From contig JAYJMM010000022.1 in assembly GCA_037349105.1 (NCBI GenBank), forward strand, positions 806,001-870,000: a stretch of 64,000 nt of DNA, given 5' to 3'. The first letter of the stretch is position 1, and every line of letters starts with the position of its first letter. The notes beneath the pieces are model-generated. The model was given only the letters and a program-made list of their open reading frames with translations, made no database searches and had not been told where the DNA came from. The translations under genes and the position numbers were made by a program. This stretch comes from Limnomonas spitsbergensis. Taxonomy: Eukaryota > Chlorophyta > Chlorophyceae > Chlamydomonadales. Positions 1 through 64,000 of the stretch are shown here, piece after piece.

Positions 1-346
1 TAAACACACCACTTGTATGCCCTGCCCTCTCTTTCTTAAATGCTCCTCCGGTGACAACTTGAAACCTGGGACGGTGGGTACTGAACCTGCTACTTTGATT
101 GATGGCTTAGTGCCGCACGGCATGCCCATTTAGGCATGCCTGGACTGGCTGATATCCCTCAGGATGGATGTGCCAGACAGATTCACACGAGGTCAGGGTG
201 TGTATCATTATAACAGCTTTTTTAGCGTTCTCATAACGCTACAGAAAGCACACCGGTATGTAGATGTGGCTGACCTGTTCCATCCCTGTCCGCACCCAAT
301 TCTGTCCGGCAGCGTCTGGCCGTAGGCCATCGACCTCTCCAGGGTA
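1..346. other. No recognisable gene
   Basis: AT-rich and mixed sequence without a convincing reading frame. The short frame antisense to 347-483 is taken to be a shadow of the exon-like frame that follows. Confidence 0.4.
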
Positions 347-603
347 ATGTCTACGTCCGGGCCATTAACGGAAGCATCTGCCTGCTCTTCCGAGGCACCT
401 CTACTGGTCCATGCTGGATGGAGCTGCTTCAGGCCTGCCACCTCCGGGTCGGCGCCCCCTCCATCAGCATGGCACCCTTCCACGACAGCAAGTCAGACGC
501 CCACCTGCTGGCAGTCTTCATGGAGAGTGCTGGGCATGTCTCATCCCCGCCCTCTGCAGGTCAGGGGAGCGCCTCGGCTGATGACCCCAACCACATCATT
601 TAA
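347..603 (+). CDS. Exon-like open frame, unassigned
   Basis: An open frame follows a pyrimidine-rich stretch ending in CAG near 346, which resembles a 3' splice site, and stops at 601-603. The translation is balanced in composition and includes segments such as LLQACHLRVGAPSI. I do not recognise the family. No partner exon can be traced because the window starts just upstream. It could be the last exon of a host gene, a transposon relic, or a chance open frame in GC-rich DNA. Confidence 0.22.
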
Positions 604-940
604 TTGCCGGCACCTCGGCAGGTGTGTTGCGGTGTTCGCATCCCTTTGTATGCTCTCGCTGGTTTACTGGTCACCCTCTAGGATCTCTGGTCGGAGATAT
701 CATTTCTTTTAGATCTGTCGGCCGGTTACAGGTTTTTGATTCGCACATATAATAGATTTGCGTTGCCTTCCCTCATAATTAACTTTGTTTGGGGTCGAGG
801 GTATCAGGCGAGGTTGCAGCCAGATTTGAAGAGCAAAGGCGAAATTTGAGGGGATATTAATTATGCATGGCAATCACAAACTGGGGTTGTTAGTTGTTAT
901 TGTTTGGACAGATCAGGAGTTGGGGACTGCATCAATCATA
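604..940. other. No recognisable gene
   Basis: Short mixed-composition spacer. I see no coding signal or clear repeat. Confidence 0.4.
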
Positions 941-1080
941 GGCTTTTTTGCCACAGCATCTTGCATGGTCCAAGTCCTAAGTAATATGCGTGCTACATGG
1001 ATGCATGGTTACTTTGGGGCCAGTAGGCTGTAGGGGGGGCATCTGCGCATGCATGGGGGCTGCCTGCAGGCCTGCAACCA
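941..1080 (+). repeat. Relic of the GTACGG-array TIR element family
   Basis: The segment with alternating GCATG words and the stretch around TTACTTTGGGGCC resembles the internal part of the element at 6,864-7,687 (about 7,440-7,545, same orientation) and, reversed, the part of the 1,770-3,716 element at about 1,961-2,062. No termini or target duplication are visible, so this is an eroded internal piece. Alignment was by eye only. Confidence 0.4.
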
Positions 1081-1547
1081 TCTTCATGTCTTTGTGTGCT
1101 AGTATATAAGCCAGAATGTGCCTAAAACCAGTTTGTGACTGCAAAGTACTGATACTCCGAGCCCGCCGTATCGAAGCGGAGCAGACCGGAGCAGAAGCGT
1201 ATCCGGATTGTGCTACCTTGCCCACAAGCCAAGAGCTACCAGGAACTAAAGCGATAACCGCGTCCTGAAATAGCAGCCAAAGGGACTAGCAAAACCAGAG
1301 CAAAATGCACTTTTTAGGAGCTGAAGCCCGACTCCTCTAGGGGGAAGGAAGCTTACAAAAAAAGGCACTGCAGCGGACTAAGGACAAAAACAACAACTAC
1401 GGGCATAAAACAACAACTTCGGACAGGGGCTCAAGAAGAGAAGTATCCAAGCGGCAGAGCCGCTGAGGGGCAAAAGGCACAGTACATAAGCTGAACACTG
1501 GACTAAAGCAACAAGAACACAGAAACAAGGGAAGGCTCCGCTACTTG
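1081..1547. other. Spacer, partly A-rich, no gene seen
   Basis: Contains A-rich stretches with many AAC and ACAA words after about 1,250. No coding or RNA gene signal was recognised. Confidence 0.4.
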
Positions 1548-1769
1548 TCAACCAGGGTTCTCTGCATCCCAGGACACCCCAGGAGGAAGGTTGAGGAGCA
1601 GAGCCGCCTGAGCACCCGTCCCTTCGACACTAATGAAGAGGTGGGAGGCCGGAACCTTCCTCCACTCGGGGGGAACAGCGGCCAACGCTACTAAGTCCTG
1701 GATGTACCTCCAGAACTGCACCACCGCCCGGTGCGAGGCACGGGTCACCGTATCTGGAGGATGGGGACC
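1548..1769 (-). pseudogene. RT-like protein relic, C-terminal part
   Basis: Read on the minus strand, this continues the protein fragment at 3,717-4,345 once the inserted element 1,770-3,716 is removed. The join across the 10-bp duplication gives an open frame through HRAVVQFWRYIQDL and VPASHLFI before a stop at 1,548. The pattern of a short helix with FW after the zinc region resembles the C-terminus of algal reverse-transcriptase-associated (zf-RVT-like) proteins. That family assignment comes from the upstream zinc motif. The copy is dead: it is interrupted by the insertion and shifted in frame upstream. Confidence 0.5.
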
Positions 1770-3716
1770 AGGGTAATCCGGTACGGAAACACGGTACGGG
1801 AATACGGTACGGATACGGTACGGACAAAAGGGACAATACGGTAGGGCAATACGGTCCAAGATTTCCCCCATTTCAAGGCTCAGAACAGCAGGATCCACAC
1901 AGAGAAACACATGCATGCAACACTCCCATGACTGTTTGACCCCATGCGCATCCTGACATACTGCATGGCTGCATGACAGTCCCCATGCAATTTTTGCATC
2001 GCCCCCAAATAACCATTTTGGATCTCCATGCATGCATGCAGATTTACCATGCTGACATGCTAGGAAAAAATATGATCATTGATGCAATCCCAAACTCCTC
2101 ACACATCGTCATTACAATGTTCCAACATGCCATTCAGCATTTCAGTAATTCAGCCAGTCCATATAAACGCTACTTACCAGCATGGCACATGAAATTTTAC
2201 ATGCATGAATATAGCATTAGAAACAAGAGGCCTCAGAATCACCTTGCATAGCTGCCGAGTTGCATCATTGCATGGCATGCATGGAAATCACTTCGTAAGG
2301 AGACACGGAGCTCCTGTGTCTTACCTCCCTCCTGGGAGTCCTGGACTCCTGGGCTCCTACTCCTCCTAGCCTCCTGCCCTCCTCCCTCCATGCAGCTTTG
2401 GCTTGTGACTTGGCGCCAAGTTCTGTCTTATTGCCACTAAGTATTGGGGTAGACTTGTACTTTTGCGACTACAACGAATGCCTCTTTACCTCTGGAAGCG
2501 ATCGAGCTTACGTAGATTTTGATGCCCTGGAGGTGTGGACTGTGGACGGTGTGGACTTGCCAGACGAGGGAGACGATCACACGACGGGCCCAATTCCACT
2601 TGTCACCGGAACGCGGAAATGGCATGCCAGCTCACCCTTCCCAATTCCACTTGTCACCGGAATGGCACCGGAACGCCAGCGTGGCGCCAGCGTGGCGCTG
2701 CCGTACCCGTCAAGTGCCATATTTTGCATCGCTCCTATTTTTAGCGATGCAAAAATACTTCGCATCAACGCTCCGACAGCGTGGAGAACTTCGTCCTCAT
2801 CTTCAAATTTTCATCGCCGTCATCTTTCGTTCGTTCTGAATACTCATTTTCGCCCGTTCCTACTGCCATGGCCGACGCTTATCCTTAACAGGAGCCTCAT
2901 TTGAATCTTTCCCGCGTAGAAGCTGGCACCGATCTGGCCAACCCAATGGTGAATGTCGACGTGTGCCCCGTAGCTGTCCCTCCGATCGCCTGGGCTATCG
3001 TTTAGCAGCGGCCTGCATTGGCTACACCCAACTTCGACAGTGCCGGGGCATCCCTGGCTGCACGTACCTTGCAACTCGACATTTTGTCAAGCAGGACTAT
3101 CATGCTAAGCGAGACAAGTAGACAGAACACTCTAGATACACGAAGCGATAAGGCAAATGCCTGACAGGCTGTTCAGAAAGATTCGGTCTCAGCCGTACCC
3201 GAACACATTCCGGATACAAGTGGAATTGCATTTCAAGTTTTTTCAGCCAGCGTGGCTGAAGCCTCGCCCAACCAGATAAACCGCCACCGGAACGTGTTCC
3301 GTCGAGCGCCCTAGTGGAATTGGGCCCGACATCACCGCAATATGCCTGTATCAACCGTCCTAACGTCTTACACGCCGCAACTTGTCCTGTTATGCCCACG
3401 AGGTGATCGGTAAATCGCGTAGTGTTGAAGATAATCTAATCGCAAAATTTGCATCGCCCACGCTTGGCCTGGCCAGCCTTCGATGACGGGTGCAAAATCC
3501 AATGCGAATCAGCCGTGTACGCTGACTTCCTAGGACGTGTTCTCAGCGCTACCTCCATCCTGATAATATTTGATGTGGCTGACTGTGCACTTATGCTCTC
3601 ATGCAGTCATGCAGTTCAGGAAATGGCGACCGTACTAGGCCGTGTTGCAAACGGTACGGTTCGGTACGGATACGGTACGGGATTTTAGGCCAATACGGCC
3701 CGTACTGGGTAACCCT
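1770..3716. mobile_element. TIR DNA element with GTACGG arrays (element 1)
   Basis: A 1,947-bp insertion flanked by a perfect 10-bp duplication, GATGGGGACC, at 1,760-1,769 and 3,717-3,726. The left end begins AGGGTAATCCGGTACGG and the right end, reversed, AGGGTTACCCAGTACGG (14 of 17 match). Both subterminal regions carry repeated GGTACGG words (about 1,778-1,855 and 3,650-3,705), as expected for transposase-binding arrays. I see no transposase, so it is probably non-autonomous. Two CCAATTCCACTTGTCACCGG repeats lie near 2,590 and 2,640. It interrupts the RT-like relic. A 10-bp duplication would suit a MULE-like element, but no coding region tests this. Confidence 0.75.
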
Positions 3717-4345
3717 GATGGGGACCAGATGTCACGGCTTGAGATGAAGACGCCGTAGGGAAGAAAGACGTGATAAGGGACTGCGAGGGGTCAGTGGAAA
3801 CCGTCCCCTGTCTGCCGCACTGGGAAATGCTCCACATGTCGGTATCGGCGCCCCCACTCCATGGCCTCTATCGCTGCCGCACATACATCCGGCCAAACTC
3901 CTGCATGGATTTCGGGCGGGGGCCGCAGCAGCCATAGCGAGGCGCATGGCAGAGGAGTCCTTGGGGGCAGGGCAGAACTTATAGATGCCCGTATAGCTGC
4001 TGCAGGCGGGCACGACCAGAAGACGTGGCCCTGAAAGTGCCAAGCCCTGAGGAGGGGGCCATCCTCCTGAGAGGGGGCTTGCCAGCCACACGGGCACAGA
4101 CTGCTAGAAGCGGTGCCATGGCCGCCAGCAGCTGCCACGCCGTTGACAGTTAGCCGCCATAGAGTTTCTTTCCTCTCATTCTCCCACGGCAGCTGCCAGA
4201 GGGATTTCAGAGCGGTGCCGAGCTGCCCTGCTGCTGCCGCCACTTCAGATGCTGCAGGAGGAGGGCCGTCTGGCGAAAGAGCCCAGGCTACAAAACGTGC
4301 CCGAGCCTGGTGGCGCAGAGCCACTACCGGGCCCATCAGGACTGG
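3717..4345 (-). pseudogene. RT-associated zinc region relic (zf-RVT-like)
   Basis: The minus-strand frame contains KETLWRLTVNG, then a zinc-binding arrangement CPCG ... HVFWSCP, then a hydrophobic C-terminal region with AGVWPDVCAAAIEAM. This order matches the zinc-binding tail found after reverse transcriptases in non-LTR retroelements and related algal proteins. No polymerase motifs are present upstream. A stop at 3,791 followed by a frame change leads toward the second part at 1,548-1,769, which element 1 has separated. The relic sits in the same orientation as the methyltransferase fragment at 4,592-5,029, but nothing shows they were one gene. Confidence 0.55.
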
Positions 4346-4591
4346 TTTTCCACACTATATCCTTGCTGACCAAGCCGCATTTCGGCCAGTCAGATGGACT
4401 TTTGTTTAGTCTCCTTCCCTCGACTTTCGAATTCGACGAGGACAGTAGGTGGAAGAATGCATACCAGGCGGCATCAGGGACCGCTACATTGCCTAGGAGG
4501 GATGCTCTCTTCGCTCGAGAGAAGGTTTCGGTTTACCTCCCAGGCAGTTTGTTCGGTTTAGGGGCTCTTTTGCCCACTTCAGTTCAAAGGG
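4346..4591. other. Spacer between two relics
   Basis: Short spacer. The open frames on the plus strand here are taken as shadows. Confidence 0.3.
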
Positions 4592-5029
4592 CTAATAACC
4601 TCCAGCTGCGAAGGCTGGCAGCTTGGGCAGTTTTCCTTTGTAAGCTATGCAAAACAAACGGCGGCGCAAGTGAGGGGCCCCTACCTCACGCGCCTCTACC
4701 ACGCACCACGCCAAGTCAAATCCTCTTTTCTTGTGCAGCTCTTGAACCAAAAAGCCCATTCCATCTAGCAGGGAAGATGCTACATTTTTTAAGAACATAT
4801 ACTTCATAGTTGCCTTAAACTCATCAGGGATGCGTAAAATCTCAGTGAAGAGCCCTGATTCAGCATTCATGAATCCTTCCCTTTTCCCGGCAAGCGAGAA
4901 ACCAACACAGGGACTACCGGCAACTGTTGTGTTAGGTTCCTTCCTTTGTCCCTCCATGTGGGTGTGGAGCCAAGAGCGCGTCAAGGTCCGGACATCAGTG
5001 CTTATGATGGCCTTAGATAGGTAATGCCC
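4592..5029 (-). pseudogene. C5 cytosine DNA methyltransferase fragment
   Basis: The open frame runs from just after a stop at 5,030-5,032 to a stop at 4,592. It shows motif IV as VAGSPCVGFSLAGKREG with the catalytic PC dipeptide, a motif VI-like FLKNVASSLL in which the usual Glu of ENV is Lys, and a motif VIII-like VGAPHLRRRLFCIAY. Motif I (cofactor binding), the target-recognition domain and motif X are absent, so only the central catalytic third is left. The ENV change alone would be expected to cripple the enzyme. It is not closely similar to the methyltransferase domain in the retroelement pol, which has ECQ in motif IV, so it is a separate acquisition. It could be a host, viral or transposon gene. 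Confidence 0.75.
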
Positions 5030-5449
5030 CTATTTGCATCCGCTCCTCCAACACTGCCAGAGCAGAGGCTTCTATTTCACAATAAACTAACGGCTGTGCC
5101 AAACCCTTTAAAGAAAGATCCAGGCCTCCTATACCGCTGAACAGGGAAAGTGTTCGTAATAATTGGCAGCCCATGATTTGGATACCGTATATAGTACCGT
5201 TGCATAAAAAAATAAGGTGTCATGTATTTTATGCAGCTCACTCATTCCGGCATGCAGCTCACTCATTCCGGCCCCAGCAGAAAAAGTGACACAGCTCAAA
5301 GGCAATACTAGGCTGAACACCTAGACATTGAACGGGCACCTTCATTCATGATGCGGCTTGTGATCTACTCAAATTCAAATCCGCGCGGCCAGATCTACCT
5401 CCGCTGAAATCCTGCAAGCCCCAACAACCACCGCCGCAGCCCTGTGGCA
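5030..5449. other. Spacer, no gene seen
   Basis: Mixed composition. A short direct repeat of GCAGCTCACTCATTCCGGC occurs twice near 5,232-5,275. No coding signal. Confidence 0.35.
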
Positions 5450-5840
5450 GGTAGGGCAGTGGAGAAAGCAGGGCATATGGCCGCGGTAAGTGGGAGGAGG
5501 GTTGTGGCAGGTGAGGCTGGGGAGGGAGCATGGGGGTAGGGATGTAGCATGTGGGACATGGGAGGGGGCAAGGGGGAAGGGCTGTGTCGGGTGGGCAGGC
5601 TATGGCATGAGAGGCAAGTGGGGGCAGAGGGATAGGGGAGTGACAGGTTGGGCCAGGATAGGAACTAGGCTGTGGCAGGTGGAGCATGAGAGGATGACGG
5701 GGGGACAATGCTGTCGCTAGCAGTGGGGCAGGGGAGGAGTCAAAGGGACAGGCAGGGCTGTTGCAGATGGGGCAGGGGAGAAAGGCAGGGGAGTCAGGGG
5801 TGGAGAGAGGTGGGGCAGGGGGGCAGGTGGGGCAAGGGTG
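5450..5840. repeat. G-rich minisatellite-like tract
   Basis: Irregular tandem words of the type GTGGCAGGTGGGGCAGGG fill the plus strand. The long minus-strand frame here is proline-rich because of this repetition and is not taken as a gene. Confidence 0.6.
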
Positions 5841-5998
5841 GTAAACAACACCGGCCCATGCAGCAGCCTCAGTGGCCTCGGAAGCAGCCAAGCATCCTCA
5901 TGGACCTCCTCTTCGGCCCGATATCGAGCATGCAACATTCATTTGTATTGATGTACCTCAAAGCAGCCAGACTTCAATATGAGCATTTACCTGGAAAA

Positions 5999-6819
5999 TC
6001 AGTCATTTTCTGTGTTGAGGATGCGCCCCATCTCGCCGCCATCGCGGACGGTCTCGGTCACAAACTTCACTTTGGTGAGCTGGCGCGCCACGGCATCCTC
6101 GTCGACACTGTTGAGCGCAATGAGACGGAGCACCGTCACATCGCGCCACTGACCTGAGCGGTGAAGCCGCCCGATTGCCTGGCGCTCGACGGCCGGGTTC
6201 CAATGCGGGCGCATGAGGTACGCGCGAGCCACAAACTGCAAGTTGAGGCCCGTCGCACTGCACATGATCTGGGCGATCAGGGCAACGGTGCGCTCCGGCA
6301 GCTCGGCGCAAGCCTTGCGGAAGTTTTGCAGCTAGGCGTGCCGGTCCTGAATTCCGAGCTTCCCGTGGAACACAAAGATATCACCGCTGGGCACCCCGGC
6401 CTCACCGAGTGCCGTCTTGACGTAGTCCATATCCGCTGACCGCGGTCCAATTGCAGAACACGACACCGACAGCCGCACCGCGTAGAAGAAGCGTCGGCAG
6501 CCAGCCAAGAAAGCCTGCTCGAAGACTCCGTGGCTCTTAGCTGATTTACACGCCTAAGACCCTCAAAGGCTGCCGTGCTGCCCCCGCCGACCATGCTCGC
6601 TTAGTAAAGAGACGGGTGTGTCGCGGCCTGCTGGCAACGTAGCAGCCGCATGAGCTTCAGCTTCTCGCTGCTGAGCTCCAACGCGGTTACTGCGCTGGCA
6701 CTGCGGTACGCCGATACCTCATCCTCGAATTCTGTGTGGCACCATATGGCAACATGCAGCGCCATGATGCCACGCACTCTGGCATGCCCCAAGCCGGGCA
6801 TGGGGGGCCACAAACACAC
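5999..6819 (-). pseudogene. SNF2-family helicase C-terminal domain, decayed
   Basis: Minus-strand fragments in three frames line up with the C-terminal half of an SNF2/RAD5-like ATPase. A segment ending KLKLMRLLRCQQAATHPSLY (6,601-6,819) matches the helix before the helicase C domain. VVFCNWTAVSGY then appears in a shifted frame, followed by IFVFHGKLG and an in-frame TAG. The last part, 5,999-6,265, reads GLNLQFVARAYLMRPHWNP and QAIGRLHRSGQ, which are motifs V and VI of the superfamily-2 helicase fold. Motifs I-III are absent. Frameshifts and stops make it a pseudogene. SNF2 proteins occur in hosts, giant viruses and DNMT5-type methyltransferases, so the origin is open. Confidence 0.8.
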
Positions 6820-8190
6820 TCCTCTCTAGCTCTCCATCTAGAGGGGGGAGGGGAAGTGGCACCAGGGACACAGGATACGGCCCGTATGGCCCAAAAATCC
6901 CGTAACGTAACGTATCGTAACGTAACGTATCGTTACGGTCCACTACGGTGCACCGACTGAAAGTCCGCACTTCTTGAGTATGTGTGGAATGACCGCGCTG
7001 AGATTCCACACATCGACACGACCATCGCTAGTGATAAGCCCAGCAACTCGTGCATTGCACATTTGCAGCGATGCATGGCGCAAAAAATATGCTTCTACTT
7101 TACACTGGCATTGTGTGTTTGTGAGCACAGAGTGTAGGAAACAGACGCATGTCATGTTCGGACAGCCCGTTCGAAATTTCGTGGATAATGCACCCGTTTA
7201 ACGCTAGGGGATCCTTCATTCGTCTCTTATGTTAACCTTCCGATAAACCAGCACTTCAGGAGCTCACGGAATTCAAGCTTGCAGCTCAGCTGCTCAGCTA
7301 GTCAGATGTAACAGATCATGAGGTGGGAGAGTGACTGACTCAAGTACTCAACTGAGAGGGGATGTGCTAGTGCTTATACAGACTGGGTGAAATTATGAGT
7401 TAAATATCCATCATTGCCCGGATGATTGTCTGCTTAAACTAGCATTCTGCATGGTCAATCTGCATGCATACATGGTGACCCTTGGGGTTACTTGGGGGCC
7501 ATGCAAGATTGCATGGGGGCTGGCATGCAGCCATGCATGCCGGTTTGGGCCATGGCACCTCCACCTCAAATGTGGGATTTGGGGGGGGGGAGGTCGTATC
7601 GTGAATCCCGTATCGGGCCAAAGGCCCGTATCGTAACGTAACGTATCGTAACGTAACGTGATACCGTAACCCGTTCCCTGTGTCCCTGAGTGGCACCTCC
7701 CATAAACCGCCCCCCCCCCCTCCTCGACCGGCCCAGCCTAGCTGCATGCCCAAGCCTGCCCCCCAGCTAGGCAGGCAGTACCACAAACCCACTTCTCTCA
7801 AGCTCACAATCTAGAGAGGGATGGGGAAGTGGCACCCTCCCTCGACCGGCCTAGCCTAGCTGCAAGCCCAAGCCTGCCCCCCAGCTGGGCAGGGGGTACC
7901 ACATACCCACTCCTCTTAAGCTCACAATCTAGAGAGGGATGGGGAAGTGGCACCCCTCCTCGACCGGCATAGCCTAGCTGCATGCCCAAGCCTGCCCCCC
8001 AGCTGGGTAGGGGGTACCACAAACCCACTCCTCTTAAGCTCACAATCTGAGAGGGATGGGGAAGTGGCATCCCCCCTCAACCGGCCTAGCCTAGCTGCAA
8101 GCCCAAACCTACCCCCGAGGCAGGAGTACTAGAAACCCACTCTTCTCAAGCTGTCAATCTAGAGAGGGATGAGGAAGTGGTACCCCCCCT
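6782..8190. repeat. ~118-bp tandem array, about five units, interrupted
   Basis: Units contain a GCATGCCCAAGCCTGCCCCC-like core, a CCACAAACCCACTCC segment and an AGAGAGGGATGGGGAAGTGG end. Unit ends near 7,801, 7,919, 8,037 and 8,150 give periods of 118, 118 and about 113. A fifth, diverged unit lies at 6,782-6,863. The array is split by the TIR element at 6,864-7,687. The open frames across the array are repeat artefacts. Confidence 0.75.
6864..7687. mobile_element. TIR DNA element with CGTAACG arrays (element 2)
   Basis: An 824-bp insertion with inverted ends sharing AGGGACACAGG. The flanking 10-bp sequences AAGTGGCACC (6,854-6,863) and GAGTGGCACC (7,688-7,697) differ at one base. Subterminal arrays of CGTAACGTAACGTATC occur near 6,900-6,945 and 7,620-7,665. 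The interior near 7,440-7,545 matches, in reverse, the interior of element 1 near 1,961-2,062. It has no transposase. It sits inside the ~118-bp array, so the host array predates the insertion. Confidence 0.7.
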
Positions 8191-8247
8191 TCTCAGCCCC
8201 GACCGGCCAAGTCCAGCATCACGCGCCCCCACCGTTCAAGTCCAGCC

Positions 8248-8760
8248 TCATGCACCCCGACCCAACCACCCTGAACAATTCCTTTCCGTACCTGCCCCCA
8301 TGTTGGCCCGGATTGCGACCAGCACGTGGTCCATGTAGGGCAGGAACGGCTTCATGCTGCCATTTGGGCCTGGCACGCCGAGGTAAGTGTGGTCATAGGT
8401 GACGTTCCGTGCGTGGAGGCTGACGGGTGAGAAGGCGTCCTCAATGGCCTCGATGGCGACAGAGTGGTCGCGAAGACGAAACATGTACTTTGCTGCCTCC
8501 CCACACGCGTCACTGTGGCAGGCGAGACTCGCCTTCCGGCCCGCGTGCTCATAGATGATGTACATGTTGTTGCTCTCGTGGACTTTTCCGGCGTAGGTGC
8601 AGAACGGGGTGTGGAGCATGCGCGGCTGGAGATGGGGAAGATGATGTCCCCCCCCATCCGAGGGACAGGCCGGCGAAGCACAAGGCTGGACACATGCAAA
8701 AGCTGCTTGAGCTCGACATTGGACGTGATGAGGGCGGCGACCGTGGCCGGCGGATTCGGC
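8248..8760 (-). pseudogene. UL52/PrimPol-type primase zinc-region fragment
   Basis: The minus-strand frame 8,248-8,700 reads MLHTPFCTYAG, then KVHESNNMYIIYEH and a few residues later CHSDACG. A GxxHxSNN segment followed by a hydrophobic strand and a CHxxxC motif is the pattern at the C-terminal zinc region of archaeo-eukaryotic primases of the UL52/PrimPol type. An upstream piece in another frame (about 8,640-8,790) may belong to it. The catalytic primase core is not visible. A CAG/GTACGG near 8,290 could be a splice donor or a chance match. The protein family call rests on one motif and is tentative. Confidence 0.42.
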
Positions 8761-8835
8761 ATCCGCACGCGGCCGCCCGAGTCGAGCTCCTCGGTCTCCA
8801 CTCTGTTCTCTGCCTGCCTCGCACCATGCATGCAT

Positions 8836-10262
8836 CTTGAATTGCGCCCCACGATTGTGTTTCTGTCTTTGTACCGCTTGTCCCTGTACAGCCTACTGCA
8901 TGCGACTTTACCACAAAGTCTTGTGTACCGAGTGTGTCCCTGTGCTGCCTGCCCCAGTCCCCTAGCGGCTTCTGACACCAGCACTGGCAGGCCGTCTCTG
9001 AGCTCCTTGATGCCGGCCGCCGCCCATGCCGCATGCCCTTGAAAGCGCGACAGGCCTTAGGGTCCGCCCAGCTCTCAAAACCCTTGCTCGCGAGCTGCCA
9101 CTCGTTCCTCGGCCGCATGACTCGACCAGTATGTCGGAGACCTGAGAGGCACGGCCTAAGCGTGCGCAATAGCTGGGCGCGCGCAAAGCCTGAGTGCTGC
9201 CGCCGCCAGCCAGCAACGTAGCCTCCTAAAACAGCGGCACCAACAGGAAATGTCAGATAAAAAGGAGGGCAAAAACCGCAGGTAGCAGCTCTGGCTGAGT
9301 GTGGCTATCCTGCACCACCGGGGCAGGCCGGCGACTGGCAACCAGTGACGGGCAACCGACATCCAGCATGCAGGGGGGAAGGCCGGAGAGGGCTTCCGCA
9401 AGAGATGCAGACGCGCATCGGAAGCCAGCAGCCAGCTGCAGAACTTTACCAACAGGTGCGGTGCACACCTAGACCTAGAACCACTGCCGCCTGAAGGTCT
9501 GAAATCAGCTAGGCAGGGAGGCCCTTGGACGCGAGACATTTCCTGCGCTGCCAAAGTCGCGCACCATGCAGGCAGACAGCACCAAGCCTAGCAAAATACT
9601 CCAAACACAGCCTGCACCATCCAGCCAGAACCATAGTCAGACTGTTAGAGGGAACGGCCGAGCTGCCCATCCGCCATGTTCACTCAGATTTGCCATATGC
9701 CCTATCTTACCTTCCCGAAAGGCATCCTCCGGCAGAGGACCTGCGCCCACCGAGAGGCACCTACATGGGATGTGAAACACTCTCAAGGGCTACTCAGAAT
9801 AAATCTGATGCGGTAGCCAAGCTCCAATGGAAACATAGGGGTGCGGTATTAGCCCTATCGCGGTATCAGCCCAAAATCCGAGTGCCCTAGTACGGCAGAG
9901 ACAAGGGCTCAGGTCACGAACACGCATTGAGATCAGATTATGGCTGCGCCAGACAGCATCTCTGAAACCGTTGTGCCTTTTTTGAGATAAAAGATATTTG
10001 AAGACTCCAACGTGACAAAGGGTGGCCTGGTCATCAGGCACTCCTAGAAATCATGGCTGAGTCCATGACGGAGCCCTTCACCCTCCCGCAAGCAGCCCCA
10101 TGCGCCCTTATATACCACCTGAAGAGCGATGCAGCCTCAGCATGGCAAAGCTCCCTGCTCACTGTGGCTCCTTCATTCCCACATGAATAAGCTGCTAAAT
10201 AATATAAATCCTCCCTGAGTCCATTTGAGCCTCGCGCCCTTACATAATGGACTTCCACGTAT
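8836..10262. other. No gene assigned
   Basis: GC-rich sequence with overlapping open frames on both strands, for example at 9,156-9,890, none of which resembles a family I know. A decayed gene cannot be excluded. Confidence 0.35.
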
Positions 10263-10702
10263 TTACGAACGTCATCCGTAGCCCAAATGCCCCAGATTTT
10301 GAGGAGGGCTTTCAGGGTTTGTCGGAAGAGGTCATAGCGATTCTAGGGTCAACTGCATCCCCGAGGCAGACTGTCGGACGTGACGTCAGGGACACGTGAC
10401 ATCACACTTTTTGTGCCAGTCGAACACTTGTTTCATCTTGACCGTTCCTTCTTTGTTTGTCTTGCCTACGTTCGGTGACTAGTTACGAACGTCGTCAATA
10501 GCCCAAATGCCCCAGATTTTGGTTCGGGCTGTCAGGGTTTGGTGGAGGAGGTCATAGCGATTTCAGGGTCAACTGCGTCCCCGAGGCAGGCAGTCGGACG
10601 TGACGTCAGGGACACGTGACATCACACTTTTTGTGCCAGTCGAACTCTTGTTTCATCCTGACCGTTCCTTCTTTGTTTGTCTTGCCTACGTTCGGTGACC
10701 TA
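10263..10702. repeat. 220-bp tandem duplication with bZIP-like sites
   Basis: Two head-to-tail copies start at TTACGAAC, positions 10,263 and 10,483, and are highly similar. Each contains GGACGTGACGTCAGGGACAC, which holds the palindrome TGACGTCA, followed by ACACGTGAC. The combination of TGACGTCA and CACGTG resembles bZIP (CRE and G-box) sites, so the duplicated unit may be a promoter segment. No confident gene follows it. Confidence 0.65.
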
Positions 10703-12531
10703 GTTCACACTTCACTGAAGTTATTGGAGTACTGCCACTTCTTCTTGTCCACGGTTTCCGTTTCCTTCCTTTCATTCTTTCTCGCATTCCTCTCGGCTTT
10801 GCGAAGAAACAAATATGCACTTGCTTCGGACGTCAAGACTATCACCAGGAGGCTAAACCAAAGAAGAAACAAGAAGGTATATATTGGGTATTAGCTGAAT
10901 ATTGCATGTGCTTTCGTTCTTGCTTGTTTTCCCAGGAACCAGGACTGTTGATTTTTGTATGTGCTTCCTTGGATTCGACGAACCCGTTGCGTCGACTAAC
11001 GCCTGCGCCTGTCCAAGGACTTTCCTTTGCACTGTCCTCACAAGGTTCAAGTCCTGCATCCTCTTGGTTCCCTATTAGACGCCTTCTCAACTGTGGGAAC
11101 CAGGAGACTGCATGGCTCGGCTTTTTGAGACAAGATCTTGCAAGGAGAGGCCTGCAAAATGCGCGGATTGGGCGACGTTACTAGAACACGGCCGAACACC
11201 TGTTGTCCTCAATGATCCCCATCTCAGGTCATGGGATCGAAGGACCGCGCCAGAGCAGCGCTGGATGGCTGTGGCGCGCTGTCTCTATTCGACAAGGGAA
11301 GGCTCAAGAGCTTTGTTGACGGGCTGCCTGACGAAGCTGCACTGTCCTGCATTCAAGAGGGGCCCGATGACGAGATTGCCGCCAGTCCCATACGCTGGCC
11401 TTTCCCCCCCCCACATTAAAATTCAGCAGTTTTTGTTGTTGCGGCTAGGGTCGGGGGCCCCAGGGTCCCTCAACAAGGACTGCGTAGTGTTAGTGCGGCG
11501 GCCCGGCCGGTGTTTTTGGGGAGAGCCATCCCCCTGTTCCCTCGCATGTGCTCCCAAGGACCCCTACAGTCCCCCCTACCTCTAGACCTCCACTGCTGCT
11601 ACCTAGCTTGCCTCTCGCCCACACTGGCGACCCATGCGCATGTGCATGCGGGCCATGCATGGGCCCATATATCCTTCTGCCTTGCTTTGCATTTTTTTTC
11701 TGACTCGTTTATTGCTCTTGATTGCAGCGTCAGCCGCGGTGGAGCAGGCTGCGGCGTTGGAGGTGGGCACATGGAGGGGGGTGTTTTTTTAGGGGAAAGC
11801 TCTCCTTTTTGCATACATCCCCCCGGTATTTCCATACCGCCTTAACCCATGCTCGTTTTGAACGCGCGTGCTCTACATGCAGGCTAAAAATCCGAAGACC
11901 TCCCAACCTATAACCCAAACCCTTAACCCTAAACCTTTATGTGCTGAAGGGATATGTTGCGGACATGGGCCCTCTGCAGCTCACCCCCACCCCATCTGCT
12001 CCCCGGCCCCTCTAGCTCCCCGGCCCTCTTCTCTCTCTTCGTGTTTCCGCCCCCCCCCCCCATTGCCTCCATGGCCCGATGCCCCTCACCACAAAAGCCT
12101 ACATAGTCAGTACCCGCGCCCCCCCCCCTCCTAGAACAGAACCCTGGCCCCCCCCTCCCCCCCACCCTATAGATCAGCACCCTTCTTTCACCCCCCCCCC
12201 CCAATGGTTGCTTGTGCTCATCTTGCGCTCATGGCTATCGCACTTGCCCATACCGAGATTTTCAGTTGCCCTACATTGGCATGAGCAAAACCCGCCAATG
12301 GTACGTTGAATGCATGGGGGTTGCACAGGCGAAAAGGGTGGTCGGTGCATGTAGGGGGGAGGGGGCACTAGTCACCACTCTGCCGGCCCCGCCCACGGCT
12401 CTGCCTCCCCGGCCCCTAATGTGTTTCTTCCGCATTACTTGTACCGACATTTGCTATTGCCCCACTCACCCATCATAGTACACTACCTCAAAGGCAAGGC
12501 TTGCCATGAAACCGAGATGTCTCTTTCGTAG
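10703..12531. other. Intron- or UTR-like region, no gene assigned
   Basis: Holds pyrimidine-rich stretches, long C runs near 12,048-12,060, 12,119-12,128 and 12,190-12,202, and short frames at 11,112-11,419 that I do not recognise. A telomere-like CCCTTAACCCTAAACC occurs once near 11,920, too short to mean anything. The region could be introns and UTRs of an undetected gene. Confidence 0.3.
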
Positions 12532-12729
12532 GGAGTTGTCCAGCTTCCGGACAACTTGTTAAGCAATCCAAACAACCGACTTTACTTCGCGAAGCAGGAA
12601 GCCGGCAGCCCGCCCTTGCAACGCGACTACCAAGATTTGGAATTCCGGGAGCTTCCTATGAAGCTGGGGGAACACCTGCGGGTGAAGATTGACAAGCACC
12701 CGCAGGGTGTGTTATGGAGCTGCTTGTAA
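12532..12729 (+). CDS. Exon-like open frame, unassigned
   Basis: A 66-codon frame with no start follows a CGTAG that could be a 3' splice site and ends in TAA at 12,727-12,729. The translation, with segments such as QRDYQDLEFRELP and HPQGVLW, looks like part of a folded protein, but I cannot name it. The first bases form a small hairpin, GTTGTCC paired with GGACAAC. If real, this would be a terminal exon of a gene lying in 10,703-12,531. Confidence 0.25.
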   Translation, partial: GVVQLPDNLLSNPNNRLYFAKQEAGSPPLQRDYQDLEFRELPMKLGEHLRVKIDKHPQGVLWSCL

Positions 12730-12822
12730 CCTTTCCTTGGCCTGTCTAGACATATTTCCTATCCAAATCAGACCGTTGTTGCTTGTGTAGGCCCCGCATG
12801 GCTTCGTTAGATACTGTCAATG

Positions 12823-13027
12823 TGACAAGCGTGCGTGCTTTGTTCCATGACGCCGATGGCTCCTCCACTTTCTGGCATGGCCTACACAATATGTGCTATG
12901 GGTAGCTATTTGGGGCGCGATTTGGGACATCGCCCCCCAAATAGCTACCCATAGCACATATTGTGCAGGCCATGCCAGCAAGCGGAGGAGCCAGCGGCGT
13001 CATGGAACAAAGCACGCACGCTTGTCA
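12823..13027. repeat. ~200-bp near-perfect foldback
   Basis: The left arm (12,823-12,917) and right arm (12,931-13,027) are inverted copies of each other with a few mismatches and a 13-base spacer. The arms begin TGACAAGCGTGCGTGCTTTG and end next to the spacer with TAGCTATTTGGGGCG. A transcript would fold into a hairpin of about 95 bp. This suits a young foldback or MITE, or a small-RNA precursor. I see no target duplication. Confidence 0.8.
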
Positions 13028-13836
13028 ATGCGCATCAGAGGTCATTATTGACGCAAGAAGGTGGTTGTTGCGGGGTATTCAAAGCTTGGTAAAGAGGGGC
13101 AAGCTGGGGGAGACTAGCAACGGTGAAGCGATGAAGGAGGCTCGCCGTGTGGCCACCGACCTACCGCCCTAAATATCCGGGTTTGCTTCTTCTTATTTTT
13201 TTCTCTACTTGCAAGGGCTATTGTTGGACTTGAATTGTGCATAAATTTAACATTTCAATACAAGGGGAACATGCTTCGAACATTGCCTTTGCCGACTTGA
13301 GGACACCTCTTAGGAGAAACACCAGCAGGACTTGGACGGATAGGTGCAGGGAAGTTTTTTCATTTTTGTGACCCATATCATGAAATGCAGCTCAGGATCA
13401 GAGGTTATGCCAGATGGTCTCATGCAAGCTGCCGACGTCTCCGGCTTGAATAACTCTCTTCAAGGCCTCGCAAGGACGAACAGTTTGGGCGGCTGCCGGC
13501 GATGCAGGCCGGCGACCCCAAGTTGCACTTGCCTAAGCACGGCTCCGCGACCGCGACGGAGCCAAAATGTGACTGGCAACAGTACATGGTGCCGTATGCC
13601 AAGGACCCGCGCTACATGCTGACTAACTACCACGACCCCAAGAGTAGACAGATACGTACGAGAAGCCCGCAAATTTGCGAGATGGGACACATAGCACGCG
13701 GCATGGATTGCAACGTCGCTCCATGGCTGAGGGCCTGGAGGGCCCTTCGATGGCTATGTCTCATAGCTCAGTGCTGGGGAGGGGGGCCTCTTGCCCTGGG
13801 CCAGACAGCGACGAGACTCTAGATAGCTGAGCCTTT
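13028..13836. other. No gene assigned; 5' flank of the retroelement
   Basis: Contains an open frame at 13,502-13,822 on the plus strand that I do not recognise. The last four bases, CTTT at 13,833-13,836, are one half of the target duplication of the retroelement that follows. Confidence 0.35.
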
Positions 13837-13899
13837 TGTCACACTATATTACCGTATACGTGACAGAACCGTTGGAGCCGCCACTAGCGGCCACGGAGC

Positions 13900-13920
13900 C
13901 TCCGCAGCTTCTCTGCGGAG
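13900..13920 (+). promoter_or_regulatory. Conserved hairpin in A
   Basis: CTCCGCAG, five bases, CTGCGGAG. The diverged copy 2 keeps the same stem at 50,628-50,648, which points to a function in the terminal repeat, perhaps in RNA structure. Confidence 0.6.
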
Positions 13921-14037
13921 TCTCCGGGTTTGAGCTGAGACCTAGAAACCCGCTTACGCAGGGTGATTTGACAGATTCTACCGTACTCTGAATTGGGCCT
14001 GCCGGGTCCCTGTATCCCGGCAATTGCCTAATCTAGT

Positions 14038-14061
14038 TACTTCGTCCCTTTCTAAAGGACA
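14038..14061 (+). promoter_or_regulatory. Self-priming arm, likely 5' end of the transcript
   Basis: These 24 bases inside A1 are perfectly complementary to 14,475-14,498 just after A1. In Tf1-type elements the first bases of the mRNA pair with the primer-binding site and prime reverse transcription. By analogy the transcript would start near here. In A2 the arm has one T-to-C change. Confidence 0.65.
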
Positions 14062-14474
14062 GACCTCTATTGTAACAAGCCTCGGCCGTCATCAGTGTAT
14101 GAGACCATCAGCGCTCCAATAAGTCAGTACCTCTACACAAGTCAAGACTAGTTCAGCCTCAGTCGAACTAGCTGGAGGCAAGTACCCAGTAAAGAGAACC
14201 GAGGCACTGCAGAAGAAGAAGTACGCAGTCTACGCCTCGGCTACTCCGCCGCGAGTCGCGCGGTAAGTGCCCCTTAACATAGCCCTGCTGGATCGCGCCC
14301 AGACGGCCAGAAGGCCTACGCTACCATAGTCAATTGCTAGACATACAAACATCCGACTCTGCTGCTTGACTCGCTGAGCACTCGCAGCCAGTGTGTAGTC
14401 ACTGAGTCTGCCCGTAGGCGTCCGTCACTGCCGTGAGGAAAGAAGTCCGCCACGGACCTGAAGCGCACATCGCG

Positions 14475-14498
14475 TGTCCTTTAGAAAGGGACGAAGTA
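14475..14498 (+). promoter_or_regulatory. Putative primer-binding site (self-primed)
   Basis: TGTCCTTTAGAAAGGGACGA and the next four bases lie directly after A1, where a primer-binding site is expected, and pair with 14,038-14,061. I see no match here to a tRNA 3' end. Copy 2 has its own matching pair. Confidence 0.65.
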
Positions 14499-15243
14499 GA
14501 TCTAGCCTGATCAGCCTGATTTGCCAATTCCTGCTAAAGGTGCTTGTGCAGCGGAATTGGAATTTTGTTTGCATGCAAACGACCTTGGAAAGTGTTTGAT
14601 CTGCACTTTGCTGTGGTAATCTCCAGAGAGAGATTGCCAAGTTAAACCCTGAGAATCATTAAGCGTGGCAGCTTAGTGTTGTAGTCCAGGAGAGGCTTGA
14701 AGATCTGGCTGAGGATTTATACACCCAGCGGATAATTACCTGTGTGACTGCAGATTGTGATCAGGTGGATCCAATCTTTCATCATTGACAGAAGTGAACT
14801 TGTGGATAGAGTATCCAAGTTTGAAATTTTGTGGGTGTACCAAAGGATCCCCGTAGGACCGCAGAGAGGAACGGACACTACGCAAGAGGATACCCCCGCG
14901 CAGGACGCGAGACATCCAAGCGGGACGTGTGCCATCTAGAAGCAGCCCAGCCAGCAAAGGTGGGAGGGGCTAAAAAGGGCGAAGGAGGATTCCGCCAGAT
15001 TAAAAATTAGCAAGCAGAAAAAAGGGCGAAGGAGGATTCCGCCAGAGTAAAATTAGTGAGCAGAAAAGCAGAAAGGCGAGGCCTATCCTGCGTAATTGCT
15101 GTACCTGCCGTCCAGTCTTGACTTGCAGATCCTCACCAGATTGCAGTAGGAACAAGGGGCAGAAGCCTAACGTTAGCAGATTTTTGTAGGGGGTGTCGCC
15201 AGCACACCTGCATGACCGTGCGGTTCGTAAAGTGCTTGTGGAA
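14499..15243 (+). other. 5' leader of copy 1
   Basis: Non-coding leader. It starts with CCTGATCAGCCTGAT, which copy 2 shares, and includes a ~50-bp direct repeat (about 14,973-15,070) built on AAGGGCGAAGGAGGATTCCG. Confidence 0.6.
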
Positions 15244-15831
15244 ATGACAGGCGTACATCTGAATCCCGATAGGCACCAGCACCCTGACGTCCAAAGAAAG
15301 AGTGGGCGTCTGAGGGGGCTGGAGCCGGGTGTAGACCTGAGGAATGCTAGCGATGAGTTTGTTGCAGAAGCCCTGTTGATGGCGGAGAAGCTGGCAGGGC
15401 CAGCGGAACCATCTGCAGAGGACTGCAAGGTGCCTGAGCCGGGCCGCGTACCGCCCAGAGAGGCAGGGGCGCAGGCAGATGGTGCGGTGCTCGTAACGCG
15501 AAAAGGCATTGGTCGAGGGGGTCCATTGCCCGCTGGTTCAGACAGCAGTCTGAATTTCGAGCAGTGGCAGACTCAAGCGGGAACCCCAGAGCTGATCTTG
15601 GATCAAGCAACGGAAGCGTCCCAGAGCTGTGACACGCGGCAGAGCGGTGAACCTGAGGCCGCGCTGCAGCAGATTCTGCCCAGGGTGGCAAGGGTTGCGC
15701 AGCGGGCTAAAGAAGAGCCCAGCCAACCGGATCTCAGGGCCGAGGTAGCCGCAGCCCCAGGCGGGTTTGCAGGCAATGATAAAACCTGCCCAGACAAACA
15801 GCGAATGGAAGCAGAGGACATGGAAGTTTAG
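15244..15831 (+). CDS. ORF0, retroelement N-terminal protein
   Basis: The start is placed at ATG 15,244 because the matching ATG in copy 2 (49,195) begins an aligned segment: DPNRHQHPD there and NPDRHQHPD here. Both copies then share an SGR-RG-EP motif, an Ala-rich helix and VTR(K/R)GIGRGG. The function is unknown; the small basic and acidic blocks suggest an intrinsically disordered protein. It ends at TAG 15,829-15,831, but the same frame runs on for eight codons into the ATG of ORF1 at 15,856. ORF0 and ORF1 may therefore be one protein broken by a nonsense change, or joined by readthrough of the TAG. Confidence 0.6.
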   Translation: MTGVHLNPDRHQHPDVQRKSGRLRGLEPGVDLRNASDEFVAEALLMAEKLAGPAEPSAEDCKVPEPGRVPPREAGAQADGAVLVTRKGIGRGGPLPAGSDSSLNFEQWQTQAGTPELILDQATEASQSCDTRQSGEPEAALQQILPRVARVAQRAKEEPSQPDLRAEVAAAPGGFAGNDKTCPDKQRMEAEDMEV

Positions 15832-15855
15832 AGTATACTTGCAGAAGTCACGCGC

Positions 15856-18800
15856 ATGGAAGCGGAGATCCAGACGGCGGGAACCAGGCAGGTCCCGCAG
15901 AGCAGCAGAAAACCACAGGAAAAGTCAGCTGTACCGGTGGGAAAGCCGTGGGCTGACCTAATATCTGAGGAGGAGCTGCCTGAGCCGATGCAAGAAGAGA
16001 AGGAGCGGCAGCCAGTGACAGAACTGCGCCCAAGACAGCCAATGCGACCACGCAAGGTGCTGGTTAAAAGAGGGGTGGGATCCACAGTCTACGGGACGCC
16101 GCTGTCCAAGTTTGCGCCCAGTGTGGGCAGACCTGTGCAGACACCCAAGGAGGGATCTAGCAACCAGAGGCAGGCAGGCAGCTGGGAACAGCCAAGGCAG
16201 CAAAGTCAGGAGCCACCCAGGGGAGCCGATGAATGCAACAGGGGAGCACAGCAGGAGCGGCAAGGCCAAGAGCCGCCCAGGGGGCAGGCAGACAGCTGGG
16301 AACAGCCAAGGCAGCAAAGCCAGGAGCCACCCAGGGGAACCAATGAATGCGGCAGGGGAGCACAGCAGGATCGGCAAAGCCAGGAACCGCCCAGGGGGCA
16401 GGCAGGACCAGGCAGAGCACATCCTTGGAGACCCGGGTCGAGCGACAGACCAAGCAGAAGTGAGACCGGGAGGCAGCCGCGCGACGGGAGTAGAAGCTCC
16501 GCAGGAAGAGCAGGCAGACAGCCGTCAAGGGATGATCAGGAGGACAATGACAACAGATTCGACAGATACCGTCCAGGACGCAGCCCGTCAGGAGGCAGCG
16601 GAGGTGGATATGGATCGCGCTCAGAATCACCGAATTCAGATCCAAGGGGAGCGGACAGGCGCAGGCCAAGAACCAGGCAGGAGTCCAGCGACCAAGAAAT
16701 GAAGAGAATCGACAGGGAGCAGGCGAGAGTGACCCTGCAGATGCAGCAACAGATGGTCCTGCAGCTGACAGGGGTGGCCAAGGTCACCAAGATCCCAGCC
16801 ATCCAAGGCAACGTGCCAGTCCTGGATATGTCGCACCCAGGTGCAGTTGCAGCCAGGAAATATTGCCAGGCGTGTGGATACTGGGGATCGCACAACAGGC
16901 TGGCAATGTCAGATGACCAGCCAGCGCTGGCTGTGGTGGCCGGTGAAATAGCTGGATCATGCCAGTCGCCGTCAGCTATGACGTTGCTGATCAAGTCGCT
17001 GGTCAAGCTGTGGGACAGCAAGCCGGCCAGCATGGGGCCACTAATGGCAGCCATCAGGGCAGCGCCCCATGCAGGAAACAGAATTGCCAGAGAGGTGGAA
17101 CGGATCGGGCAGCAATGGATCGCCCCAGCAGAGGGGCAGGGTTGCGAGGCCTCGCTGCTCACTTTGTGGATCAGGGTGGTCCAGGCGGAAGTGGGAAAAC
17201 CAACTTCTGAGGAGAGGACAGCCATCACCAACCTCAGGCTAGGAGTAAAGACTACTCTAGACCCGGACGTCAAGCCAGAGAAGACGGTGGAAGCATTTGC
17301 TCACAGAGTGCTGACAACGGCAGAGTTGCTGCAGATCTCAAGGGATGCAGTAGATCACTTCGGCAGAAGCCACTCTGTCTCGCGCATGTTCCACGACGGA
17401 CTCCCGGCTGTTGCTAGAGCCAAGCTGAGCAAGTTCGTTATGACGGTGCCAGGGTACCTCAGCATGAATGATGAAGACCAGATCGCAGTACTCACACAGC
17501 AGGTGGTGCTGTGGGAGAGGTTTGCCCTGGAAATGGGTGACCTGGGAGGAACCGGCTTCAGGCAAATGACCAACAGCGGGCCTAGCCAGGGAGATGCACA
17601 GCCCAACAGGGGCAGAAAAGAGAGAACGGGACAGTGGGAGATGCGAACACGCCTTGAAGGAGTAGTGCACCCCGCAGGCTCAGCAGCAGTACCACAGTTG
17701 CGGGTGGATGGTAAACCCAGAGGAGTTACCTGGGCGGACCAAACAGGGACAGCAAATTACAGCGCAGAGGGCGCCCTGGGAGCAGCCAAGGCATGCTACC
17801 AGTGTGGTAGCACGGCGCACTTGGCCAGGGACTGCAGGACGCCCAGGGCCAGGGATGAGCGCATGCCTATGCCCCTGGTTACAGACATCACACCTGGACC
17901 GGCCAGACAGCCGCAACAGCAGTATCCGCCGCAACAGCAGTATCCGCCGCAACAGCAGTATCCGCAGCAACAGCAGTACCCTCTACCGCCAAGGCCGCAG
18001 CAGGGACAGGCTGCAGGCAGGCCGTATGAACGGAATCAGAACAATAGGCAGTATCCAAGGCCTGGGCCTAGCCAGGGGGGTCAGGCGCAGCAGGCGGCCC
18101 ACGTGTCGCATCTCAGCAATGCAACGGTGCAGGCTGAGCCAGAAGGCTGGCACCAGACCATGGCAGAGATGCTCAGCGAGTCCGTGGCACTCATGACGCA
18201 GGTTGGGCTGGTACCCAAGCCTGCGGGTTTCAAACAGGCGGTTCATAACGCCCGTCCTAAGTCGTTTATGCCAGAACCTTTTCAGGAGGAGGAACCAGTG
18301 CCAGGATTCCTGGAACCTTCCTCCAGGAAGGGGGCAAAGAGGCTGGTATTGAGTAAACTAGCTGATGATATGTCCGACATCCGCCTACAGGTGTTCAAGC
18401 TGAACGAGAGACTCTCAGCACTGTCTTTCACCACGATGCCAATGGGAGCAGACAACTACAACTACACGGGTGAGACCAGTAACACCAGGCCAGAGAGTAG
18501 AACGATGACAGCTGCACCCCAGCTGCAGTATTTCAAAAATGACAGAAGCAACTTGGAGCAGTGCGTGGGACTTATGGTCAAAGGGAAGGTCCTGGTGGCG
18601 CAGAAAGCCCTCATGGACTCAGCATGCACGTGCCATGTCATCACTGTCAATATTGCAGAGCAATTAGTTGCCATGGGGGCGGAGCTGGTGCGTACGGATG
18701 AGAAGATACGTACCACAGACAATGCAGGGGCAGATCTGTATGGAGTGCTGTTCATTTATGTGGTGTATGGATATGGCGGGCCCAATGCCATTATGGAGCC

Positions 18801-21132
18801 CACGGTGGTCAGGGTCGTTAAGACGCCACCAGACGCATATGAGCACCTGGTAGGGAACCCGGAGTTCCTCAAGTATAACGGGGTATTAGAGGCAGCAGGA
18901 AGACTGACCTTACGCCCCAGAGAGGGCTCACAGAGGGCGCAAGGGGTCAAGGACCTTACGCTGCCACTAATGCGGGCATCTCCAGCAGGGGGGTATCAGG
19001 CAGCAGCAGTGGCGTGGGCAGGAATCCAGTGTGGATTCGCAGAAAGAGAGGGGTGGCCCGCTGCAACAGTTGAGGCAGAGCACGAGCCGCTCTTACAGCA
19101 TGCCATGGCCACACGCGCAGGTGCCGCTATGAGAACTGGACAGGACGCAGGACCGGGCAACACGGAACACCCCAGGCTTCAAAGACACATGCTGGTGCCG
19201 ATCGAGGCAGCACAGGCAGAGGCCAACGCAGCAGCCTCAGAGGAGGTGACCAGAGCGCGCAGAGCCGCAGGAGTCTCTGACAAGGATAGAGAGCTCATCA
19301 GGAGCTGCTTGCCAGCATGCCCCAGCCACCCGTGCGCCTTGTGCGGGAAGCCAGCCATGCACTCGTCAGAAGAGTGCGAGAGGAGGATTCAGGATCTCTC
19401 GCGGATCCCAGGGACAGCGCCTGCGGTGCAAGTAGCACCGCCTGTCGCAAAGCAGAGGGGATACGGCACAGCCGCAGCTGACAGAGCTGCACAAGTAAAA
19501 TCAGTGTCGAGCGCCAAGGTACAAGTGCCCAGCAGGGGCGAGCAGGCGCAAAAGCAGCAGCTGCAAGGGCAGCCACAGGTGGCAGGGCCGAGTGCGCAAC
19601 AGGCAAGCGGCGGCGCTGGCAGGCAGGCGCAAAAGCAGCAGCTGCAAGAGCAGCCACAGGTGGCAGGGCCGAGTGCGCAACAAGCAAGCGGCGGCGCTGG
19701 CAGGCAGGCGCAAAAGCAGCAGCTGCAAGGGCAGCCAAAGGTGGCAAGGCCCACTGCGCAACAAGCAAGCGGCAGCGCTGGCGAAGCGCAGGAAGAAGAG
19801 ATGGAAGAGGAGGAGGAGGAGTGCAGCGTCGAAAGGGTTCCAGAGCCAGGGACCAGCAGTCAAGACAGACACATCGGCAGGCTGACCGGGCGAATTGACG
19901 GGCTGGAAAAAGCTCTCAAGTGGAGAGAAAACCAGATGTGGAAGCAGGCGGCAGGAATCGTCGAGTACCTAGGAGGCCAGCTGGGCAGGTGGAAGAGCAT
20001 CCATGATGCTCAGCAAGCCATGGCAGAGGTCCATCAGCAGTACATCCTGCGTGCAGATGAGCTGACCAAGCTGCAAGAAGCCCTAGGAACACAGCACGTG
20101 GGGGGGCTGCCAAACCACGGGCAGCCGCTCCCAGTTGCAATAGACCCAGAGACGGCAGAATGCTTCAGGAAAATGCTTCAGACCCCGTCTCCGATATTAG
20201 ACGTAGAGGGCGAGAATTCCGACCAGGGGGAGCCGCAGGGAGAAGAGCAACAGGCCGCGGATCAGCAGGAAGCTAAGAGCAACGACTCCAGCGACTCAGG
20301 GAACAGAAGACTCCGACAGCGCAGCAGAAGCGCGCAAAGGGCCATCAGTGGGGAGCGCCACGGGGTGGTGCCCACACCGGAAGCCAGGGCCCAACGGCAG
20401 GGTATGGCGCAGCGCAGCACCAGCGAGGAGCGGGGCAGGGACCGCAGGCGGCAGTCTCCCGAAAGGGACCGCAGGCACCAGTCACCCAGCAGGGAACAGC
20501 CCAGGGGCAGGTCCAGGGAGCGGCGACCAGAGGAGTTTGCCAGGCCATACAGGCAGGGGCCGGGGCACCAGAGAGGCCCAGGCCTGAGTCCGCCGGGCAG
20601 GGCCCCGGCAGGAGGCAGTGGGATGGCAGAGCCAAAACGCAATCTAGGACCCCGCCATGGTGGAGCCTGCTACAGGTGCGGCCAGCTAGGGCACTTTGCC
20701 AACGAATGCACCAACCCTGAGCAAGCCGTACAAACAGGCGACAGGCCAGGAGCACCTGCAGGCCCAGCACGGGGCTATGGGGCCAGAGGGCCTGGCAGAA
20801 GCCAGGACGCCCCCGAGGGGAACCGGCGCCGGAACTTCGAGACTGCTATGGGGACGCCCCGCGAAGGGGACCGCCAGCAGGCAGCAGTGGGCTCAAGCGC
20901 GTGGCCAGGACCGCCGGAGCGACAGGAAACAACAGGCCAGGGCGAACAACCAAGGTGGGGTGGGACAGGAAACCACACGTGTTTCATGACCAGCCACATG
21001 GGGTTTAGCCAGGACAGGGGTGCCAGCCAGGCTGAGGTCAACCAAGCAGCACCAGTTCAGGTGACTCCCCAAAGGGTGCCAGAAGGGCAGGTGGCCAGGC
21101 AGGTAAACCACTGGACAATGGCAGGCAGGTAA
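15856..21132 (+). CDS. ORF1, giant Gag-protease protein (1,758 aa)
   Basis: The protein would build the particle and cleave it. Residues 1-290 are disordered with a 38-residue repeat (two copies near 16,180-16,400). About 300-560 is a Gag capsid-like region shared with copy 2 (IPAIQGNVPVLDMS, HFGRSHSVSRMF). A zinc knuckle CYQCGSTAHLARDC starts at 647, followed by a QQQYPP repeat. A retropepsin-like segment, LMDSACTCHVIT, has its aspartate at 921, with Ser-Ala replacing the usual T/S-G. A second Cys-His motif, CALCGKPAMHSSEEC, starts at 1160. Three 27-residue repeats and an acidic coiled-coil region follow, then an Arg/Ser-rich part and another knuckle, CYRCGQLGHFANEC, at 1605. It ends at TAA inside a 26-bp duplication. 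The length is far above that of usual Gag proteins. Confidence 0.85.
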   Translation: MEAEIQTAGTRQVPQSSRKPQEKSAVPVGKPWADLISEEELPEPMQEEKERQPVTELRPRQPMRPRKVLVKRGVGSTVYGTPLSKFAPSVGRPVQTPKEGSSNQRQAGSWEQPRQQSQEPPRGADECNRGAQQERQGQEPPRGQADSWEQPRQQSQEPPRGTNECGRGAQQDRQSQEPPRGQAGPGRAHPWRPGSSDRPSRSETGRQPRDGSRSSAGRAGRQPSRDDQEDNDNRFDRYRPGRSPSGGSGGGYGSRSESPNSDPRGADRRRPRTRQESSDQEMKRIDREQARVTLQMQQQMVLQLTGVAKVTKIPAIQGNVPVLDMSHPGAVAARKYCQACGYWGSHNRLAMSDDQPALAVVAGEIAGSCQSPSAMTLLIKSLVKLWDSKPASMGPLMAAIRAAPHAGNRIAREVERIGQQWIAPAEGQGCEASLLTLWIRVVQAEVGKPTSEERTAITNLRLGVKTTLDPDVKPEKTVEAFAHRVLTTAELLQISRDAVDHFGRSHSVSRMFHDGLPAVARAKLSKFVMTVPGYLSMNDEDQIAVLTQQVVLWERFALEMGDLGGTGFRQMTNSGPSQGDAQPNRGRKERTGQWEMRTRLEGVVHPAGSAAVPQLRVDGKPRGVTWADQTGTANYSAEGALGAAKACYQCGSTAHLARDCRTPRARDERMPMPLVTDITPGPARQPQQQYPPQQQYPPQQQYPQQQQYPLPPRPQQGQAAGRPYERNQNNRQYPRPGPSQGGQAQQAAHVSHLSNATVQAEPEGWHQTMAEMLSESVALMTQVGLVPKPAGFKQAVHNARPKSFMPEPFQEEEPVPGFLEPSSRKGAKRLVLSKLADDMSDIRLQVFKLNERLSALSFTTMPMGADNYNYTGETSNTRPESRTMTAAPQLQYFKNDRSNLEQCVGLMVKGKVLVAQKALMDSACTCHVITVNIAEQLVAMGAELVRTDEKIRTTDNAGADLYGVLFIYVVYGYGGPNAIMEPTVVRVVKTPPDAYEHLVGNPEFLKYNGVLEAAGRLTLRPREGSQRAQGVKDLTLPLMRASPAGGYQAAAVAWAGIQCGFAEREGWPAATVEAEHEPLLQHAMATRAGAAMRTGQDAGPGNTEHPRLQRHMLVPIEAAQAEANAAASEEVTRARRAAGVSDKDRELIRSCLPACPSHPCALCGKPAMHSSEECERRIQDLSRIPGTAPAVQVAPPVAKQRGYGTAAADRAAQVKSVSSAKVQVPSRGEQAQKQQLQGQPQVAGPSAQQASGGAGRQAQKQQLQEQPQVAGPSAQQASGGAGRQAQKQQLQGQPKVARPTAQQASGSAGEAQEEEMEEEEEECSVERVPEPGTSSQDRHIGRLTGRIDGLEKALKWRENQMWKQAAGIVEYLGGQLGRWKSIHDAQQAMAEVHQQYILRADELTKLQEALGTQHVGGLPNHGQPLPVAIDPETAECFRKMLQTPSPILDVEGENSDQGEPQGEEQQAADQQEAKSNDSSDSGNRRLRQRSRSAQRAISGERHGVVPTPEARAQRQGMAQRSTSEERGRDRRRQSPERDRRHQSPSREQPRGRSRERRPEEFARPYRQGPGHQRGPGLSPPGRAPAGGSGMAEPKRNLGPRHGGACYRCGQLGHFANECTNPEQAVQTGDRPGAPAGPARGYGARGPGRSQDAPEGNRRRNFETAMGTPREGDRQQAAVGSSAWPGPPERQETTGQGEQPRWGGTGNHTCFMTSHMGFSQDRGASQAEVNQAAPVQVTPQRVPEGQVARQVNHWTMAGR

Positions 21133-21150
21133 ACCACTGGACAATGGCAG
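21096..21150 (+). repeat. 26-bp tandem duplication at the ORF1/ORF2 junction
   Basis: The word CAGGCAGGTAAACCACTGGA and the next nine bases occur at 21,096 and 21,122. In copy 2 the single equivalent segment reads QIHHWRVAVEA at the start of ORF2, and copy 1 reads QVNHWTMAVEA in the second unit. Removing one unit joins ORF1 and ORF2 in one frame, so the duplication probably split a longer polyprotein. Confidence 0.75.
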
Positions 21151-24100
21151 TAGAGGCGTTGGCCATGAACCATTATGGGACCATGCCAGCAGGGTCGGCC
21201 AGATCTGTGACACATGCGATGGGATTATTGAGGGACCTCCAGCGGAGGGGGTGCCCAGCCCCGTGTGAAGGTTGGCCGTGTATTTTGCAGAGGTTCCTCG
21301 ACGTGGAGTGGGACAAGTACAATGCACAGTGGGATGAGTTTGAGAGACGCGAGCAGGGGGCATTGCCCCAGCACAGCGTAGACGGGTGGGAGACCGGTTC
21401 CAGTTGGGACGGCTCCAACCTTTCAGAAGGAGGTTATGAACCTGAATATGAACCTCGGGAACCATCACCATTGCGTGAGGCAGAGTTTGCCGTGTTATGT
21501 CCAGGTACCCCGGAGGGCAAGCGCGACACAGGAAGAGGGGTAGCAGGAGCAGCCACCGGGAGGGCCCCAGCCAGCGAGCGCGGTCGCCGCCCAGGGGCCA
21601 GGGGGGCCGCGGCAATGAGCCAGCAGGACAACCCAGCGGGGCCCGTTAGGACCCATAAAGGCACCACCTCTCGGTGCAATGCTTGGGGAGAAGTACACGA
21701 GGACGAAGAGACGCAGCGCAGCAGTGAGAGGGGCGGGAGGTCCGACGCAGGGGGCGAGGACAGCCAGCTTGACCAGTCCATCAGCAGAGAGAGATCATAC
21801 AGCAGAGAGCGGGCCTACATAGAGCCGTATCCGCCAACTTCGCCAGAGAGCGAGCCCTTTGTGCAGTACTATCGCCTGGGGGAAGAGATGCCAGAGGCGT
21901 CCACCTCCATGGCCATGCTCACCATGCCAGCAGATTGCTTGGACGGGCTGTGTAGGTTGCAAAACCACAGGCTCCAGGAAGGCGGCGTACAGATGTGCGT
22001 GAACAGGCGGGCAGCCAGTCAGGCGGTGGCTCGGATGATCTTCCCGGGGGATGCGGTGACTGCGGTGTTACTGTTAGCAGCGCTCAAAGGATACATACAG
22101 CCCAGCACAAACATACCAGTTTACATGGCGCGCGGGTGGGGACGGCACCCCATCTACGTATGCTGCGTACATGAAGTGGTGACTCTGGCAGTCGCGGAGG
22201 GCATCACAGCGGTGGAGGCGGCAGCCAGGGTGCACCCGGACGTGCCCAACAGCGCGCGCACAGAGGGGCTGTGGCAGGGTGCGCAGCCCGGGTTCATGCG
22301 CTCACCATGGGCGGAGGACTGCGTGCGTCAGCTGATGGGGAGCGTAGCTCTCAGAGACCGCGCATTCTATGTGCCAGTGCAAGCCATGGGCGAGTACGCA
22401 GGGTTTGAGGGGACAGCAGTGCAAACCCCAGCCGAGGCAGGACTGTGCCATCCGGGCAGGCCAAGGCGGTGTGAGGCGACCATTGAGGCGTCCATCGTCA
22501 TTCCCAGGATGGTCGCAGGACAGGCCGTGCCATGGGGGACGGCACCCGGGGAGGCCAGGTCAGCCATCCCGGTCCAGCAGCTAGTAACTTACTACTATGA
22601 GGAGGTGGAAGATGGGGAGGTACCTGTTTCAGCAGCATGGATCCACATGCACGCCACTCAGGACGACAAGCCCGTCTACCTGTTCGCAAGGCACCGAGAC
22701 AACGTGGCAATCACTAAATGCGCGTCGGTGGATGAGGCAGAGTTCCACGCCTACACATACGCCAGGGGCGCAGATCCAACAGTGTGGACGCTCATGCTTC
22801 TGGCGCTGCAGCGAGTCTTGCTCCCAGGACAACTGTCAGCGGCCATGCGGCACGTGTGGGGTGTAGAGGGGCAGTGGGCTCCTATTGACATAACAGCCTG
22901 CCCCACCTGGCCTTACGGACCACAGAGAACGCCAGCATCAGGGGCCATGTGGGAAGGAGAGGAGGAGCTTGCGCGCTCGCCGTTCGCAGTAGAACGACTG
23001 GAGGCATGCGTACTCCAGTGGGTGCGTCATGAGAGGAGAGCGTGGCACGACAACAGGGCCAGCAGCGTGCTACCCTATTGGCAGGCAGACGTCATAACGA
23101 CGCAGTTGTGGAGACAGGCGCACCCGGCAGGGGTGCGCACGCTGCACCCCCTGTTCAGAGGAGCAGGGGAGGTCGGCATTGAGGAGGAATTGGAGGCCCT
23201 GAGGAACCAGCCAAGGATAGGACACTGGCTGGTGGGCAGGCGCGGTCCCTTCTCGGAGGAGCCTGCGGCCGCCACCAACGGTCCTACCCAGGAAGAGGAG
23301 CCAGAATGGACCCAGGCAGCATTCGTCACCACATTCGGGGCAGTTGCATCCTCATGGGAATGGCTGGAGCCCGCGGAAGGAATGGGAGTGTCAGCACTGG
23401 AATCTGAGCCTAGGGGACGGGCAGAGCCCCAGTCACCCCGATACAGTACCGGCGCTCCGCTTGCAGAGGACCTGGACAGCAGGAACCCAGGGTACAGCGA
23501 CGACCTTTCGGAGGGGCCGCCACCACTGGTGGAGATTACGGGGTCAGAAGAGGAGTGGTACGAGGGAGGAGCCATGCCCCCGGACCAGGATAGCGCCGCC
23601 AGAGCAGAGGCTCAGGATGCAGAAGGAGATAATATGCCATCCAACAGAGGCCCAGGACCAGGGAGTCCGGGGCACGACCTCGAGGAAGACCTGACACAGC
23701 TTCGTCACGAATGGATGCGCAACGTCGTTCAGGAGCAAGCAGCAATGGAGGAGCGCAGAGCCAGGAGAGCAGCGATAGAGCGCAGTAACGAGATAACACG
23801 GGACGAGAGGACGTACCGGGCCGCAGTCAGGGGCAGCCCGCGGCAGGCAGCAGACCAGTGCGCGCGCGCGATTCAAAGGAGGCAGCAGCCAGCGGGGCTG
23901 GCAGCAGGCGCCCAGGGGACGCCCAGATCAGCCAGCCAGTGCAGACAGCGGCAAGGGAGCCCTGGGGTGACCCGGCATCATACAGTACGGGGTGCTGGAT
24001 GGCAGTGCTCAGGAATTTCGTAGATCAGCTGGACGTGCTGAGAAGGCAGGACATGGGGCAGCAAGAGGCAGGCCAGGAGGCTAGCCTGCTTTTCCGACTC

Positions 24101-24169
24101 AGAATGCTGCCACAGCCCGACCCTAACCCCAGGATGGGAGGTTACAGCAGGGCAATCAGAGATCTATAG
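21144..24169 (+). CDS. ORF2, conserved retroelement protein of unknown function
   Basis: The first frame is 959 aa (21,144-24,023). A frame change near 23,950 restores similarity to copy 2 up to a TAG at 24,167. I do not recognise the family. The part conserved with copy 2 lies at residues ~240-450: a DGLCRLQNH motif, a helix with AVARMIFPGDAVTAVLLLAALKGY, FMRSPWAEDCV, and a VPWG-PG-A-IP block. The N-terminus is acidic and Ser/Arg rich and the C-terminus acidic and coiled. There is no transmembrane segment, zinc motif or catalytic triad that I can name. Its place between Gag-protease and RT suggests a structural or regulatory polyprotein part. Confidence 0.6.
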
Positions 24170-25795
24170 GAGGAGTTGACGGAGAGGATATCAGCCCTTG
24201 GGGCAACAAGGGCCGGTGCAAGTGCTGCACAGCAGACTGCAGGCAGTCACAGCAGCCAGGCCCCAGGTGTGCAGCAGTCGCGGCCAGCAGATAGGGCCGG
24301 CGGAGCAGCTACTGCAGAACACAGCCACACCAGCAGCTGGTCGGCAGGCCAAGCAAGACAGGTGGCCAATGACAGGAGAGTCATGAGGCAGTACGGAGGA
24401 CCGGCAAGGGCCACGCGCGCAGGAGTCAGTGAGGCTGCGCAGCACACCACCCGCGGGCAGGAGCAACAGGCGCAAGACAGCAAGGGACGCGCCCCAGCAG
24501 CAAGGCAAGAGAGGCCCGGTGCAGCTTGGGCTGGCACAGCCGAGTTACAAGGCAAGAAGTCCAAAAAGGCCAGGCGACGCGCAGGAGCGACGCAGAGGAA
24601 AGCCGCGGAAAGGGACCACGGTATCAGGCCAGGCATGGACTGCCCAGGCCAACCTTCCAGGAGCTGCCAGGTGGACTTGGAGATAACATGGGAAGCGGAG
24701 CAGCAGAGGCCAGAGCAGAGTGCAGGGCCACGCAAACAATCTGCAGCGCACCAGCCGCAGGAGCCTACAAGACGGCTGCCATCCTGCAGGGGGCTCCTCA
24801 CTAGTACGGCTTTTAAGGGGTTCCTTATGGGGACGCTCCAGCTGGTGTTGGTATGGCTCCTGCTGTCCGTATGCATCCCGGGTGCGCGAGCCACAGGGCA
24901 GGGAGTGAGAGGAGGAGGATTTACAGCAGGCCAAGGAGCTTTTGTGTCCAGCCAGGAAGCCGCAACAAAGCTCACGTCAGGCTGGCTGCGCCCACCAGCA
25001 GTCAGCCCTATGGGGGGCGCCAGCAGGACAAGGGGCGAGTACAGCCAGAGGGAAGACTGGCAGCGCGGCAACAGCACAGGCGAGGAAGCGCCGCCCGCGG
25101 AGGACAACCTGCAGGCGGCGGAGATGGTCGACATGTTCCAGCCGGGGGGAGTAGTCGAACCACCCTCGGAGTACGTCAAGACTAAGGAGGGGTGGCTGCT
25201 GGGCCAGCACCCTGACTTCACGGCGGACCAGCAGAAGACCCTCGAGCAGAGCCTCAAGAACCGCCAAGGAGCGTTCGCTTACTCCATGGAGGACTTACCC
25301 GGCTACTGTGGCACGCAGGGTGAGTTTAGACTGGCGTTGGAAGACGAGGTCAGTTCATGCTTTCAGAAGTCCAGGGATATGCCACCGCCTAAGGCGGCGA
25401 TTTTTAAGGAAAAGTGTCAGCCGATGATTGAGGCAGGCATCATAGTCAAGGTGCCCCAGGGAGGGCCCATTAAGTTTGCAGCCAACTCAGTGGTAGCGGC
25501 TAAGAAGAGTGCAGAGACAGGGGAGTGGACAGATCACCGTATAGCGCACGATATGCGCAGGTTAAACCTGCGAACGGCTAAGCAGGAATTTGTCATCCCC
25601 AGGATGGAGACTATTTTTCAGAATCTGGGAACTGCCAAGATATTCAGCAAGGTTGATCTCCGGTCGGGGTTCATGCAGATCCCTATAAAAGTCGAGGACC
25701 AGCCTAAGACAGCTTTCTGGATGGGTCCTGAGCTTTGGATGTACACAAAGCTCAACTTCGGGCTGCGCAATGGACCGCCTTTTTCCAGCGTATGA
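24170..25795 (+). CDS. ORF3, pol N-terminal part with hydrophobic segment
   Basis: This frame has no ATG at its start and continues upstream through TAG 24,167, so it was probably translated as part of a longer product. The first ~210 residues are Gln/Ala/Arg-rich. A hydrophobic stretch at 24,815-24,890, with LQLVLVWLLLSVCIPGARA, looks like a signal peptide with a small-residue cleavage site, and copy 2 has the same feature. A spacer leads to the RT fingers (PMIEAGIIVKVPQGGPIKF) and palm motif 1-2 (FSKVDLRSGFMQIPI). The frame then ends at 25,795 because copy 1 lacks one T in a T run near 25,785 that copy 2 keeps as an in-frame FFQRMMEE. Confidence 0.75.
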   Translation, partial: EELTERISALGATRAGASAAQQTAGSHSSQAPGVQQSRPADRAGGAATAEHSHTSSWSAGQARQVANDRRVMRQYGGPARATRAGVSEAAQHTTRGQEQQAQDSKGRAPAARQERPGAAWAGTAELQGKKSKKARRRAGATQRKAAERDHGIRPGMDCPGQPSRSCQVDLEITWEAEQQRPEQSAGPRKQSAAHQPQEPTRRLPSCRGLLTSTAFKGFLMGTLQLVLVWLLLSVCIPGARATGQGVRGGGFTAGQGAFVSSQEAATKLTSGWLRPPAVSPMGGASRTRGEYSQREDWQRGNSTGEEAPPAEDNLQAAEMVDMFQPGGVVEPPSEYVKTKEGWLLGQHPDFTADQQKTLEQSLKNRQGAFAYSMEDLPGYCGTQGEFRLALEDEVSSCFQKSRDMPPPKAAIFKEKCQPMIEAGIIVKVPQGGPIKFAANSVVAAKKSAETGEWTDHRIAHDMRRLNLRTAKQEFVIPRMETIFQNLGTAKIFSKVDLRSGFMQIPIKVEDQPKTAFWMGPELWMYTKLNFGLRNGPPFSSV

Positions 25796-28700
25796 TGGAA
25801 GAGGAGATTGCCAGGGCAGGATTGAGTGCTTTTTGCGTGGCATTTATTGACGATCTGCTAGTGTACAGCGATACACCGGCAGACCACATCAGGCATGTGG
25901 AGCTGATGCTGGACATGCTCCACAGTGTAGGGTTGAGGGCGCATCCCGACAAGTCGCTGTTTGGGTGTGCAACAGTTGAGTACTTGGGGCACAATGTGTC
26001 TGCCCAGGGGCTCACGCCGCATGCGGCTAAGATTGCAGCGGTTATGGCGTTGCCAGAACCCGCGTCGGTGAAAAACATCCAGGAGGTCATGGGGTTCTTG
26101 AACTTCTACCGGTGCTACATCCCGGATTTCTCGAAAAAGGCGGCATGCATCAACGCATTGCTGGTCAAGGGGATCCCGTTTGTGTGGGGGCCAGAGCAGT
26201 CGCAGGCGTTCCAGTTGATCAAAACAGAGATGTGCGAGGGCGGAAGAGTCCTGCGCAGACCAGATTACAGTGGGACAGGGCCAGACGGCAAGGGGCCGCC
26301 AAGGCCGTTCTTATTGTACACAGATTTCTCTAAGCAGGGCATAGGCGCCGTGCTAGGGCAGTGTGATGACAGTGGGCGGGAGTATATGGTGGCATGCACG
26401 TCCAGATCCCTGAACAAGAGCGAGAGGAACTATTCCTCGTTCCAGGGGGAGATGCTGGCAGCAGTGTATGCGGCACGCACATACCGCCACATGCTGTTTG
26501 GGTGCAAGGTGCATCTCATCACTGACCATGAGCCGCTCACTTACCTCATGGACAATCAGACGTTGGTGGGCCAGCACGCTAGGTGGGCTCTCATGCTCCA
26601 GGAGCTGGACATTACCATTGTCCATCGCTCAGGAGCATGCCACCAGAATGCAGACATCCCGTCCAGGTCACCTCTCGCTTCCTCAGCCGACCGCACGGGG
26701 GCCAGGCTTGATACAGCTGCCCCCGAACCAGCAGTCCAGGGGGAGGCAAGTGGGAAGCAGGTAGCTTTGATCACAGGGTTGAGCAGAGTCAATCAGTGGC
26801 ATGCCGACCAGGTGGTGCGCATGGCGCAGGAGGGCAGAAGAAGAGTGCAGATACTGCGAGCTGCAGAGGCAGCTTGCGTGACAGCGCCGGTGGGGCAGGA
26901 GATATCCTCTGCCGCCACTGACGATGATGAGCAGGCGCAGCCCGTCAGTACGGCAGAACAGGCGTTCAGCAACAGGGAACGGGCCAGGACAATGATCAGT
27001 GATGTTCTTGCTGAACTGCCTCGGGTGACGCCCCCTCATTTACATGCAGGCCTGGACACAGCTTGCCTGTCGAGTGGGGCTGTGCGGGCCATGGAGACCG
27101 AGGGAGTCGTCCTTTTCGAGCCCTTTGGAGGTATGTGCTCAGGGCTGGAAATGGTGCTCAGGGCGGGTATCCCAGTGGTGCAGTACTTGTATGCTGATAT
27201 CAGTGAGGAAGTCAGAGAGATCGCAGGGGGTCGCCTGGTGCAGTTGCACAGGAGATACCCTCAGTTGTTTCCGGTCAAAGCGTTTGATAGGGCGTTCAGA
27301 GCGTTGCCCCAAGATGTGTATGCCATTACGGCGAAGCACCTCCAGGAGGCGGGCGCCCAGGAGGGGCGCCAGTGGTTCATGGTAGCAGGCTGGGAGTGCC
27401 AGGACCTCTCGTCAGCAGGCAAGGGGCGTGGGCTCGCGGGAGAGAGAAGCAAGTCTTTCTTCCCGTTAGTCAAGCTGTTGGGTACACTGCAGTTCCTGCA
27501 GGGGCCTAGGCCGCCAGCGTACCTGATTGAGAATGTGGCAATGCAATTGAATCAGAAAAGTGTGAAGGCCAGTGTTGAGGCCTTTCAGGAGGTGTGCAGG
27601 ATTCTGGGAACACCGGCGTTGTTTGACGCAGCACAGGTGGGGTCTTACGCCCACCGCACCCGCAACTATTGGGGGAATATCGCCCCTGCAGCAGATATCG
27701 AGTTTGTGATTCGTGCGTCAACCAGACCCCACGGGGGGATAGTAGACGACATTCTGGACAAGGGCAGCAAGGCCCAGATAGTTTCATGCCCTGACAATGG
27801 AGGGTACCGCATCAACGTAACAGGACAGCCCAGGAGGGTGCTGCCGTGTTTGATGGCCACGCCCTCCTCATATTCTTTTCGGAACGGGCAAAATGGGATG
27901 GTGTACAGACCCATGGGGGACTTGCAGGAGCCCAATGCAAACGAGCGTGAACGAGCCATGGGGTACGCTGTGGGGTCCACATTGCCGCGCCCAGACTTCC
28001 CAGAGGCGGCCAGGAGGGCAGCCTTGGGCAGGTGCATGGATTCGTGGGCACTAGGAGCATGGCGCAATGTGGCACTTGAGTGTGCTACAATCATACCAGA
28101 GGAATTGAAACGCAGAGCAAAGCTGCCAGGCCCGGACATGGATCCAGTGCTTGGTGCAACTTTAATGTCCAGCCACTACGCCCTTGCTACTGCAGGAAAC
28201 GCGTGCTCTGGCATCGGAGAGGCGGCAGCGTCATACAGGCAGTGCCTAGGAGAATCTGCTGCGGCAGACTGGGCCGACGCAGCGCAGGAACCAGGTGGGA
28301 ACACACCTGAGGAACAAGTTGAGGTTGAAATCGAGGTGGCCGGGGACACAGAGGGTGAGAAGGACCCGCCAGGATGTCCTGCAGGACCATCGGCCAGGGT
28401 TGATGTGTGGGCAGATGAACCTGTATTGAGGTTTCTCCGCGAGAAGACATATGTTCAGGGAACAGAGCTAGGAGAACAGACCAGAATACAGCGCAGAGCG
28501 GCGCCATTCCAGTGGGAATCAGAGAGGGGAGGAGTATTGATGAGACTCATGCCTGACGGTAGACGTTGTGTGGTGCCCAGGCCAGAGGACAAGCTTGCAG
28601 TGATCCAGACAGCCCATGCAGGAACGGGCCATTTTGGCAGCCACCGCACGGCTTTCATGGTCATGCAGCAACATTGGTGGCGGGGGCTTAGAGCAGCAGT

Positions 28701-30207
28701 CAAGAAGGCAGTGCAGGAATGCGGTGTGTGTGACAGGGCCAGGGCGTCCACGTTCAATCACATACAGCCCAACCTGCACCCACTACCCATTGAGGGGTTG
28801 TTTTTCCGGTGGGGAGTAGACCTGTGTGGTCCATTTACGACCACTTCCAGGGGCAATCGGTTTGTGATGGTTTGTGTGGAGCATTACTCCAAATGGGTGG
28901 AGTTGATCCCCATTCCAAGCAAGGCGTCTGATATGACGGCCTTGGCATTCTTTCAAAATGTTGTTGCACGATTCGGAGGATGCGCAGAAGTGGTGACAGA
29001 CCAGGGAACAGAGTTCCAGGGTGAATTTCAGGACATGTTGTTGGACTGCTTCATTGATCACCGCACCACTTCTGCCAACCATCCCCAGGCAGACGGGCTA
29101 TCAGAGAGGGCTGTCCAGACCCTCAAGGCAGGCCTACGCAAGTGCTGCGAGGAGGGCAGCAGCGACGAGTCCTGGGACAAGATGGTGCCCTGGGTGGCCC
29201 TAGGCTTCCGGTGCTCGCCGCAGCAAGCCACGCGCATGGCGCCGTACGAGGTGTTGTTCGGGCAGAGACCCACCTTTCCCTCCAGAGTGGGGGCGGACCT
29301 CTGGAACACAGCCAAGGTGGCAACAGCAGAAGAGGCAGCAGACCTGCTCTTGGCCAGAGTGGCCAGGATCAAAGAGGCGCTGCCAGTCGCGGGTGAGCAT
29401 CTGAAAATTGCGCAGCACCGCGACAAGCTGCGATATGCACGCATTCGTGGGGGAGGGTATGTCCCCCAGGTCAGGCGTTTTGCAGAGGGAGATTACGTGT
29501 ATGTAAAGTATTCATCAGAACGACGCAGCCTCGATCCCAAGGCCAGGCCTGAGATCCTAAGGGTGAAAACACTGGGGGCGACGGGAACCTTGGTTTTGGA
29601 GGGGGCAGATGGCCTCACCGTAACAGAGAATGCTGTCAATTGTTCTCCATGCCACTTGCCCAACCTCAGGGGAGTGGTTGATTTCAGCGGAACCAGACCC
29701 AACAACAGCCTGTCATGCGAGGTGTGCCAGCTGCCTGATCGCGGAGAGGTGATGCTTTTGTTTGATGCCTGCAATTCAGGTTGGCACATGGATTGCTTGG
29801 TGCCAGTACTCGAGAGGGTGCCTGAGGGCGAATGGTTGTGCCCAAAATGCACGCCTGATGACAAGGAAGCTGGGCCCGCTGCAATAGCAGGGCCCGCTAC
29901 AGAAGATCGCAGTTTGAAGGCCCAGGGGCGGCCGAGCCCAGCAGCCAGAGCGGCTGCCAGAACAGCCCAGGAGGCCAGTGTCATGGACAGGCCTGAGGTG
30001 GAAGTCATGGCCACCAACCCAGCAACAAGACAAATGGAGCGGGGCATCGCAAGACCAATGGCGAACGGGTTGTACGACATCTCGTACACCACTGGCCGGG
30101 GAGAGGCCAATGTAACCCCGAGAGCAGTTACAAGAAGGGCTAAGGTGGCCAAGGAAGCAGCAAGAGAAGAAGAGGAGTCAGCCCTTGAGGAGCTTACCGA
30201 GACCTAA
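25786..30207 (+). CDS. Pol: RT, RNase H, C5-MTase, integrase, PHD
   Basis: After the 1-base deletion the frame is open for about 1,475 codons. RT continues with the catalytic FIDDLLVYS (aspartates at 25,849-25,854) and the Ty3/gypsy thumb and connection. RNase H follows with LYTDFSKQGIGAVLG, EMLAAVYAARTYR, TDHEPLTYL and HRSGACHQNADIPSR. A C5 methyltransferase domain (27,028-28,080) comes next, then integrase and a PHD finger. The last ~80 residues are Ala/Glu/Arg-rich, ending at TAA. Gypsy elements normally have integrase directly after RNase H, so the methyltransferase is an insertion between two pol domains. Because of the RT frameshift this copy would not make active pol, unless the missing base is a sequencing error. 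Confidence 0.88.
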   Translation, partial: QRMMEEEIARAGLSAFCVAFIDDLLVYSDTPADHIRHVELMLDMLHSVGLRAHPDKSLFGCATVEYLGHNVSAQGLTPHAAKIAAVMALPEPASVKNIQEVMGFLNFYRCYIPDFSKKAACINALLVKGIPFVWGPEQSQAFQLIKTEMCEGGRVLRRPDYSGTGPDGKGPPRPFLLYTDFSKQGIGAVLGQCDDSGREYMVACTSRSLNKSERNYSSFQGEMLAAVYAARTYRHMLFGCKVHLITDHEPLTYLMDNQTLVGQHARWALMLQELDITIVHRSGACHQNADIPSRSPLASSADRTGARLDTAAPEPAVQGEASGKQVALITGLSRVNQWHADQVVRMAQEGRRRVQILRAAEAACVTAPVGQEISSAATDDDEQAQPVSTAEQAFSNRERARTMISDVLAELPRVTPPHLHAGLDTACLSSGAVRAMETEGVVLFEPFGGMCSGLEMVLRAGIPVVQYLYADISEEVREIAGGRLVQLHRRYPQLFPVKAFDRAFRALPQDVYAITAKHLQEAGAQEGRQWFMVAGWECQDLSSAGKGRGLAGERSKSFFPLVKLLGTLQFLQGPRPPAYLIENVAMQLNQKSVKASVEAFQEVCRILGTPALFDAAQVGSYAHRTRNYWGNIAPAADIEFVIRASTRPHGGIVDDILDKGSKAQIVSCPDNGGYRINVTGQPRRVLPCLMATPSSYSFRNGQNGMVYRPMGDLQEPNANERERAMGYAVGSTLPRPDFPEAARRAALGRCMDSWALGAWRNVALECATIIPEELKRRAKLPGPDMDPVLGATLMSSHYALATAGNACSGIGEAAASYRQCLGESAAADWADAAQEPGGNTPEEQVEVEIEVAGDTEGEKDPPGCPAGPSARVDVWADEPVLRFLREKTYVQGTELGEQTRIQRRAAPFQWESERGGVLMRLMPDGRRCVVPRPEDKLAVIQTAHAGTGHFGSHRTAFMVMQQHWWRGLRAAVKKAVQECGVCDRARASTFNHIQPNLHPLPIEGLFFRWGVDLCGPFTTTSRGNRFVMVCVEHYSKWVELIPIPSKASDMTALAFFQNVVARFGGCAEVVTDQGTEFQGEFQDMLLDCFIDHRTTSANHPQADGLSERAVQTLKAGLRKCCEEGSSDESWDKMVPWVALGFRCSPQQATRMAPYEVLFGQRPTFPSRVGADLWNTAKVATAEEAADLLLARVARIKEALPVAGEHLKIAQHRDKLRYARIRGGGYVPQVRRFAEGDYVYVKYSSERRSLDPKARPEILRVKTLGATGTLVLEGADGLTVTENAVNCSPCHLPNLRGVVDFSGTRPNNSLSCEVCQLPDRGEVMLLFDACNSGWHMDCLVPVLERVPEGEWLCPKCTPDDKEAGPAAIAGPATEDRSLKAQGRPSPAARAAARTAQEASVMDRPEVEVMATNPATRQMERGIARPMANGLYDISYTTGRGEANVTPRAVTRRAKVAKEAAREEEESALEELTET
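27028..28080 (+). other. C5 cytosine methyltransferase domain in pol
   Basis: Motif I is VVLFEPFGGMCSGLEMVLRA. Motif IV is AGWECQDLSSAGKGRGL with the candidate catalytic Cys at 27,397-27,399; the usual Pro before it is Glu. Motif VI is LIENVAMQ (Glu at 27,529). A motif VIII-like YAHRTRNYWGN and a motif X-like NERERAMGYAVGST follow. Copy 2 has the same set, with ECH in place of ECQ. The domain would place methyl groups on cytosine in DNA. Retroelement-borne cytosine methyltransferases have, as I recall, been reported in dinoflagellates and a charophyte alga; I cannot check whether this is the same lineage. Confidence 0.85.
28470..29860 (+). other. Integrase and PHD-finger region of pol
   Basis: The zinc domain shows HAGTGH ... 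CGVCDRA (28,612-28,733). The catalytic core has WGVDLCGPF (Asp 28,819), VTDQGTEFQ (Asp 28,999) and GLSERAVQ (Glu 29,104), with 34 residues between the last two. A small beta-rich C-terminal domain ends in NCSPCHLPNL. A PHD-like finger follows at 29,716-29,850: CEVC, LLFDACNSGWHMDC, WLCPKC. In the third fragment the same place reads LLCDAC, so copy 1 has lost one zinc ligand (F at 29,761). Gypsy integrases often end in a chromodomain; a PHD finger here would likewise suit chromatin targeting. Confidence 0.85.
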
Positions 30208-30861
30208 GGCCGAGCCCAGAGCGGCAAGGCCGCTGAGCACGTGACGTCACCCACGCCGTAACCGGCAAGGAGCGGGCAGGCGCCTACAGAGCAGAAAATG
30301 CAGACGCAGCGCGGCTTGTCCTAGTACCCGGCAGGCAGTGGGCCGGCAGCCAGTGGACCGAAGACGGAAGATGCAGGAGTGGAGTTAAAGCTATCGCAGC
30401 AACATAGTGAAAATTTGTTTCTCAAACACCATAGCAGCAAGGCTACGGTAGTACATATGTTATGACAATATTGAGCGAGGAGAATTAGTCAACTCGGACT
30501 ATGATAACACAGCCAAGGGCGGATCACGCTGCTACGGCGCACATTTCCTGTGGCCATTGAAGATCAGGCGGCTATGGCGCAGTGGGGCGAGAGCAGCGGT
30601 TGTTCTTAGCTTGACCTGATAACTTTAAAAATTTCTCTGTTTGCTAGCCAGTAGTGGGCTGAACAGCTTGGATTTGTAGGATTCTGCGCATAGCGCTTCA
30701 GCTGAGACTCGGTGGATTTTTTTTAGTTCTGTTTGAAGAAGGCCTGAACCAGGCAGATTTGCTGAGACGATTTGAGCTTCTACGTACATATTTTTCCAGA
30801 AGTTTCTTTCAGTACCGACCCCTTTTTCCGGCTCCCAACGCATGCCTTTAGGCTTAACGCT
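30208..30861 (+). other. 3' untranslated region of copy 1
   Basis: No coding signal. A CACGTGACGTCAC near 30,238 combines the same two motifs as the duplicated unit at 10,263-10,702. Confidence 0.5.
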
Positions 30862-30879
30862 GAGGAGCGGGGGGGCGAG
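30862..30879 (+). promoter_or_regulatory. Candidate polypurine tract
   Basis: GAGGAGCGGGGGGGCGAG is almost all purine and lies immediately before B1. A plus-strand primer here would make B-A, not A, the repeat at the ends of the linear cDNA. Confidence 0.5.
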
Positions 30880-31119
30880 TGAAGTAGTGGGGGCGGTACC
30901 CTCAAGACAGGGACACCCAGGCCTTACCCCTAGGCAGAGAGACTTCCTGCTAGGGCTGAACCTTACAGTAGCCAGTTACAGCTTCTGTCTGAAGTACAAG
31001 GAGTCTGTGTGTACGGTAATGTACCGTGTTTATGAGTAGAAGGACACCTCTCTAAGGCGCCTTTACCGGAGATTCCGGAGTTTACCATATTAGCACGTTT
31101 ACTGCTTTATGGTGCGACA
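30875..31119 (+). repeat. Split repeat B1
   Basis: 245 bp, GCGAGTGAAGTAGTGGGGGC to GGTGCGACA. It is identical to B2 (31,760-32,004) except for one base. There is no copy of B next to A1. Confidence 0.9.
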
Positions 31120-31125
31120 GCTGTC
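31116..31125 (+). promoter_or_regulatory. Palindrome at the B1/A2 junction
   Basis: GACAGCTGTC is a perfect 10-bp palindrome. It is formed by the B terminus (GACA), two bases (GC) and the A terminus (TGTC), the same termini seen at the outer ends of the element. It looks like a circle junction of two element ends. Confidence 0.6.
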
Positions 31126-31762
31126 ACAGTATATTACCGTATACGTGACAGAACCGTTGGAGCCGCCACTAGCGGCCACGGAGCCTCCGCAGCTTCTCTG
31201 CGGAGTCTCCGGGTTTGAGCTGAGACCTAGAAACCCGCTTACGCAGGGTGATTTGACAGATTCTACCGTACTCTGAATTGGGCCTGCCGGGTCCCTGTAT
31301 CCCGGCAATTGCCTAATCTAGTTACCTCGTCCCTTTCTAAAGGACAGACCTCTATTGTAACAAGCCTCGGCCGTCATCAGTGTATGAGACCATCAGCGCT
31401 CCAATAAGTCAGTACCTCTACACAAGTCAAGACTAGTTCAGCCTCAGTCGAACTAGCTGGAGACAAGTACCCAGTAAAGAGAACCGAGGCACTGCAGAAG
31501 AAGAAGTACGCAGTCTACGCCTCGGCTAGTACTCCGCCGCGAGTCGCGCGGTAAGTGCCCCTTAACATAGCCCTGCTGGATCGCGCCCAGACGGCCAGAA
31601 GGCCTACGCTACCATAGTCAATTGCTAGACATACAAACATCCGACTCTGCTGCTTGACTCGCTGAGCACTCGCAGCCAGTGTGTAGTCACTGAGTCTGCC
31701 CGTGGGCGTCCGTCACTGCCGTGAGGAAAGAAGTCCGCCACGGACCTGAAGCGCACATCGCG
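31122..31762 (+). repeat. Split repeat A2
   Basis: 641 bp, matching A1 with about four substitutions and one 3-base indel. It is followed directly by B2, sharing GCG at the joint. Confidence 0.9.
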
Positions 31763-32004
31763 AGTGAAGTAGTGGGGGCGGTACCCTCAAGACAGGGACA
31801 CCCAGGCCTTACCCCTAGGCAGAGAGACTTCCTGCTAGGGCTGAACCTTACAGTAGCCAGTTACAGCTCCTGTCTGAAGTACAAGGAGTCTGTGTGTACG
31901 GTAATGTACCGTGTTTATGAGTAGAAGGACACCTCTCTAAGGCGCCTTTACCGGAGATTCCGGAGTTTACCATATTAGCACGTTTACTGCTTTATGGTGC
32001 GACA
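31760..32004 (+). repeat. Split repeat B2 (3' end of copy 1)
   Basis: Second copy of B. It ends GTGCGACA and is followed by CTTT, the second half of the target duplication. Confidence 0.9.
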
Positions 32005-33356
32005 CTTTGGATCTTGAGCGACCCCCTGCCGGTGAATGGGCGGTTGGCTAGAGATTGATCCATTCTGTGCGGTATGCAAACTGTTCCGGTATTTTTATTA
32101 TATCTCACCTTACGTGACTCAAGAGGTGTCAGATATCAGATTTTCAGCCCGTATGTTACATTCTGGCGATACCCCCGCCCTCATGCCATGAAATAGATCA
32201 GCAATATGAATGTTAGGTACCGTACCAAAATGATCTTGTATGTCATATGTAGCTTACCAATCGTGAGCGGGCTCGTGTCGAGAGATCCTTCTTTCATTTT
32301 GGGATTTGTATTTTTCTCCTGTCTTCTCAGTGATCTGCCAGAATCTGCTTGCTACGGTTTCTTTCGAGCATCCCACAATCCAAATCAAATATCCAAACAC
32401 CAACAACACTTCTGCAGTTTCCTGGGAGTCTTGGGTGCTCCTCTGACCGGCATCGTGTGGTGCAAACTTCAGATATACGGTACTATCAGGCTTTCAGTGA
32501 GCGATGGTGGTGGTGGTGGGGTGGGCGGCGGATCTTTGGGCATAGGCCTCGTCACACCCTACACCCGCCGTATCCAATCGAATATCCCATGTAATCTGGA
32601 GAGGATGAAAATGTGATTGAGTTTGCAGCCTTTGCAGCCATATAGCATGTATGCATCGCATTTACGAGCAAAGAATGCGACTACAGTCACGTCCGCGCAT
32701 GTACGGAAACATATGTACGACCGCTCATTTTCGGAATGTGGCGGGCGACTTTTTCTTCGCCACGGCACGGACCTCGGCGACGTCTCAATTTAAGTTTCTC
32801 GTCTTCATTGCGGCCTCGCGCTTCTTCTCAAACCTCAAGCGTTGATGTTGACGCGAATCCCAACCGCAAGTGTGTACGTGCATTACACTGTTTTTCCCCC
32901 CCGACAGCGAGTTCTATGTGGAAAAGCCCACTAGATGACACACCGCTACCAAATTTCGTCCTCTCGGTGCCCTCTTTCTAACGCGCCTATTTCAGGCCTC
33001 GAAATTTCGTCCTCTGGCTTCACTCATTTGTAACCCTCCTTCGGTTTCGGCAGCCTCGGTCTGACATCTTCACAACCCCAAATTGTGCAGGCCAGGTCGC
33101 CCTACGTGCCTCTATGTATGCTCTGACCGCCAGGCCAATCGGCGCACTTTAATGAGGCAAAGTGTTTTTTCCCCTTAAAACTTCGCTCACTCCTAAGATT
33201 GGGGTGGGGTTCAAGGTTTCGTTTGTGGGCAGGTGGACAGAAGCTACGCGGCTCGTATATCAATCTGACATAATAAAATCGTCAGGGAGAATTGAAGCTG
33301 TAACCAGCAAGAGAAAGCGTAAACAACAAAAATCTAATAACGAACCTAAAACCTGA
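32005..33356. other. Unassigned region between the two retroelements
   Basis: Mixed, AT-richer DNA with no recognised family. The short open frames (for example 32,206-32,616, 32,736-32,981) resemble nothing I know. It contains a GGTGGTGGTGGGGTGGG tract near 32,508. Confidence 0.4.
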
Positions 33357-36300
33357 CAGCGGGTCTGCTGCCTCCTCCACCGTTGCTACCCGCGCTGTGC
33401 TCCATAGGTCCGCCCCGACCTTGGAGGGGAACACCGGCTTCTGCCCATATAGTACTTCGTAGGGTGCCATGCGCGTGGCCTGCTGAGGCGAGCACCGGAA
33501 GCCCAGCGCCACCCACGGGACCATCCTGTCCCATGAGTCGTCGCTGCTCCCCTCCCCGCAGCACTTGCGTAGGCCCGTCTTGAGGGTCTGGACGGCCCTT
33601 TCGGACAGCCCATCCGCCCGGGGGTGGTTGGCAGAGGTGGTGCGATGGTCAATGAAACAATCTAGCAACATGTCCTGGAATTCTCCCTGGAACTCAGTCC
33701 CCTGATCGGTGACTACTTCTGCGCATCCCCCAAACCGTGCGACCACGTTTTGGGAGAATGCCAAGGCCGTCACGTCAGACGCCTTGCTGGGGATGGGGAT
33801 TAGTTCTACCCACTTGGAGTAGTGCTCTACACACACCATGACATACCGATTTCCCCTAGGCGTGGTCGTGAATGGTCCGCACAGATCCACACCCCAACGG
33901 AAAAATAAACCCTCAATAGGGAGTGGGTGCATGTCGGGCTGCGTGTGATTGAACGTGGACGCCCTGGCCCTGTCGCACACCCCGCACTCCTGGACAGCCT
34001 TTCTGACTGCTGCCCTAAGTCCTCTCCACCAGTGCTGCTGGACCATGAAGGCCGTGCGGTGGCTCCCGAAGTGACCTGTGCTAGCGTGCGCTTCCCTGAT
34101 TACTGCCTGCCTGTCCTCGGGCCGGGGAACTACACACCGCCGCCCGTCTGGCATCAGCCGCATCAGCACGCCCCCTCTCTCTGGTTCCCACTGGAAAGGG
34201 GCGGCTCTACGCTGCACCCTGGCCTGTTCTCCTGTCTCTGCCCCAGGGGGATGCACTTTCATGCGGAGGTATTGCAGGACTGGCTCGTCTGTCCACACGT
34301 CCACCCGGGCTGCGGGCCCGGTTGCGCACCCAGGCGGGTCCACGACCTCCCCTGATTCGTCAGGAGTGGACCGGACTGGATCTGTTCCTGGATCTGGCTG
34401 CCCACCTGGTTCCTGGGCGGCATCCGCCCAGTCTGCTGCCGCAGACTCCCCCAGGCACTGCCGGTACGTTGCTGCTACCTCCCCCTCGCCTGAGCATGCT
34501 TCGCCTGCAGTAGCGAGGGCGCAATGTGTGGACGTCAGGGTCATACCGATAGCAGGGTCGTGGTCCGGGCCTGGTAAGCGGGCCCTGCGAGCCAGCTCCT
34601 TTGGGGTGATCTTGGCCACCTCAAGTGCTATGGTGAGCCAAGCCTCGAGGGCCCAGGCATCCAGGATGCACCTGCCCAAGGCGGCCCTCCTATCCCCCTC
34701 AGGAAAGTCTGGGCGCGGCAGGGTGGACCCAACTGCGTACCCCATGGCTCTCTCCCTTTCGTTGGCGTTTGGTTCTTTCAGGTCCCCCATAGGCCTGAAC
34801 ACGAGGCCGATCTGCCCGTTCCTGAATGCGTAGGATGCGGGGGTGGCCATGAGGCAGGGCAGCGCCCTCCTTGGTTGCCCTGACACGTTGATGCGGTACC
34901 CTCCGTTATCGGGGCAGGCCACGACCTGGGCCCTACTACCCTCGTCCAGAATGTCGTCCACAATACCGTCGTGTGGCCTATGTGACGCCTGGATAACAAA
35001 CTCAATGTCTGCAGCTGGTGCCAGGTTGCCCCAGTAGTTGCGCGTGCGGTGGGCATAGGAGCCCACTTGCGCCGCATCAAACAGGGAAGGCCTGCCCAGA
35101 ATCCTGCATACTTCGCCGGAAGCTTCTACGCTAGCCTTCTCGCTCCTCTGATTTAACTGCATAGCGACATTCTCAATCAGGTATGCCGGTGGCCTGGCCC
35201 TCTGCAGGATCTGCAAAGAGCCGAGCAGCCGGATGAGCGGGAAGAAAGACTTGCTCCGGTCCCCTTCGAGCCCCTTGCCCTTGCCGGCTGCCGACAAGTC
35301 GTGGCACTCCCATCCGGCCACCATAAACCACTGGCGACCCTGCTGGGCCCCAGCCTCTATGAAGTGTTGGGCAGTAATGGAGTACACGTCCTGGGGCAGT
35401 GTCCTGAACGCCCCCTCGAAAGCTGGCGTTGGGAGCAGCAGCGGGTACTGCTTGTGCACCAGCCGGCCCCCTGCGATCTCCCGCATGGTGGCACTGGTGT
35501 CTGCATACATATACTGTATGACTGGGATGCCTGCCCTAAGCACCATCTCAAGCCCCGAGCACATACCTCCAAAGGGCTCGAACATGACCACTCCCTCCTT
35601 TTCCAGGGCGTGCACCGCCGCTGTTGGTAAGCATGCCGTATCCACCCCTGCGAGGAGGTGGGCCGGGGTCGAGCGGGGCAGGTCTGTAAGCACGTTGCTG
35701 ATCAAGGACCTGGCCCTGGCCCTGCTATTGAAAGCTCTCTCTGCAGGACTTGCAGGCTGTGCATGCTCGTCGTCCTCATCCTTTGCGCTGGAGATAGCCT
35801 GGCCGCACGGGGCCATTGTATATGCCGTTTTGGCGGCTCGCAGGCGGTGCACCCCTCGTCTGCCCTCCTGTGCGAGGCGAACCACCTGATCTGCGTGCCA
35901 CTGGTTCACCCTGCCCATGCCTGTGAGCATAGCGACCTGCAATCCACTGGCAACCACACTCGGGTCCTGTGGCTCGGGGGCGGCGACATCTAGCCGTGCC
36001 CCTGTGCGGTCGTCAGAGGACGGGAGGGGGGACCTAGACGGGATATCTGCGTTCTGGTGGCAGGCCCCTGACCGGTGGACGATGGTAATGTCAAGTTCCT
36101 GGAGCATGAGTGCCCAACGGGCGTGCTGCCCCACTAGGGCCTGATTATCCATGAGGTAGGTGAGGGGTTCGTGGTCCGTGACCAAATGCACTTTGCACCC
36201 AAAGAGCATATGGCGGTACGTGCGGGCAGCGTACACTGCGGCAAGCATTTCCCCCTGGAACGACGAGTAGTTCTTCTCGCTTTTGTTCAGGGAACGGGAA

Positions 36301-37434
36301 GTGCAGGCTACCATGTACTCCATGCCGCTGTCGTCGCACTGCCCCAGCACCGCCCCTATACCCTGTTTAGAGAAGTCGGTGTACAGCAGGAACGGCCTTG
36401 ATGGCCCCAGGCCATCTGGCCCCGTTCCGCTGTAGTCTGGCCTGCGCAGCACCCTGCCGCCTTCGCACATCTCAGTTTTGATCAGCTGAAACGCCTGGGA
36501 CTGCTCGGGGCCCCACACAAACGGGACCCCCTTGACAAGCAGGGCGTTGATGCATGCGACCTTTTTGGAGAAATCCGGGATGTAGCACCGGTAGAAGTTC
36601 AGGAATCCCATGACCTCCTGAATGTTTTTGACTGATGCGGGTTCAGGCAGGGCCATGACAGCCGCTATTTTGGCTGCGTGCGGCGTGAGTCCATGGGCCG
36701 AAACGTTGTGGCCGAGGTACTCCACCGTGGCACACCCAAACAGGGACTTGTCAGGGTGCGCTCTGAGCCCCACCCCGTGGAGCATGTCCAGCATGAGTTC
36801 CACATGCCTGATGTGCTCTGCAAGCGTGTCACTGTACACCAGCAGGTCGTCTATGAATGCAACACAGAAGGAGCTCAGGCCTGCCCTGGCGATCTCTTCT
36901 TCCATCATACGCTGGAAGAAGGGAGGCCCGTTGCGCAGCCCAAAGTTCAACTTTGTGTACATCCAGAGTTCTGGGCCCATCCAAAAAGCAGTTTTAGGCT
37001 GGTCCTCGACCTTGATGGGGATATGCATGAATCCTGACCTCAGATCCACCTTGCTAAACACTTTAGCTGTGCCCAGGTTCTGAAAGATAGTTTCCATCCT
37101 GGGGATGGCGAACTCCTGCTTGGCAGTGCGGAGGTTCATTCTCCTCATGTCATGCGCAATGCGGTGGTCTGACCACTGGCCCGTCTCGGCACACTTCTTG
37201 GCCGCTACGGCCGAGTTGGCCACAAACTTGATGGGCCCTCCCTGGGGGACCCTGACAATGATGCCTGCCTCAATCATGGGCTGGCACTTTTCATTGAAGA
37301 TGGCGGCTTTAGGGGGCGGCATGTCCCTGGCTTTCTGAAAGCACGAGCTGTGCTCATCTTCTAGGGCGAGCGTAAACTCACCCAGTGCCCCGCAGTAGCC
37401 TGGCAGTTCTAGCATGGAGTAGGCGAACGAAACC
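33357..37434 (-). pseudogene. Copy 2 pol: RT, RNase H, C5-MTase, partial integrase
   Basis: A single open frame covers RT from FAYSMLELPGYCG through GPPFFQRMMEEEIARAG (intact where copy 1 lost a base) and FIDDLLVYS near 36,850, then RNase H and a methyltransferase with VVMFEPFGGMCSGLE, WECHDLSAAGKG and LIENVAMQ. Integrase follows with its zinc domain (CGVCDRARA) and all three catalytic residues (WGVDLCGPF, TDQGTEFQ, DGLSERAVQ). After EEAADP the retroelement sequence ends, and 25 unrelated residues run to a stop at 33,282. Upstream, a one-base insertion and a TAG near 37,435 separate it from the hydrophobic part. The motif IV residue after Cys is His here, Gln in copy 1. Confidence 0.85.
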
Positions 37435-38716
37435 CTAGCGGTCCCGCAGGCTCTGCTCCAGCTGCTCCTGCTGCTCGCCGGTAAAGTCGGGGTGCTTCCC
37501 GAGCAGCCACCCCTCCTTAGCTTTGACGTACTCGGAGGGTGCGTCCACCACCCCTCCGGGCTGGAACATGTCGATGACGCCCCCTGCCAGCGGCTCCCCT
37601 GCCGCCGCTGGCGGCCCGGCACTGGAGGTGCCCTTGTCCCAGGTGCTGTGCTGGCGGTTGGGCCGAGTGGCGGGCATATCCACCGGTGGGCGCAGCCATC
37701 CATGCTCCAGCTTGGCAGCTGCTTCCCTGCTGCACACGAACGCTCCTTGCCCTGCCGTGAAGCCTCCCCCTCGCACGCCCCGTCCGCTGGCCCGCGCTCC
37801 AGGGAGGCTGGAGAGTAGGAGCCACACCAGCGCCAGGTGGCAGAGGCAAGCCAGGAGTCCTCTGAAGGCTGTGCAGGGTAGGAGGCCCCTGCAGGCTGGC
37901 TGCTGTTTGGGGCTGGGCTGCGGCCCTGCAGGGGCTGGCGGTGTTGGCACGGTTGGCTTCCGGCCCCTCCCTCCAGGAGATTTCCAGCTCCACCTGGCTG
38001 ATCTTGGTGGGTGGCGATGGGCACCTTGTGTTGCTGTTGGCCTCTCTGTCTGCTGCTTTCCTGCGCCGTTGGCGCGAGCGGGTCCTGGCGTTCCTTGCCC
38101 TTCGCGATGCGGCGGCTCTGAATTTTGAGGAATCCGCTGTTTTGGCTTCTCCGCTGCTGGCTGGGATCTGACGCCCTCCTGCTGCGGTCGGGCTTGCGCA
38201 GCCCGCAGCGGATCCGTGAACACTCTCCTGGCTGACGGTTTGGGCTCTGGCGCTGCCACTGCTCCTGGCCTCGCTGCGAGGTTGTCTGCCCAGCTGGTGG
38301 GGCTGGAGCATGGTCCGCTGGATGGCCTGGTAGGTCCATAGGCTGGTTCTTTCCGGAACCCCCCACTCCACCGGCCAGTTGTCCAATGGCTCGCCCTCCT
38401 CTGGCCACCGCCCTTCGTCATTGGCCTTGATGAGTTCTGCCCCGATGGACAGGATCTGGGCGCACTGGACGGCGTGCATGGACGGCTGTAGGGGCTGGTC
38501 GTCTGTTTCCCTGAACCATTCCCTAAATGGTACGGGGCGCTGCTCCCCCCTTCTAGCCCGGCTGGCCTCGTCCTTCCTTCGCGCCTCGATGGCCTGCCGC
38601 ACTTCAGAGACGGTGGCCCTGCCGTGGGTTGCCCTGAACACCACCTCCCTTTCGCTGGGCAGAGCTTCCTGCGCGCTGCACCACCACCGAACCCCGAGCT
38701 TGGAGTCTTCCTCCAT
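37435..38716 (-). pseudogene. Copy 2 pol N-terminal part with hydrophobic segment
   Basis: Two overlapping frames share this stretch. The frame ending at 37,435 carries the hydrophobic LALVWLLLSSLPGARASG and the GGFTAGQGAFV and DMFQPGGVV motifs, which match copy 1 at 24,830-25,150. The frame starting at ATG 38,716, directly after TAG, begins a module with EVRQAIEARRKDEASRARRG and EWGVPERTSLWTYQAIQ that has no counterpart in copy 1. Downstream, KISQVELEISW matches CQVDLEITW of copy 1. A frameshift between the two parts makes this a pseudogene. Confidence 0.65.
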
Positions 38717-39697
38717 CTACCTTTGTCTGATGAAGCCCAGCGACTGGTCTCGCTCAGGGCATGCCTCGGACAAGTGCCCCTGGTGGTAGCAGATGGCGCA
38801 TCTGCCCTCTCGCACTCTTGGTGCGGGGCAGGCGTGGTAGTCGTGCCCCTTCTTTCCGCATCGCTCACACGGCTCGTCGTGGACGGAGTCGTGGCCCCAT
38901 GCTGGGGGTACTGCGTCGCTGCAGCCGCAGGAGGCCCACGCCCCTCGCCGGCTACCCCCTACTCCAGGCTCGTCCATGCAGGCGCCGCAGGCTGTGGCGT
39001 GGCATCGGCAGCATCTCCTGCTGGGCTGACCTGCTGGGCTAAGGGTCTCTCCACATCCGAAGCAGCTGGGCTGCATGGTCTTGGGGATCAGGCAGAACTG
39101 GCATACCCTGGCTGCCCTTGTCCGTGGGGTCCTCATGCACAGGTCGTGCCACGCGGTTCCGCAAGCGCCGCACCAGACCATGCGCTCTCCTGCGCGGGCC
39201 TGGTCGCATCCTGCGCAAGGCTCGGAGCCCCCTGGGCTTGAGCTGGCGGCGCCGTTTGGGCACCCTGAAACCCCGCTGATGCCCTCACGGGGCCGGCCTT
39301 GGCTGCATGTTCTCTGCTCTTTTTCTGGTCCTGGCAGCTGGGCCGAGGCGTGCTCCGGGCGGGTCCTTGTACCGCTGGCTGTACCGAAGCTGGCGTGCCG
39401 CTGGACCCTTGGTGGCTCCGTGCTCTCCTCCCCTGTCGGGCCCTCGGCCGGTAGCTGAGCAAGGGTTGCGCCGTGACTTTCGCGGATGTGGGCCCGCAAT
39501 CGCCCTTGGAACGCCTGCCGTAGCTCCTCTGCTGCTTGGTTGCGCCCCTGCATCCTGGGGTCGGGGTCTGGTCCCGGGATCATGCGCAGCCGATAACGCA
39601 GGCTGACCTCGAAGCGGTTGCTCCTGGTTTCGGCTTCTCCTTGATGGGCCGTCCATGGTGCCTCTTCTTCCAGCCGCTGCCTGTCCTGCTGGGCCAC
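38717..39697 (-). pseudogene. Copy 2 zinc-finger cluster protein region
   Basis: The first part (RLRMIPGPDPDPRM) matches copy 1 near 24,110. The second part is copy-2 specific and Cys-rich: a PHD/RING-like block CAGCDQARAGERMVWCGAC with WHDLC and CQFC, a block CFGCGETL ... CCRCHATACGAC, and two knuckles, CERCGKKGHDYHAC and CAICYHQGHLSEAC. It ends IRQR, TAG, then ATG. Zinc knuckles bind RNA or single-stranded DNA in Gag proteins; here they sit just before pol. No such cluster exists at this place in copy 1, so a module was gained or lost. Confidence 0.7.
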
Positions 39698-42295
39698 GAA
39701 TTGTCGTAATTTGTCAGCCCATAGCTCCTTGCTGAGGTCCTCCCCCGCCGCTGCCTGGGGCGCGCTGGGTCCCCCATGGCCTGGAGGGCTGTCCTCGCTG
39801 CTGGTGTCGCTGAGTCCCCTGCGCCAGCTTGGTGTGGTGGCCGCGTGGGGCCTTGGGGCTGCTGGGGGTTCCGGGCGCTCCTCTGAGCCCCGGTCCCGCT
39901 AGTCGTCCCCCTGCGCAGGCGTAGCTGCGGCCTCTGGGGTGTCTCCAGCTGTTGCCATTGTCCCCGCTGGCGGTGCAGGCTGCTCTGCTACGATTGCCGG
40001 TTCCTCTTCGGAGTCTGAGCCGGTCAGCAGCTGTGGCAGTCCCGCCAGGCTGACTTCCTCGTCCGACTCGGGCCAATCTACTTCGTAGTTGCCCCCCCTC
40101 AGGGAGGTGAAGAAGGCTTGTTCCCTGCCGCCGAACGGCATGTCGAGGGTTGCTCCGTCGGAGCTGTGGGCGCTGCCAGGGCTGGCAAACTCCCTGAATG
40201 CCCCCCAACGCCCCCGTGGTGGCTCCCGGCGGTCCTCGGTGCCCTGATCCAGCAGCTCCGTCAGGTCATGCAGGGCTGCGTCGTAATTCTCGCCGCTGAA
40301 CAGGGGGTGGAGTGTGACCGCCCCTGCTGGGTGTCTTTGCCACCACAGGCGGACCGTGGCTGCTGGGGCGGACCAGTGGGGAAGCAGGACGGACGGTATG
40401 CCGTTGTAGTAGGCTGCCTGCTCTACCTGCATCCACTGTTTCAGGCAGCTCTGAAGCCTGCCCTGAGCAAAGGCTGAGAGAGCTAGGGCCTGCTCGCCTC
40501 TCCATAAGGACATGCCCGCCTATGGCGTGCAGCGCGATGAGATGTGCGTGGGGCAGTCGGCCTGCTCCAGGGGTGCCCACAGCTCGTCCACTATCTCGAT
40601 GTGTTTGACTGCTGCTGACATCTGCTCCGGCAGTAATGTCCTGTTGAGGGCCATCATCATGATGGCCCATACCGCTGGGTCTGCCCCTCTATAGGTGGAC
40701 AGCGCATGCTCCTCCGCCACCTCTACGGAGGGGCACCTGACACTCTGCACCTGGGTGGCTGTTTTGAAGAAAAGCCACACAGGCTGGTCGTCTCGCCTGG
40801 CGTGCATGTGGACCCATGCCCGCGGCACGGGGCTCGGCTGGTCGCTTTGCTCCTCCAGGTCTTCATGGTAGTAGGCCACTGCCCGCCCAACTGGGATAGC
40901 CACCCTGGCGTCTCCTGGCGCGTACCCCCAAGGTACCGCCTGACCCATGACTTCTCTGGCGATGTCCTGCCCCCTCATGATGACTGCTGGGCATTGGCGG
41001 GGTGTCCTTGGGTGGAAGATTCCGGCCCCGTCGTACCCGCTGTGGTCCCTTCGTGCCGCCAGGGCGACCGCCTGTCTGGCTGCGGCCTGCGTGGGCACGC
41101 AGAAGGCCTGGTTGGCCAGGGCCGGGTGCTGCGCGAGGCTCATGACGCAGCTCTCCGCCCACGGCGTCCTCATGAACCCGTCCTGGGCGTGCTGCCACAT
41201 GCCGCAAGCGCGGGCGGCGTCAGGAACTGCTGTGTTGGTCCTGATCTGCTTCTCCACCGCGGTGACCCCCTCTTTGGCCACACTGCCCAGGAGCTCGCTG
41301 ACGCAGCCCGCGTAGGTGGGGTGCACCCATGTGGCGCCCATGAAATCCTCCATGGCTGTGATGGGACTGATGTACCCTTTAAGGGCCGCTGTCAGGAGCA
41401 CCGCCGTGACTGCGTCCCAAGGGAAGACCAGCCTTGCGACTGCCTGCAGCGCGGCCTGCTTGCTGACGCAAAGCACCTCCCCTCGCGGTATGCACCAGTG
41501 GTTTTGCAACCTGCATAGACCGTCCGCGTACTGGGCTGGGAGGGTGATCATGGCCTCGGTGGTGGCTGCTTCTGGCATGTCGGTACCTGCCGGGTACCAT
41601 TGCACGAAGCTCTTCCCGGGCCAGGGGTCGCCGGGTTGTGGTCCTGGTGCGTTGAGGGCCCCTTCGCCCTCTGCAGCATCGAGGCCACTGTCGCCCCAGC
41701 TGTCTGGGTCACGCGGCCCCTCTGGGTCGCTCCACTCCTCTCTCTCGCTGGGTGCGTCCACCTCCATCTATGTCCTCTCCAGCGGGCCGTACTCCGTCCT
41801 GCAGCTGCGGTGGCCGCTGGCTGCGGCTGGGGGGCGGCTGGTGATGCCCCCCGTGGCCTCATGGGCCCGTAATAGGGGGCTGCTACCGCTTCCCTCCTCG
41901 GAAGCGGCGGCCCTTGGCCCTGCGGCGGGCTCCCCGGCCGCTGGGGTACCTGGGCACGACACGTCGGGGGGGTCGTCAAGACCGTGGGAAAGGTCATCTG
42001 ATTCCCCTTCCTGTCCAGGGGCCTCCCCTGACTGCTCAGGGCCGTGGCTGTAGGAGCCGCCCTCGGAGTCGCTGCGGCCATAGCCTACGGCCCTGTCATA
42101 CAAGCCCTGTAGGTAGTTTGCGAGGAGGGCGAGCCACCCTTCCAGCGGGGCAGGTGCTCCCATGCGCCTCAGGTAGTCCAGGAGCTCCAGGGCGTGGGCT
42201 GTGTTTTTAGGGGAGTCTACGAGCATGGTCAGGAGGCCATTGGTGGCGATTGCCTCAACGGCCACCCTCCAATGGTGGATTTGCTGGGGCACCTC
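39698..42295 (-). pseudogene. Copy 2 ORF2, unknown conserved protein
   Basis: One frame is open except for single TAG codons at about 41,768, 40,520 and 39,899. It starts QQIHHWRVAVEAI, equivalent to the ORF2 start of copy 1, and conserves DGLCRLQNH, ALQAVARLVFPWDAVTAVLL, FMRTPWAESCV and AVPWGYAPGDARVAIPV. This shows that ORF2 is a real protein under past constraint, not a chance frame. An in-frame TGA at 42,296 separates it from the end of ORF1. No fold is recognised. Confidence 0.65.
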
Positions 42296-45200
42296 TCAAT
42301 CCTGCGCCTCATTTGCCACTCTCGCCTGTTCTGCCCCCGGCTCAGGCTCAGAACCCTCTTGAGGGGCCATTGGTTGCCGAGCCTGCTCTTCTTGCCCCTC
42401 TAGGTGTGCGTCATCCCATTCCTGCTCAAACCAGGTGTCTGGCTCGTCGAACCCTGGGTCGTGCCCCCTGTGGATAGTGGCGAAGCACCCGTGGGTTCCT
42501 TTGCCCGCCCACCTGGGTCCTTCTGGCGGTCCTGGCAGAAGGTCTGGGGGCGGGGCGCCTGCTTGCCTGGCTGCCCACACGTCGAACGGCTCGTCCTTGG
42601 CCGCTTCGAACAGGCGGAGGCGGTCGCGCTGCCGGCTGCCGCCGGGCAGCTCCTCCTGCCTGAAGCGGCTGTGCCCCGGGCCGTCCTGGACTTGCGCCCG
42701 GCCTTCGCCCCCGCTGCTGGGCCTCCCGGGCTGGGTCTGCGCCTGGTTGCACTCGAAGGCGAGGTGGCCGTTGCCCCCGCACTTGTAGCATGCGTCCTTC
42801 TGAGTTGTGGGGGCCCTGTCGGTCCTGCCCCGGGCCGAGTCCTCAAGCGGCGTCCACCTGATCCGCCTGTTCTCTCCGGGCTCTTCGGCTATTGATCTCC
42901 TAATGGGGCTGTGGGCCGGACGTTGCCTGATGGGGCTCCTGGCTCTGCCATGCGGCCAACGCTCGCCATGGGGGCTGCGTGCTGCCTCCCTGGCCATGTA
43001 CCCACCGCTTCTGCCCTCATGCTCCCTGCTGATATGGCGGGGTGCCTTGCCTAGGGTGACGGGGCTGCGGCTTCTAGTTCTTCTGACCCGGTTCCTGCCG
43101 TCTGGGCTGTGGGCCTCCCTGCCCCTGGGCGCTGGTCTTTGCCGCCACTGGCGCCCCGTGGGGCTGGGGGCTGCCTTCTGTCCGGTGATCCCGCCCGAGG
43201 CTGCTGTTGTACTCCGGTCCTTTTGTCTGCGAGCCCCACCGGCCTTCGTTCGTCCTGGCAGTGCTCGGTGCCGGGGGCCCGCCGCTCCCTGCGGTCGCTG
43301 CAACGCTCTAGGCTCCTTCCTCGTGGCTGACGCCCCTCGGCACTGCCGCGCCTGGGCACCCTGCTGCTGTCGGGGTCGCGTTCTGGGCCGCAGCTTGACC
43401 CCCGCGCCCGAGGAGATGGGGTGCGGGTGACCCTTGCCTTGGGGTGTTCGCCCCGCTCGAGCTTGGCTCCACCGTCCCGCTGGGTCGGCGCTGGCTCCTC
43501 TGGGAAGCCCCACAGGGCGGGGTCGTTGAGCTCGTGCAGGACCTCATGTACCTCGGTGAGCTTACCCCCGAGTGCCCCCTCGTTGCCGTCCTGTACGCCT
43601 CCCTTGGCTCCTTTGCTTGGCGCCGCGTCCTGCTGTGGCGGCTCAACAGGCCTCTCTGATGCGGGCTGCGGCTGCTCGGCTTCCCCGGCCTTTCCCTTAG
43701 CTTCGCTGCTGGCTGCCCGCTGGACCCCACTGGGGCAAAGTGGGCCTGGCTCTGGGGCTGCCTCTGTGCTCCTGTATCCCTCCCTGTACTTCTTTTTGAG
43801 CACATTGGCCTCGGCGATCCACCGGTCACACTCGCTCCTCCACCGGGACAGCTCCTTCTCTGCGGCCCCGTCAGCCACGGCCCGGGACTGCTCCATCTTG
43901 AAGAAGTATATGTCTGCCTCCCTGCTGGCAATTTTCTGCTTGGCTGAGGTCCTGATGGCCCGGCTCAGTACCTGGACCTGGGCCTCCAGGCCGCTGATGA
44001 CTGCCTCCCTGGGGTCGTCCTGGTCTGCCTGCGGCTCAGTTTCAGAGTCGGTACTCTCCTCGTCGCTGGAGCTGGTGTCCCGTGTGTGCGCAGCAGGGAG
44101 GCCTGGCTGGCAGCTGCCGCTGCTGTACGAGTCCTCGGCCCGGCCTGGCTCGTTCTCCAGGAGCTCCCTAGCCGCTGCTCGCATTCCTGGTCCGTATGCG
44201 ATCTGCGCATGTCGCAGTACGCGCAGGGGCCGTCCTGTTGCCTTCGCATGGTGCTCCTGACCTCCTGTCGGGCGGCGTGCTCCTGCTCCATGGCTAACCT
44301 TGCCTTGTCCCGCGCGGCCACGGAGGGGCTCATGGCTTTGCCGCTCTTGTCTCCGCTGGCGGACCGGCTCCCGGTACCCCTGGTACCGTCCTGGCCCGCT
44401 GGCGTAGGGTGAGCCTGGGCGGTGGCCTCTGGGCCTGCCTCTGGCGCTGCAGCAGGGGTGGCTCCCCTTTGCCCTGCCCGCTGGTACGCTTCCCCAGCGT
44501 CTGCGCCGCGGTTCCCCTTGGCTTTGGCCTGCTTGGCCCCCTTTGGTGCCGCCGCAGGTGCCTCTGCTGCGGGCAGACGAACGACGCGGTTGGCGACGAC
44601 GGTGGTGTGCGTCAGAGGGTTGCCTCCTGTACCTGTTACCATGGCACAATGCGGGGTTGAGTCTGGGTTCACCTCGCCCCAATCTGCTGGCCAATCCTCA
44701 GGCACCAAGGCAGGGTCGTCTAAGCCGGCCCATGCTGCCGCAGCCGCCTGGTGGTTCCCTGCCGGGGAGGCCAGCTCTAGCGGCAGGGTCAGCCCTTCGG
44801 ATCCACCATGAGGGAACAAGGTTAAGCGCCCTGCGGCCTCCAGGATTCCCCCATACTTGAGGAATTCGGGATTGCCCACCAGGTGCTCATACGCGTCATG
44901 GGGCGTCTTGACCACCCGGACCGCTGCTTCCTCCACGATCGCGTTCGGGCTTCCATACCCGTACACGACGTAGATGAACAGGATCCCGTGCATAGCAGCT
45001 CCTGCATTATCGGTTGTCCTGATTTTTTCGTCCGTCAGGACCAGCTTGGCCCCCATGGTTACCAGCTTCTCTGCTATGTTGACTGTGATGACATGGCATG
45101 AACATGCTGTGTCCATCAGCGCCTTCTGGGCCACTAGCACCTTCCCTTTTACCATGAGGCCTACGCACTGGCTGTAGTCGCGCCTGTCGTTTGTGAAGTA

Positions 45201-45494
45201 TTGCAGCCTGGGGCTGACGGTGATCGTACGACCCTGACCTATCCAGCCTGGCTCACCGCGGACTGGCGTGACTCCAAGTGGCATGGTGGTGTGTGCCAGT
45301 GCCGTAAGGCGCTCGTTGATGTAGCCCACCTGCGCACGGACATCGCACAAGCCGTCAGCTAGTCGCCTTAGGGCAAGCATTTTTTCTCCTTTCATGGAAG
45401 CATGTTCAATAACCAATGGTTCCTCCTCCTCTTCACTGCTAGAGGAGGGTCTAAAGGACCGAGGCCTGGCGTTGTGGGCAGCCTGCTTGTACTC
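42296..45494 (-). pseudogene. Copy 2 ORF1: protease, coiled coil, RS region, knuckle
   Basis: From the TGA at about 45,495 the frame continues with LADGLCDVRAQVGYINERL and the protease-like segment ALMDTACSCHVIT (copy 1 has DSA). A Cys-His motif CAYCDMRRSHTDQEC follows. Near 44,170 the frame shifts, and a Glu/Lys-rich coiled coil (EKELSRWRSECDRW) leads on. A further shift near 43,500 brings an Arg/Ser-rich region with SPIRQRPAHSPIRR and a zinc knuckle CYKCGGNGHLAFEC. The order is the same as in copy 1. Confidence 0.75.
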
Positions 45495-48482
45495 TCAATG
45501 CCAGGGCGCTAGCCCGACCTGCGTCAGCAGGGCCACGGACTCGCTGAGCATTTCGGCCACTGTTTGGTGCCACCCATCTGGTTCAGCAAGCGTTGAGGTG
45601 CCAGAGAGGTGGGACATATGAGCCGACTGCTGGCCATGCCCCATCTGCCCCTGCGGCGGCCTCTGGGATTGCCTGCCTCCCTGGTTTCTGTCATAGGCCC
45701 TGCTGGCAGGTGGCCCCTGCGGTCTTGGTGGCTGCGGGTACGGCTGCTGTGGCGGCCTGGCCTGCCATGTGGCAATGTCGGTGGCCAGGGGGTTTGGGCG
45801 ACGCTCGTCTCTAGCCCTGGGAGTCCTGCAGTCCCTTGCCAGGTGGTCCAGGCTGCCGCATTGGAAGCATGCCTTGGGGGCGCTCCCAGTGTTGTGGGTG
45901 CTGGTCGTCAAGGCTGTGGCTTGGTCGGCCCACGTAACGCCCTTGGTCCTGCCTTCCTGCCTGGCAGGCTGGTTGCTGGTCTGGTAAGGCGCCGCTCCTG
46001 GCCCATCCACTCTAGGCCGGGCTTCCCACTGGCTGGGCCTATCTCGTCTGCCGCGTCCCGTCTGCTGCTCCCCCTGGCTCCTCTGATGGTGGTCTCCCGG
46101 CCCTTGCCTGGTGTCCATGGCAGCCAGGTCCCCCAATTCCAGGGCGAACCCCTCCCACAGCAGCACCTGCTGCGTCAGGACCTCCACCTGGCCCTCGTCT
46201 GTCATGTGCAGATACCCTGGCACGGTCATGATAAATGCCGTAAGTTTCACTCTGACTGCTCCTGGCAGTCCTTCGCAGAACATGTGGGCCACCGAATGCC
46301 TCCTGCCGAAGTGGTCCACTGCGTCTCTGGAGATTTGCAGCAGCTCCGCTGTGGACATGACTCGATGGGGCAAATGCCTCCACGGTTTCCTCCGGCTTAA
46401 CGCCTGGGTCCAAGGTGGTCTTGACCCCCAGTTTGAGGCCGGTGACTGCTGCCCTCTCGTCTGCAGTTGGCTGGCCCACCTCCTTTTGGACCACCCTGAT
46501 CCACAGGTGAGCAGTGATACCTCGCTGGGTGGCCCGATCGCCGGGGCCGTCCATGCCTCCTGGATCCGCTCGACCTCCCTGGAGGCTTTGTCTCCTTGGG
46601 GTGCTGATCGTATGGCGACCACCAGCGGCCCCACGCAGGCTGGCTTGGCTGTCCACATGCCCACCAACGAGCGGACCAACAGAGCCATGGCTGAGGGTGA
46701 CTGGCAAGATCCCGCAATCTCTCCTGCCACCACTGCCAGGGCTGGCGGCTCGTCAGACAAAGCCAGGCGGTTGTGCGAGCCCCACGAGCTGCAAGCCTGG
46801 CAGTACTGCCTGGCTGCGACTGCCCCTGGCTGGGACATGTCCATCACTGGCACGTTGCCCTGGATAGTAGGGATCTTGGTGAACCGTGTTCCCCCAGCCA
46901 GCTGCATGATCATCTGCTTCTGCAGCTGTATGTTTGTCTCCGCCTGCTCCATGGCTATCCTCTCCCTCCTTTGTCTCGCGGATTCCCCGCTGGAGCCTGG
47001 GCTGCGGCCCTCTGTGTCTTCCGAGTCTGATATGCTAGGGTCCGAGCCAGATCCTCCGCCGCCGTCCCTGGCTGGGCGTCGCCTGCGCTGGTCCCGTTGG
47101 TCTCTGCGGTCTGCGCTTCGTTGGGACGGCCCGCCCCCAGATGGCCTCTCGCTTGCCCTGCTTCCGGGGCGGCTGCCGCCCTCCGAAGGCTGCATCGCTG
47201 GGTCAGGGCGCCTATCCTCGTCTGACTCCGCCTGCCTGTTGGGCTGGTAACTGCCGTGCCTGCTGGGTTGTGTTCCACCCGTGTACTCCCTTGCCTTGGA
47301 AGCTGACAGACCGTCGTCCTTGCTTTCCTGTCTTTGCTGGCGGCTTCCCCCGGTGGTGCCTGCTGGATTGATTTCCTGCAAAATCTGCCTTCCTTGGCTG
47401 GGGCCTTGGCTTCTTCTCTCCGGCCTGCCTTGTGCCTGTGCGGCTCGTCCCCGCAGGAACTCAGCAATGTGGTCCACCTGGCCCTTTTGGCCGCTGTGCT
47501 CCGTATGATCCACGATGCGCAGCAGGTCGTGGGATTCTTGCCTGCTGGCCCTTCTTGGCACCGAGCCCTGCTGGAAGCTGGTTGTCCTGGGCTGCTCGCT
47601 GGCCGCTGGGCTGCTGGGTCTGGGCATGTGCCCTACGTCCAGTCGCTGGTTCCGGAGACTGGGCTCACTGCTGGCCTCCAGGCGTTCTCATCTGGCTTGG
47701 CTTGCAGCTGGTGCGGTCCCTTCTGTCTGCTCCTGCCATCTTCGCACCTCCCTGCGGTCGTCTGGCTGCAGTTTGGATGCCTCGAACCCTTTCCACTCCA
47801 CGAGCTCCCCTTGCCCCGATTCGGGCTCTTCCTGATCCCCTGCTGTGCCGTTGCACCACTCGTCAGCGAAGGCCTTGACAGCTAGGGCCGCCTCTGGCCC
47901 TGCTGCTCCTCTGGACACTCTGCGCAGGGCTGCCAGCAGCGTTGCCCTGTCCTGCCCCGTGTGGGGAATGCCCATAAGGGCCTTTGTCGCCCATTCCGCT
48001 AGGTGGTGGCTTTGGAACTCCTCGATGGCCTGGGTCTGATCGCTGAGGTGGGCGAAGCACCTGGAGCAAACCTGCTGCCACAGCCGTGCTGCCCAGTGCA
48101 GGACGTCTGCCCACCCGATTGGTTGGAGTTCTCTTGGTAGTTCCGCCGGACCCGGTTGGCTTACGCTCCCCGCGCGTTCTCCCTCTGCCGGGCGCCGCTC
48201 CCCCGGGATAGGCGTCCACTCCGGGTTGCTGAAGTACCCGTAAAGGCTGTCAGCCTGGCCGCTGCCCTTCCTTTCCTTGCTGTCGCCTTCGGCTACGGCC
48301 TCTTGCCTTTGTCTGCCTGCGCTAGCTGGGAACCTGGACTGGGGTGTGCCGTATGTCGATGCTTCTGTTGTTTCCTCTGCTGGGATACGGGGCGGCCTCG
48401 CCTGTTTCGTCTTGTGCAGATCTGGCCTAGGCGGGACTCCCCTTGGCTCCTGTATTCCCCCGCGCGGATCTGGCGGCTCCAC
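45495..48482 (-). pseudogene. Copy 2 Gag region with extra N-terminal module
   Basis: The frame 47,627-45,495 carries the capsid-like region (IPTIQGNVPVMDMSQPGAVA, DHFGRRHSVAHMF, EVLTQQVLLWEGFALELGDL) and knuckle CFQCGSLDHLARDC. About 50 residues in the middle (near 46,400-46,550) are out of frame relative to copy 1, pointing to paired indels. The upstream frame 48,482-47,688, in the same frame but cut by a TGA, includes YGTPQSRFPASAGRQ (shared with copy 1) and a helical module (GWADVLHWAARLWQQVCSRC) that copy 1 lacks. Confidence 0.75.
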
Positions 48483-48859
48483 CCCGGCGGCTGGGTCAGC
48501 CAGGTGGCTGTCCTACCGGGGCGGCCTGCGCGGTCGTAGCTTGTGGGTTGCTGCGTTTCTGCAGCTCCCGCAGTCCCAGCGTTGTCCATGCTGACTCCCC
48601 TTGGGACTGTTGTTCACTGGATCTTGTCCGCTCCATCTTGACCACGGCCGACTGGACCATCCCCCTGACCACTGCGGGCTCAAGCTGGGGTTCCTTGGCT
48701 TCCTTCTGGTCTGGCGCCGGGTGTTGCGGCTCAGCCTCGACTCCTTCTCCTTCCGCCTCTACAGGCAGGTCATCCGGAGGTCGCGCTGGCCCGCCGCCCT
48801 CTCCAACACCACTGGTCTGAGACCTCACAGTGGGTGGCTCCGAGGTCGGGTCCAGGGAC
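48483..48859 (-). pseudogene. Copy 2 ORF0/ORF1 linker, decayed
   Basis: Short overlapping frames in Glu/Pro- and Gln-rich sequence, with frameshifts. It corresponds by position to the ORF0 C-terminus and ORF1 N-terminus of copy 1, without clear residue matches. Confidence 0.35.
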
Positions 48860-49195
48860 TCATCGCCGGGAACTGGCCATCGTTCTTCCTCCTGGCTCGG
48901 CCCCAGGGGGAATGCGCGCGATGCCGCCTCGTCCGATGCCCCTGCGTGTTACTTCAACGTGCACTGTACCCGCATCCAAGGGTCTGGCACTGTCGGCCCC
49001 TAAGGCCTTGTTTTCCCCCATCCCTGCATATTCAGCCCCCAACAGTTCAAGGGCGATTTGCCTAGCCTCCTCGGCTACGGCTGCATTTATAGGTGTCATG
49101 GGGTCATCTTTTGGTTCGATCCCTCTCACTCGCCCACTGCGTCTTGCAGTATCTGGGTGTTGGTGGCGGTTAGGATCTACAAATGCTTCCTGCAT
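48860..49195 (-). pseudogene. Copy 2 ORF0
   Basis: The start at ATG 49,195 aligns with ATG 15,244 of copy 1. DPNRHQHPD, SGRVRGIEP and VTRRGIGRGG are shared. It ends at a TGA near 48,860. This comparison is what supports ORF0 as a real coding region. Confidence 0.6.
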
Positions 49196-50027
49196 TGTAC
49201 TATTGACGATTTGACGCTGAACAGCTGTGCCAGCTCGACTGTGTGGGCCCACAGCAACTGGCCACTAGCTTAAAGCTTGCTTCCGTTCTCCTCTACCTTC
49301 TGCAGGTTGGTTAGGCGTTGCTAGACAGGTCAAGCACGGGTAAAATTTTAATGGGACTGGCGGGGCTGTTCACCTTCTGGATTGCTGGGCTCGTCAGCTA
49401 TTTCCTGCCGATCTTGTCGCGCCGCTTCTCCCTTAGGCTCTGCAGGTTCCGCTCCAGCCGCGATCCGCAGCTTCGGATGATTCCTACTGGACTGCTGGTC
49501 TGGTCCGCTATTCCTTGCAGAATCGTCGCGCAGCTACCTCCTCAGGCTCCTCAGGCTCCGCTCAAGCTGCGATCTGCAGCTTCGGGTGCTCTCTCTGGAT
49601 TGCTGATCTCGTCCGCTATTCCTTGCCGATTCGTCGCGCAGCTTCCTCCTCAGGCTCCGCTCAGGCTGCGATCTGCAGCTTCGGATGATTCCTGCACACA
49701 GTCTCGGGTTGCCGCTTTTAAACTTGGATCCCGGATCCTTGCTCACTTCCGTCAACACGTGGGTTGTGCACTCTACCACAAATGCAGGCCAGGTGCACAG
49801 GCAATATCAGCTGGGTTTATAACTCCTCAGCCTGATCTTCAAGCTACGTCTGCTTCTGGGTTGCCACGCCCAGCACAAGCAGGAATTGACTTGGATCTAT
49901 GGAGAATCCTCTGCTCAGTGGTTTCTAGCTGTCCAAGGCAGATCTGCTGTCTTCAAAAAGAAATTCAAGCTCACAGCACATGCACCTTTAGCAGGATTCC
50001 TTGGATCAGGCTGATCAGGCAAGACCC
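49196..50027 (-). repeat. Leader of copy 2 with tandem repeats
   Basis: Between about 49,377 and 49,700 three imperfect units of roughly 110-120 bp are built on CTGCGATCTGCAGCTTCGG and CCGCTATTCCTTGC words. Next to the priming site, GCCTGATCAGCCTGATC is shared with copy 1. Confidence 0.6.
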
Positions 50028-50050
50028 ACTTCGTTCCTTTTAAGTGGACA
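50028..50050 (-). promoter_or_regulatory. Copy 2 putative self-primed binding site
   Basis: On the minus strand this 23-base arm, beginning TGTCCACTTAAAAGGAACG, pairs perfectly with its inverted copy at 50,462-50,484 inside the A repeat. Both arms differ from copy 1 at matching positions. Confidence 0.65.
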
Positions 50051-50710
50051 CGTGATTGTTGCTTCAGGTCCGTGGCGGACTTCTTCCCCACTGAGTGGCG
50101 GACGCCTACGGGCGGGCTCAGCGTCTACACGCTGGCCGCGAATGCGCAACGCGTTAAGCTGCGGCTGGAACTTCTAGGTGACCGACGCGGAGCTGGCCAC
50201 TTGTAGAGCTAGACTAATGGCCTGACGGGTTGCGAACCCTGCAGGTCGTTATGAGTCACTTACCGCGTGTAGCGGGAGATCCCGTAGCCGTAGACTGCGG
50301 GCGTAGTCCTAGGTCGGGCGGGGCATCTTGAGAGGGAGTCTCGGGCTTGCTAGATTGCTGGGTCGCTGATCTAGACTTGACTGGCTATGTGGTACTGGCT
50401 TTGTTGCTCTTCACTGGGTAGGTCTCCGAGATCTAGCCGGTGCTGTTTACAAATAGAGGCATGTCCACTTAAAAGGAACGAAGTAAGGGACAGTGGGCAA
50501 GCCGGGATACAATGTCCGCAAGCCGGGATACAATGTCCCGGCAAGCCCTTATTACTATGGTACGGGAAATCCTGGCCTCCGAGCTTCCCGATAGTGGGAA
50601 GCTGGGCGTCTAACCCTAAAAAGGGGGCTCCGCAGGGAAGCTGCGGAGTCTACGGGGACGCGTCAGCGGTCCCTACGGTTTTGGCACGTATACTGCATTA
50701 TACCGTGACA
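50051..50710 (-). repeat. Copy 2 terminal repeat A
   Basis: 660 bp starting TGTCACGGTATAATGCAGTA on the minus strand. It shares with copy 1 the terminus, the CTCCGCAG hairpin (50,628-50,648), the stem arm (50,462-50,484) and the last ~45 bases before the priming site (GAAGTCCGCCACGGACCTGA). No B-like sequence precedes it at 50,711 onward. Confidence 0.85.
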
Positions 50711-52131
50711 TCTAGGCCCCAGGCTCTACAAGGCCCAACATGACTAAGTGTCGGGGCTAAGAACAGCGCAAGCAGAAAGGCTGCGCAAGCTTAGGAAAAA
50801 AGAATTATAACAGTAACAAAGACACCCTTTCATTTAAAAAAGTGCTGTGACTTCAGGAATATGATAGATTCCTGGTCACTGCTGTTGAGACTCGAATTCC
50901 CAGCTGTAAACCTGGGAATCAGTCGATGTATTTAAGACAAGTATTTCCTGGACTACTTACCTGACTATTCTCTACTGTTGACAAGATTGCCTGATGGGTC
51001 GACCCTTCCGAAGGTGACTGTAGCAGCAGTTGAAGATGTAGTACACTGATGACAGGGTACGATGATCTTCAGTGGGAAGTCGCTTGTAGGCGATCTTCAG
51101 ATGGGGAGACTCGCTTGATGATCTATCAGGGAGTCGACTTGGAGCCTCTGGACTGGCTGTTGATGAAGAATTGATGAAGTTGGTGGTGGTAAACCAGCTG
51201 GAAGGCTGGAGAATGCCTGATAAAGGCCGAAATATCAGAGTAGACCTTCAAGGCTAAGCAGTGTTTGTGCTTGCTTAGACTGAAAGGGATCGAACAGTTT
51301 TAGTGCTTGTTCTGTTTGGTGGTTCGATACTCGAGCAGTGTTTGTGCTTGCTCAAGTAAAGTGAGCAGTGTTTGTGCTTGCTCGATGAGGAGTGACTATG
51401 CAACTTCAGATTGAAGGGTGATTACGAAATCAGGGCTTCAAGTAAGAAAGAAATAGTGACTGCATACACTTCAGCAGTCACTAAGAAGGATCAAAAAGTG
51501 TGACACACACACTTATCTTGTTCAACAGAGAATTCACACAAGTGTAACTGCAACAACAGTACTGTACACAGGGTTCGACTACAGGAATCCATAACAAGGA
51601 ACTGATAATTCAGTAATACGCGCGGTGCGCTTAATCAGCATGACATTAGCGCAAAATCACGCCGCTCTGGCGCTCCCTCTGCTCAGGTTCTGCCTCCAAG
51701 GCCAGGTCGACCATGGGAAAGCATGTTTAAGACAGGAGGGGGATGAGGGGAAGAATGCTGTTGAACTAGGGCTGCAGCTATGGAACTCCAAATCGTGGCT
51801 GTCAGGTTACCTGCGAAGGTGCAGTATGGTTAGAGTGGATACATGGAAGCTTCCCAGTCAATCAGCCATCACCATCAGTGTTACCCTAGCCCTGCTGCCA
51901 GTCCTTGCCACACGAACCCTCCTAGACGACAGGAAGGAGCCGGTGCTCCTCATGTACCGGTATAGGTTATAGATATGTGTATTATAATTGCAGGGATTCG
52001 CTGCAGAGACTTGCGGATCGAGCGTCGCAGCAACCCGTCCTGCTGACGGAGTCTCATCACCCATTAGAAATACAATCTCAAGGACAGAAGGCAACAGACT
52101 TCATCCATTTATCTCTTAGATCATACCTAGG
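50711..52131. other. Unassigned repetitive DNA
   Basis: Includes GAGCAGTGTTTGTGCTTGCT words repeated about four times between 51,250 and 51,390. It may be part of another retroelement end. The open frame at 51,625-51,972 is unrecognised. Confidence 0.35.
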
Positions 52132-52410
52132 ATGGTAGACACATCTTTGCTGATCGCAGGAGTTGGTATCATTCTTCTGGCCATCTTCCTCATTATGTCT
52201 TGGATACACGCGGCGGACACACTCTGCTGTCATCAGTATACGGCAAACACATTGGGAGCTATGACAGTCTCCCTGACTCTCAACTGCTTCGTTGCAGTCC
52301 CCCTGACCATCGGATACCTAGGTGCGATGTGGACATGTCTTGTGATTTTGTCGGGGCTTGTACGAAGCTGCGTCACTGCGTCAGTCCTGCCGATATCCAC
52401 CCTCGAATAA
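52132..52410 (+). CDS. Small hydrophobic ORF (92 aa), unassigned
   Basis: The ATG at 52,132 opens a frame with about three hydrophobic stretches, for example LLIAGVGIILLAIFLIM near the N-terminus and VPLTIGYLGAMWTCLVIL later, ending at TAA. If translated it would be a small membrane protein. I do not recognise a family, and no neighbour supports a role. A chance frame is quite possible. Confidence 0.2.
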   Translation: MVDTSLLIAGVGIILLAIFLIMSWIHAADTLCCHQYTANTLGAMTVSLTLNCFVAVPLTIGYLGAMWTCLVILSGLVRSCVTASVLPISTLE

Positions 52411-53640
52411 TTCGATTCGACGCGCAACGGCCTGCCGGGGGTGGGCGTGGCCGGAGGGGGGGCGAATATCGACACGGGGGGTTGCCGGAGGCTGGGGGCC
52501 TCCCGAGGTGTCGCGGTCGATGGTGATGGGGACCCATTTAGAAGCTGTTTGTTCATTTGTTGGGTTGCTTGAGATTGGGCGCTGCATTGCGTGTGATGTT
52601 CAGCGCGGCAGGGGTGGAAGTGGGTGGGAAGGTGGATGTGTCGAAGTTCAATTTTCGACGGTGGGGCCGGGGAAGGGTACGAGGGGCAGTTGCGTCTTGA
52701 TGTGCCGTTGGCGACGGCGTGAGAAACCCATTTAGGAATTATGTGTTGGGTTTTTGCAGTGGGAGGTATCCGGCGCTTGTAGCATGTGTTTGTCGACGAG
52801 CGTGCGAGGCGTGAAGTCGGCGTTGCATGCTGACGTGTGACAGGGAATGTGGTGATAAGGTGTGGATGCGTTTGGCGCTGCAGGCTGACGTGTGACAGGG
52901 AAGGTGTGGATGCGTTTGATGGGTGCATTGTATGGTGCCGCATGAAAGAAGATGAATGTTGGCGCGTGTTTACTATTGCGTTGTGAGTTGATGCATCGTG
53001 GGCGACATGTGACAAACTCCAGCCAGCTCAGCGGAGGTGAGACCTGCCTTGCTGCTGGTATCAGTGATATGAGCTTGTTGCATACCGGTGGAATGCATAG
53101 GAATGCGGTGCTCATTGCGTGTCCTCCCCTGCAGGAGTGTCAAGACGTCGAGGAAACCCTGGCAGATCGTATGTGCAGCTTGAAGCGTCAGGAAAATAAG
53201 GACAGGAAAATTGCAACCACTAACAAGACTGTGCGCTTGCTGTAGATGCCTCGTCGGAGCCGTCATCGTCAGAGTCTTCTGGAAGACGAGGTGCCCGAAC
53301 AGGAGGGCAGTCCGAAACAACAGGTGCGTTCAGCGACTCAACATGTTATGGGTACCATCATGTGTTTGTTGGGTTGTGTTTCTTGAAACTGGATTCTTGA
53401 AGGACAAGATGTAAGTCAGTAGAATGCTAACTCCTCTCCCGCCACTGACAGGCAGCCAACAGCGACAACCATCCGCCCAGGATGCTGGAGGACCACAGCC
53501 CTCCACACAAGAAGACCAATGCCTTGCTGCCTCACTTGTAATCGTTGGTACATGCTTCAGGCCAGCATGTCGGAATTTCGGCAAGTTTGGAATTTCGACA
53601 TGTCGAAAATCGACACCCTTTAGCCAATAAACCTTCACCT
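52411..53640. other. Unassigned spacer with short direct repeats
   Basis: A GCTGACGTGTGACAGGGAA word and its surroundings are repeated near 52,828 and 52,885. No gene recognised. Confidence 0.35.
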
Positions 53641-53850
53641 CCTGAATTTGCTTGACTTGATGTAGATGTCGTAAATGACAATGTGAACCACTGCTATTAA
53701 CGCCTCTACGAAGCACATTATTGTCAGATGTGCAAAACAGGAGGTGAAGGTTTATTTGCAGATCTGACAACAGTGTGCTTCGTAAAGGCGTTAATAGCAG
53801 TGGTTCACATTGTCATTTACGACATCTACATCAAGTCAAGCAAATTCAGG
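53641..53850. repeat. ~210-bp perfect foldback
   Basis: The arm from CCTGAATTTGCTTGACTTGA (53,641) is repeated inverted to CAAATTCAGG (53,850), about 95 bp each, almost without mismatch. A second inverted pair, CACCTCCTG near 53,636 and CAGGAGGTG near 53,738, overlaps it. It is the same size class as the foldback at 12,823-13,027 but has a different sequence. Confidence 0.8.
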
Positions 53851-53889
53851 AAACGTGAGAACTAACGGGATCTCGAATCCTCTTTAAGC

Positions 53890-54040
53890 AACTAAGGGCG
53901 ACAGTTCAAATCGACTAATGCAGGCGATCGTAGAATCGACTGATATAGGCGATGATGTACCTGTCGATTTTGGTCGATTTCTTTCAGCCGATTTCTCTTA
54001 GACGATTCTTTAGTCGATTCATTTAGTCGATTCTTTTCTT
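53890..54040. repeat. GTCGATT-rich short repeats
   Basis: Repeated GTCGATT, TCGACT and related words, low complexity. Confidence 0.5.
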
Positions 54041-54187
54041 CCATTCCTTTCCTTATTTCTCTGGTTTTCCCGCCGACCGTGGGCAGCGGGCATGCCCGCT
54101 GCTGAAACCAGGTAAGCCAGGCTTACATGACTCGTTGCCCATCGTCGCAGTCACTGTCTTTGAGATTCGGCATGCCTAGAATTAGAA

Positions 54188-55407
54188 GTGACAAACTTGA
54201 TCTTCCGTCCGTTTGCTGCTACTGCCTGGACGAAAGCCCTCATCGCAATGCACCAGCACAACGGGTTTGACACCAGCTCCGGCACTGTCAAGCATCTGGC
54301 TAACGCTGCCGGCATGTGGCAGCTGGTTCAGAACCGGGTTAATGATACACAACAGCTTGGTGTTATACCAATCGTGCCTAATGGATGCATCAGCTGCCCA
54401 TGCTGCTGGAAGACATGCATTGCTGGATCAGCGGATGCGTGCATGGGCTTGCGGCGATTTCGTCATGTGGCCAAGAGCTCTATGTCTCTGGAGCCCATGG
54501 AGCATCATACTCCATTCATTGCAGAGAACCTTGTCCAAGCTGCCATGGACATGCGCGAGAGCTCCCTTGGTCCGGCAGCCCCGCCTGCAAGCGCGTCGTT
54601 CAAGGCGGCGGAGCTCGTTGGGCGGAAGGTGGAGCACTATGACCGCATGGGTGTCGCTGCTGTCATCTGCCGCCATGATATGGTCATGGTGATGTGAAGC
54701 CTCTTCGGGCCAGAGAACTTCACCTACTACGACGTGATGATTGACAAACTGATGGAGGCGTACTCGCCAAGCAACGGGCGGGCTCTGAAGTTCATGATGA
54801 TCGACATCGCTTGCCAAGATGAGCCTTCGTGGAAGAGGTGACCATCTTCGTTTTTAGCTTCTCCTCCTTGCCAAAATTTGAAAACTCGAAATGAGTGCCT
54901 CAAATTGTGCAATTATTTGCTCATTACCGTACTTCACAGTTTGGGTTCAATGCAACTACCGGTATCTGGTCATTCTTCCATGCATTATTTATAATTATTG
55001 TTCCCTCCTTGTTTCTTGCTTTACAGGTTGATGGAGAGCAAGGGACTAGACACCCAAGGCATTCAGTTTGTTGTGGGTGGATGGCACTTGCAAGCTCACA
55101 AGCCGGAATGCCATGTCACGTACAATCCTCGGTACATGCCTGGTTCGGGCCTCACTTTCGGCGACCGCATCGAGCATGTATGGCCAGAGTTGCGCCGCCA
55201 CGGCTACATCACTACATACATGGGACTTGCAGCTCACCAAGACTACCTCATGCAACTAATGAGCTTATTCACTGTACTGGGTGGCACTCATACCACGAGC
55301 TTTTGGAGAAGCACTATGCCTGGTCTGGTCGGGTGTCCAGCGCTTTGACAACATCACCTTCCACAACGGAGCTGCCTGTCATTGTACAACAGCTGGTGTT
55401 GGACTAG
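54188..55407 (+). pseudogene. KDZ-type transposase, decayed, one intron
   Basis: The first exon has CISCPCC, a GLRRFRHVAKS motif and SLEPMEHHTPFI, then VAAVICRHDMVMVM, a TGA stop, and FGPENFTYYDVM. After KFMMIDIACQDE an intron of 189 bp (54,838-55,026, GT-AG) can be read. The next exon has WHLQAHKPECH, MPGSGLTFGDRIEHVWPELR and THTTSF. The order of CRH, YxDVM, aH-C and G-GL-gd--E-vW matches the Kyakuja-Dileera-Zisupton transposases of fungi, algae and animals. The TGA and a frameshift near 55,290 inactivate it. The terminal inverted repeats of the element were not found. Confidence 0.75.
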
Positions 55408-57158
55408 CTAAGCCTCTCACGGAGGCCGAGCAACTTATTCAGCAGTCGATAGCCAATGATCAGGCATTGACAGCTAGGCACGCTGTCAAAAGACTGATGG
55501 CACAGAACGCTGATAAGGCAAGGAAACAGGCTGAAGCTGAAGCACTCCATGCTGAAGCAGTCCAACAACGTCAACGTGAAATGTGTCGTCTTGACGCATT
55601 GCGACATGCGGCCGAGCGTGCGGCCGAGCAACACGCTCGTGCGGCCGAGCAGCAAGCTCGTGCAGCCGAGCAGCAAGCTCGTGCGGCCGAGCAGCAAGCT
55701 CGTGCAGCCGAGGCAGATGAGAGAGAGATGAGGGATCACCTGATCCGTGGTGCGGATGAGAGGCTGGCACTGACCCCTTTGAAAGTGACCCGGACTCATT
55801 ACGAGGGCATGCAGCGGTTTGACTCGCTAGTCGATAACCCTGCATACCTTGATGCACAAGACGATTGCTGCAGTGCACGCTCGTCACCTGTACCTGCAGC
55901 TGTCCAGGTTGCACCTGTGCCCGGTGGGGATCAGACTTCCCTCCCAGCAATGACCTTGCAGGAGTCCCCGATGATGGCTGGATTTCACCAGTCCGGCAAC
56001 GTAGCTTACCGGATAAACTCAGCCGTCGCTGTCCATGTACCCGAAGGCTTCAAGCATGAGGTGAAGCATGTGACACCCACGGCGTCACGCCCGTCGGCTG
56101 ACCTGGTTGCTCCTGAGTGTACCCCCCCCCCCTCGTTTGTGAGTGTGGTGTCAGGTGAGGCTATGCAATCATGGGGGCCTCCAGGTGGGGCTGTCTCTGG
56201 CAAGGAATCAGGGCGGCATGACCCCGCTTGTCATCAGGGTAAGCAGCTGAACATGGACCACCGCTTAGCCGTCGTTCCCGTTGCTTCCGAGACCAACGAC
56301 GTCGTCACAATTGGTGAGATGAGGGACCTGCTGCGAGACATGCTTGGACGTGTGCATCAGGGACGCACGCCACTACCAGTAGTGGTGCTGCAGGAACAGC
56401 AAGTACAACATGCACAGCAGTACCTGGGTTTTGGTAGCGCTCAGTCGGGGGAAGACCCTCCCCGTGATCATCATCACCAGGGGTGGGAAGGCTTCCCGCA
56501 GGAAGCGGGGCAAGCCCACACCGCAGCGCCACCAACACCAGTATACGGTGTGCAGTTTCAGGTGGGAACATGCCGGGTCTCAGGAGAGGGTCAAGAGATT
56601 GGATCCGGAGCTGGTACGGTACGTTGCTCTACCTCCATCCCCGACAACGAGTCTCCTGATGTCTGGTATTTTCTGGCACAAAAGGTGAAGGGAATGCTTG
56701 GGGGGGGCATGGACAACACCACTGACGTGAGTCAGACCCCTAACCGAGGTTCCCATCAGTATGACCCGGGTGGAAGCATGCAAATCACCAAAACATATCT
56801 TGGATTCCCCGCCGATGAGAACCCGGTAAGGAATGAGCTGTTCAGGGAATTACAGGGGTCCCGTGGGGTCACCTCAGATCTAGCCACAAGGTTGTGTGGC
56901 TTGCGCACCGAAGGTGAGGTGTCGTTCATAACTGTGGGGGGGACCCCCACAAGTTCTCAGAGAGGTGAGCCGTGGTTTGAATGGCAAAACCCCCTCTTTG
57001 AGGGTCATGGTCTAGTGCCGCACGATATGGCTCTAGCGCCCGGGCCCCGCAGCGAGGACCATCACCGACCATGTGAGTTGGCAGATCAGGTTGAGCCTGA
57101 TGCACCCCGCTTCGCGTTGTTCACCACACACGTGATTGGGGAATGGGAGATTCGGTAG
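55408..57158 (+). CDS. Coiled-coil ORF downstream of the KDZ transposase
   Basis: An open frame, first Met at 55,498, ends at TAG 57,158. It starts with a long Ala/Gln/Arg/Glu-rich coiled coil with four 7-residue AEQQARA repeats (55,613-55,712). A less ordered region and a helical MRDLLRDMLGRV follow, then Gly/Pro-rich sequence. It lies directly after the transposase in the same orientation and may be its C-terminal part or a second ORF of the same transposon. I recognise no enzyme domain. The open length argues for recent coding. Confidence 0.45.
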
Positions 57159-58140
57159 ATGTGGGCTGACACAGGCCAGGCCGCAAGTGAGCGTGGCCAG
57201 ATAATCCCACGCTCTGCCCTGGCCATGCTGACTGACCACGACCATGAGCTTGTCCCTTTTCTTGCCCGGAGCCAGGGTGCCCTCGACCAACATGATGAAC
57301 AGGGCAGTCTGAGCAAGAAAGACCAGAGCAACCAGCGTCACAGATGTGTGCCCTCTGCCCCCTTCAAGGCATGGTTTCCCCTTCCCCATGCGGGACAAGA
57401 CGTCATGGCCGCGGGTGATCGACGCAAGCCGCACTTCCGGTAATGTGGAAGGCCGATGCTTTCTATGGTTTAAGCAAGTTCACTGCCAACTTGAGGTATG
57501 TGGGTTCTCCAGGTTCCCTGCCCCAAGCGTGGCTCATGATCAATCCATTGGAAAGGACTTCAGTGGTGGGCCCCGCATGTTAGTTCTTGAAATGATTTCC
57601 CCGAGATTTTGCTCTCCTACCCATCCTATGCGGAGCACACACCTGTCTTGCAGTGCAACCATCTAGATCACCTGCCACTTAACACTTGTGGTGCAACCTT
57701 GTTGTTCACAGTTCACACGTGTCGGTGCTTGCTCGGTGTTCTGTCATATCATATTTCTGGTACACACCTGTGGTACACCTGCCAGCATGCGCCTAGTCAC
57801 GCGCCAGTCCCACCGCTGTACACACCTGTCAGCATGTGCCTGACTGTTTGCACATGCGATACGGAGTGTAGCTGTTGTTTTATTTCCAGGAAATCCGTCC
57901 TGCCCTTATTGCTTGCAACCCTCTCCAACGATGTGCTTGGCTCAGGTTGGGGGGGGACAGTAGGTCTGTCCTGATTTCTTGTCTACTTGCATTTTATTCT
58001 GGAAGAAAAAAATGAATAAAAAAATGTTGCTCCCATGCACAGAGCCAACTGATCAGCGGACCTACTGCTGGTTCGGGATCTTGCACAGCGGACGTGGCAG
58101 CTACGGGGGCTGGTGCCATCATGGTCGTCACGGTCAACTG
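57159..58140. other. Unassigned region
   Basis: Mixed sequence with CACACCTGT-type short repeats near 57,720-57,830. No gene recognised. Confidence 0.35.
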
Positions 58141-59290
58141 AGGAGACAAGGTTATCAGCGCCGGCGCGACGGCGTGTGGCGCTGACTATTGGTCGTTCAC
58201 CATGATCGGTTTTGGCGTAGCCACTAGCCACCTGAGTTCTGCTCGCATGCTCACCAATAATTCCGAGGCTCTCCTGATTAATTGTCCGTACCTTCACACG
58301 CACACCTTGCGTGCTGCCGAATCTGACTTGCATATCCTGATTGCATGTTGCAGATCTGGCATTCCAGCTGTTCAGTATGGCAGATCTTGACCTGCTGATC
58401 TTGAGTGATGTAGATCTTCAGTGCAGATCTCGACCTGCCGTTCTCTAGTGATGAAGATCTCGAGTGCTGTAGATCTCAGCTTTGCTGTTCTTTTATGCTG
58501 CATTTTACTTACATGTCTTCAATGATGCAGATCTTGACCTGTAGGTCCTGAGGAGACAAGGTTATCAGCGCCGGCGCAACGTCGTGTGGCGCTGTCTACT
58601 GGTCGCTGCATCATGATCGGTATTGGCAAGGTCCCCTGAGTTCTGCTCGCATGCTCACCAAGAGTTCCGAGTCTCCCCTGATTTAATTGTTCGTATCTTC
58701 ACACGCATGCCTTGAGCGCTTCCGGACCTGACTTGCATGTCCTGATTGTATGTTGCAGATCTGGCATTACAGATGCCCAGTGTTGCAGATCTGGACCTAC
58801 AGATCTTGAGCGATGTAGATCTTCAGTACAGATCTTGATCTGCAGATCTCGAGTGATGTGGATCTCGAGTGCTGTATATCGCAGCCTTGCTGTTTGCTTG
58901 TGCTGGATTTTCTTACTTGCAGATCTTTAAGGATGCAGATCTTGACCCGCATGTTATGACTTGCATTTCCAGATAAGTAGATTTGCAGTGATTCAGATCC
59001 TGACTTGCAGATCATGCATTGCCGATCTGCTGTATTGCCGATCTGCTGTATTGCAGATCTTGCCTTCGCCAGTAAACTGCAAATCTGTTGTGGTGCAGAT
59101 CTTGACACTGCCCGTAAATTATATTCTGGCTTGCAGATCGTGACTTGCAGATCTGCAACGATGCAGATCTTGACCTGAGGGACTTGACTTGCAGCTCCTG
59201 ATAGTAGATATGTAGTGATACAGATCTTGCCTTGCAGATCTGCTGTGATGCTGATCTTGACTTGCAGATCTCAAGGGTTATAGATGTTCC
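58141..59290. repeat. 410-bp duplication within an AGATCT-rich array
   Basis: AGGAGACAAGGTTATCAGCG occurs at 58,141 and 58,551, and the 410-bp units are clearly similar. The second half of each unit and the DNA up to 59,290 are crowded with CAGATCT and GATCTTGACCTG words at 20-40-bp spacing, an irregular array that makes many weak inverted repeats. Confidence 0.7.
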
Positions 59291-60437
59291 GTGTTGTAGA
59301 CCCCCGTCCCACTCCGTGTCGTGCGCTGCTATGTCTGACATGTTCTCCTTCAATAGTCCCACAGCCTGACTAGCGCTCTGAGCGCTTTGAACCCGACATG
59401 TATTTGGACCACGCTTTCAGGAAATAGTGTCCCAACCGCCAGCAGTTGGTCTGGGCGGCCTTTGGCAGGTTGCTTAGATGGAGTGGAGCTCCGAGACCTC
59501 ACCATGTCCATGACCAGACTGCCGGCGTAGCCAATGTATTTTACCTTGACTTCCATCCTGTTTATCCCAGGGTTAGCCTGAGGACCGAGCGTAGCTCTAT
59601 GCCGGCCATGCTGGAGATGGGTAGACTGGATTGCTGGCATAGCCAATGTGCTTTGGCCTGCTTTCATTCGCCATTGCCCGTTTCGTTGAGCAACTTTGCC
59701 TGAGGCGTAGCCTTGGCTTAGAGCTGTTCCATCTCAGCAGCTGTTCTTGCAGATCACAACGTCATAAAAAGCTTTTTCAGCTTTGAACATTTTCGCTGCC
59801 CCAGGCTGGGGGGGGCGGGAAGGCTGCTTGTCTCAGGCTGTGTCCACATGGCTCATGTTTAAATAATCTTATGAGTCTTGACTCAAGCTATGTCCCCGGT
59901 TCATCCCTTCCCCGCAGATCTCGTGTCGAAAGCGATCGAGTGCTACTCCAAGTGGGTGGCAGTGTTTCCTTGAAGGACGACTTTGCCGCTGAGCACTCAT
60001 GGGCTTACAGCGCACCAGGGGCCCTTGGCCCAGCAGGTCAAGGCCTGGTGTTCGAAGATGGATATGGCTGAGGAGCCCAGGCAAAGCGAGTCACGCTGAA
60101 GCTTGTGACCATGAAGGCGCCACAGTCACCAGCTGTTCCAAAGCCACCAGCTGCTCCAAAGCCACCAGCGGTTCCAACGACACTTGATGTCCGTCCGCCA
60201 ATCACCAATGGCAGGACTACTCGGCGGGTTACACCCATGACAAGCGGCCAGCCACCGTCACCCGCATTGGTGACGGCAGTGCCGCCAATTTAACGACCAA
60301 CGCAGCCAGCGGATGGTCTACGACTGACACCGTCTCCACCTCTGACCAGCCCAAGTGGCCGGTCAGTCCGGGTAAGCAGATTTCCGCTACGGCTAGAGGC
60401 ACATGCCACTGTCATTTGTGAGCGCCTGGTTCCCACG
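59291..60437. other. Unassigned region
   Basis: Contains a local duplication on GTAGCCAATGT (59,525 and 59,640) and Pro/Ala-rich open frames around 60,105-60,290 that could be exons of the next ORF. Nothing recognised. Confidence 0.3.
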
Positions 60438-61094
60438 ATGTTTCTGGACTGGACCACCATGGAGAGCGTGCTGGATGGTATGACTTGGCTGATGTCAGGG
60501 GTATGGTCGGGAAGGACCGCAGCTGCTCAAGTGGTGCTGGCACACTTAGCACATGTCAGGGGGGGCCACCCTGCTAATACATTGGGAATAACCACAGGAG
60601 AATGCAAAACCCTGTGCAACGTCCTTGACTTGAGTTCATCCCCGAGCATTGTTATTATGTGCGCTGAGCCTGGTGTTTCCCCTGCCATGTATGAGGACCA
60701 CTGGCCAGGTGTGATCACCAATTACGGATGGGCCGCGGGAGTGGCGGATTACTACCTGAACCCGATGCAACTGACATCGTATCGGTTCATGGGCAAGCAT
60801 CACGGCATGCACGTCATCATTGTCAACCCATCACCAGCACTGGCTGACATAGTGTGCGCATTGGCTGTGCTAGCGGTTCCGCATGTAGTTTGTTGTTTGG
60901 TAGAGAGAGGGTTTTTGCAGTGCGCACCAGCGCGGTTTGAGTGGCTATGGCAGCTACAATTGCATGGCAGGCTAGCCATCAGAGCAGCAGACGCTACAGT
61001 GGTTTGTGGGACGGCCAGTGGATCTGGTAGGGTTGAACGAGTGTGGATCTTAGTTTTCGCTTCGCGGGAGGTTATGGGTCGCATGCTGCGTTAA
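60438..61094 (+). CDS. Unrecognised ORF, 218 aa
   Basis: An ATG-started frame ends at TAA. The translation has the alternating strand-helix feel of an alpha/beta enzyme: SIVIMCAEPGVSP, WPGVITNYGWAAG, MHVIIVNPSPALADI, VPHVVCCLVERGFL and VWILVFASREV. NPSPA followed by a long helix is loosely like the NPP(Y/F) catalytic motif of amino-methyltransferases, but I would not assign it on this. It lies downstream of the KDZ relic in the same orientation and could be a transposon-associated or captured gene. Good open length and start make it one of the better intact frames here. Confidence 0.4.
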   Translation: MFLDWTTMESVLDGMTWLMSGVWSGRTAAAQVVLAHLAHVRGGHPANTLGITTGECKTLCNVLDLSSSPSIVIMCAEPGVSPAMYEDHWPGVITNYGWAAGVADYYLNPMQLTSYRFMGKHHGMHVIIVNPSPALADIVCALAVLAVPHVVCCLVERGFLQCAPARFEWLWQLQLHGRLAIRAADATVVCGTASGSGRVERVWILVFASREVMGRMLR

Positions 61095-61954
61095 GTAGTG
61101 AGAGTGCGTTAAGTAGTGTCTCAAAGAGTAGGGGCAGGGTGTTGAGTGCAAAATGTGTTTAGGGAAAAGGTCTGCGTGAGAAATCTGCGTAGCAGAGGGG
61201 ATGTGAGGCGATCGGGTCGGGGCGTGATTACGCTGGCAGGTCTAGTAATTGGGGCGCATAAAGCGAGGTGTGCAAAAGGAGATTTGGGGGTTGGTATGCG
61301 TATGTGCAGATTGAGGTGTGGGACGCATAATGCGTAGTTCTGAGGTGAGTGTTACGGGCGCATAATGCGGAGGGAAATGGGGAGTGTCAGGGTAGGTAGG
61401 CCTGCCAATAAAGGACGCGTCGTGGAGCATGGAGTCTTGGAGCCATGACAGAGAGGATCGTCGCAGTGGATCATCGTAGATTGTCTCAAGACCTTACAAG
61501 GTAACCCCACGAGGGTTTTCATCCTGTAATTGGTCCACTCACGGCTTATCCGTGTAAGAATCCTTGAGGTGCTAGAGTGGAGGGCACAGAGGTGCTAGAG
61601 TGGAGCGCACAGAGTGACTGCTGTGCGCAGTGATACTTCAAGGTCACTGGTACCTCGTGACAATAGCAATTTTAGCACCTAGCAATAGCAATGGTACCGG
61701 AGTTTTCTTAATTTTGCTTATTTGCGGAGCGTGCCCAAGTATGTTCCCAAGGTCTGGGTCCTAGGTCCAAAAAGCAACTTACGCCTCTATGGCTTTCTGA
61801 CTCGGACCAAACCGTTTTTTTGTCAAAATTGTCGGCTACATGTCATAACTGGATGGCATGTTTTGCTTCGCCTGTTTTCCTGAGACATGAGTTGTCATGT
61901 ATAGAAGTAGGGATGATGCACGGTTGCCAGCAGGCCATGAGGCGTAATTCTTGT
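61095..61954. other. Unassigned region
   Basis: Short direct repeats (GAGGTGCTAGAGTGGAG twice near 61,570-61,600; GCGTTAAGTAGTG near 61,088-61,118). No gene recognised. Confidence 0.35.
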
Positions 61955-62065
61955 CAATGACACTACACCTATGGGCCATGTTGCAAAGACTCGGCCGCAT
62001 GGGTGCTCAACTGTCTGGTTGGGAGGAAAATAAAGTTAAGGCTAGAGAAGAAAGGAAAGGAACAT
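61955..62065 (+). repeat. Small repeat X, copy 1
   Basis: CAATGACACTACACCTATGG, then CTCGGCCGCATGGG, ACTGTCTGGT and GAAAGGAAAGG. It shares all these blocks with the inverted copy at 63,055-63,189. Confidence 0.55.
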
Positions 62066-62413
62066 ACGGAACAATGAGAGGGAAAAATACCAACCCATCT
62101 AGATCCTAGCAAAAAAAAAGAAAAAAGGAACGAAACAAACATACCGGACATAAGGTATGGAAAACCCGGAAAGAGGAAAGAAACTTAAGGGACACACAAA
62201 TGGCTAGGGGCGGGGGGAAATATGTAAGAGAAAAGGAACCCCTGCCTCTGAAACGACTCAACAAAAGCCACCACATCCTCCACAAAAGCCAGAGCATCCC
62301 ACCCTACCATGCCCTGATACAAAGCGTAGAAGTCTGCAGCACCGTCTGGGGGGCCTGCCCATCCCCGCTCACAAATGTGATCTTGCACGCTGGGGAATTG
62401 GTAGCAGACATGT

Positions 62414-62457
62414 TAATGACGTTACACCTCTGGGTCATGCTGAAATGAAGCTCGGCC
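62414..62457 (+). repeat. Small repeat X, partial copy 2
   Basis: TAATGACGTTACACCTCTGG to CTCGGCC. It stops exactly where the retroelement fragment begins. Confidence 0.5.
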
Positions 62458-63054
62458 CCTTGGCAGCTGTCTCCTCCTCTGCTCTCGCTGCGTCTATGGC
62501 CGCCTCCTCGCGGTGAGCTGGGCTGCTGGGCGTCGCCCCTGCGGCTGGGTCCGCCTCTCGGTTCGGCCCAGGTTCTGGCTTGCACTTGGGGCACATCCAG
62601 TCTCCCTCGGGTATTGCAGACAGCGCTGGCGTGAGGCAATCCATGTGCCAGCCGGTGTTGCAGGCGTCACACAGGAGCTTGACCTCCCCTCGGTCGGGGA
62701 GGCGGCAGACTTCGCACGACAGGCTGACGTTGGGCCTGGTGGTGCCGAAATCCACCTTGCCCTTCAGGTTGGGGAGGTGGCATGGGGAGCAATTGACTGC
62801 GTTCTCTGTTACTGTCAGGCCATCGGCTCCCTCCAACACCAGCGCCCCCGTCTCCCCTAGCCGCAGGATTTCTGGTCTGGCTTTGGGGTCGAGGCTGCGC
62901 CGCTCTGAAGCGTACCGGACGTACACGTAGTCCCCTACGGCGAACCGCCTGACTTGGGGGACATATCCCCCTCCGCGGATCCTGGCGTAGCGCAGCTTGT
63001 CCCGGTGCTGTGCAATTTTGAGGTGCTCGCCCGCGACCGGGAGGGCCTCCTTGT
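62458..63054 (-). pseudogene. Third retroelement fragment: integrase C-terminus and PHD
   Basis: The minus-strand frame starts at KEALPVAGEHLKIAQHRDK, runs through RYARIRGGGYVPQVRRFA and the NCSPCHLPNL motif, and carries a complete PHD-like finger: CEVC, LLCDACNTGWHMDC, WMCPKC. It ends in repeat X after EEETAAKG. All Cys/His ligands are present, unlike copy 1. The first retained codon is about eight codons downstream of the last one retained by copy 2. A simple reading is that this is the missing end of copy 2 or of a close relative. Confidence 0.85.
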
Positions 63055-63189
63055 CCTTTTTCCTTCTGTTTCTTTCCTTTCTCCTCTCAAGTTTATTTTC
63101 CTCACGACCAGACAGTCGTCCACGTGGGCGACCAGTCGCCCATGCGGCTAAGCCTTTTCAGCATACAGAGGTGTAAAATCACTGACGTG
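63055..63189 (-). repeat. Small repeat X, inverted copy 3
   Basis: On the minus strand it reads CACGTCAGTGATTTTACACC, GCCGCATGGG, GACTGTCTGGTCGTGAGG, GGAAAGAAAC and then enters the retroelement fragment. With the partial copy at 62,414-62,457 it forms an inverted pair around that fragment. Confidence 0.55.
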
Positions 63190-63289
63190 CCGCTAAGACG
63201 CTGCTGTCAGCGACGTTGGGCAAGGGGAGTCGGCGAGCATGTAGAGGAAACTGTACATGCTTGCTTCGGGAGAGCCTGCAGGCAGGGGT

Positions 63290-63380
63290 CAATGACGTTA
63301 CACCACTGGGCCATGCTTAAAAGGCTCGGCCGCGTCAGCGTCCAACAGCAAGGTTGGAAACTAAAGAGAGAGAGGAAAGA
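63290..63380 (+). repeat. Small repeat X, copy 4
   Basis: CAATGACGTTACACCACTGG, GGCTCGGCCGCGTCAGC and an AGAGAGAGAGG tail. Confidence 0.5.
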
Positions 63381-64000
63381 GACCCCCTCAAAAACAAAAC
63401 AAAACATCATAATCCCCAATCCAACCACCGGAAGCTAAAGACGCAGGCAGGGGTGAGAGGCCCTGGTTTTTTGCAACTTGTACCGTTGTTGAACTTTTTG
63501 AAAGCTAGTCTCTTCCGGGGCAGGCTATACGGTTTGCCAAACCTTTGTGTTTCTGTCACTTGGAGGGTGAACTTGCTATCCTTTCTTTCCTCTTGTGCCT
63601 TCTTTCTTGACTTTCCTAGCTGCCTTTTTGTTTGCCGACGTGCGGGACAAGACCACACACAAAAAAAAGCTGAAGAATCCCCAGCCCGTCCAGATCCTAG
63701 CCCTCAACAAAGAGGAGAGAAATAAACAACCATACGCTCCATGTCCAGTGCGTAATGATCATCTCGGTACCTGCCACAAGGCTTATGACGTAACGCCTTC
63801 GGTTGTTTTCATGTGGAGAAGCGCAAACGCTACCACAACGCCCATGCTAAGTTGCTAACCACACTAGTCGCAAATGTAATTTTGTTCGCATACAAGCACA
63901 TGTCATGTTTCTAGTACGGCTTTCGGCATGCATTGAAACCAGGCGGAGCATGAACCAGCAGACCAATGCTCAGTGGCAGTGTCCCTGGGTCCCCTCTGCC
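63381..64000. other. Unassigned region to the window end
   Basis: A- and T-rich stretches with short open frames. No family recognised. Confidence 0.35.

What the first reader, a model, noticed from the sequence alone, without database searches (positions are those of the whole stretch)
13837..32004. DDE-integrase retroelement with split direct repeats (A1-internal-B1-A2-B2)
Seen: A1 (638 bp) is followed directly by the internal region with no B. At the 3' end the order is B1 (245 bp), A2, B2, with A and B copies >99% identical by eye. The outer ends are TGTCAC and GTGCGACA with a 4-bp duplication CTTT, so these are the real insertion ends. Copy 2, clearly diverged, also begins with A and has no B upstream, so the layout is a family trait. 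Known: split direct repeats are typical of PAT/Ngaro-type tyrosine-recombinase retroelements, not of Ty3/gypsy elements with DDE integrase. Inference: if the purine tract before B1 and the priming site after A1 are used, the linear cDNA should end in B-A. The integrated form is that product circularly permuted, as if a two-repeat circle were opened at a B|A junction. This would be a new route or a new class.
Basis: partly seen in the sequence, partly recalled or inferred. Interest (0 to 1): 0.93.

Follow-up and report, generated by a model that had tools for sequence, protein, structure and literature searches.

The report
Retrotransposon integrating from inside its repeat
A common jumping gene of a eukaryotic (probably green-algal) genome seems to be cut out of the middle of its end repeat by its integrase while its own DNA ends are simply glued together, a route otherwise proposed, and doubted, for retroviruses.

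Summary
The element (13837-32004) is A1-internal-B1-GC-A2-B2 with a CTTT duplication. Of 30 copies with both ends read, 29 carry an exact 4-bp duplication. It is a Ty3/gypsy-type element with RT, RNase H and DDE integrase; no tyrosine recombinase was found in the window copy's four long frames.

A is followed by a site complementary to its own interior (24 nt; 23 nt in a diverged copy), so reverse transcription is probably self-primed. That predicts linear cDNA B-GC-A-internal-B-GC-A. The genomic A|B joint behaves like those cDNA ends glued anew each cycle: 23 of the 100 listed joints carry extra bases (T, TG, TGT match the primer site; also A and a 13-mer), against 0 of 100 listed A|primer-site joints. 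The genomic ends match the B-GC-A junction inside the LTR, cut at CA^GC; foamy-virus integrase cuts its 2-LTR junction with the same geometry (PMC1180852). The cut is nearly always in the left repeat, so random opening of a symmetric circle is rejected.

A 2018 figure legend noted this layout in a Klebsormidium gypsy element, without mechanism. No cDNA or protein was tested.

The parts
13833..13836 (.). left copy of 4-bp target duplication CTTT
13837..14474 (+). repeat A1 (638 bp); begins TGTCAC, preceded by flanking DNA, not by B
14038..14061 (+). 24 nt in A1 exactly complementary to the site after A1; candidate 5' end of the RNA and self-primer
   Evidence: 24-nt match; 500 shuffles of the 46 nt after A1 gave at most 11 nt
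14475..14498 (+). primer-binding site (TGTCC...), directly after A1
   Evidence: A|primer-site joint without insert in 100 of 100 listed of 324 places
15856..21132 (+). gag-like open frame with CCHC zinc knuckle
21144..24023 (+). open frame of 959 codons, no Pfam match
24176..25795 (+). start of pol: first part of reverse transcriptase (frame broken in this copy)
25735..30207 (+). rest of pol: RT end, RNase H, C5 DNA-methylase-like domain, H2C2, rve DDE integrase (D-59-D-34-E), PHD finger
30862..30877 (+). polypurine tract GAGGAGCGGGGGGGCG directly before B1; candidate plus-strand start
30878..31119 (+). repeat B1 (242 bp), ends GTGCGACA
31120..31121 (+). GC spacer between B1 and A2; with CA and TG on its sides, the proposed integrase cutting site (CA^GC on both strands)
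   Evidence: of 490 junctions the 100 listed are GC in 99, GT in 1, no length change; one further junction with AC seen in L065
31122..31762 (+). repeat A2 (641 bp)
31763..32004 (+). repeat B2 (242 bp); its start is the proposed cDNA end joined to the end of A2
32005..32008 (.). right copy of 4-bp target duplication CTTT
50051..50710 (-). repeat A of the diverged copy 2 (660 bp), with its own 23-nt self-complementary primer site from 50050 downwards

Best explanation
It is a giant Ty3/gypsy-type LTR retrotransposon whose integrase attachment site sits inside the LTR instead of at the cDNA ends. Steps: (1, inferred) RNA starts near position 200 of A1; its first ~24 nt fold back on the site after A1 and prime minus-strand DNA. 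(2, inferred) Ordinary strand transfers, with plus-strand start at the purine tract before B1, give linear DNA B-GC-A-internal-B-GC-A. (3, inferred) Integrase makes its usual cut after CA on both strands of the B-GC-A junction in the left LTR; one 2-bp spacer yields both processed ends, each with a 5'-GC overhang. Both ends are inserted with a 4-bp stagger (the duplications and ends are shown; the enzyme step is inferred). (4, strongly indicated) The two real cDNA ends, A-end and B-start, are joined by host end joining, giving A-internal-B-GC-A|B. Whether joining comes before the cut (a two-LTR circle) or after it (a bridged gap in the chromosome) is open. I favour cut first: after the second strand transfer the left LTR needs only ~0.9 kb of synthesis to be double-stranded, the right LTR about 17 kb.
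For: Self-priming: 24-nt complementarity in copy 1, 23-nt in copy 2 although both sides have diverged; shuffles of copy 1's site at most 11.
Repeats renewed each cycle: B1-B2 differ by 0.42 on average within 19 copies, 10.45 between copies; A1-A2 by 0.88 within 17 copies, 48.8 between.
Joint made anew: the 100 listed of 288 A|B joints are 77 flush, T 7, TG 6, TGT 1, A 8, a 13-mer 1. Of 324 A|primer-site joints the 100 listed have no insert; Fisher p 6e-8. Of 490 B|A junctions the 100 listed have no length change. T, TG, TGT are the first bases of the primer site. Joint type does not follow descent: copies 3-6 differences apart carry T, A or nothing; label test not significant, 0.18.
Ends and duplications: 29 of 30 exact.
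cDNA ends elsewhere: B-start joined directly to an internal breakpoint (L116), or to a fold-back at an internal breakpoint (L008, duplication TGTA). In L131/L132 (same flank, counted as one event) and L114 the upstream side ends B-GC, as expected of a filled-in CA^GC cut.
Left bias.
Precedent: foamy-virus integrase cuts its 2-LTR junction after CA on both strands, leaving 5'-AT overhangs (PMC1180852 sections 8 and 9).
Against: No RNA, cDNA, circle or protein was observed; every step is read from genomic ends. The left bias is explained only by a timing argument. The right junction may also be cut at times (L131/L132). The extra A (8 of 100) is not from the primer site and needs untemplated addition. 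The 20 odd B-starts were found by a pattern that demands an intact B start, so exactness there is partly by selection (L008 was found without it). Two copies with exact duplications are A-internal-B only (C26, C28), which could be cuts of a one-LTR circle or later B1-B2 recombination. The B-GC endings of L114 and L131/L132 could be later deletions. Several odd B-starts are not explained by the model as it stands (inverted pieces in L118, L119; unplaced upstream stretch in L115). The spacer is not invariant (GT once, AC once in L065). All data come from one genome.
Confidence: 0.78

Rival explanations
1. A free two-LTR circle is the normal precursor. Linear cDNA ends are joined first (A|B), then integrase opens the circle at a B-GC-A junction, with some bias to the junction next to the primer site.
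For: Gives the same product and the same A|B joint; foamy-virus and HIV-1 integrases cut such junctions in vitro.
Against: The two junctions are identical over the whole repeat, so unbiased opening predicts equal numbers of A-B-A-internal-B; 0 of 78 listed A|primer-site ends show it, and B-GC-A precedes 1 of these 78 against 52 of 77 A|B joints. Needs an unknown source of bias.
Confidence: 0.3
2. The whole A-internal-B-A-B unit, B2 included, is copied through RNA: the transcript reads to the end of B2 and the layout is simply inherited.
For: The layout was the same in each subfamily read at both ends; most listed joints (77 of 100) are flush.
Against: B2 stays nearly identical to B1 within a copy while copies differ; the A|B joint changes between near-identical copies while A|primer-site and B|A do not change in length; no primer site follows B2, only flank.
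Confidence: 0.07
3. A PAT/Ngaro-type element: circular cDNA inserted by a tyrosine recombinase.
For: Same A1-internal-B1-A2-B2 layout as Ngaro (PMC8547959 passage).
Against: No tyrosine recombinase in the four long frames of the window copy at E up to 5; integrase core present; 4-bp duplications in 29 of 30 copies, whereas that enzyme makes none (PMC4157794 passage).
Confidence: 0.02
4. Assembly error or later recombination between ordinary repeats produced the layout.
For: Unequal exchange probably does occur in this family: B-A-B-A-B ends (C112, C99), solo A-B copies and long A-B arrays.
Against: The same order at 30 places, 29 with their own exact 4-bp duplication, including near-identical recent copies; no copy with ordinary BA...BA or AB...AB ends among the loci read.
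Confidence: 0.01

Closest known systems
KnitGypsy-Dnmt3 of Klebsormidium nitens (de Mendoza 2018, PMC5890265; section 9 and passages read)
   Same: Gypsy domain composition with a cytosine methyltransferase in Pol, and repeats said to have the structure of a DIRS element (another legend there gives DIRS as A-coding region-B-A-B)
   Different: Only a figure-legend remark; the section and passages read give no duplications, joints or mechanism for it. Its methyltransferase is Dnmt3-related; here the nearest named algal relatives are chlorophyte and the motif reads ECQ
Ngaro, PAT and VIPER retrotransposons (PMC8547959, PMC4157794; passages read)
   Same: A1-internal-B1-A2-B2 split direct repeats
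   Different: They use a tyrosine recombinase and make no target duplication; here a DDE integrase and 4-bp duplications
Prototype foamy virus 2-LTR junction cleavage (PMC1180852; abstract, sections 8 and 9 read)
   Same: Palindromic junction with 2 bp between CA and TG, cut on both strands to give two processed ends with 2-nt 5' overhangs
   Different: There the junction lies between two LTRs of a circle and its role in integration is a proposal; here it is built into every LTR and the genomic ends match its cut products
HIV-1 integrase palindrome cleavage (PMC1905944; abstract read)
   Same: Restriction-like cut of the 2-LTR junction by integrase
   Different: Purified enzyme on model DNA
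Tf1/Tj1/sushi self-primed elements (PMC4600332, PMC6317226; passages read)
   Same: Primer site complementary to the element's own RNA 5' end
   Different: Ordinary LTRs at both ends (recalled); primer complement here is 23-24 nt
Methylase-bearing Ty3/gypsy elements of green algae (PMC6338049; passages read)
   Same: DNA methylase domain carried by gypsy-type elements, green algae named among hosts
   Different: The passages read say nothing on repeat layout or integration
Bacterial IS3/IS911-type transposon circles (recalled, not looked up)
   Same: DDE enzyme uses abutted ends with a short spacer as substrate
   Different: DNA transposons, no reverse transcription

Membership tests
Ty3/gypsy LTR retrotransposon | RT and RNase H followed by an rve integrase, in that order in pol | tested here: met
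   D-59-D-34-E; nearest proteins carry the same domains
Ty3/gypsy LTR retrotransposon | short target duplication of constant length | tested here: met
   4 bp, exact in 29 of 30 copies with both ends read
Ty3/gypsy LTR retrotransposon | identical full LTRs at both outer ends | tested here: not met
   outer ends are A and B; LTR in the sense of reverse transcription is B-GC-A
Ty3/gypsy LTR retrotransposon | primer site after the 5' repeat and purine tract before the 3' repeat | tested here: met
   (by sequence; use not tested)
PAT/Ngaro (DIRS order) | split direct repeats A1-internal-B1-A2-B2 | tested here: met
PAT/Ngaro (DIRS order) | tyrosine recombinase | tested here: not met
   none in four frames of the window copy at E up to 5; other copies not scanned
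PAT/Ngaro (DIRS order) | no target duplication | tested here: not met
   4-bp duplications
Tf1-type self-primed elements | primer site complementary to the RNA's own 5' end | tested here: inconclusive
   complementarity to A shown in two diverged copies; RNA start not mapped
Retroviral 2-LTR junction used as integrase substrate | integrase cuts the junction after CA on both strands | not testable with these tools
   sequence geometry fits; B-GC endings of L114, L131/L132 agree; no enzyme assay

The most novel reading that the evidence does not exclude
A lineage of gypsy elements, perhaps from streptophyte to chlorophyte algae, has moved its integrase site into the middle of the LTR. Its integrase works as a site-specific endonuclease on a ready-made end-to-end junction, and the true cDNA ends are left to host end joining. 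It would be a natural retroelement that depends on junction cutting, the route proposed for retroviral two-LTR circles (PMC1180852), which are elsewhere considered a dead end (PMC5314604, start of abstract in the listing).
Probability: 0.6. Interest if true: 0.92.

Novelty: new variant of a known kind. Interest (0 to 1): 0.86.

Why it matters
Textbook integration uses the two ends of linear cDNA. Here genomic ends and cDNA ends appear to be different places in the sequence, so each insertion records both the integrase cut and the fate of the cDNA ends. With 288 A|B joints and 490 B|A junctions matched in one genome, the old question of whether an integrase can use a joined LTR-LTR junction becomes testable. 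It also suggests how split direct repeats can arise without a tyrosine recombinase, so repeat layout alone should not be used to classify an element.

Tried and rejected
Random opening of a symmetric two-LTR circle: rejected by the one-sided cut. RNA copying of B2: made unlikely by within-copy identity and the changing joint. Tyrosine recombinase: none found in the four long frames. L058 first looked like a primer-cDNA fusion but is an inverted A1-primer-site stretch. L119 (A up to position 225 joined to the reverse complement of the A end) could be a self-priming fossil, but it is one case and could be a template switch; not used. A scan of viral contigs for relatives with flanks found none. 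A search for other gypsy families of this genome and a count of all non-flush joints did not complete, so the joint tally rests on the first 100 of 288. Literature: 10 searches, open-access library only. The searches joining Chlamydomonas, 'split direct repeat' and Gypsy, and Gypsy, 'DIRS-like repeats', integrase and retrotransposon, held no paper; the Klebsormidium legend turned up by reading. Subscription papers could not be searched. Host: called algal only because the named eukaryotic rows among the 120 listed relatives are Haematococcus, Pleodorina and Chlamydomonas (one row is named as a bacterial MAG); not identified further.
Full report
What is there. The window element runs 13837-32004 and reads A1-internal-B1-GC-A2-B2 between CTTT duplications. 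Its frames give a CCHC gag, RT, RNase H, a C5 DNA-methylase-like domain, H2C2, rve integrase and a PHD finger. The window copy's pol is frame-broken. The 119 RT places scored in the genome are 95-100% identical to the window protein, some inside single open frames of about 5,200 codons, so the family is large and recently active. Among the 120 listed protein relatives (of 181) the named eukaryotic ones are from chlorophyte algae.

Is the layout general? Searches with A and with B, each scoring 40 candidates, gave 60 loci, many of them overlapping; short stretches were added. Parsing them gave 13 pairs of 5' and 3' ends, on C22, C36, C82, C86, C95, C97, C99, C102, C112, C113, C120, C123 and C124, paired by contig, strand and spacing. 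In all 13 the left end is A and the right end B-GC-A-B (two, on C112 and C99, with a further A-B unit), and all 13 have exact 4-bp duplications; the C113 copy holds a nested A-B of the copy-2 family. I then took the 3' ends of 20 further copies from the RT list and the 5' ends of the same 20. Thirteen of these were picked without knowing their joint; seven (C16 twice, C26, C27, C35, C37 and a second C4 copy) were picked after their joint had been listed. Nineteen of 20 3' ends parsed (C95 is rearranged after A2), and 18 of 20 5' ends (in two the A start was outside the stretch). Of the 17 with both, 16 have an exact 4-bp duplication and one (C4) 3 of 4 bases. All 18 A1 are preceded by flank, not by B. 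In the first set 16 A1 starts are also preceded by flank (14 with the primer site in the locus; C26 and C28 by A start, their primer sites being listed). Two A-primer-site places (L050, L056, 3.5 kb apart and inverted on C112) are preceded by internal-B-GC, i.e. internal-B-A-internal, not A-B-A-internal.

Other forms. Solo A-B copies: 3 of 4 with exact duplications (C123, C84, C19; C39 has GGAT/GGGT), and the nested one in L026 has GGTA/GGTA. A-internal-B only: C26 (GTGT/GTGT) and C28 (TGTC/TGTC, purine tract shortened). L008 on C112 is a short A-internal-B (TGTA/TGTA).

Where are the cDNA ends? The stretch after A1 is complementary to A1 itself over 24 nt; in the diverged copy 2 both partners have changed and still pair over 23 nt. 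That is the signature of self-priming known from Tf1 and Tj1 (PMC4600332 passages). A purine tract precedes B1. By the standard scheme the linear cDNA is then B-GC-A-internal-B-GC-A, ending AGTG...CGCG. The integrated element does not end there, but it contains exactly those two ends joined to each other as the A2|B2 joint.

Is that joint made anew? If it were copied from RNA it should be as constant as its neighbours. Pattern scans (exact flanks, so undercounts) found 288 A|B joints, 490 B|A junctions and 324 A|primer-site joints, each listing its first 100. A|B: 77 flush, 7 with T, 6 TG, 1 TGT, 8 A, 1 a 13-mer. A|primer-site: 100 of 100 without insert. B|A: 99 GC, 1 GT, no length change; one AC spacer was seen in L065. 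T, TG and TGT are the first bases of the primer site, as if one to three bases of the primer stayed on; a leftover primer base at retroviral circle joints is a recalled parallel. Among the 19 parsed recent copies the joints are 11 flush, 3 A, 2 T, 2 TG, 1 TGT (not a random sample, see above); among the 12 parsed copies picked blind, 9 flush, 2 A, 1 T. They do not follow descent: eight copies at most 13 differences apart in A2 carry 5 flush, 2 A and 1 T. Meanwhile B2 matches B1, and A2 matches A1, within copies. So both repeats are renewed and the joint appears to be re-formed each cycle.

Where does integrase cut? The genomic ends, TGTCAC and GCGACA, face each other across 2 bp (GC) inside the LTR. 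The usual cut after CA on each strand would release both processed ends from this one junction with 5'-GC overhangs. Foamy-virus integrase does this on its own 2-LTR junction, with AT as the 2 bp (PMC1180852 sections 8 and 9); HIV-1 integrase cuts its junction palindrome too (PMC1905944 abstract).

Odd copies. A scan for B-starts not preceded by G found 146; of the 100 listed I fetched 20, namely 19 of the 22 preceded by C and one preceded by A, hence not a random sample. In L116 the internal region breaks off and joins B-start directly; L117, L127 and L133 look alike, but their last few bases before B are unaligned. L008, found independently, has A, about 0.9 kb of internal sequence, a 48-nt fold-back and then B-start. 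L131/L132 (opposite strands, same flank, counted as one event) and L114 read B-GC|B-start, as expected of a filled-in cut. L122 carries TGTCC before B after another A end; that this is its primer site is inferred. The rest: variant A ends (L120, L121, L129), inverted A pieces (L118, L119), altered purine tracts (L124-L126, L128, L130), an internal break upstream of B-GC-A (L123) and one with an upstream stretch I could not place (L115).

One-sided cut. Checking listed places on contigs C3-C34 only, B-GC-A lies just upstream of 1 of 78 A|primer-site ends (C9, not read further) and of 52 of 77 A|B joints, and 0 of 78 A|primer-site ends have an A|B joint 0.7-1.1 kb upstream (exact-match patterns, so undercounts). 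Of 28 RT places on C4-C35 typed into, 18 have B-GC-A downstream; the single upstream hit belongs to the neighbouring copy's 3' end. A freely opened symmetric circle should give both forms equally. I therefore prefer a left-LTR cut made while plus-strand synthesis across the very long internal region is still running, which would also explain joints to internal breakpoints. This order is inference.

Prior art. It makes the layout older than this finding but gives no mechanism in the text read. Ngaro and PAT share the layout with another enzyme.

Noticed in passing
G000 C15:1177455-1215327 and C18:107325-173591 (L112 for a sample): Repeated A units of the copy-2 family at multiples of about 885 bp; the 2.1-kb sample from C15 is head-to-tail A-B-GC: LTR-derived satellites, possibly centromeric.
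   Followed up: partly
window 25735-30207, around residues 540-650: C5-methylase-like domain in pol whose motif IV reads ECQ instead of PCQ (motif recalled), also in the majority line of the ten aligned relatives; function unclear.
   Followed up: partly
window 21144-24023: 959-codon frame between gag and RT with no Pfam match.
   Followed up: no
window 33358-50710 and 62636-63057, minus strand: Diverged copy 2 lacks its 3' end; a piece of matching element sequence lies 12 kb away, so the copy is broken or interrupted.
   Followed up: partly
G000 C72:185576-210258: Three places 11,778 bp apart with internal-B-A-B and the same flank: probably a recent segmental tandem duplication.
   Followed up: no
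G000 C112:1876020 and C112:1879564: Two oppositely oriented internal-B-GC-A-internal junctions 3.5 kb apart (one LTR between two internal regions).
   Followed up: no
L119 (G000 C28:1179856): A up to the end of the primer sequence joined to the reverse complement of the A end, then B: possible trace of self-priming, single case.
   Followed up: partly
L081 (C95), L118 (C26), L008 (C112): Inverted element pieces at joints, looking like fold-back products of aborted reverse transcription.
   Followed up: partly
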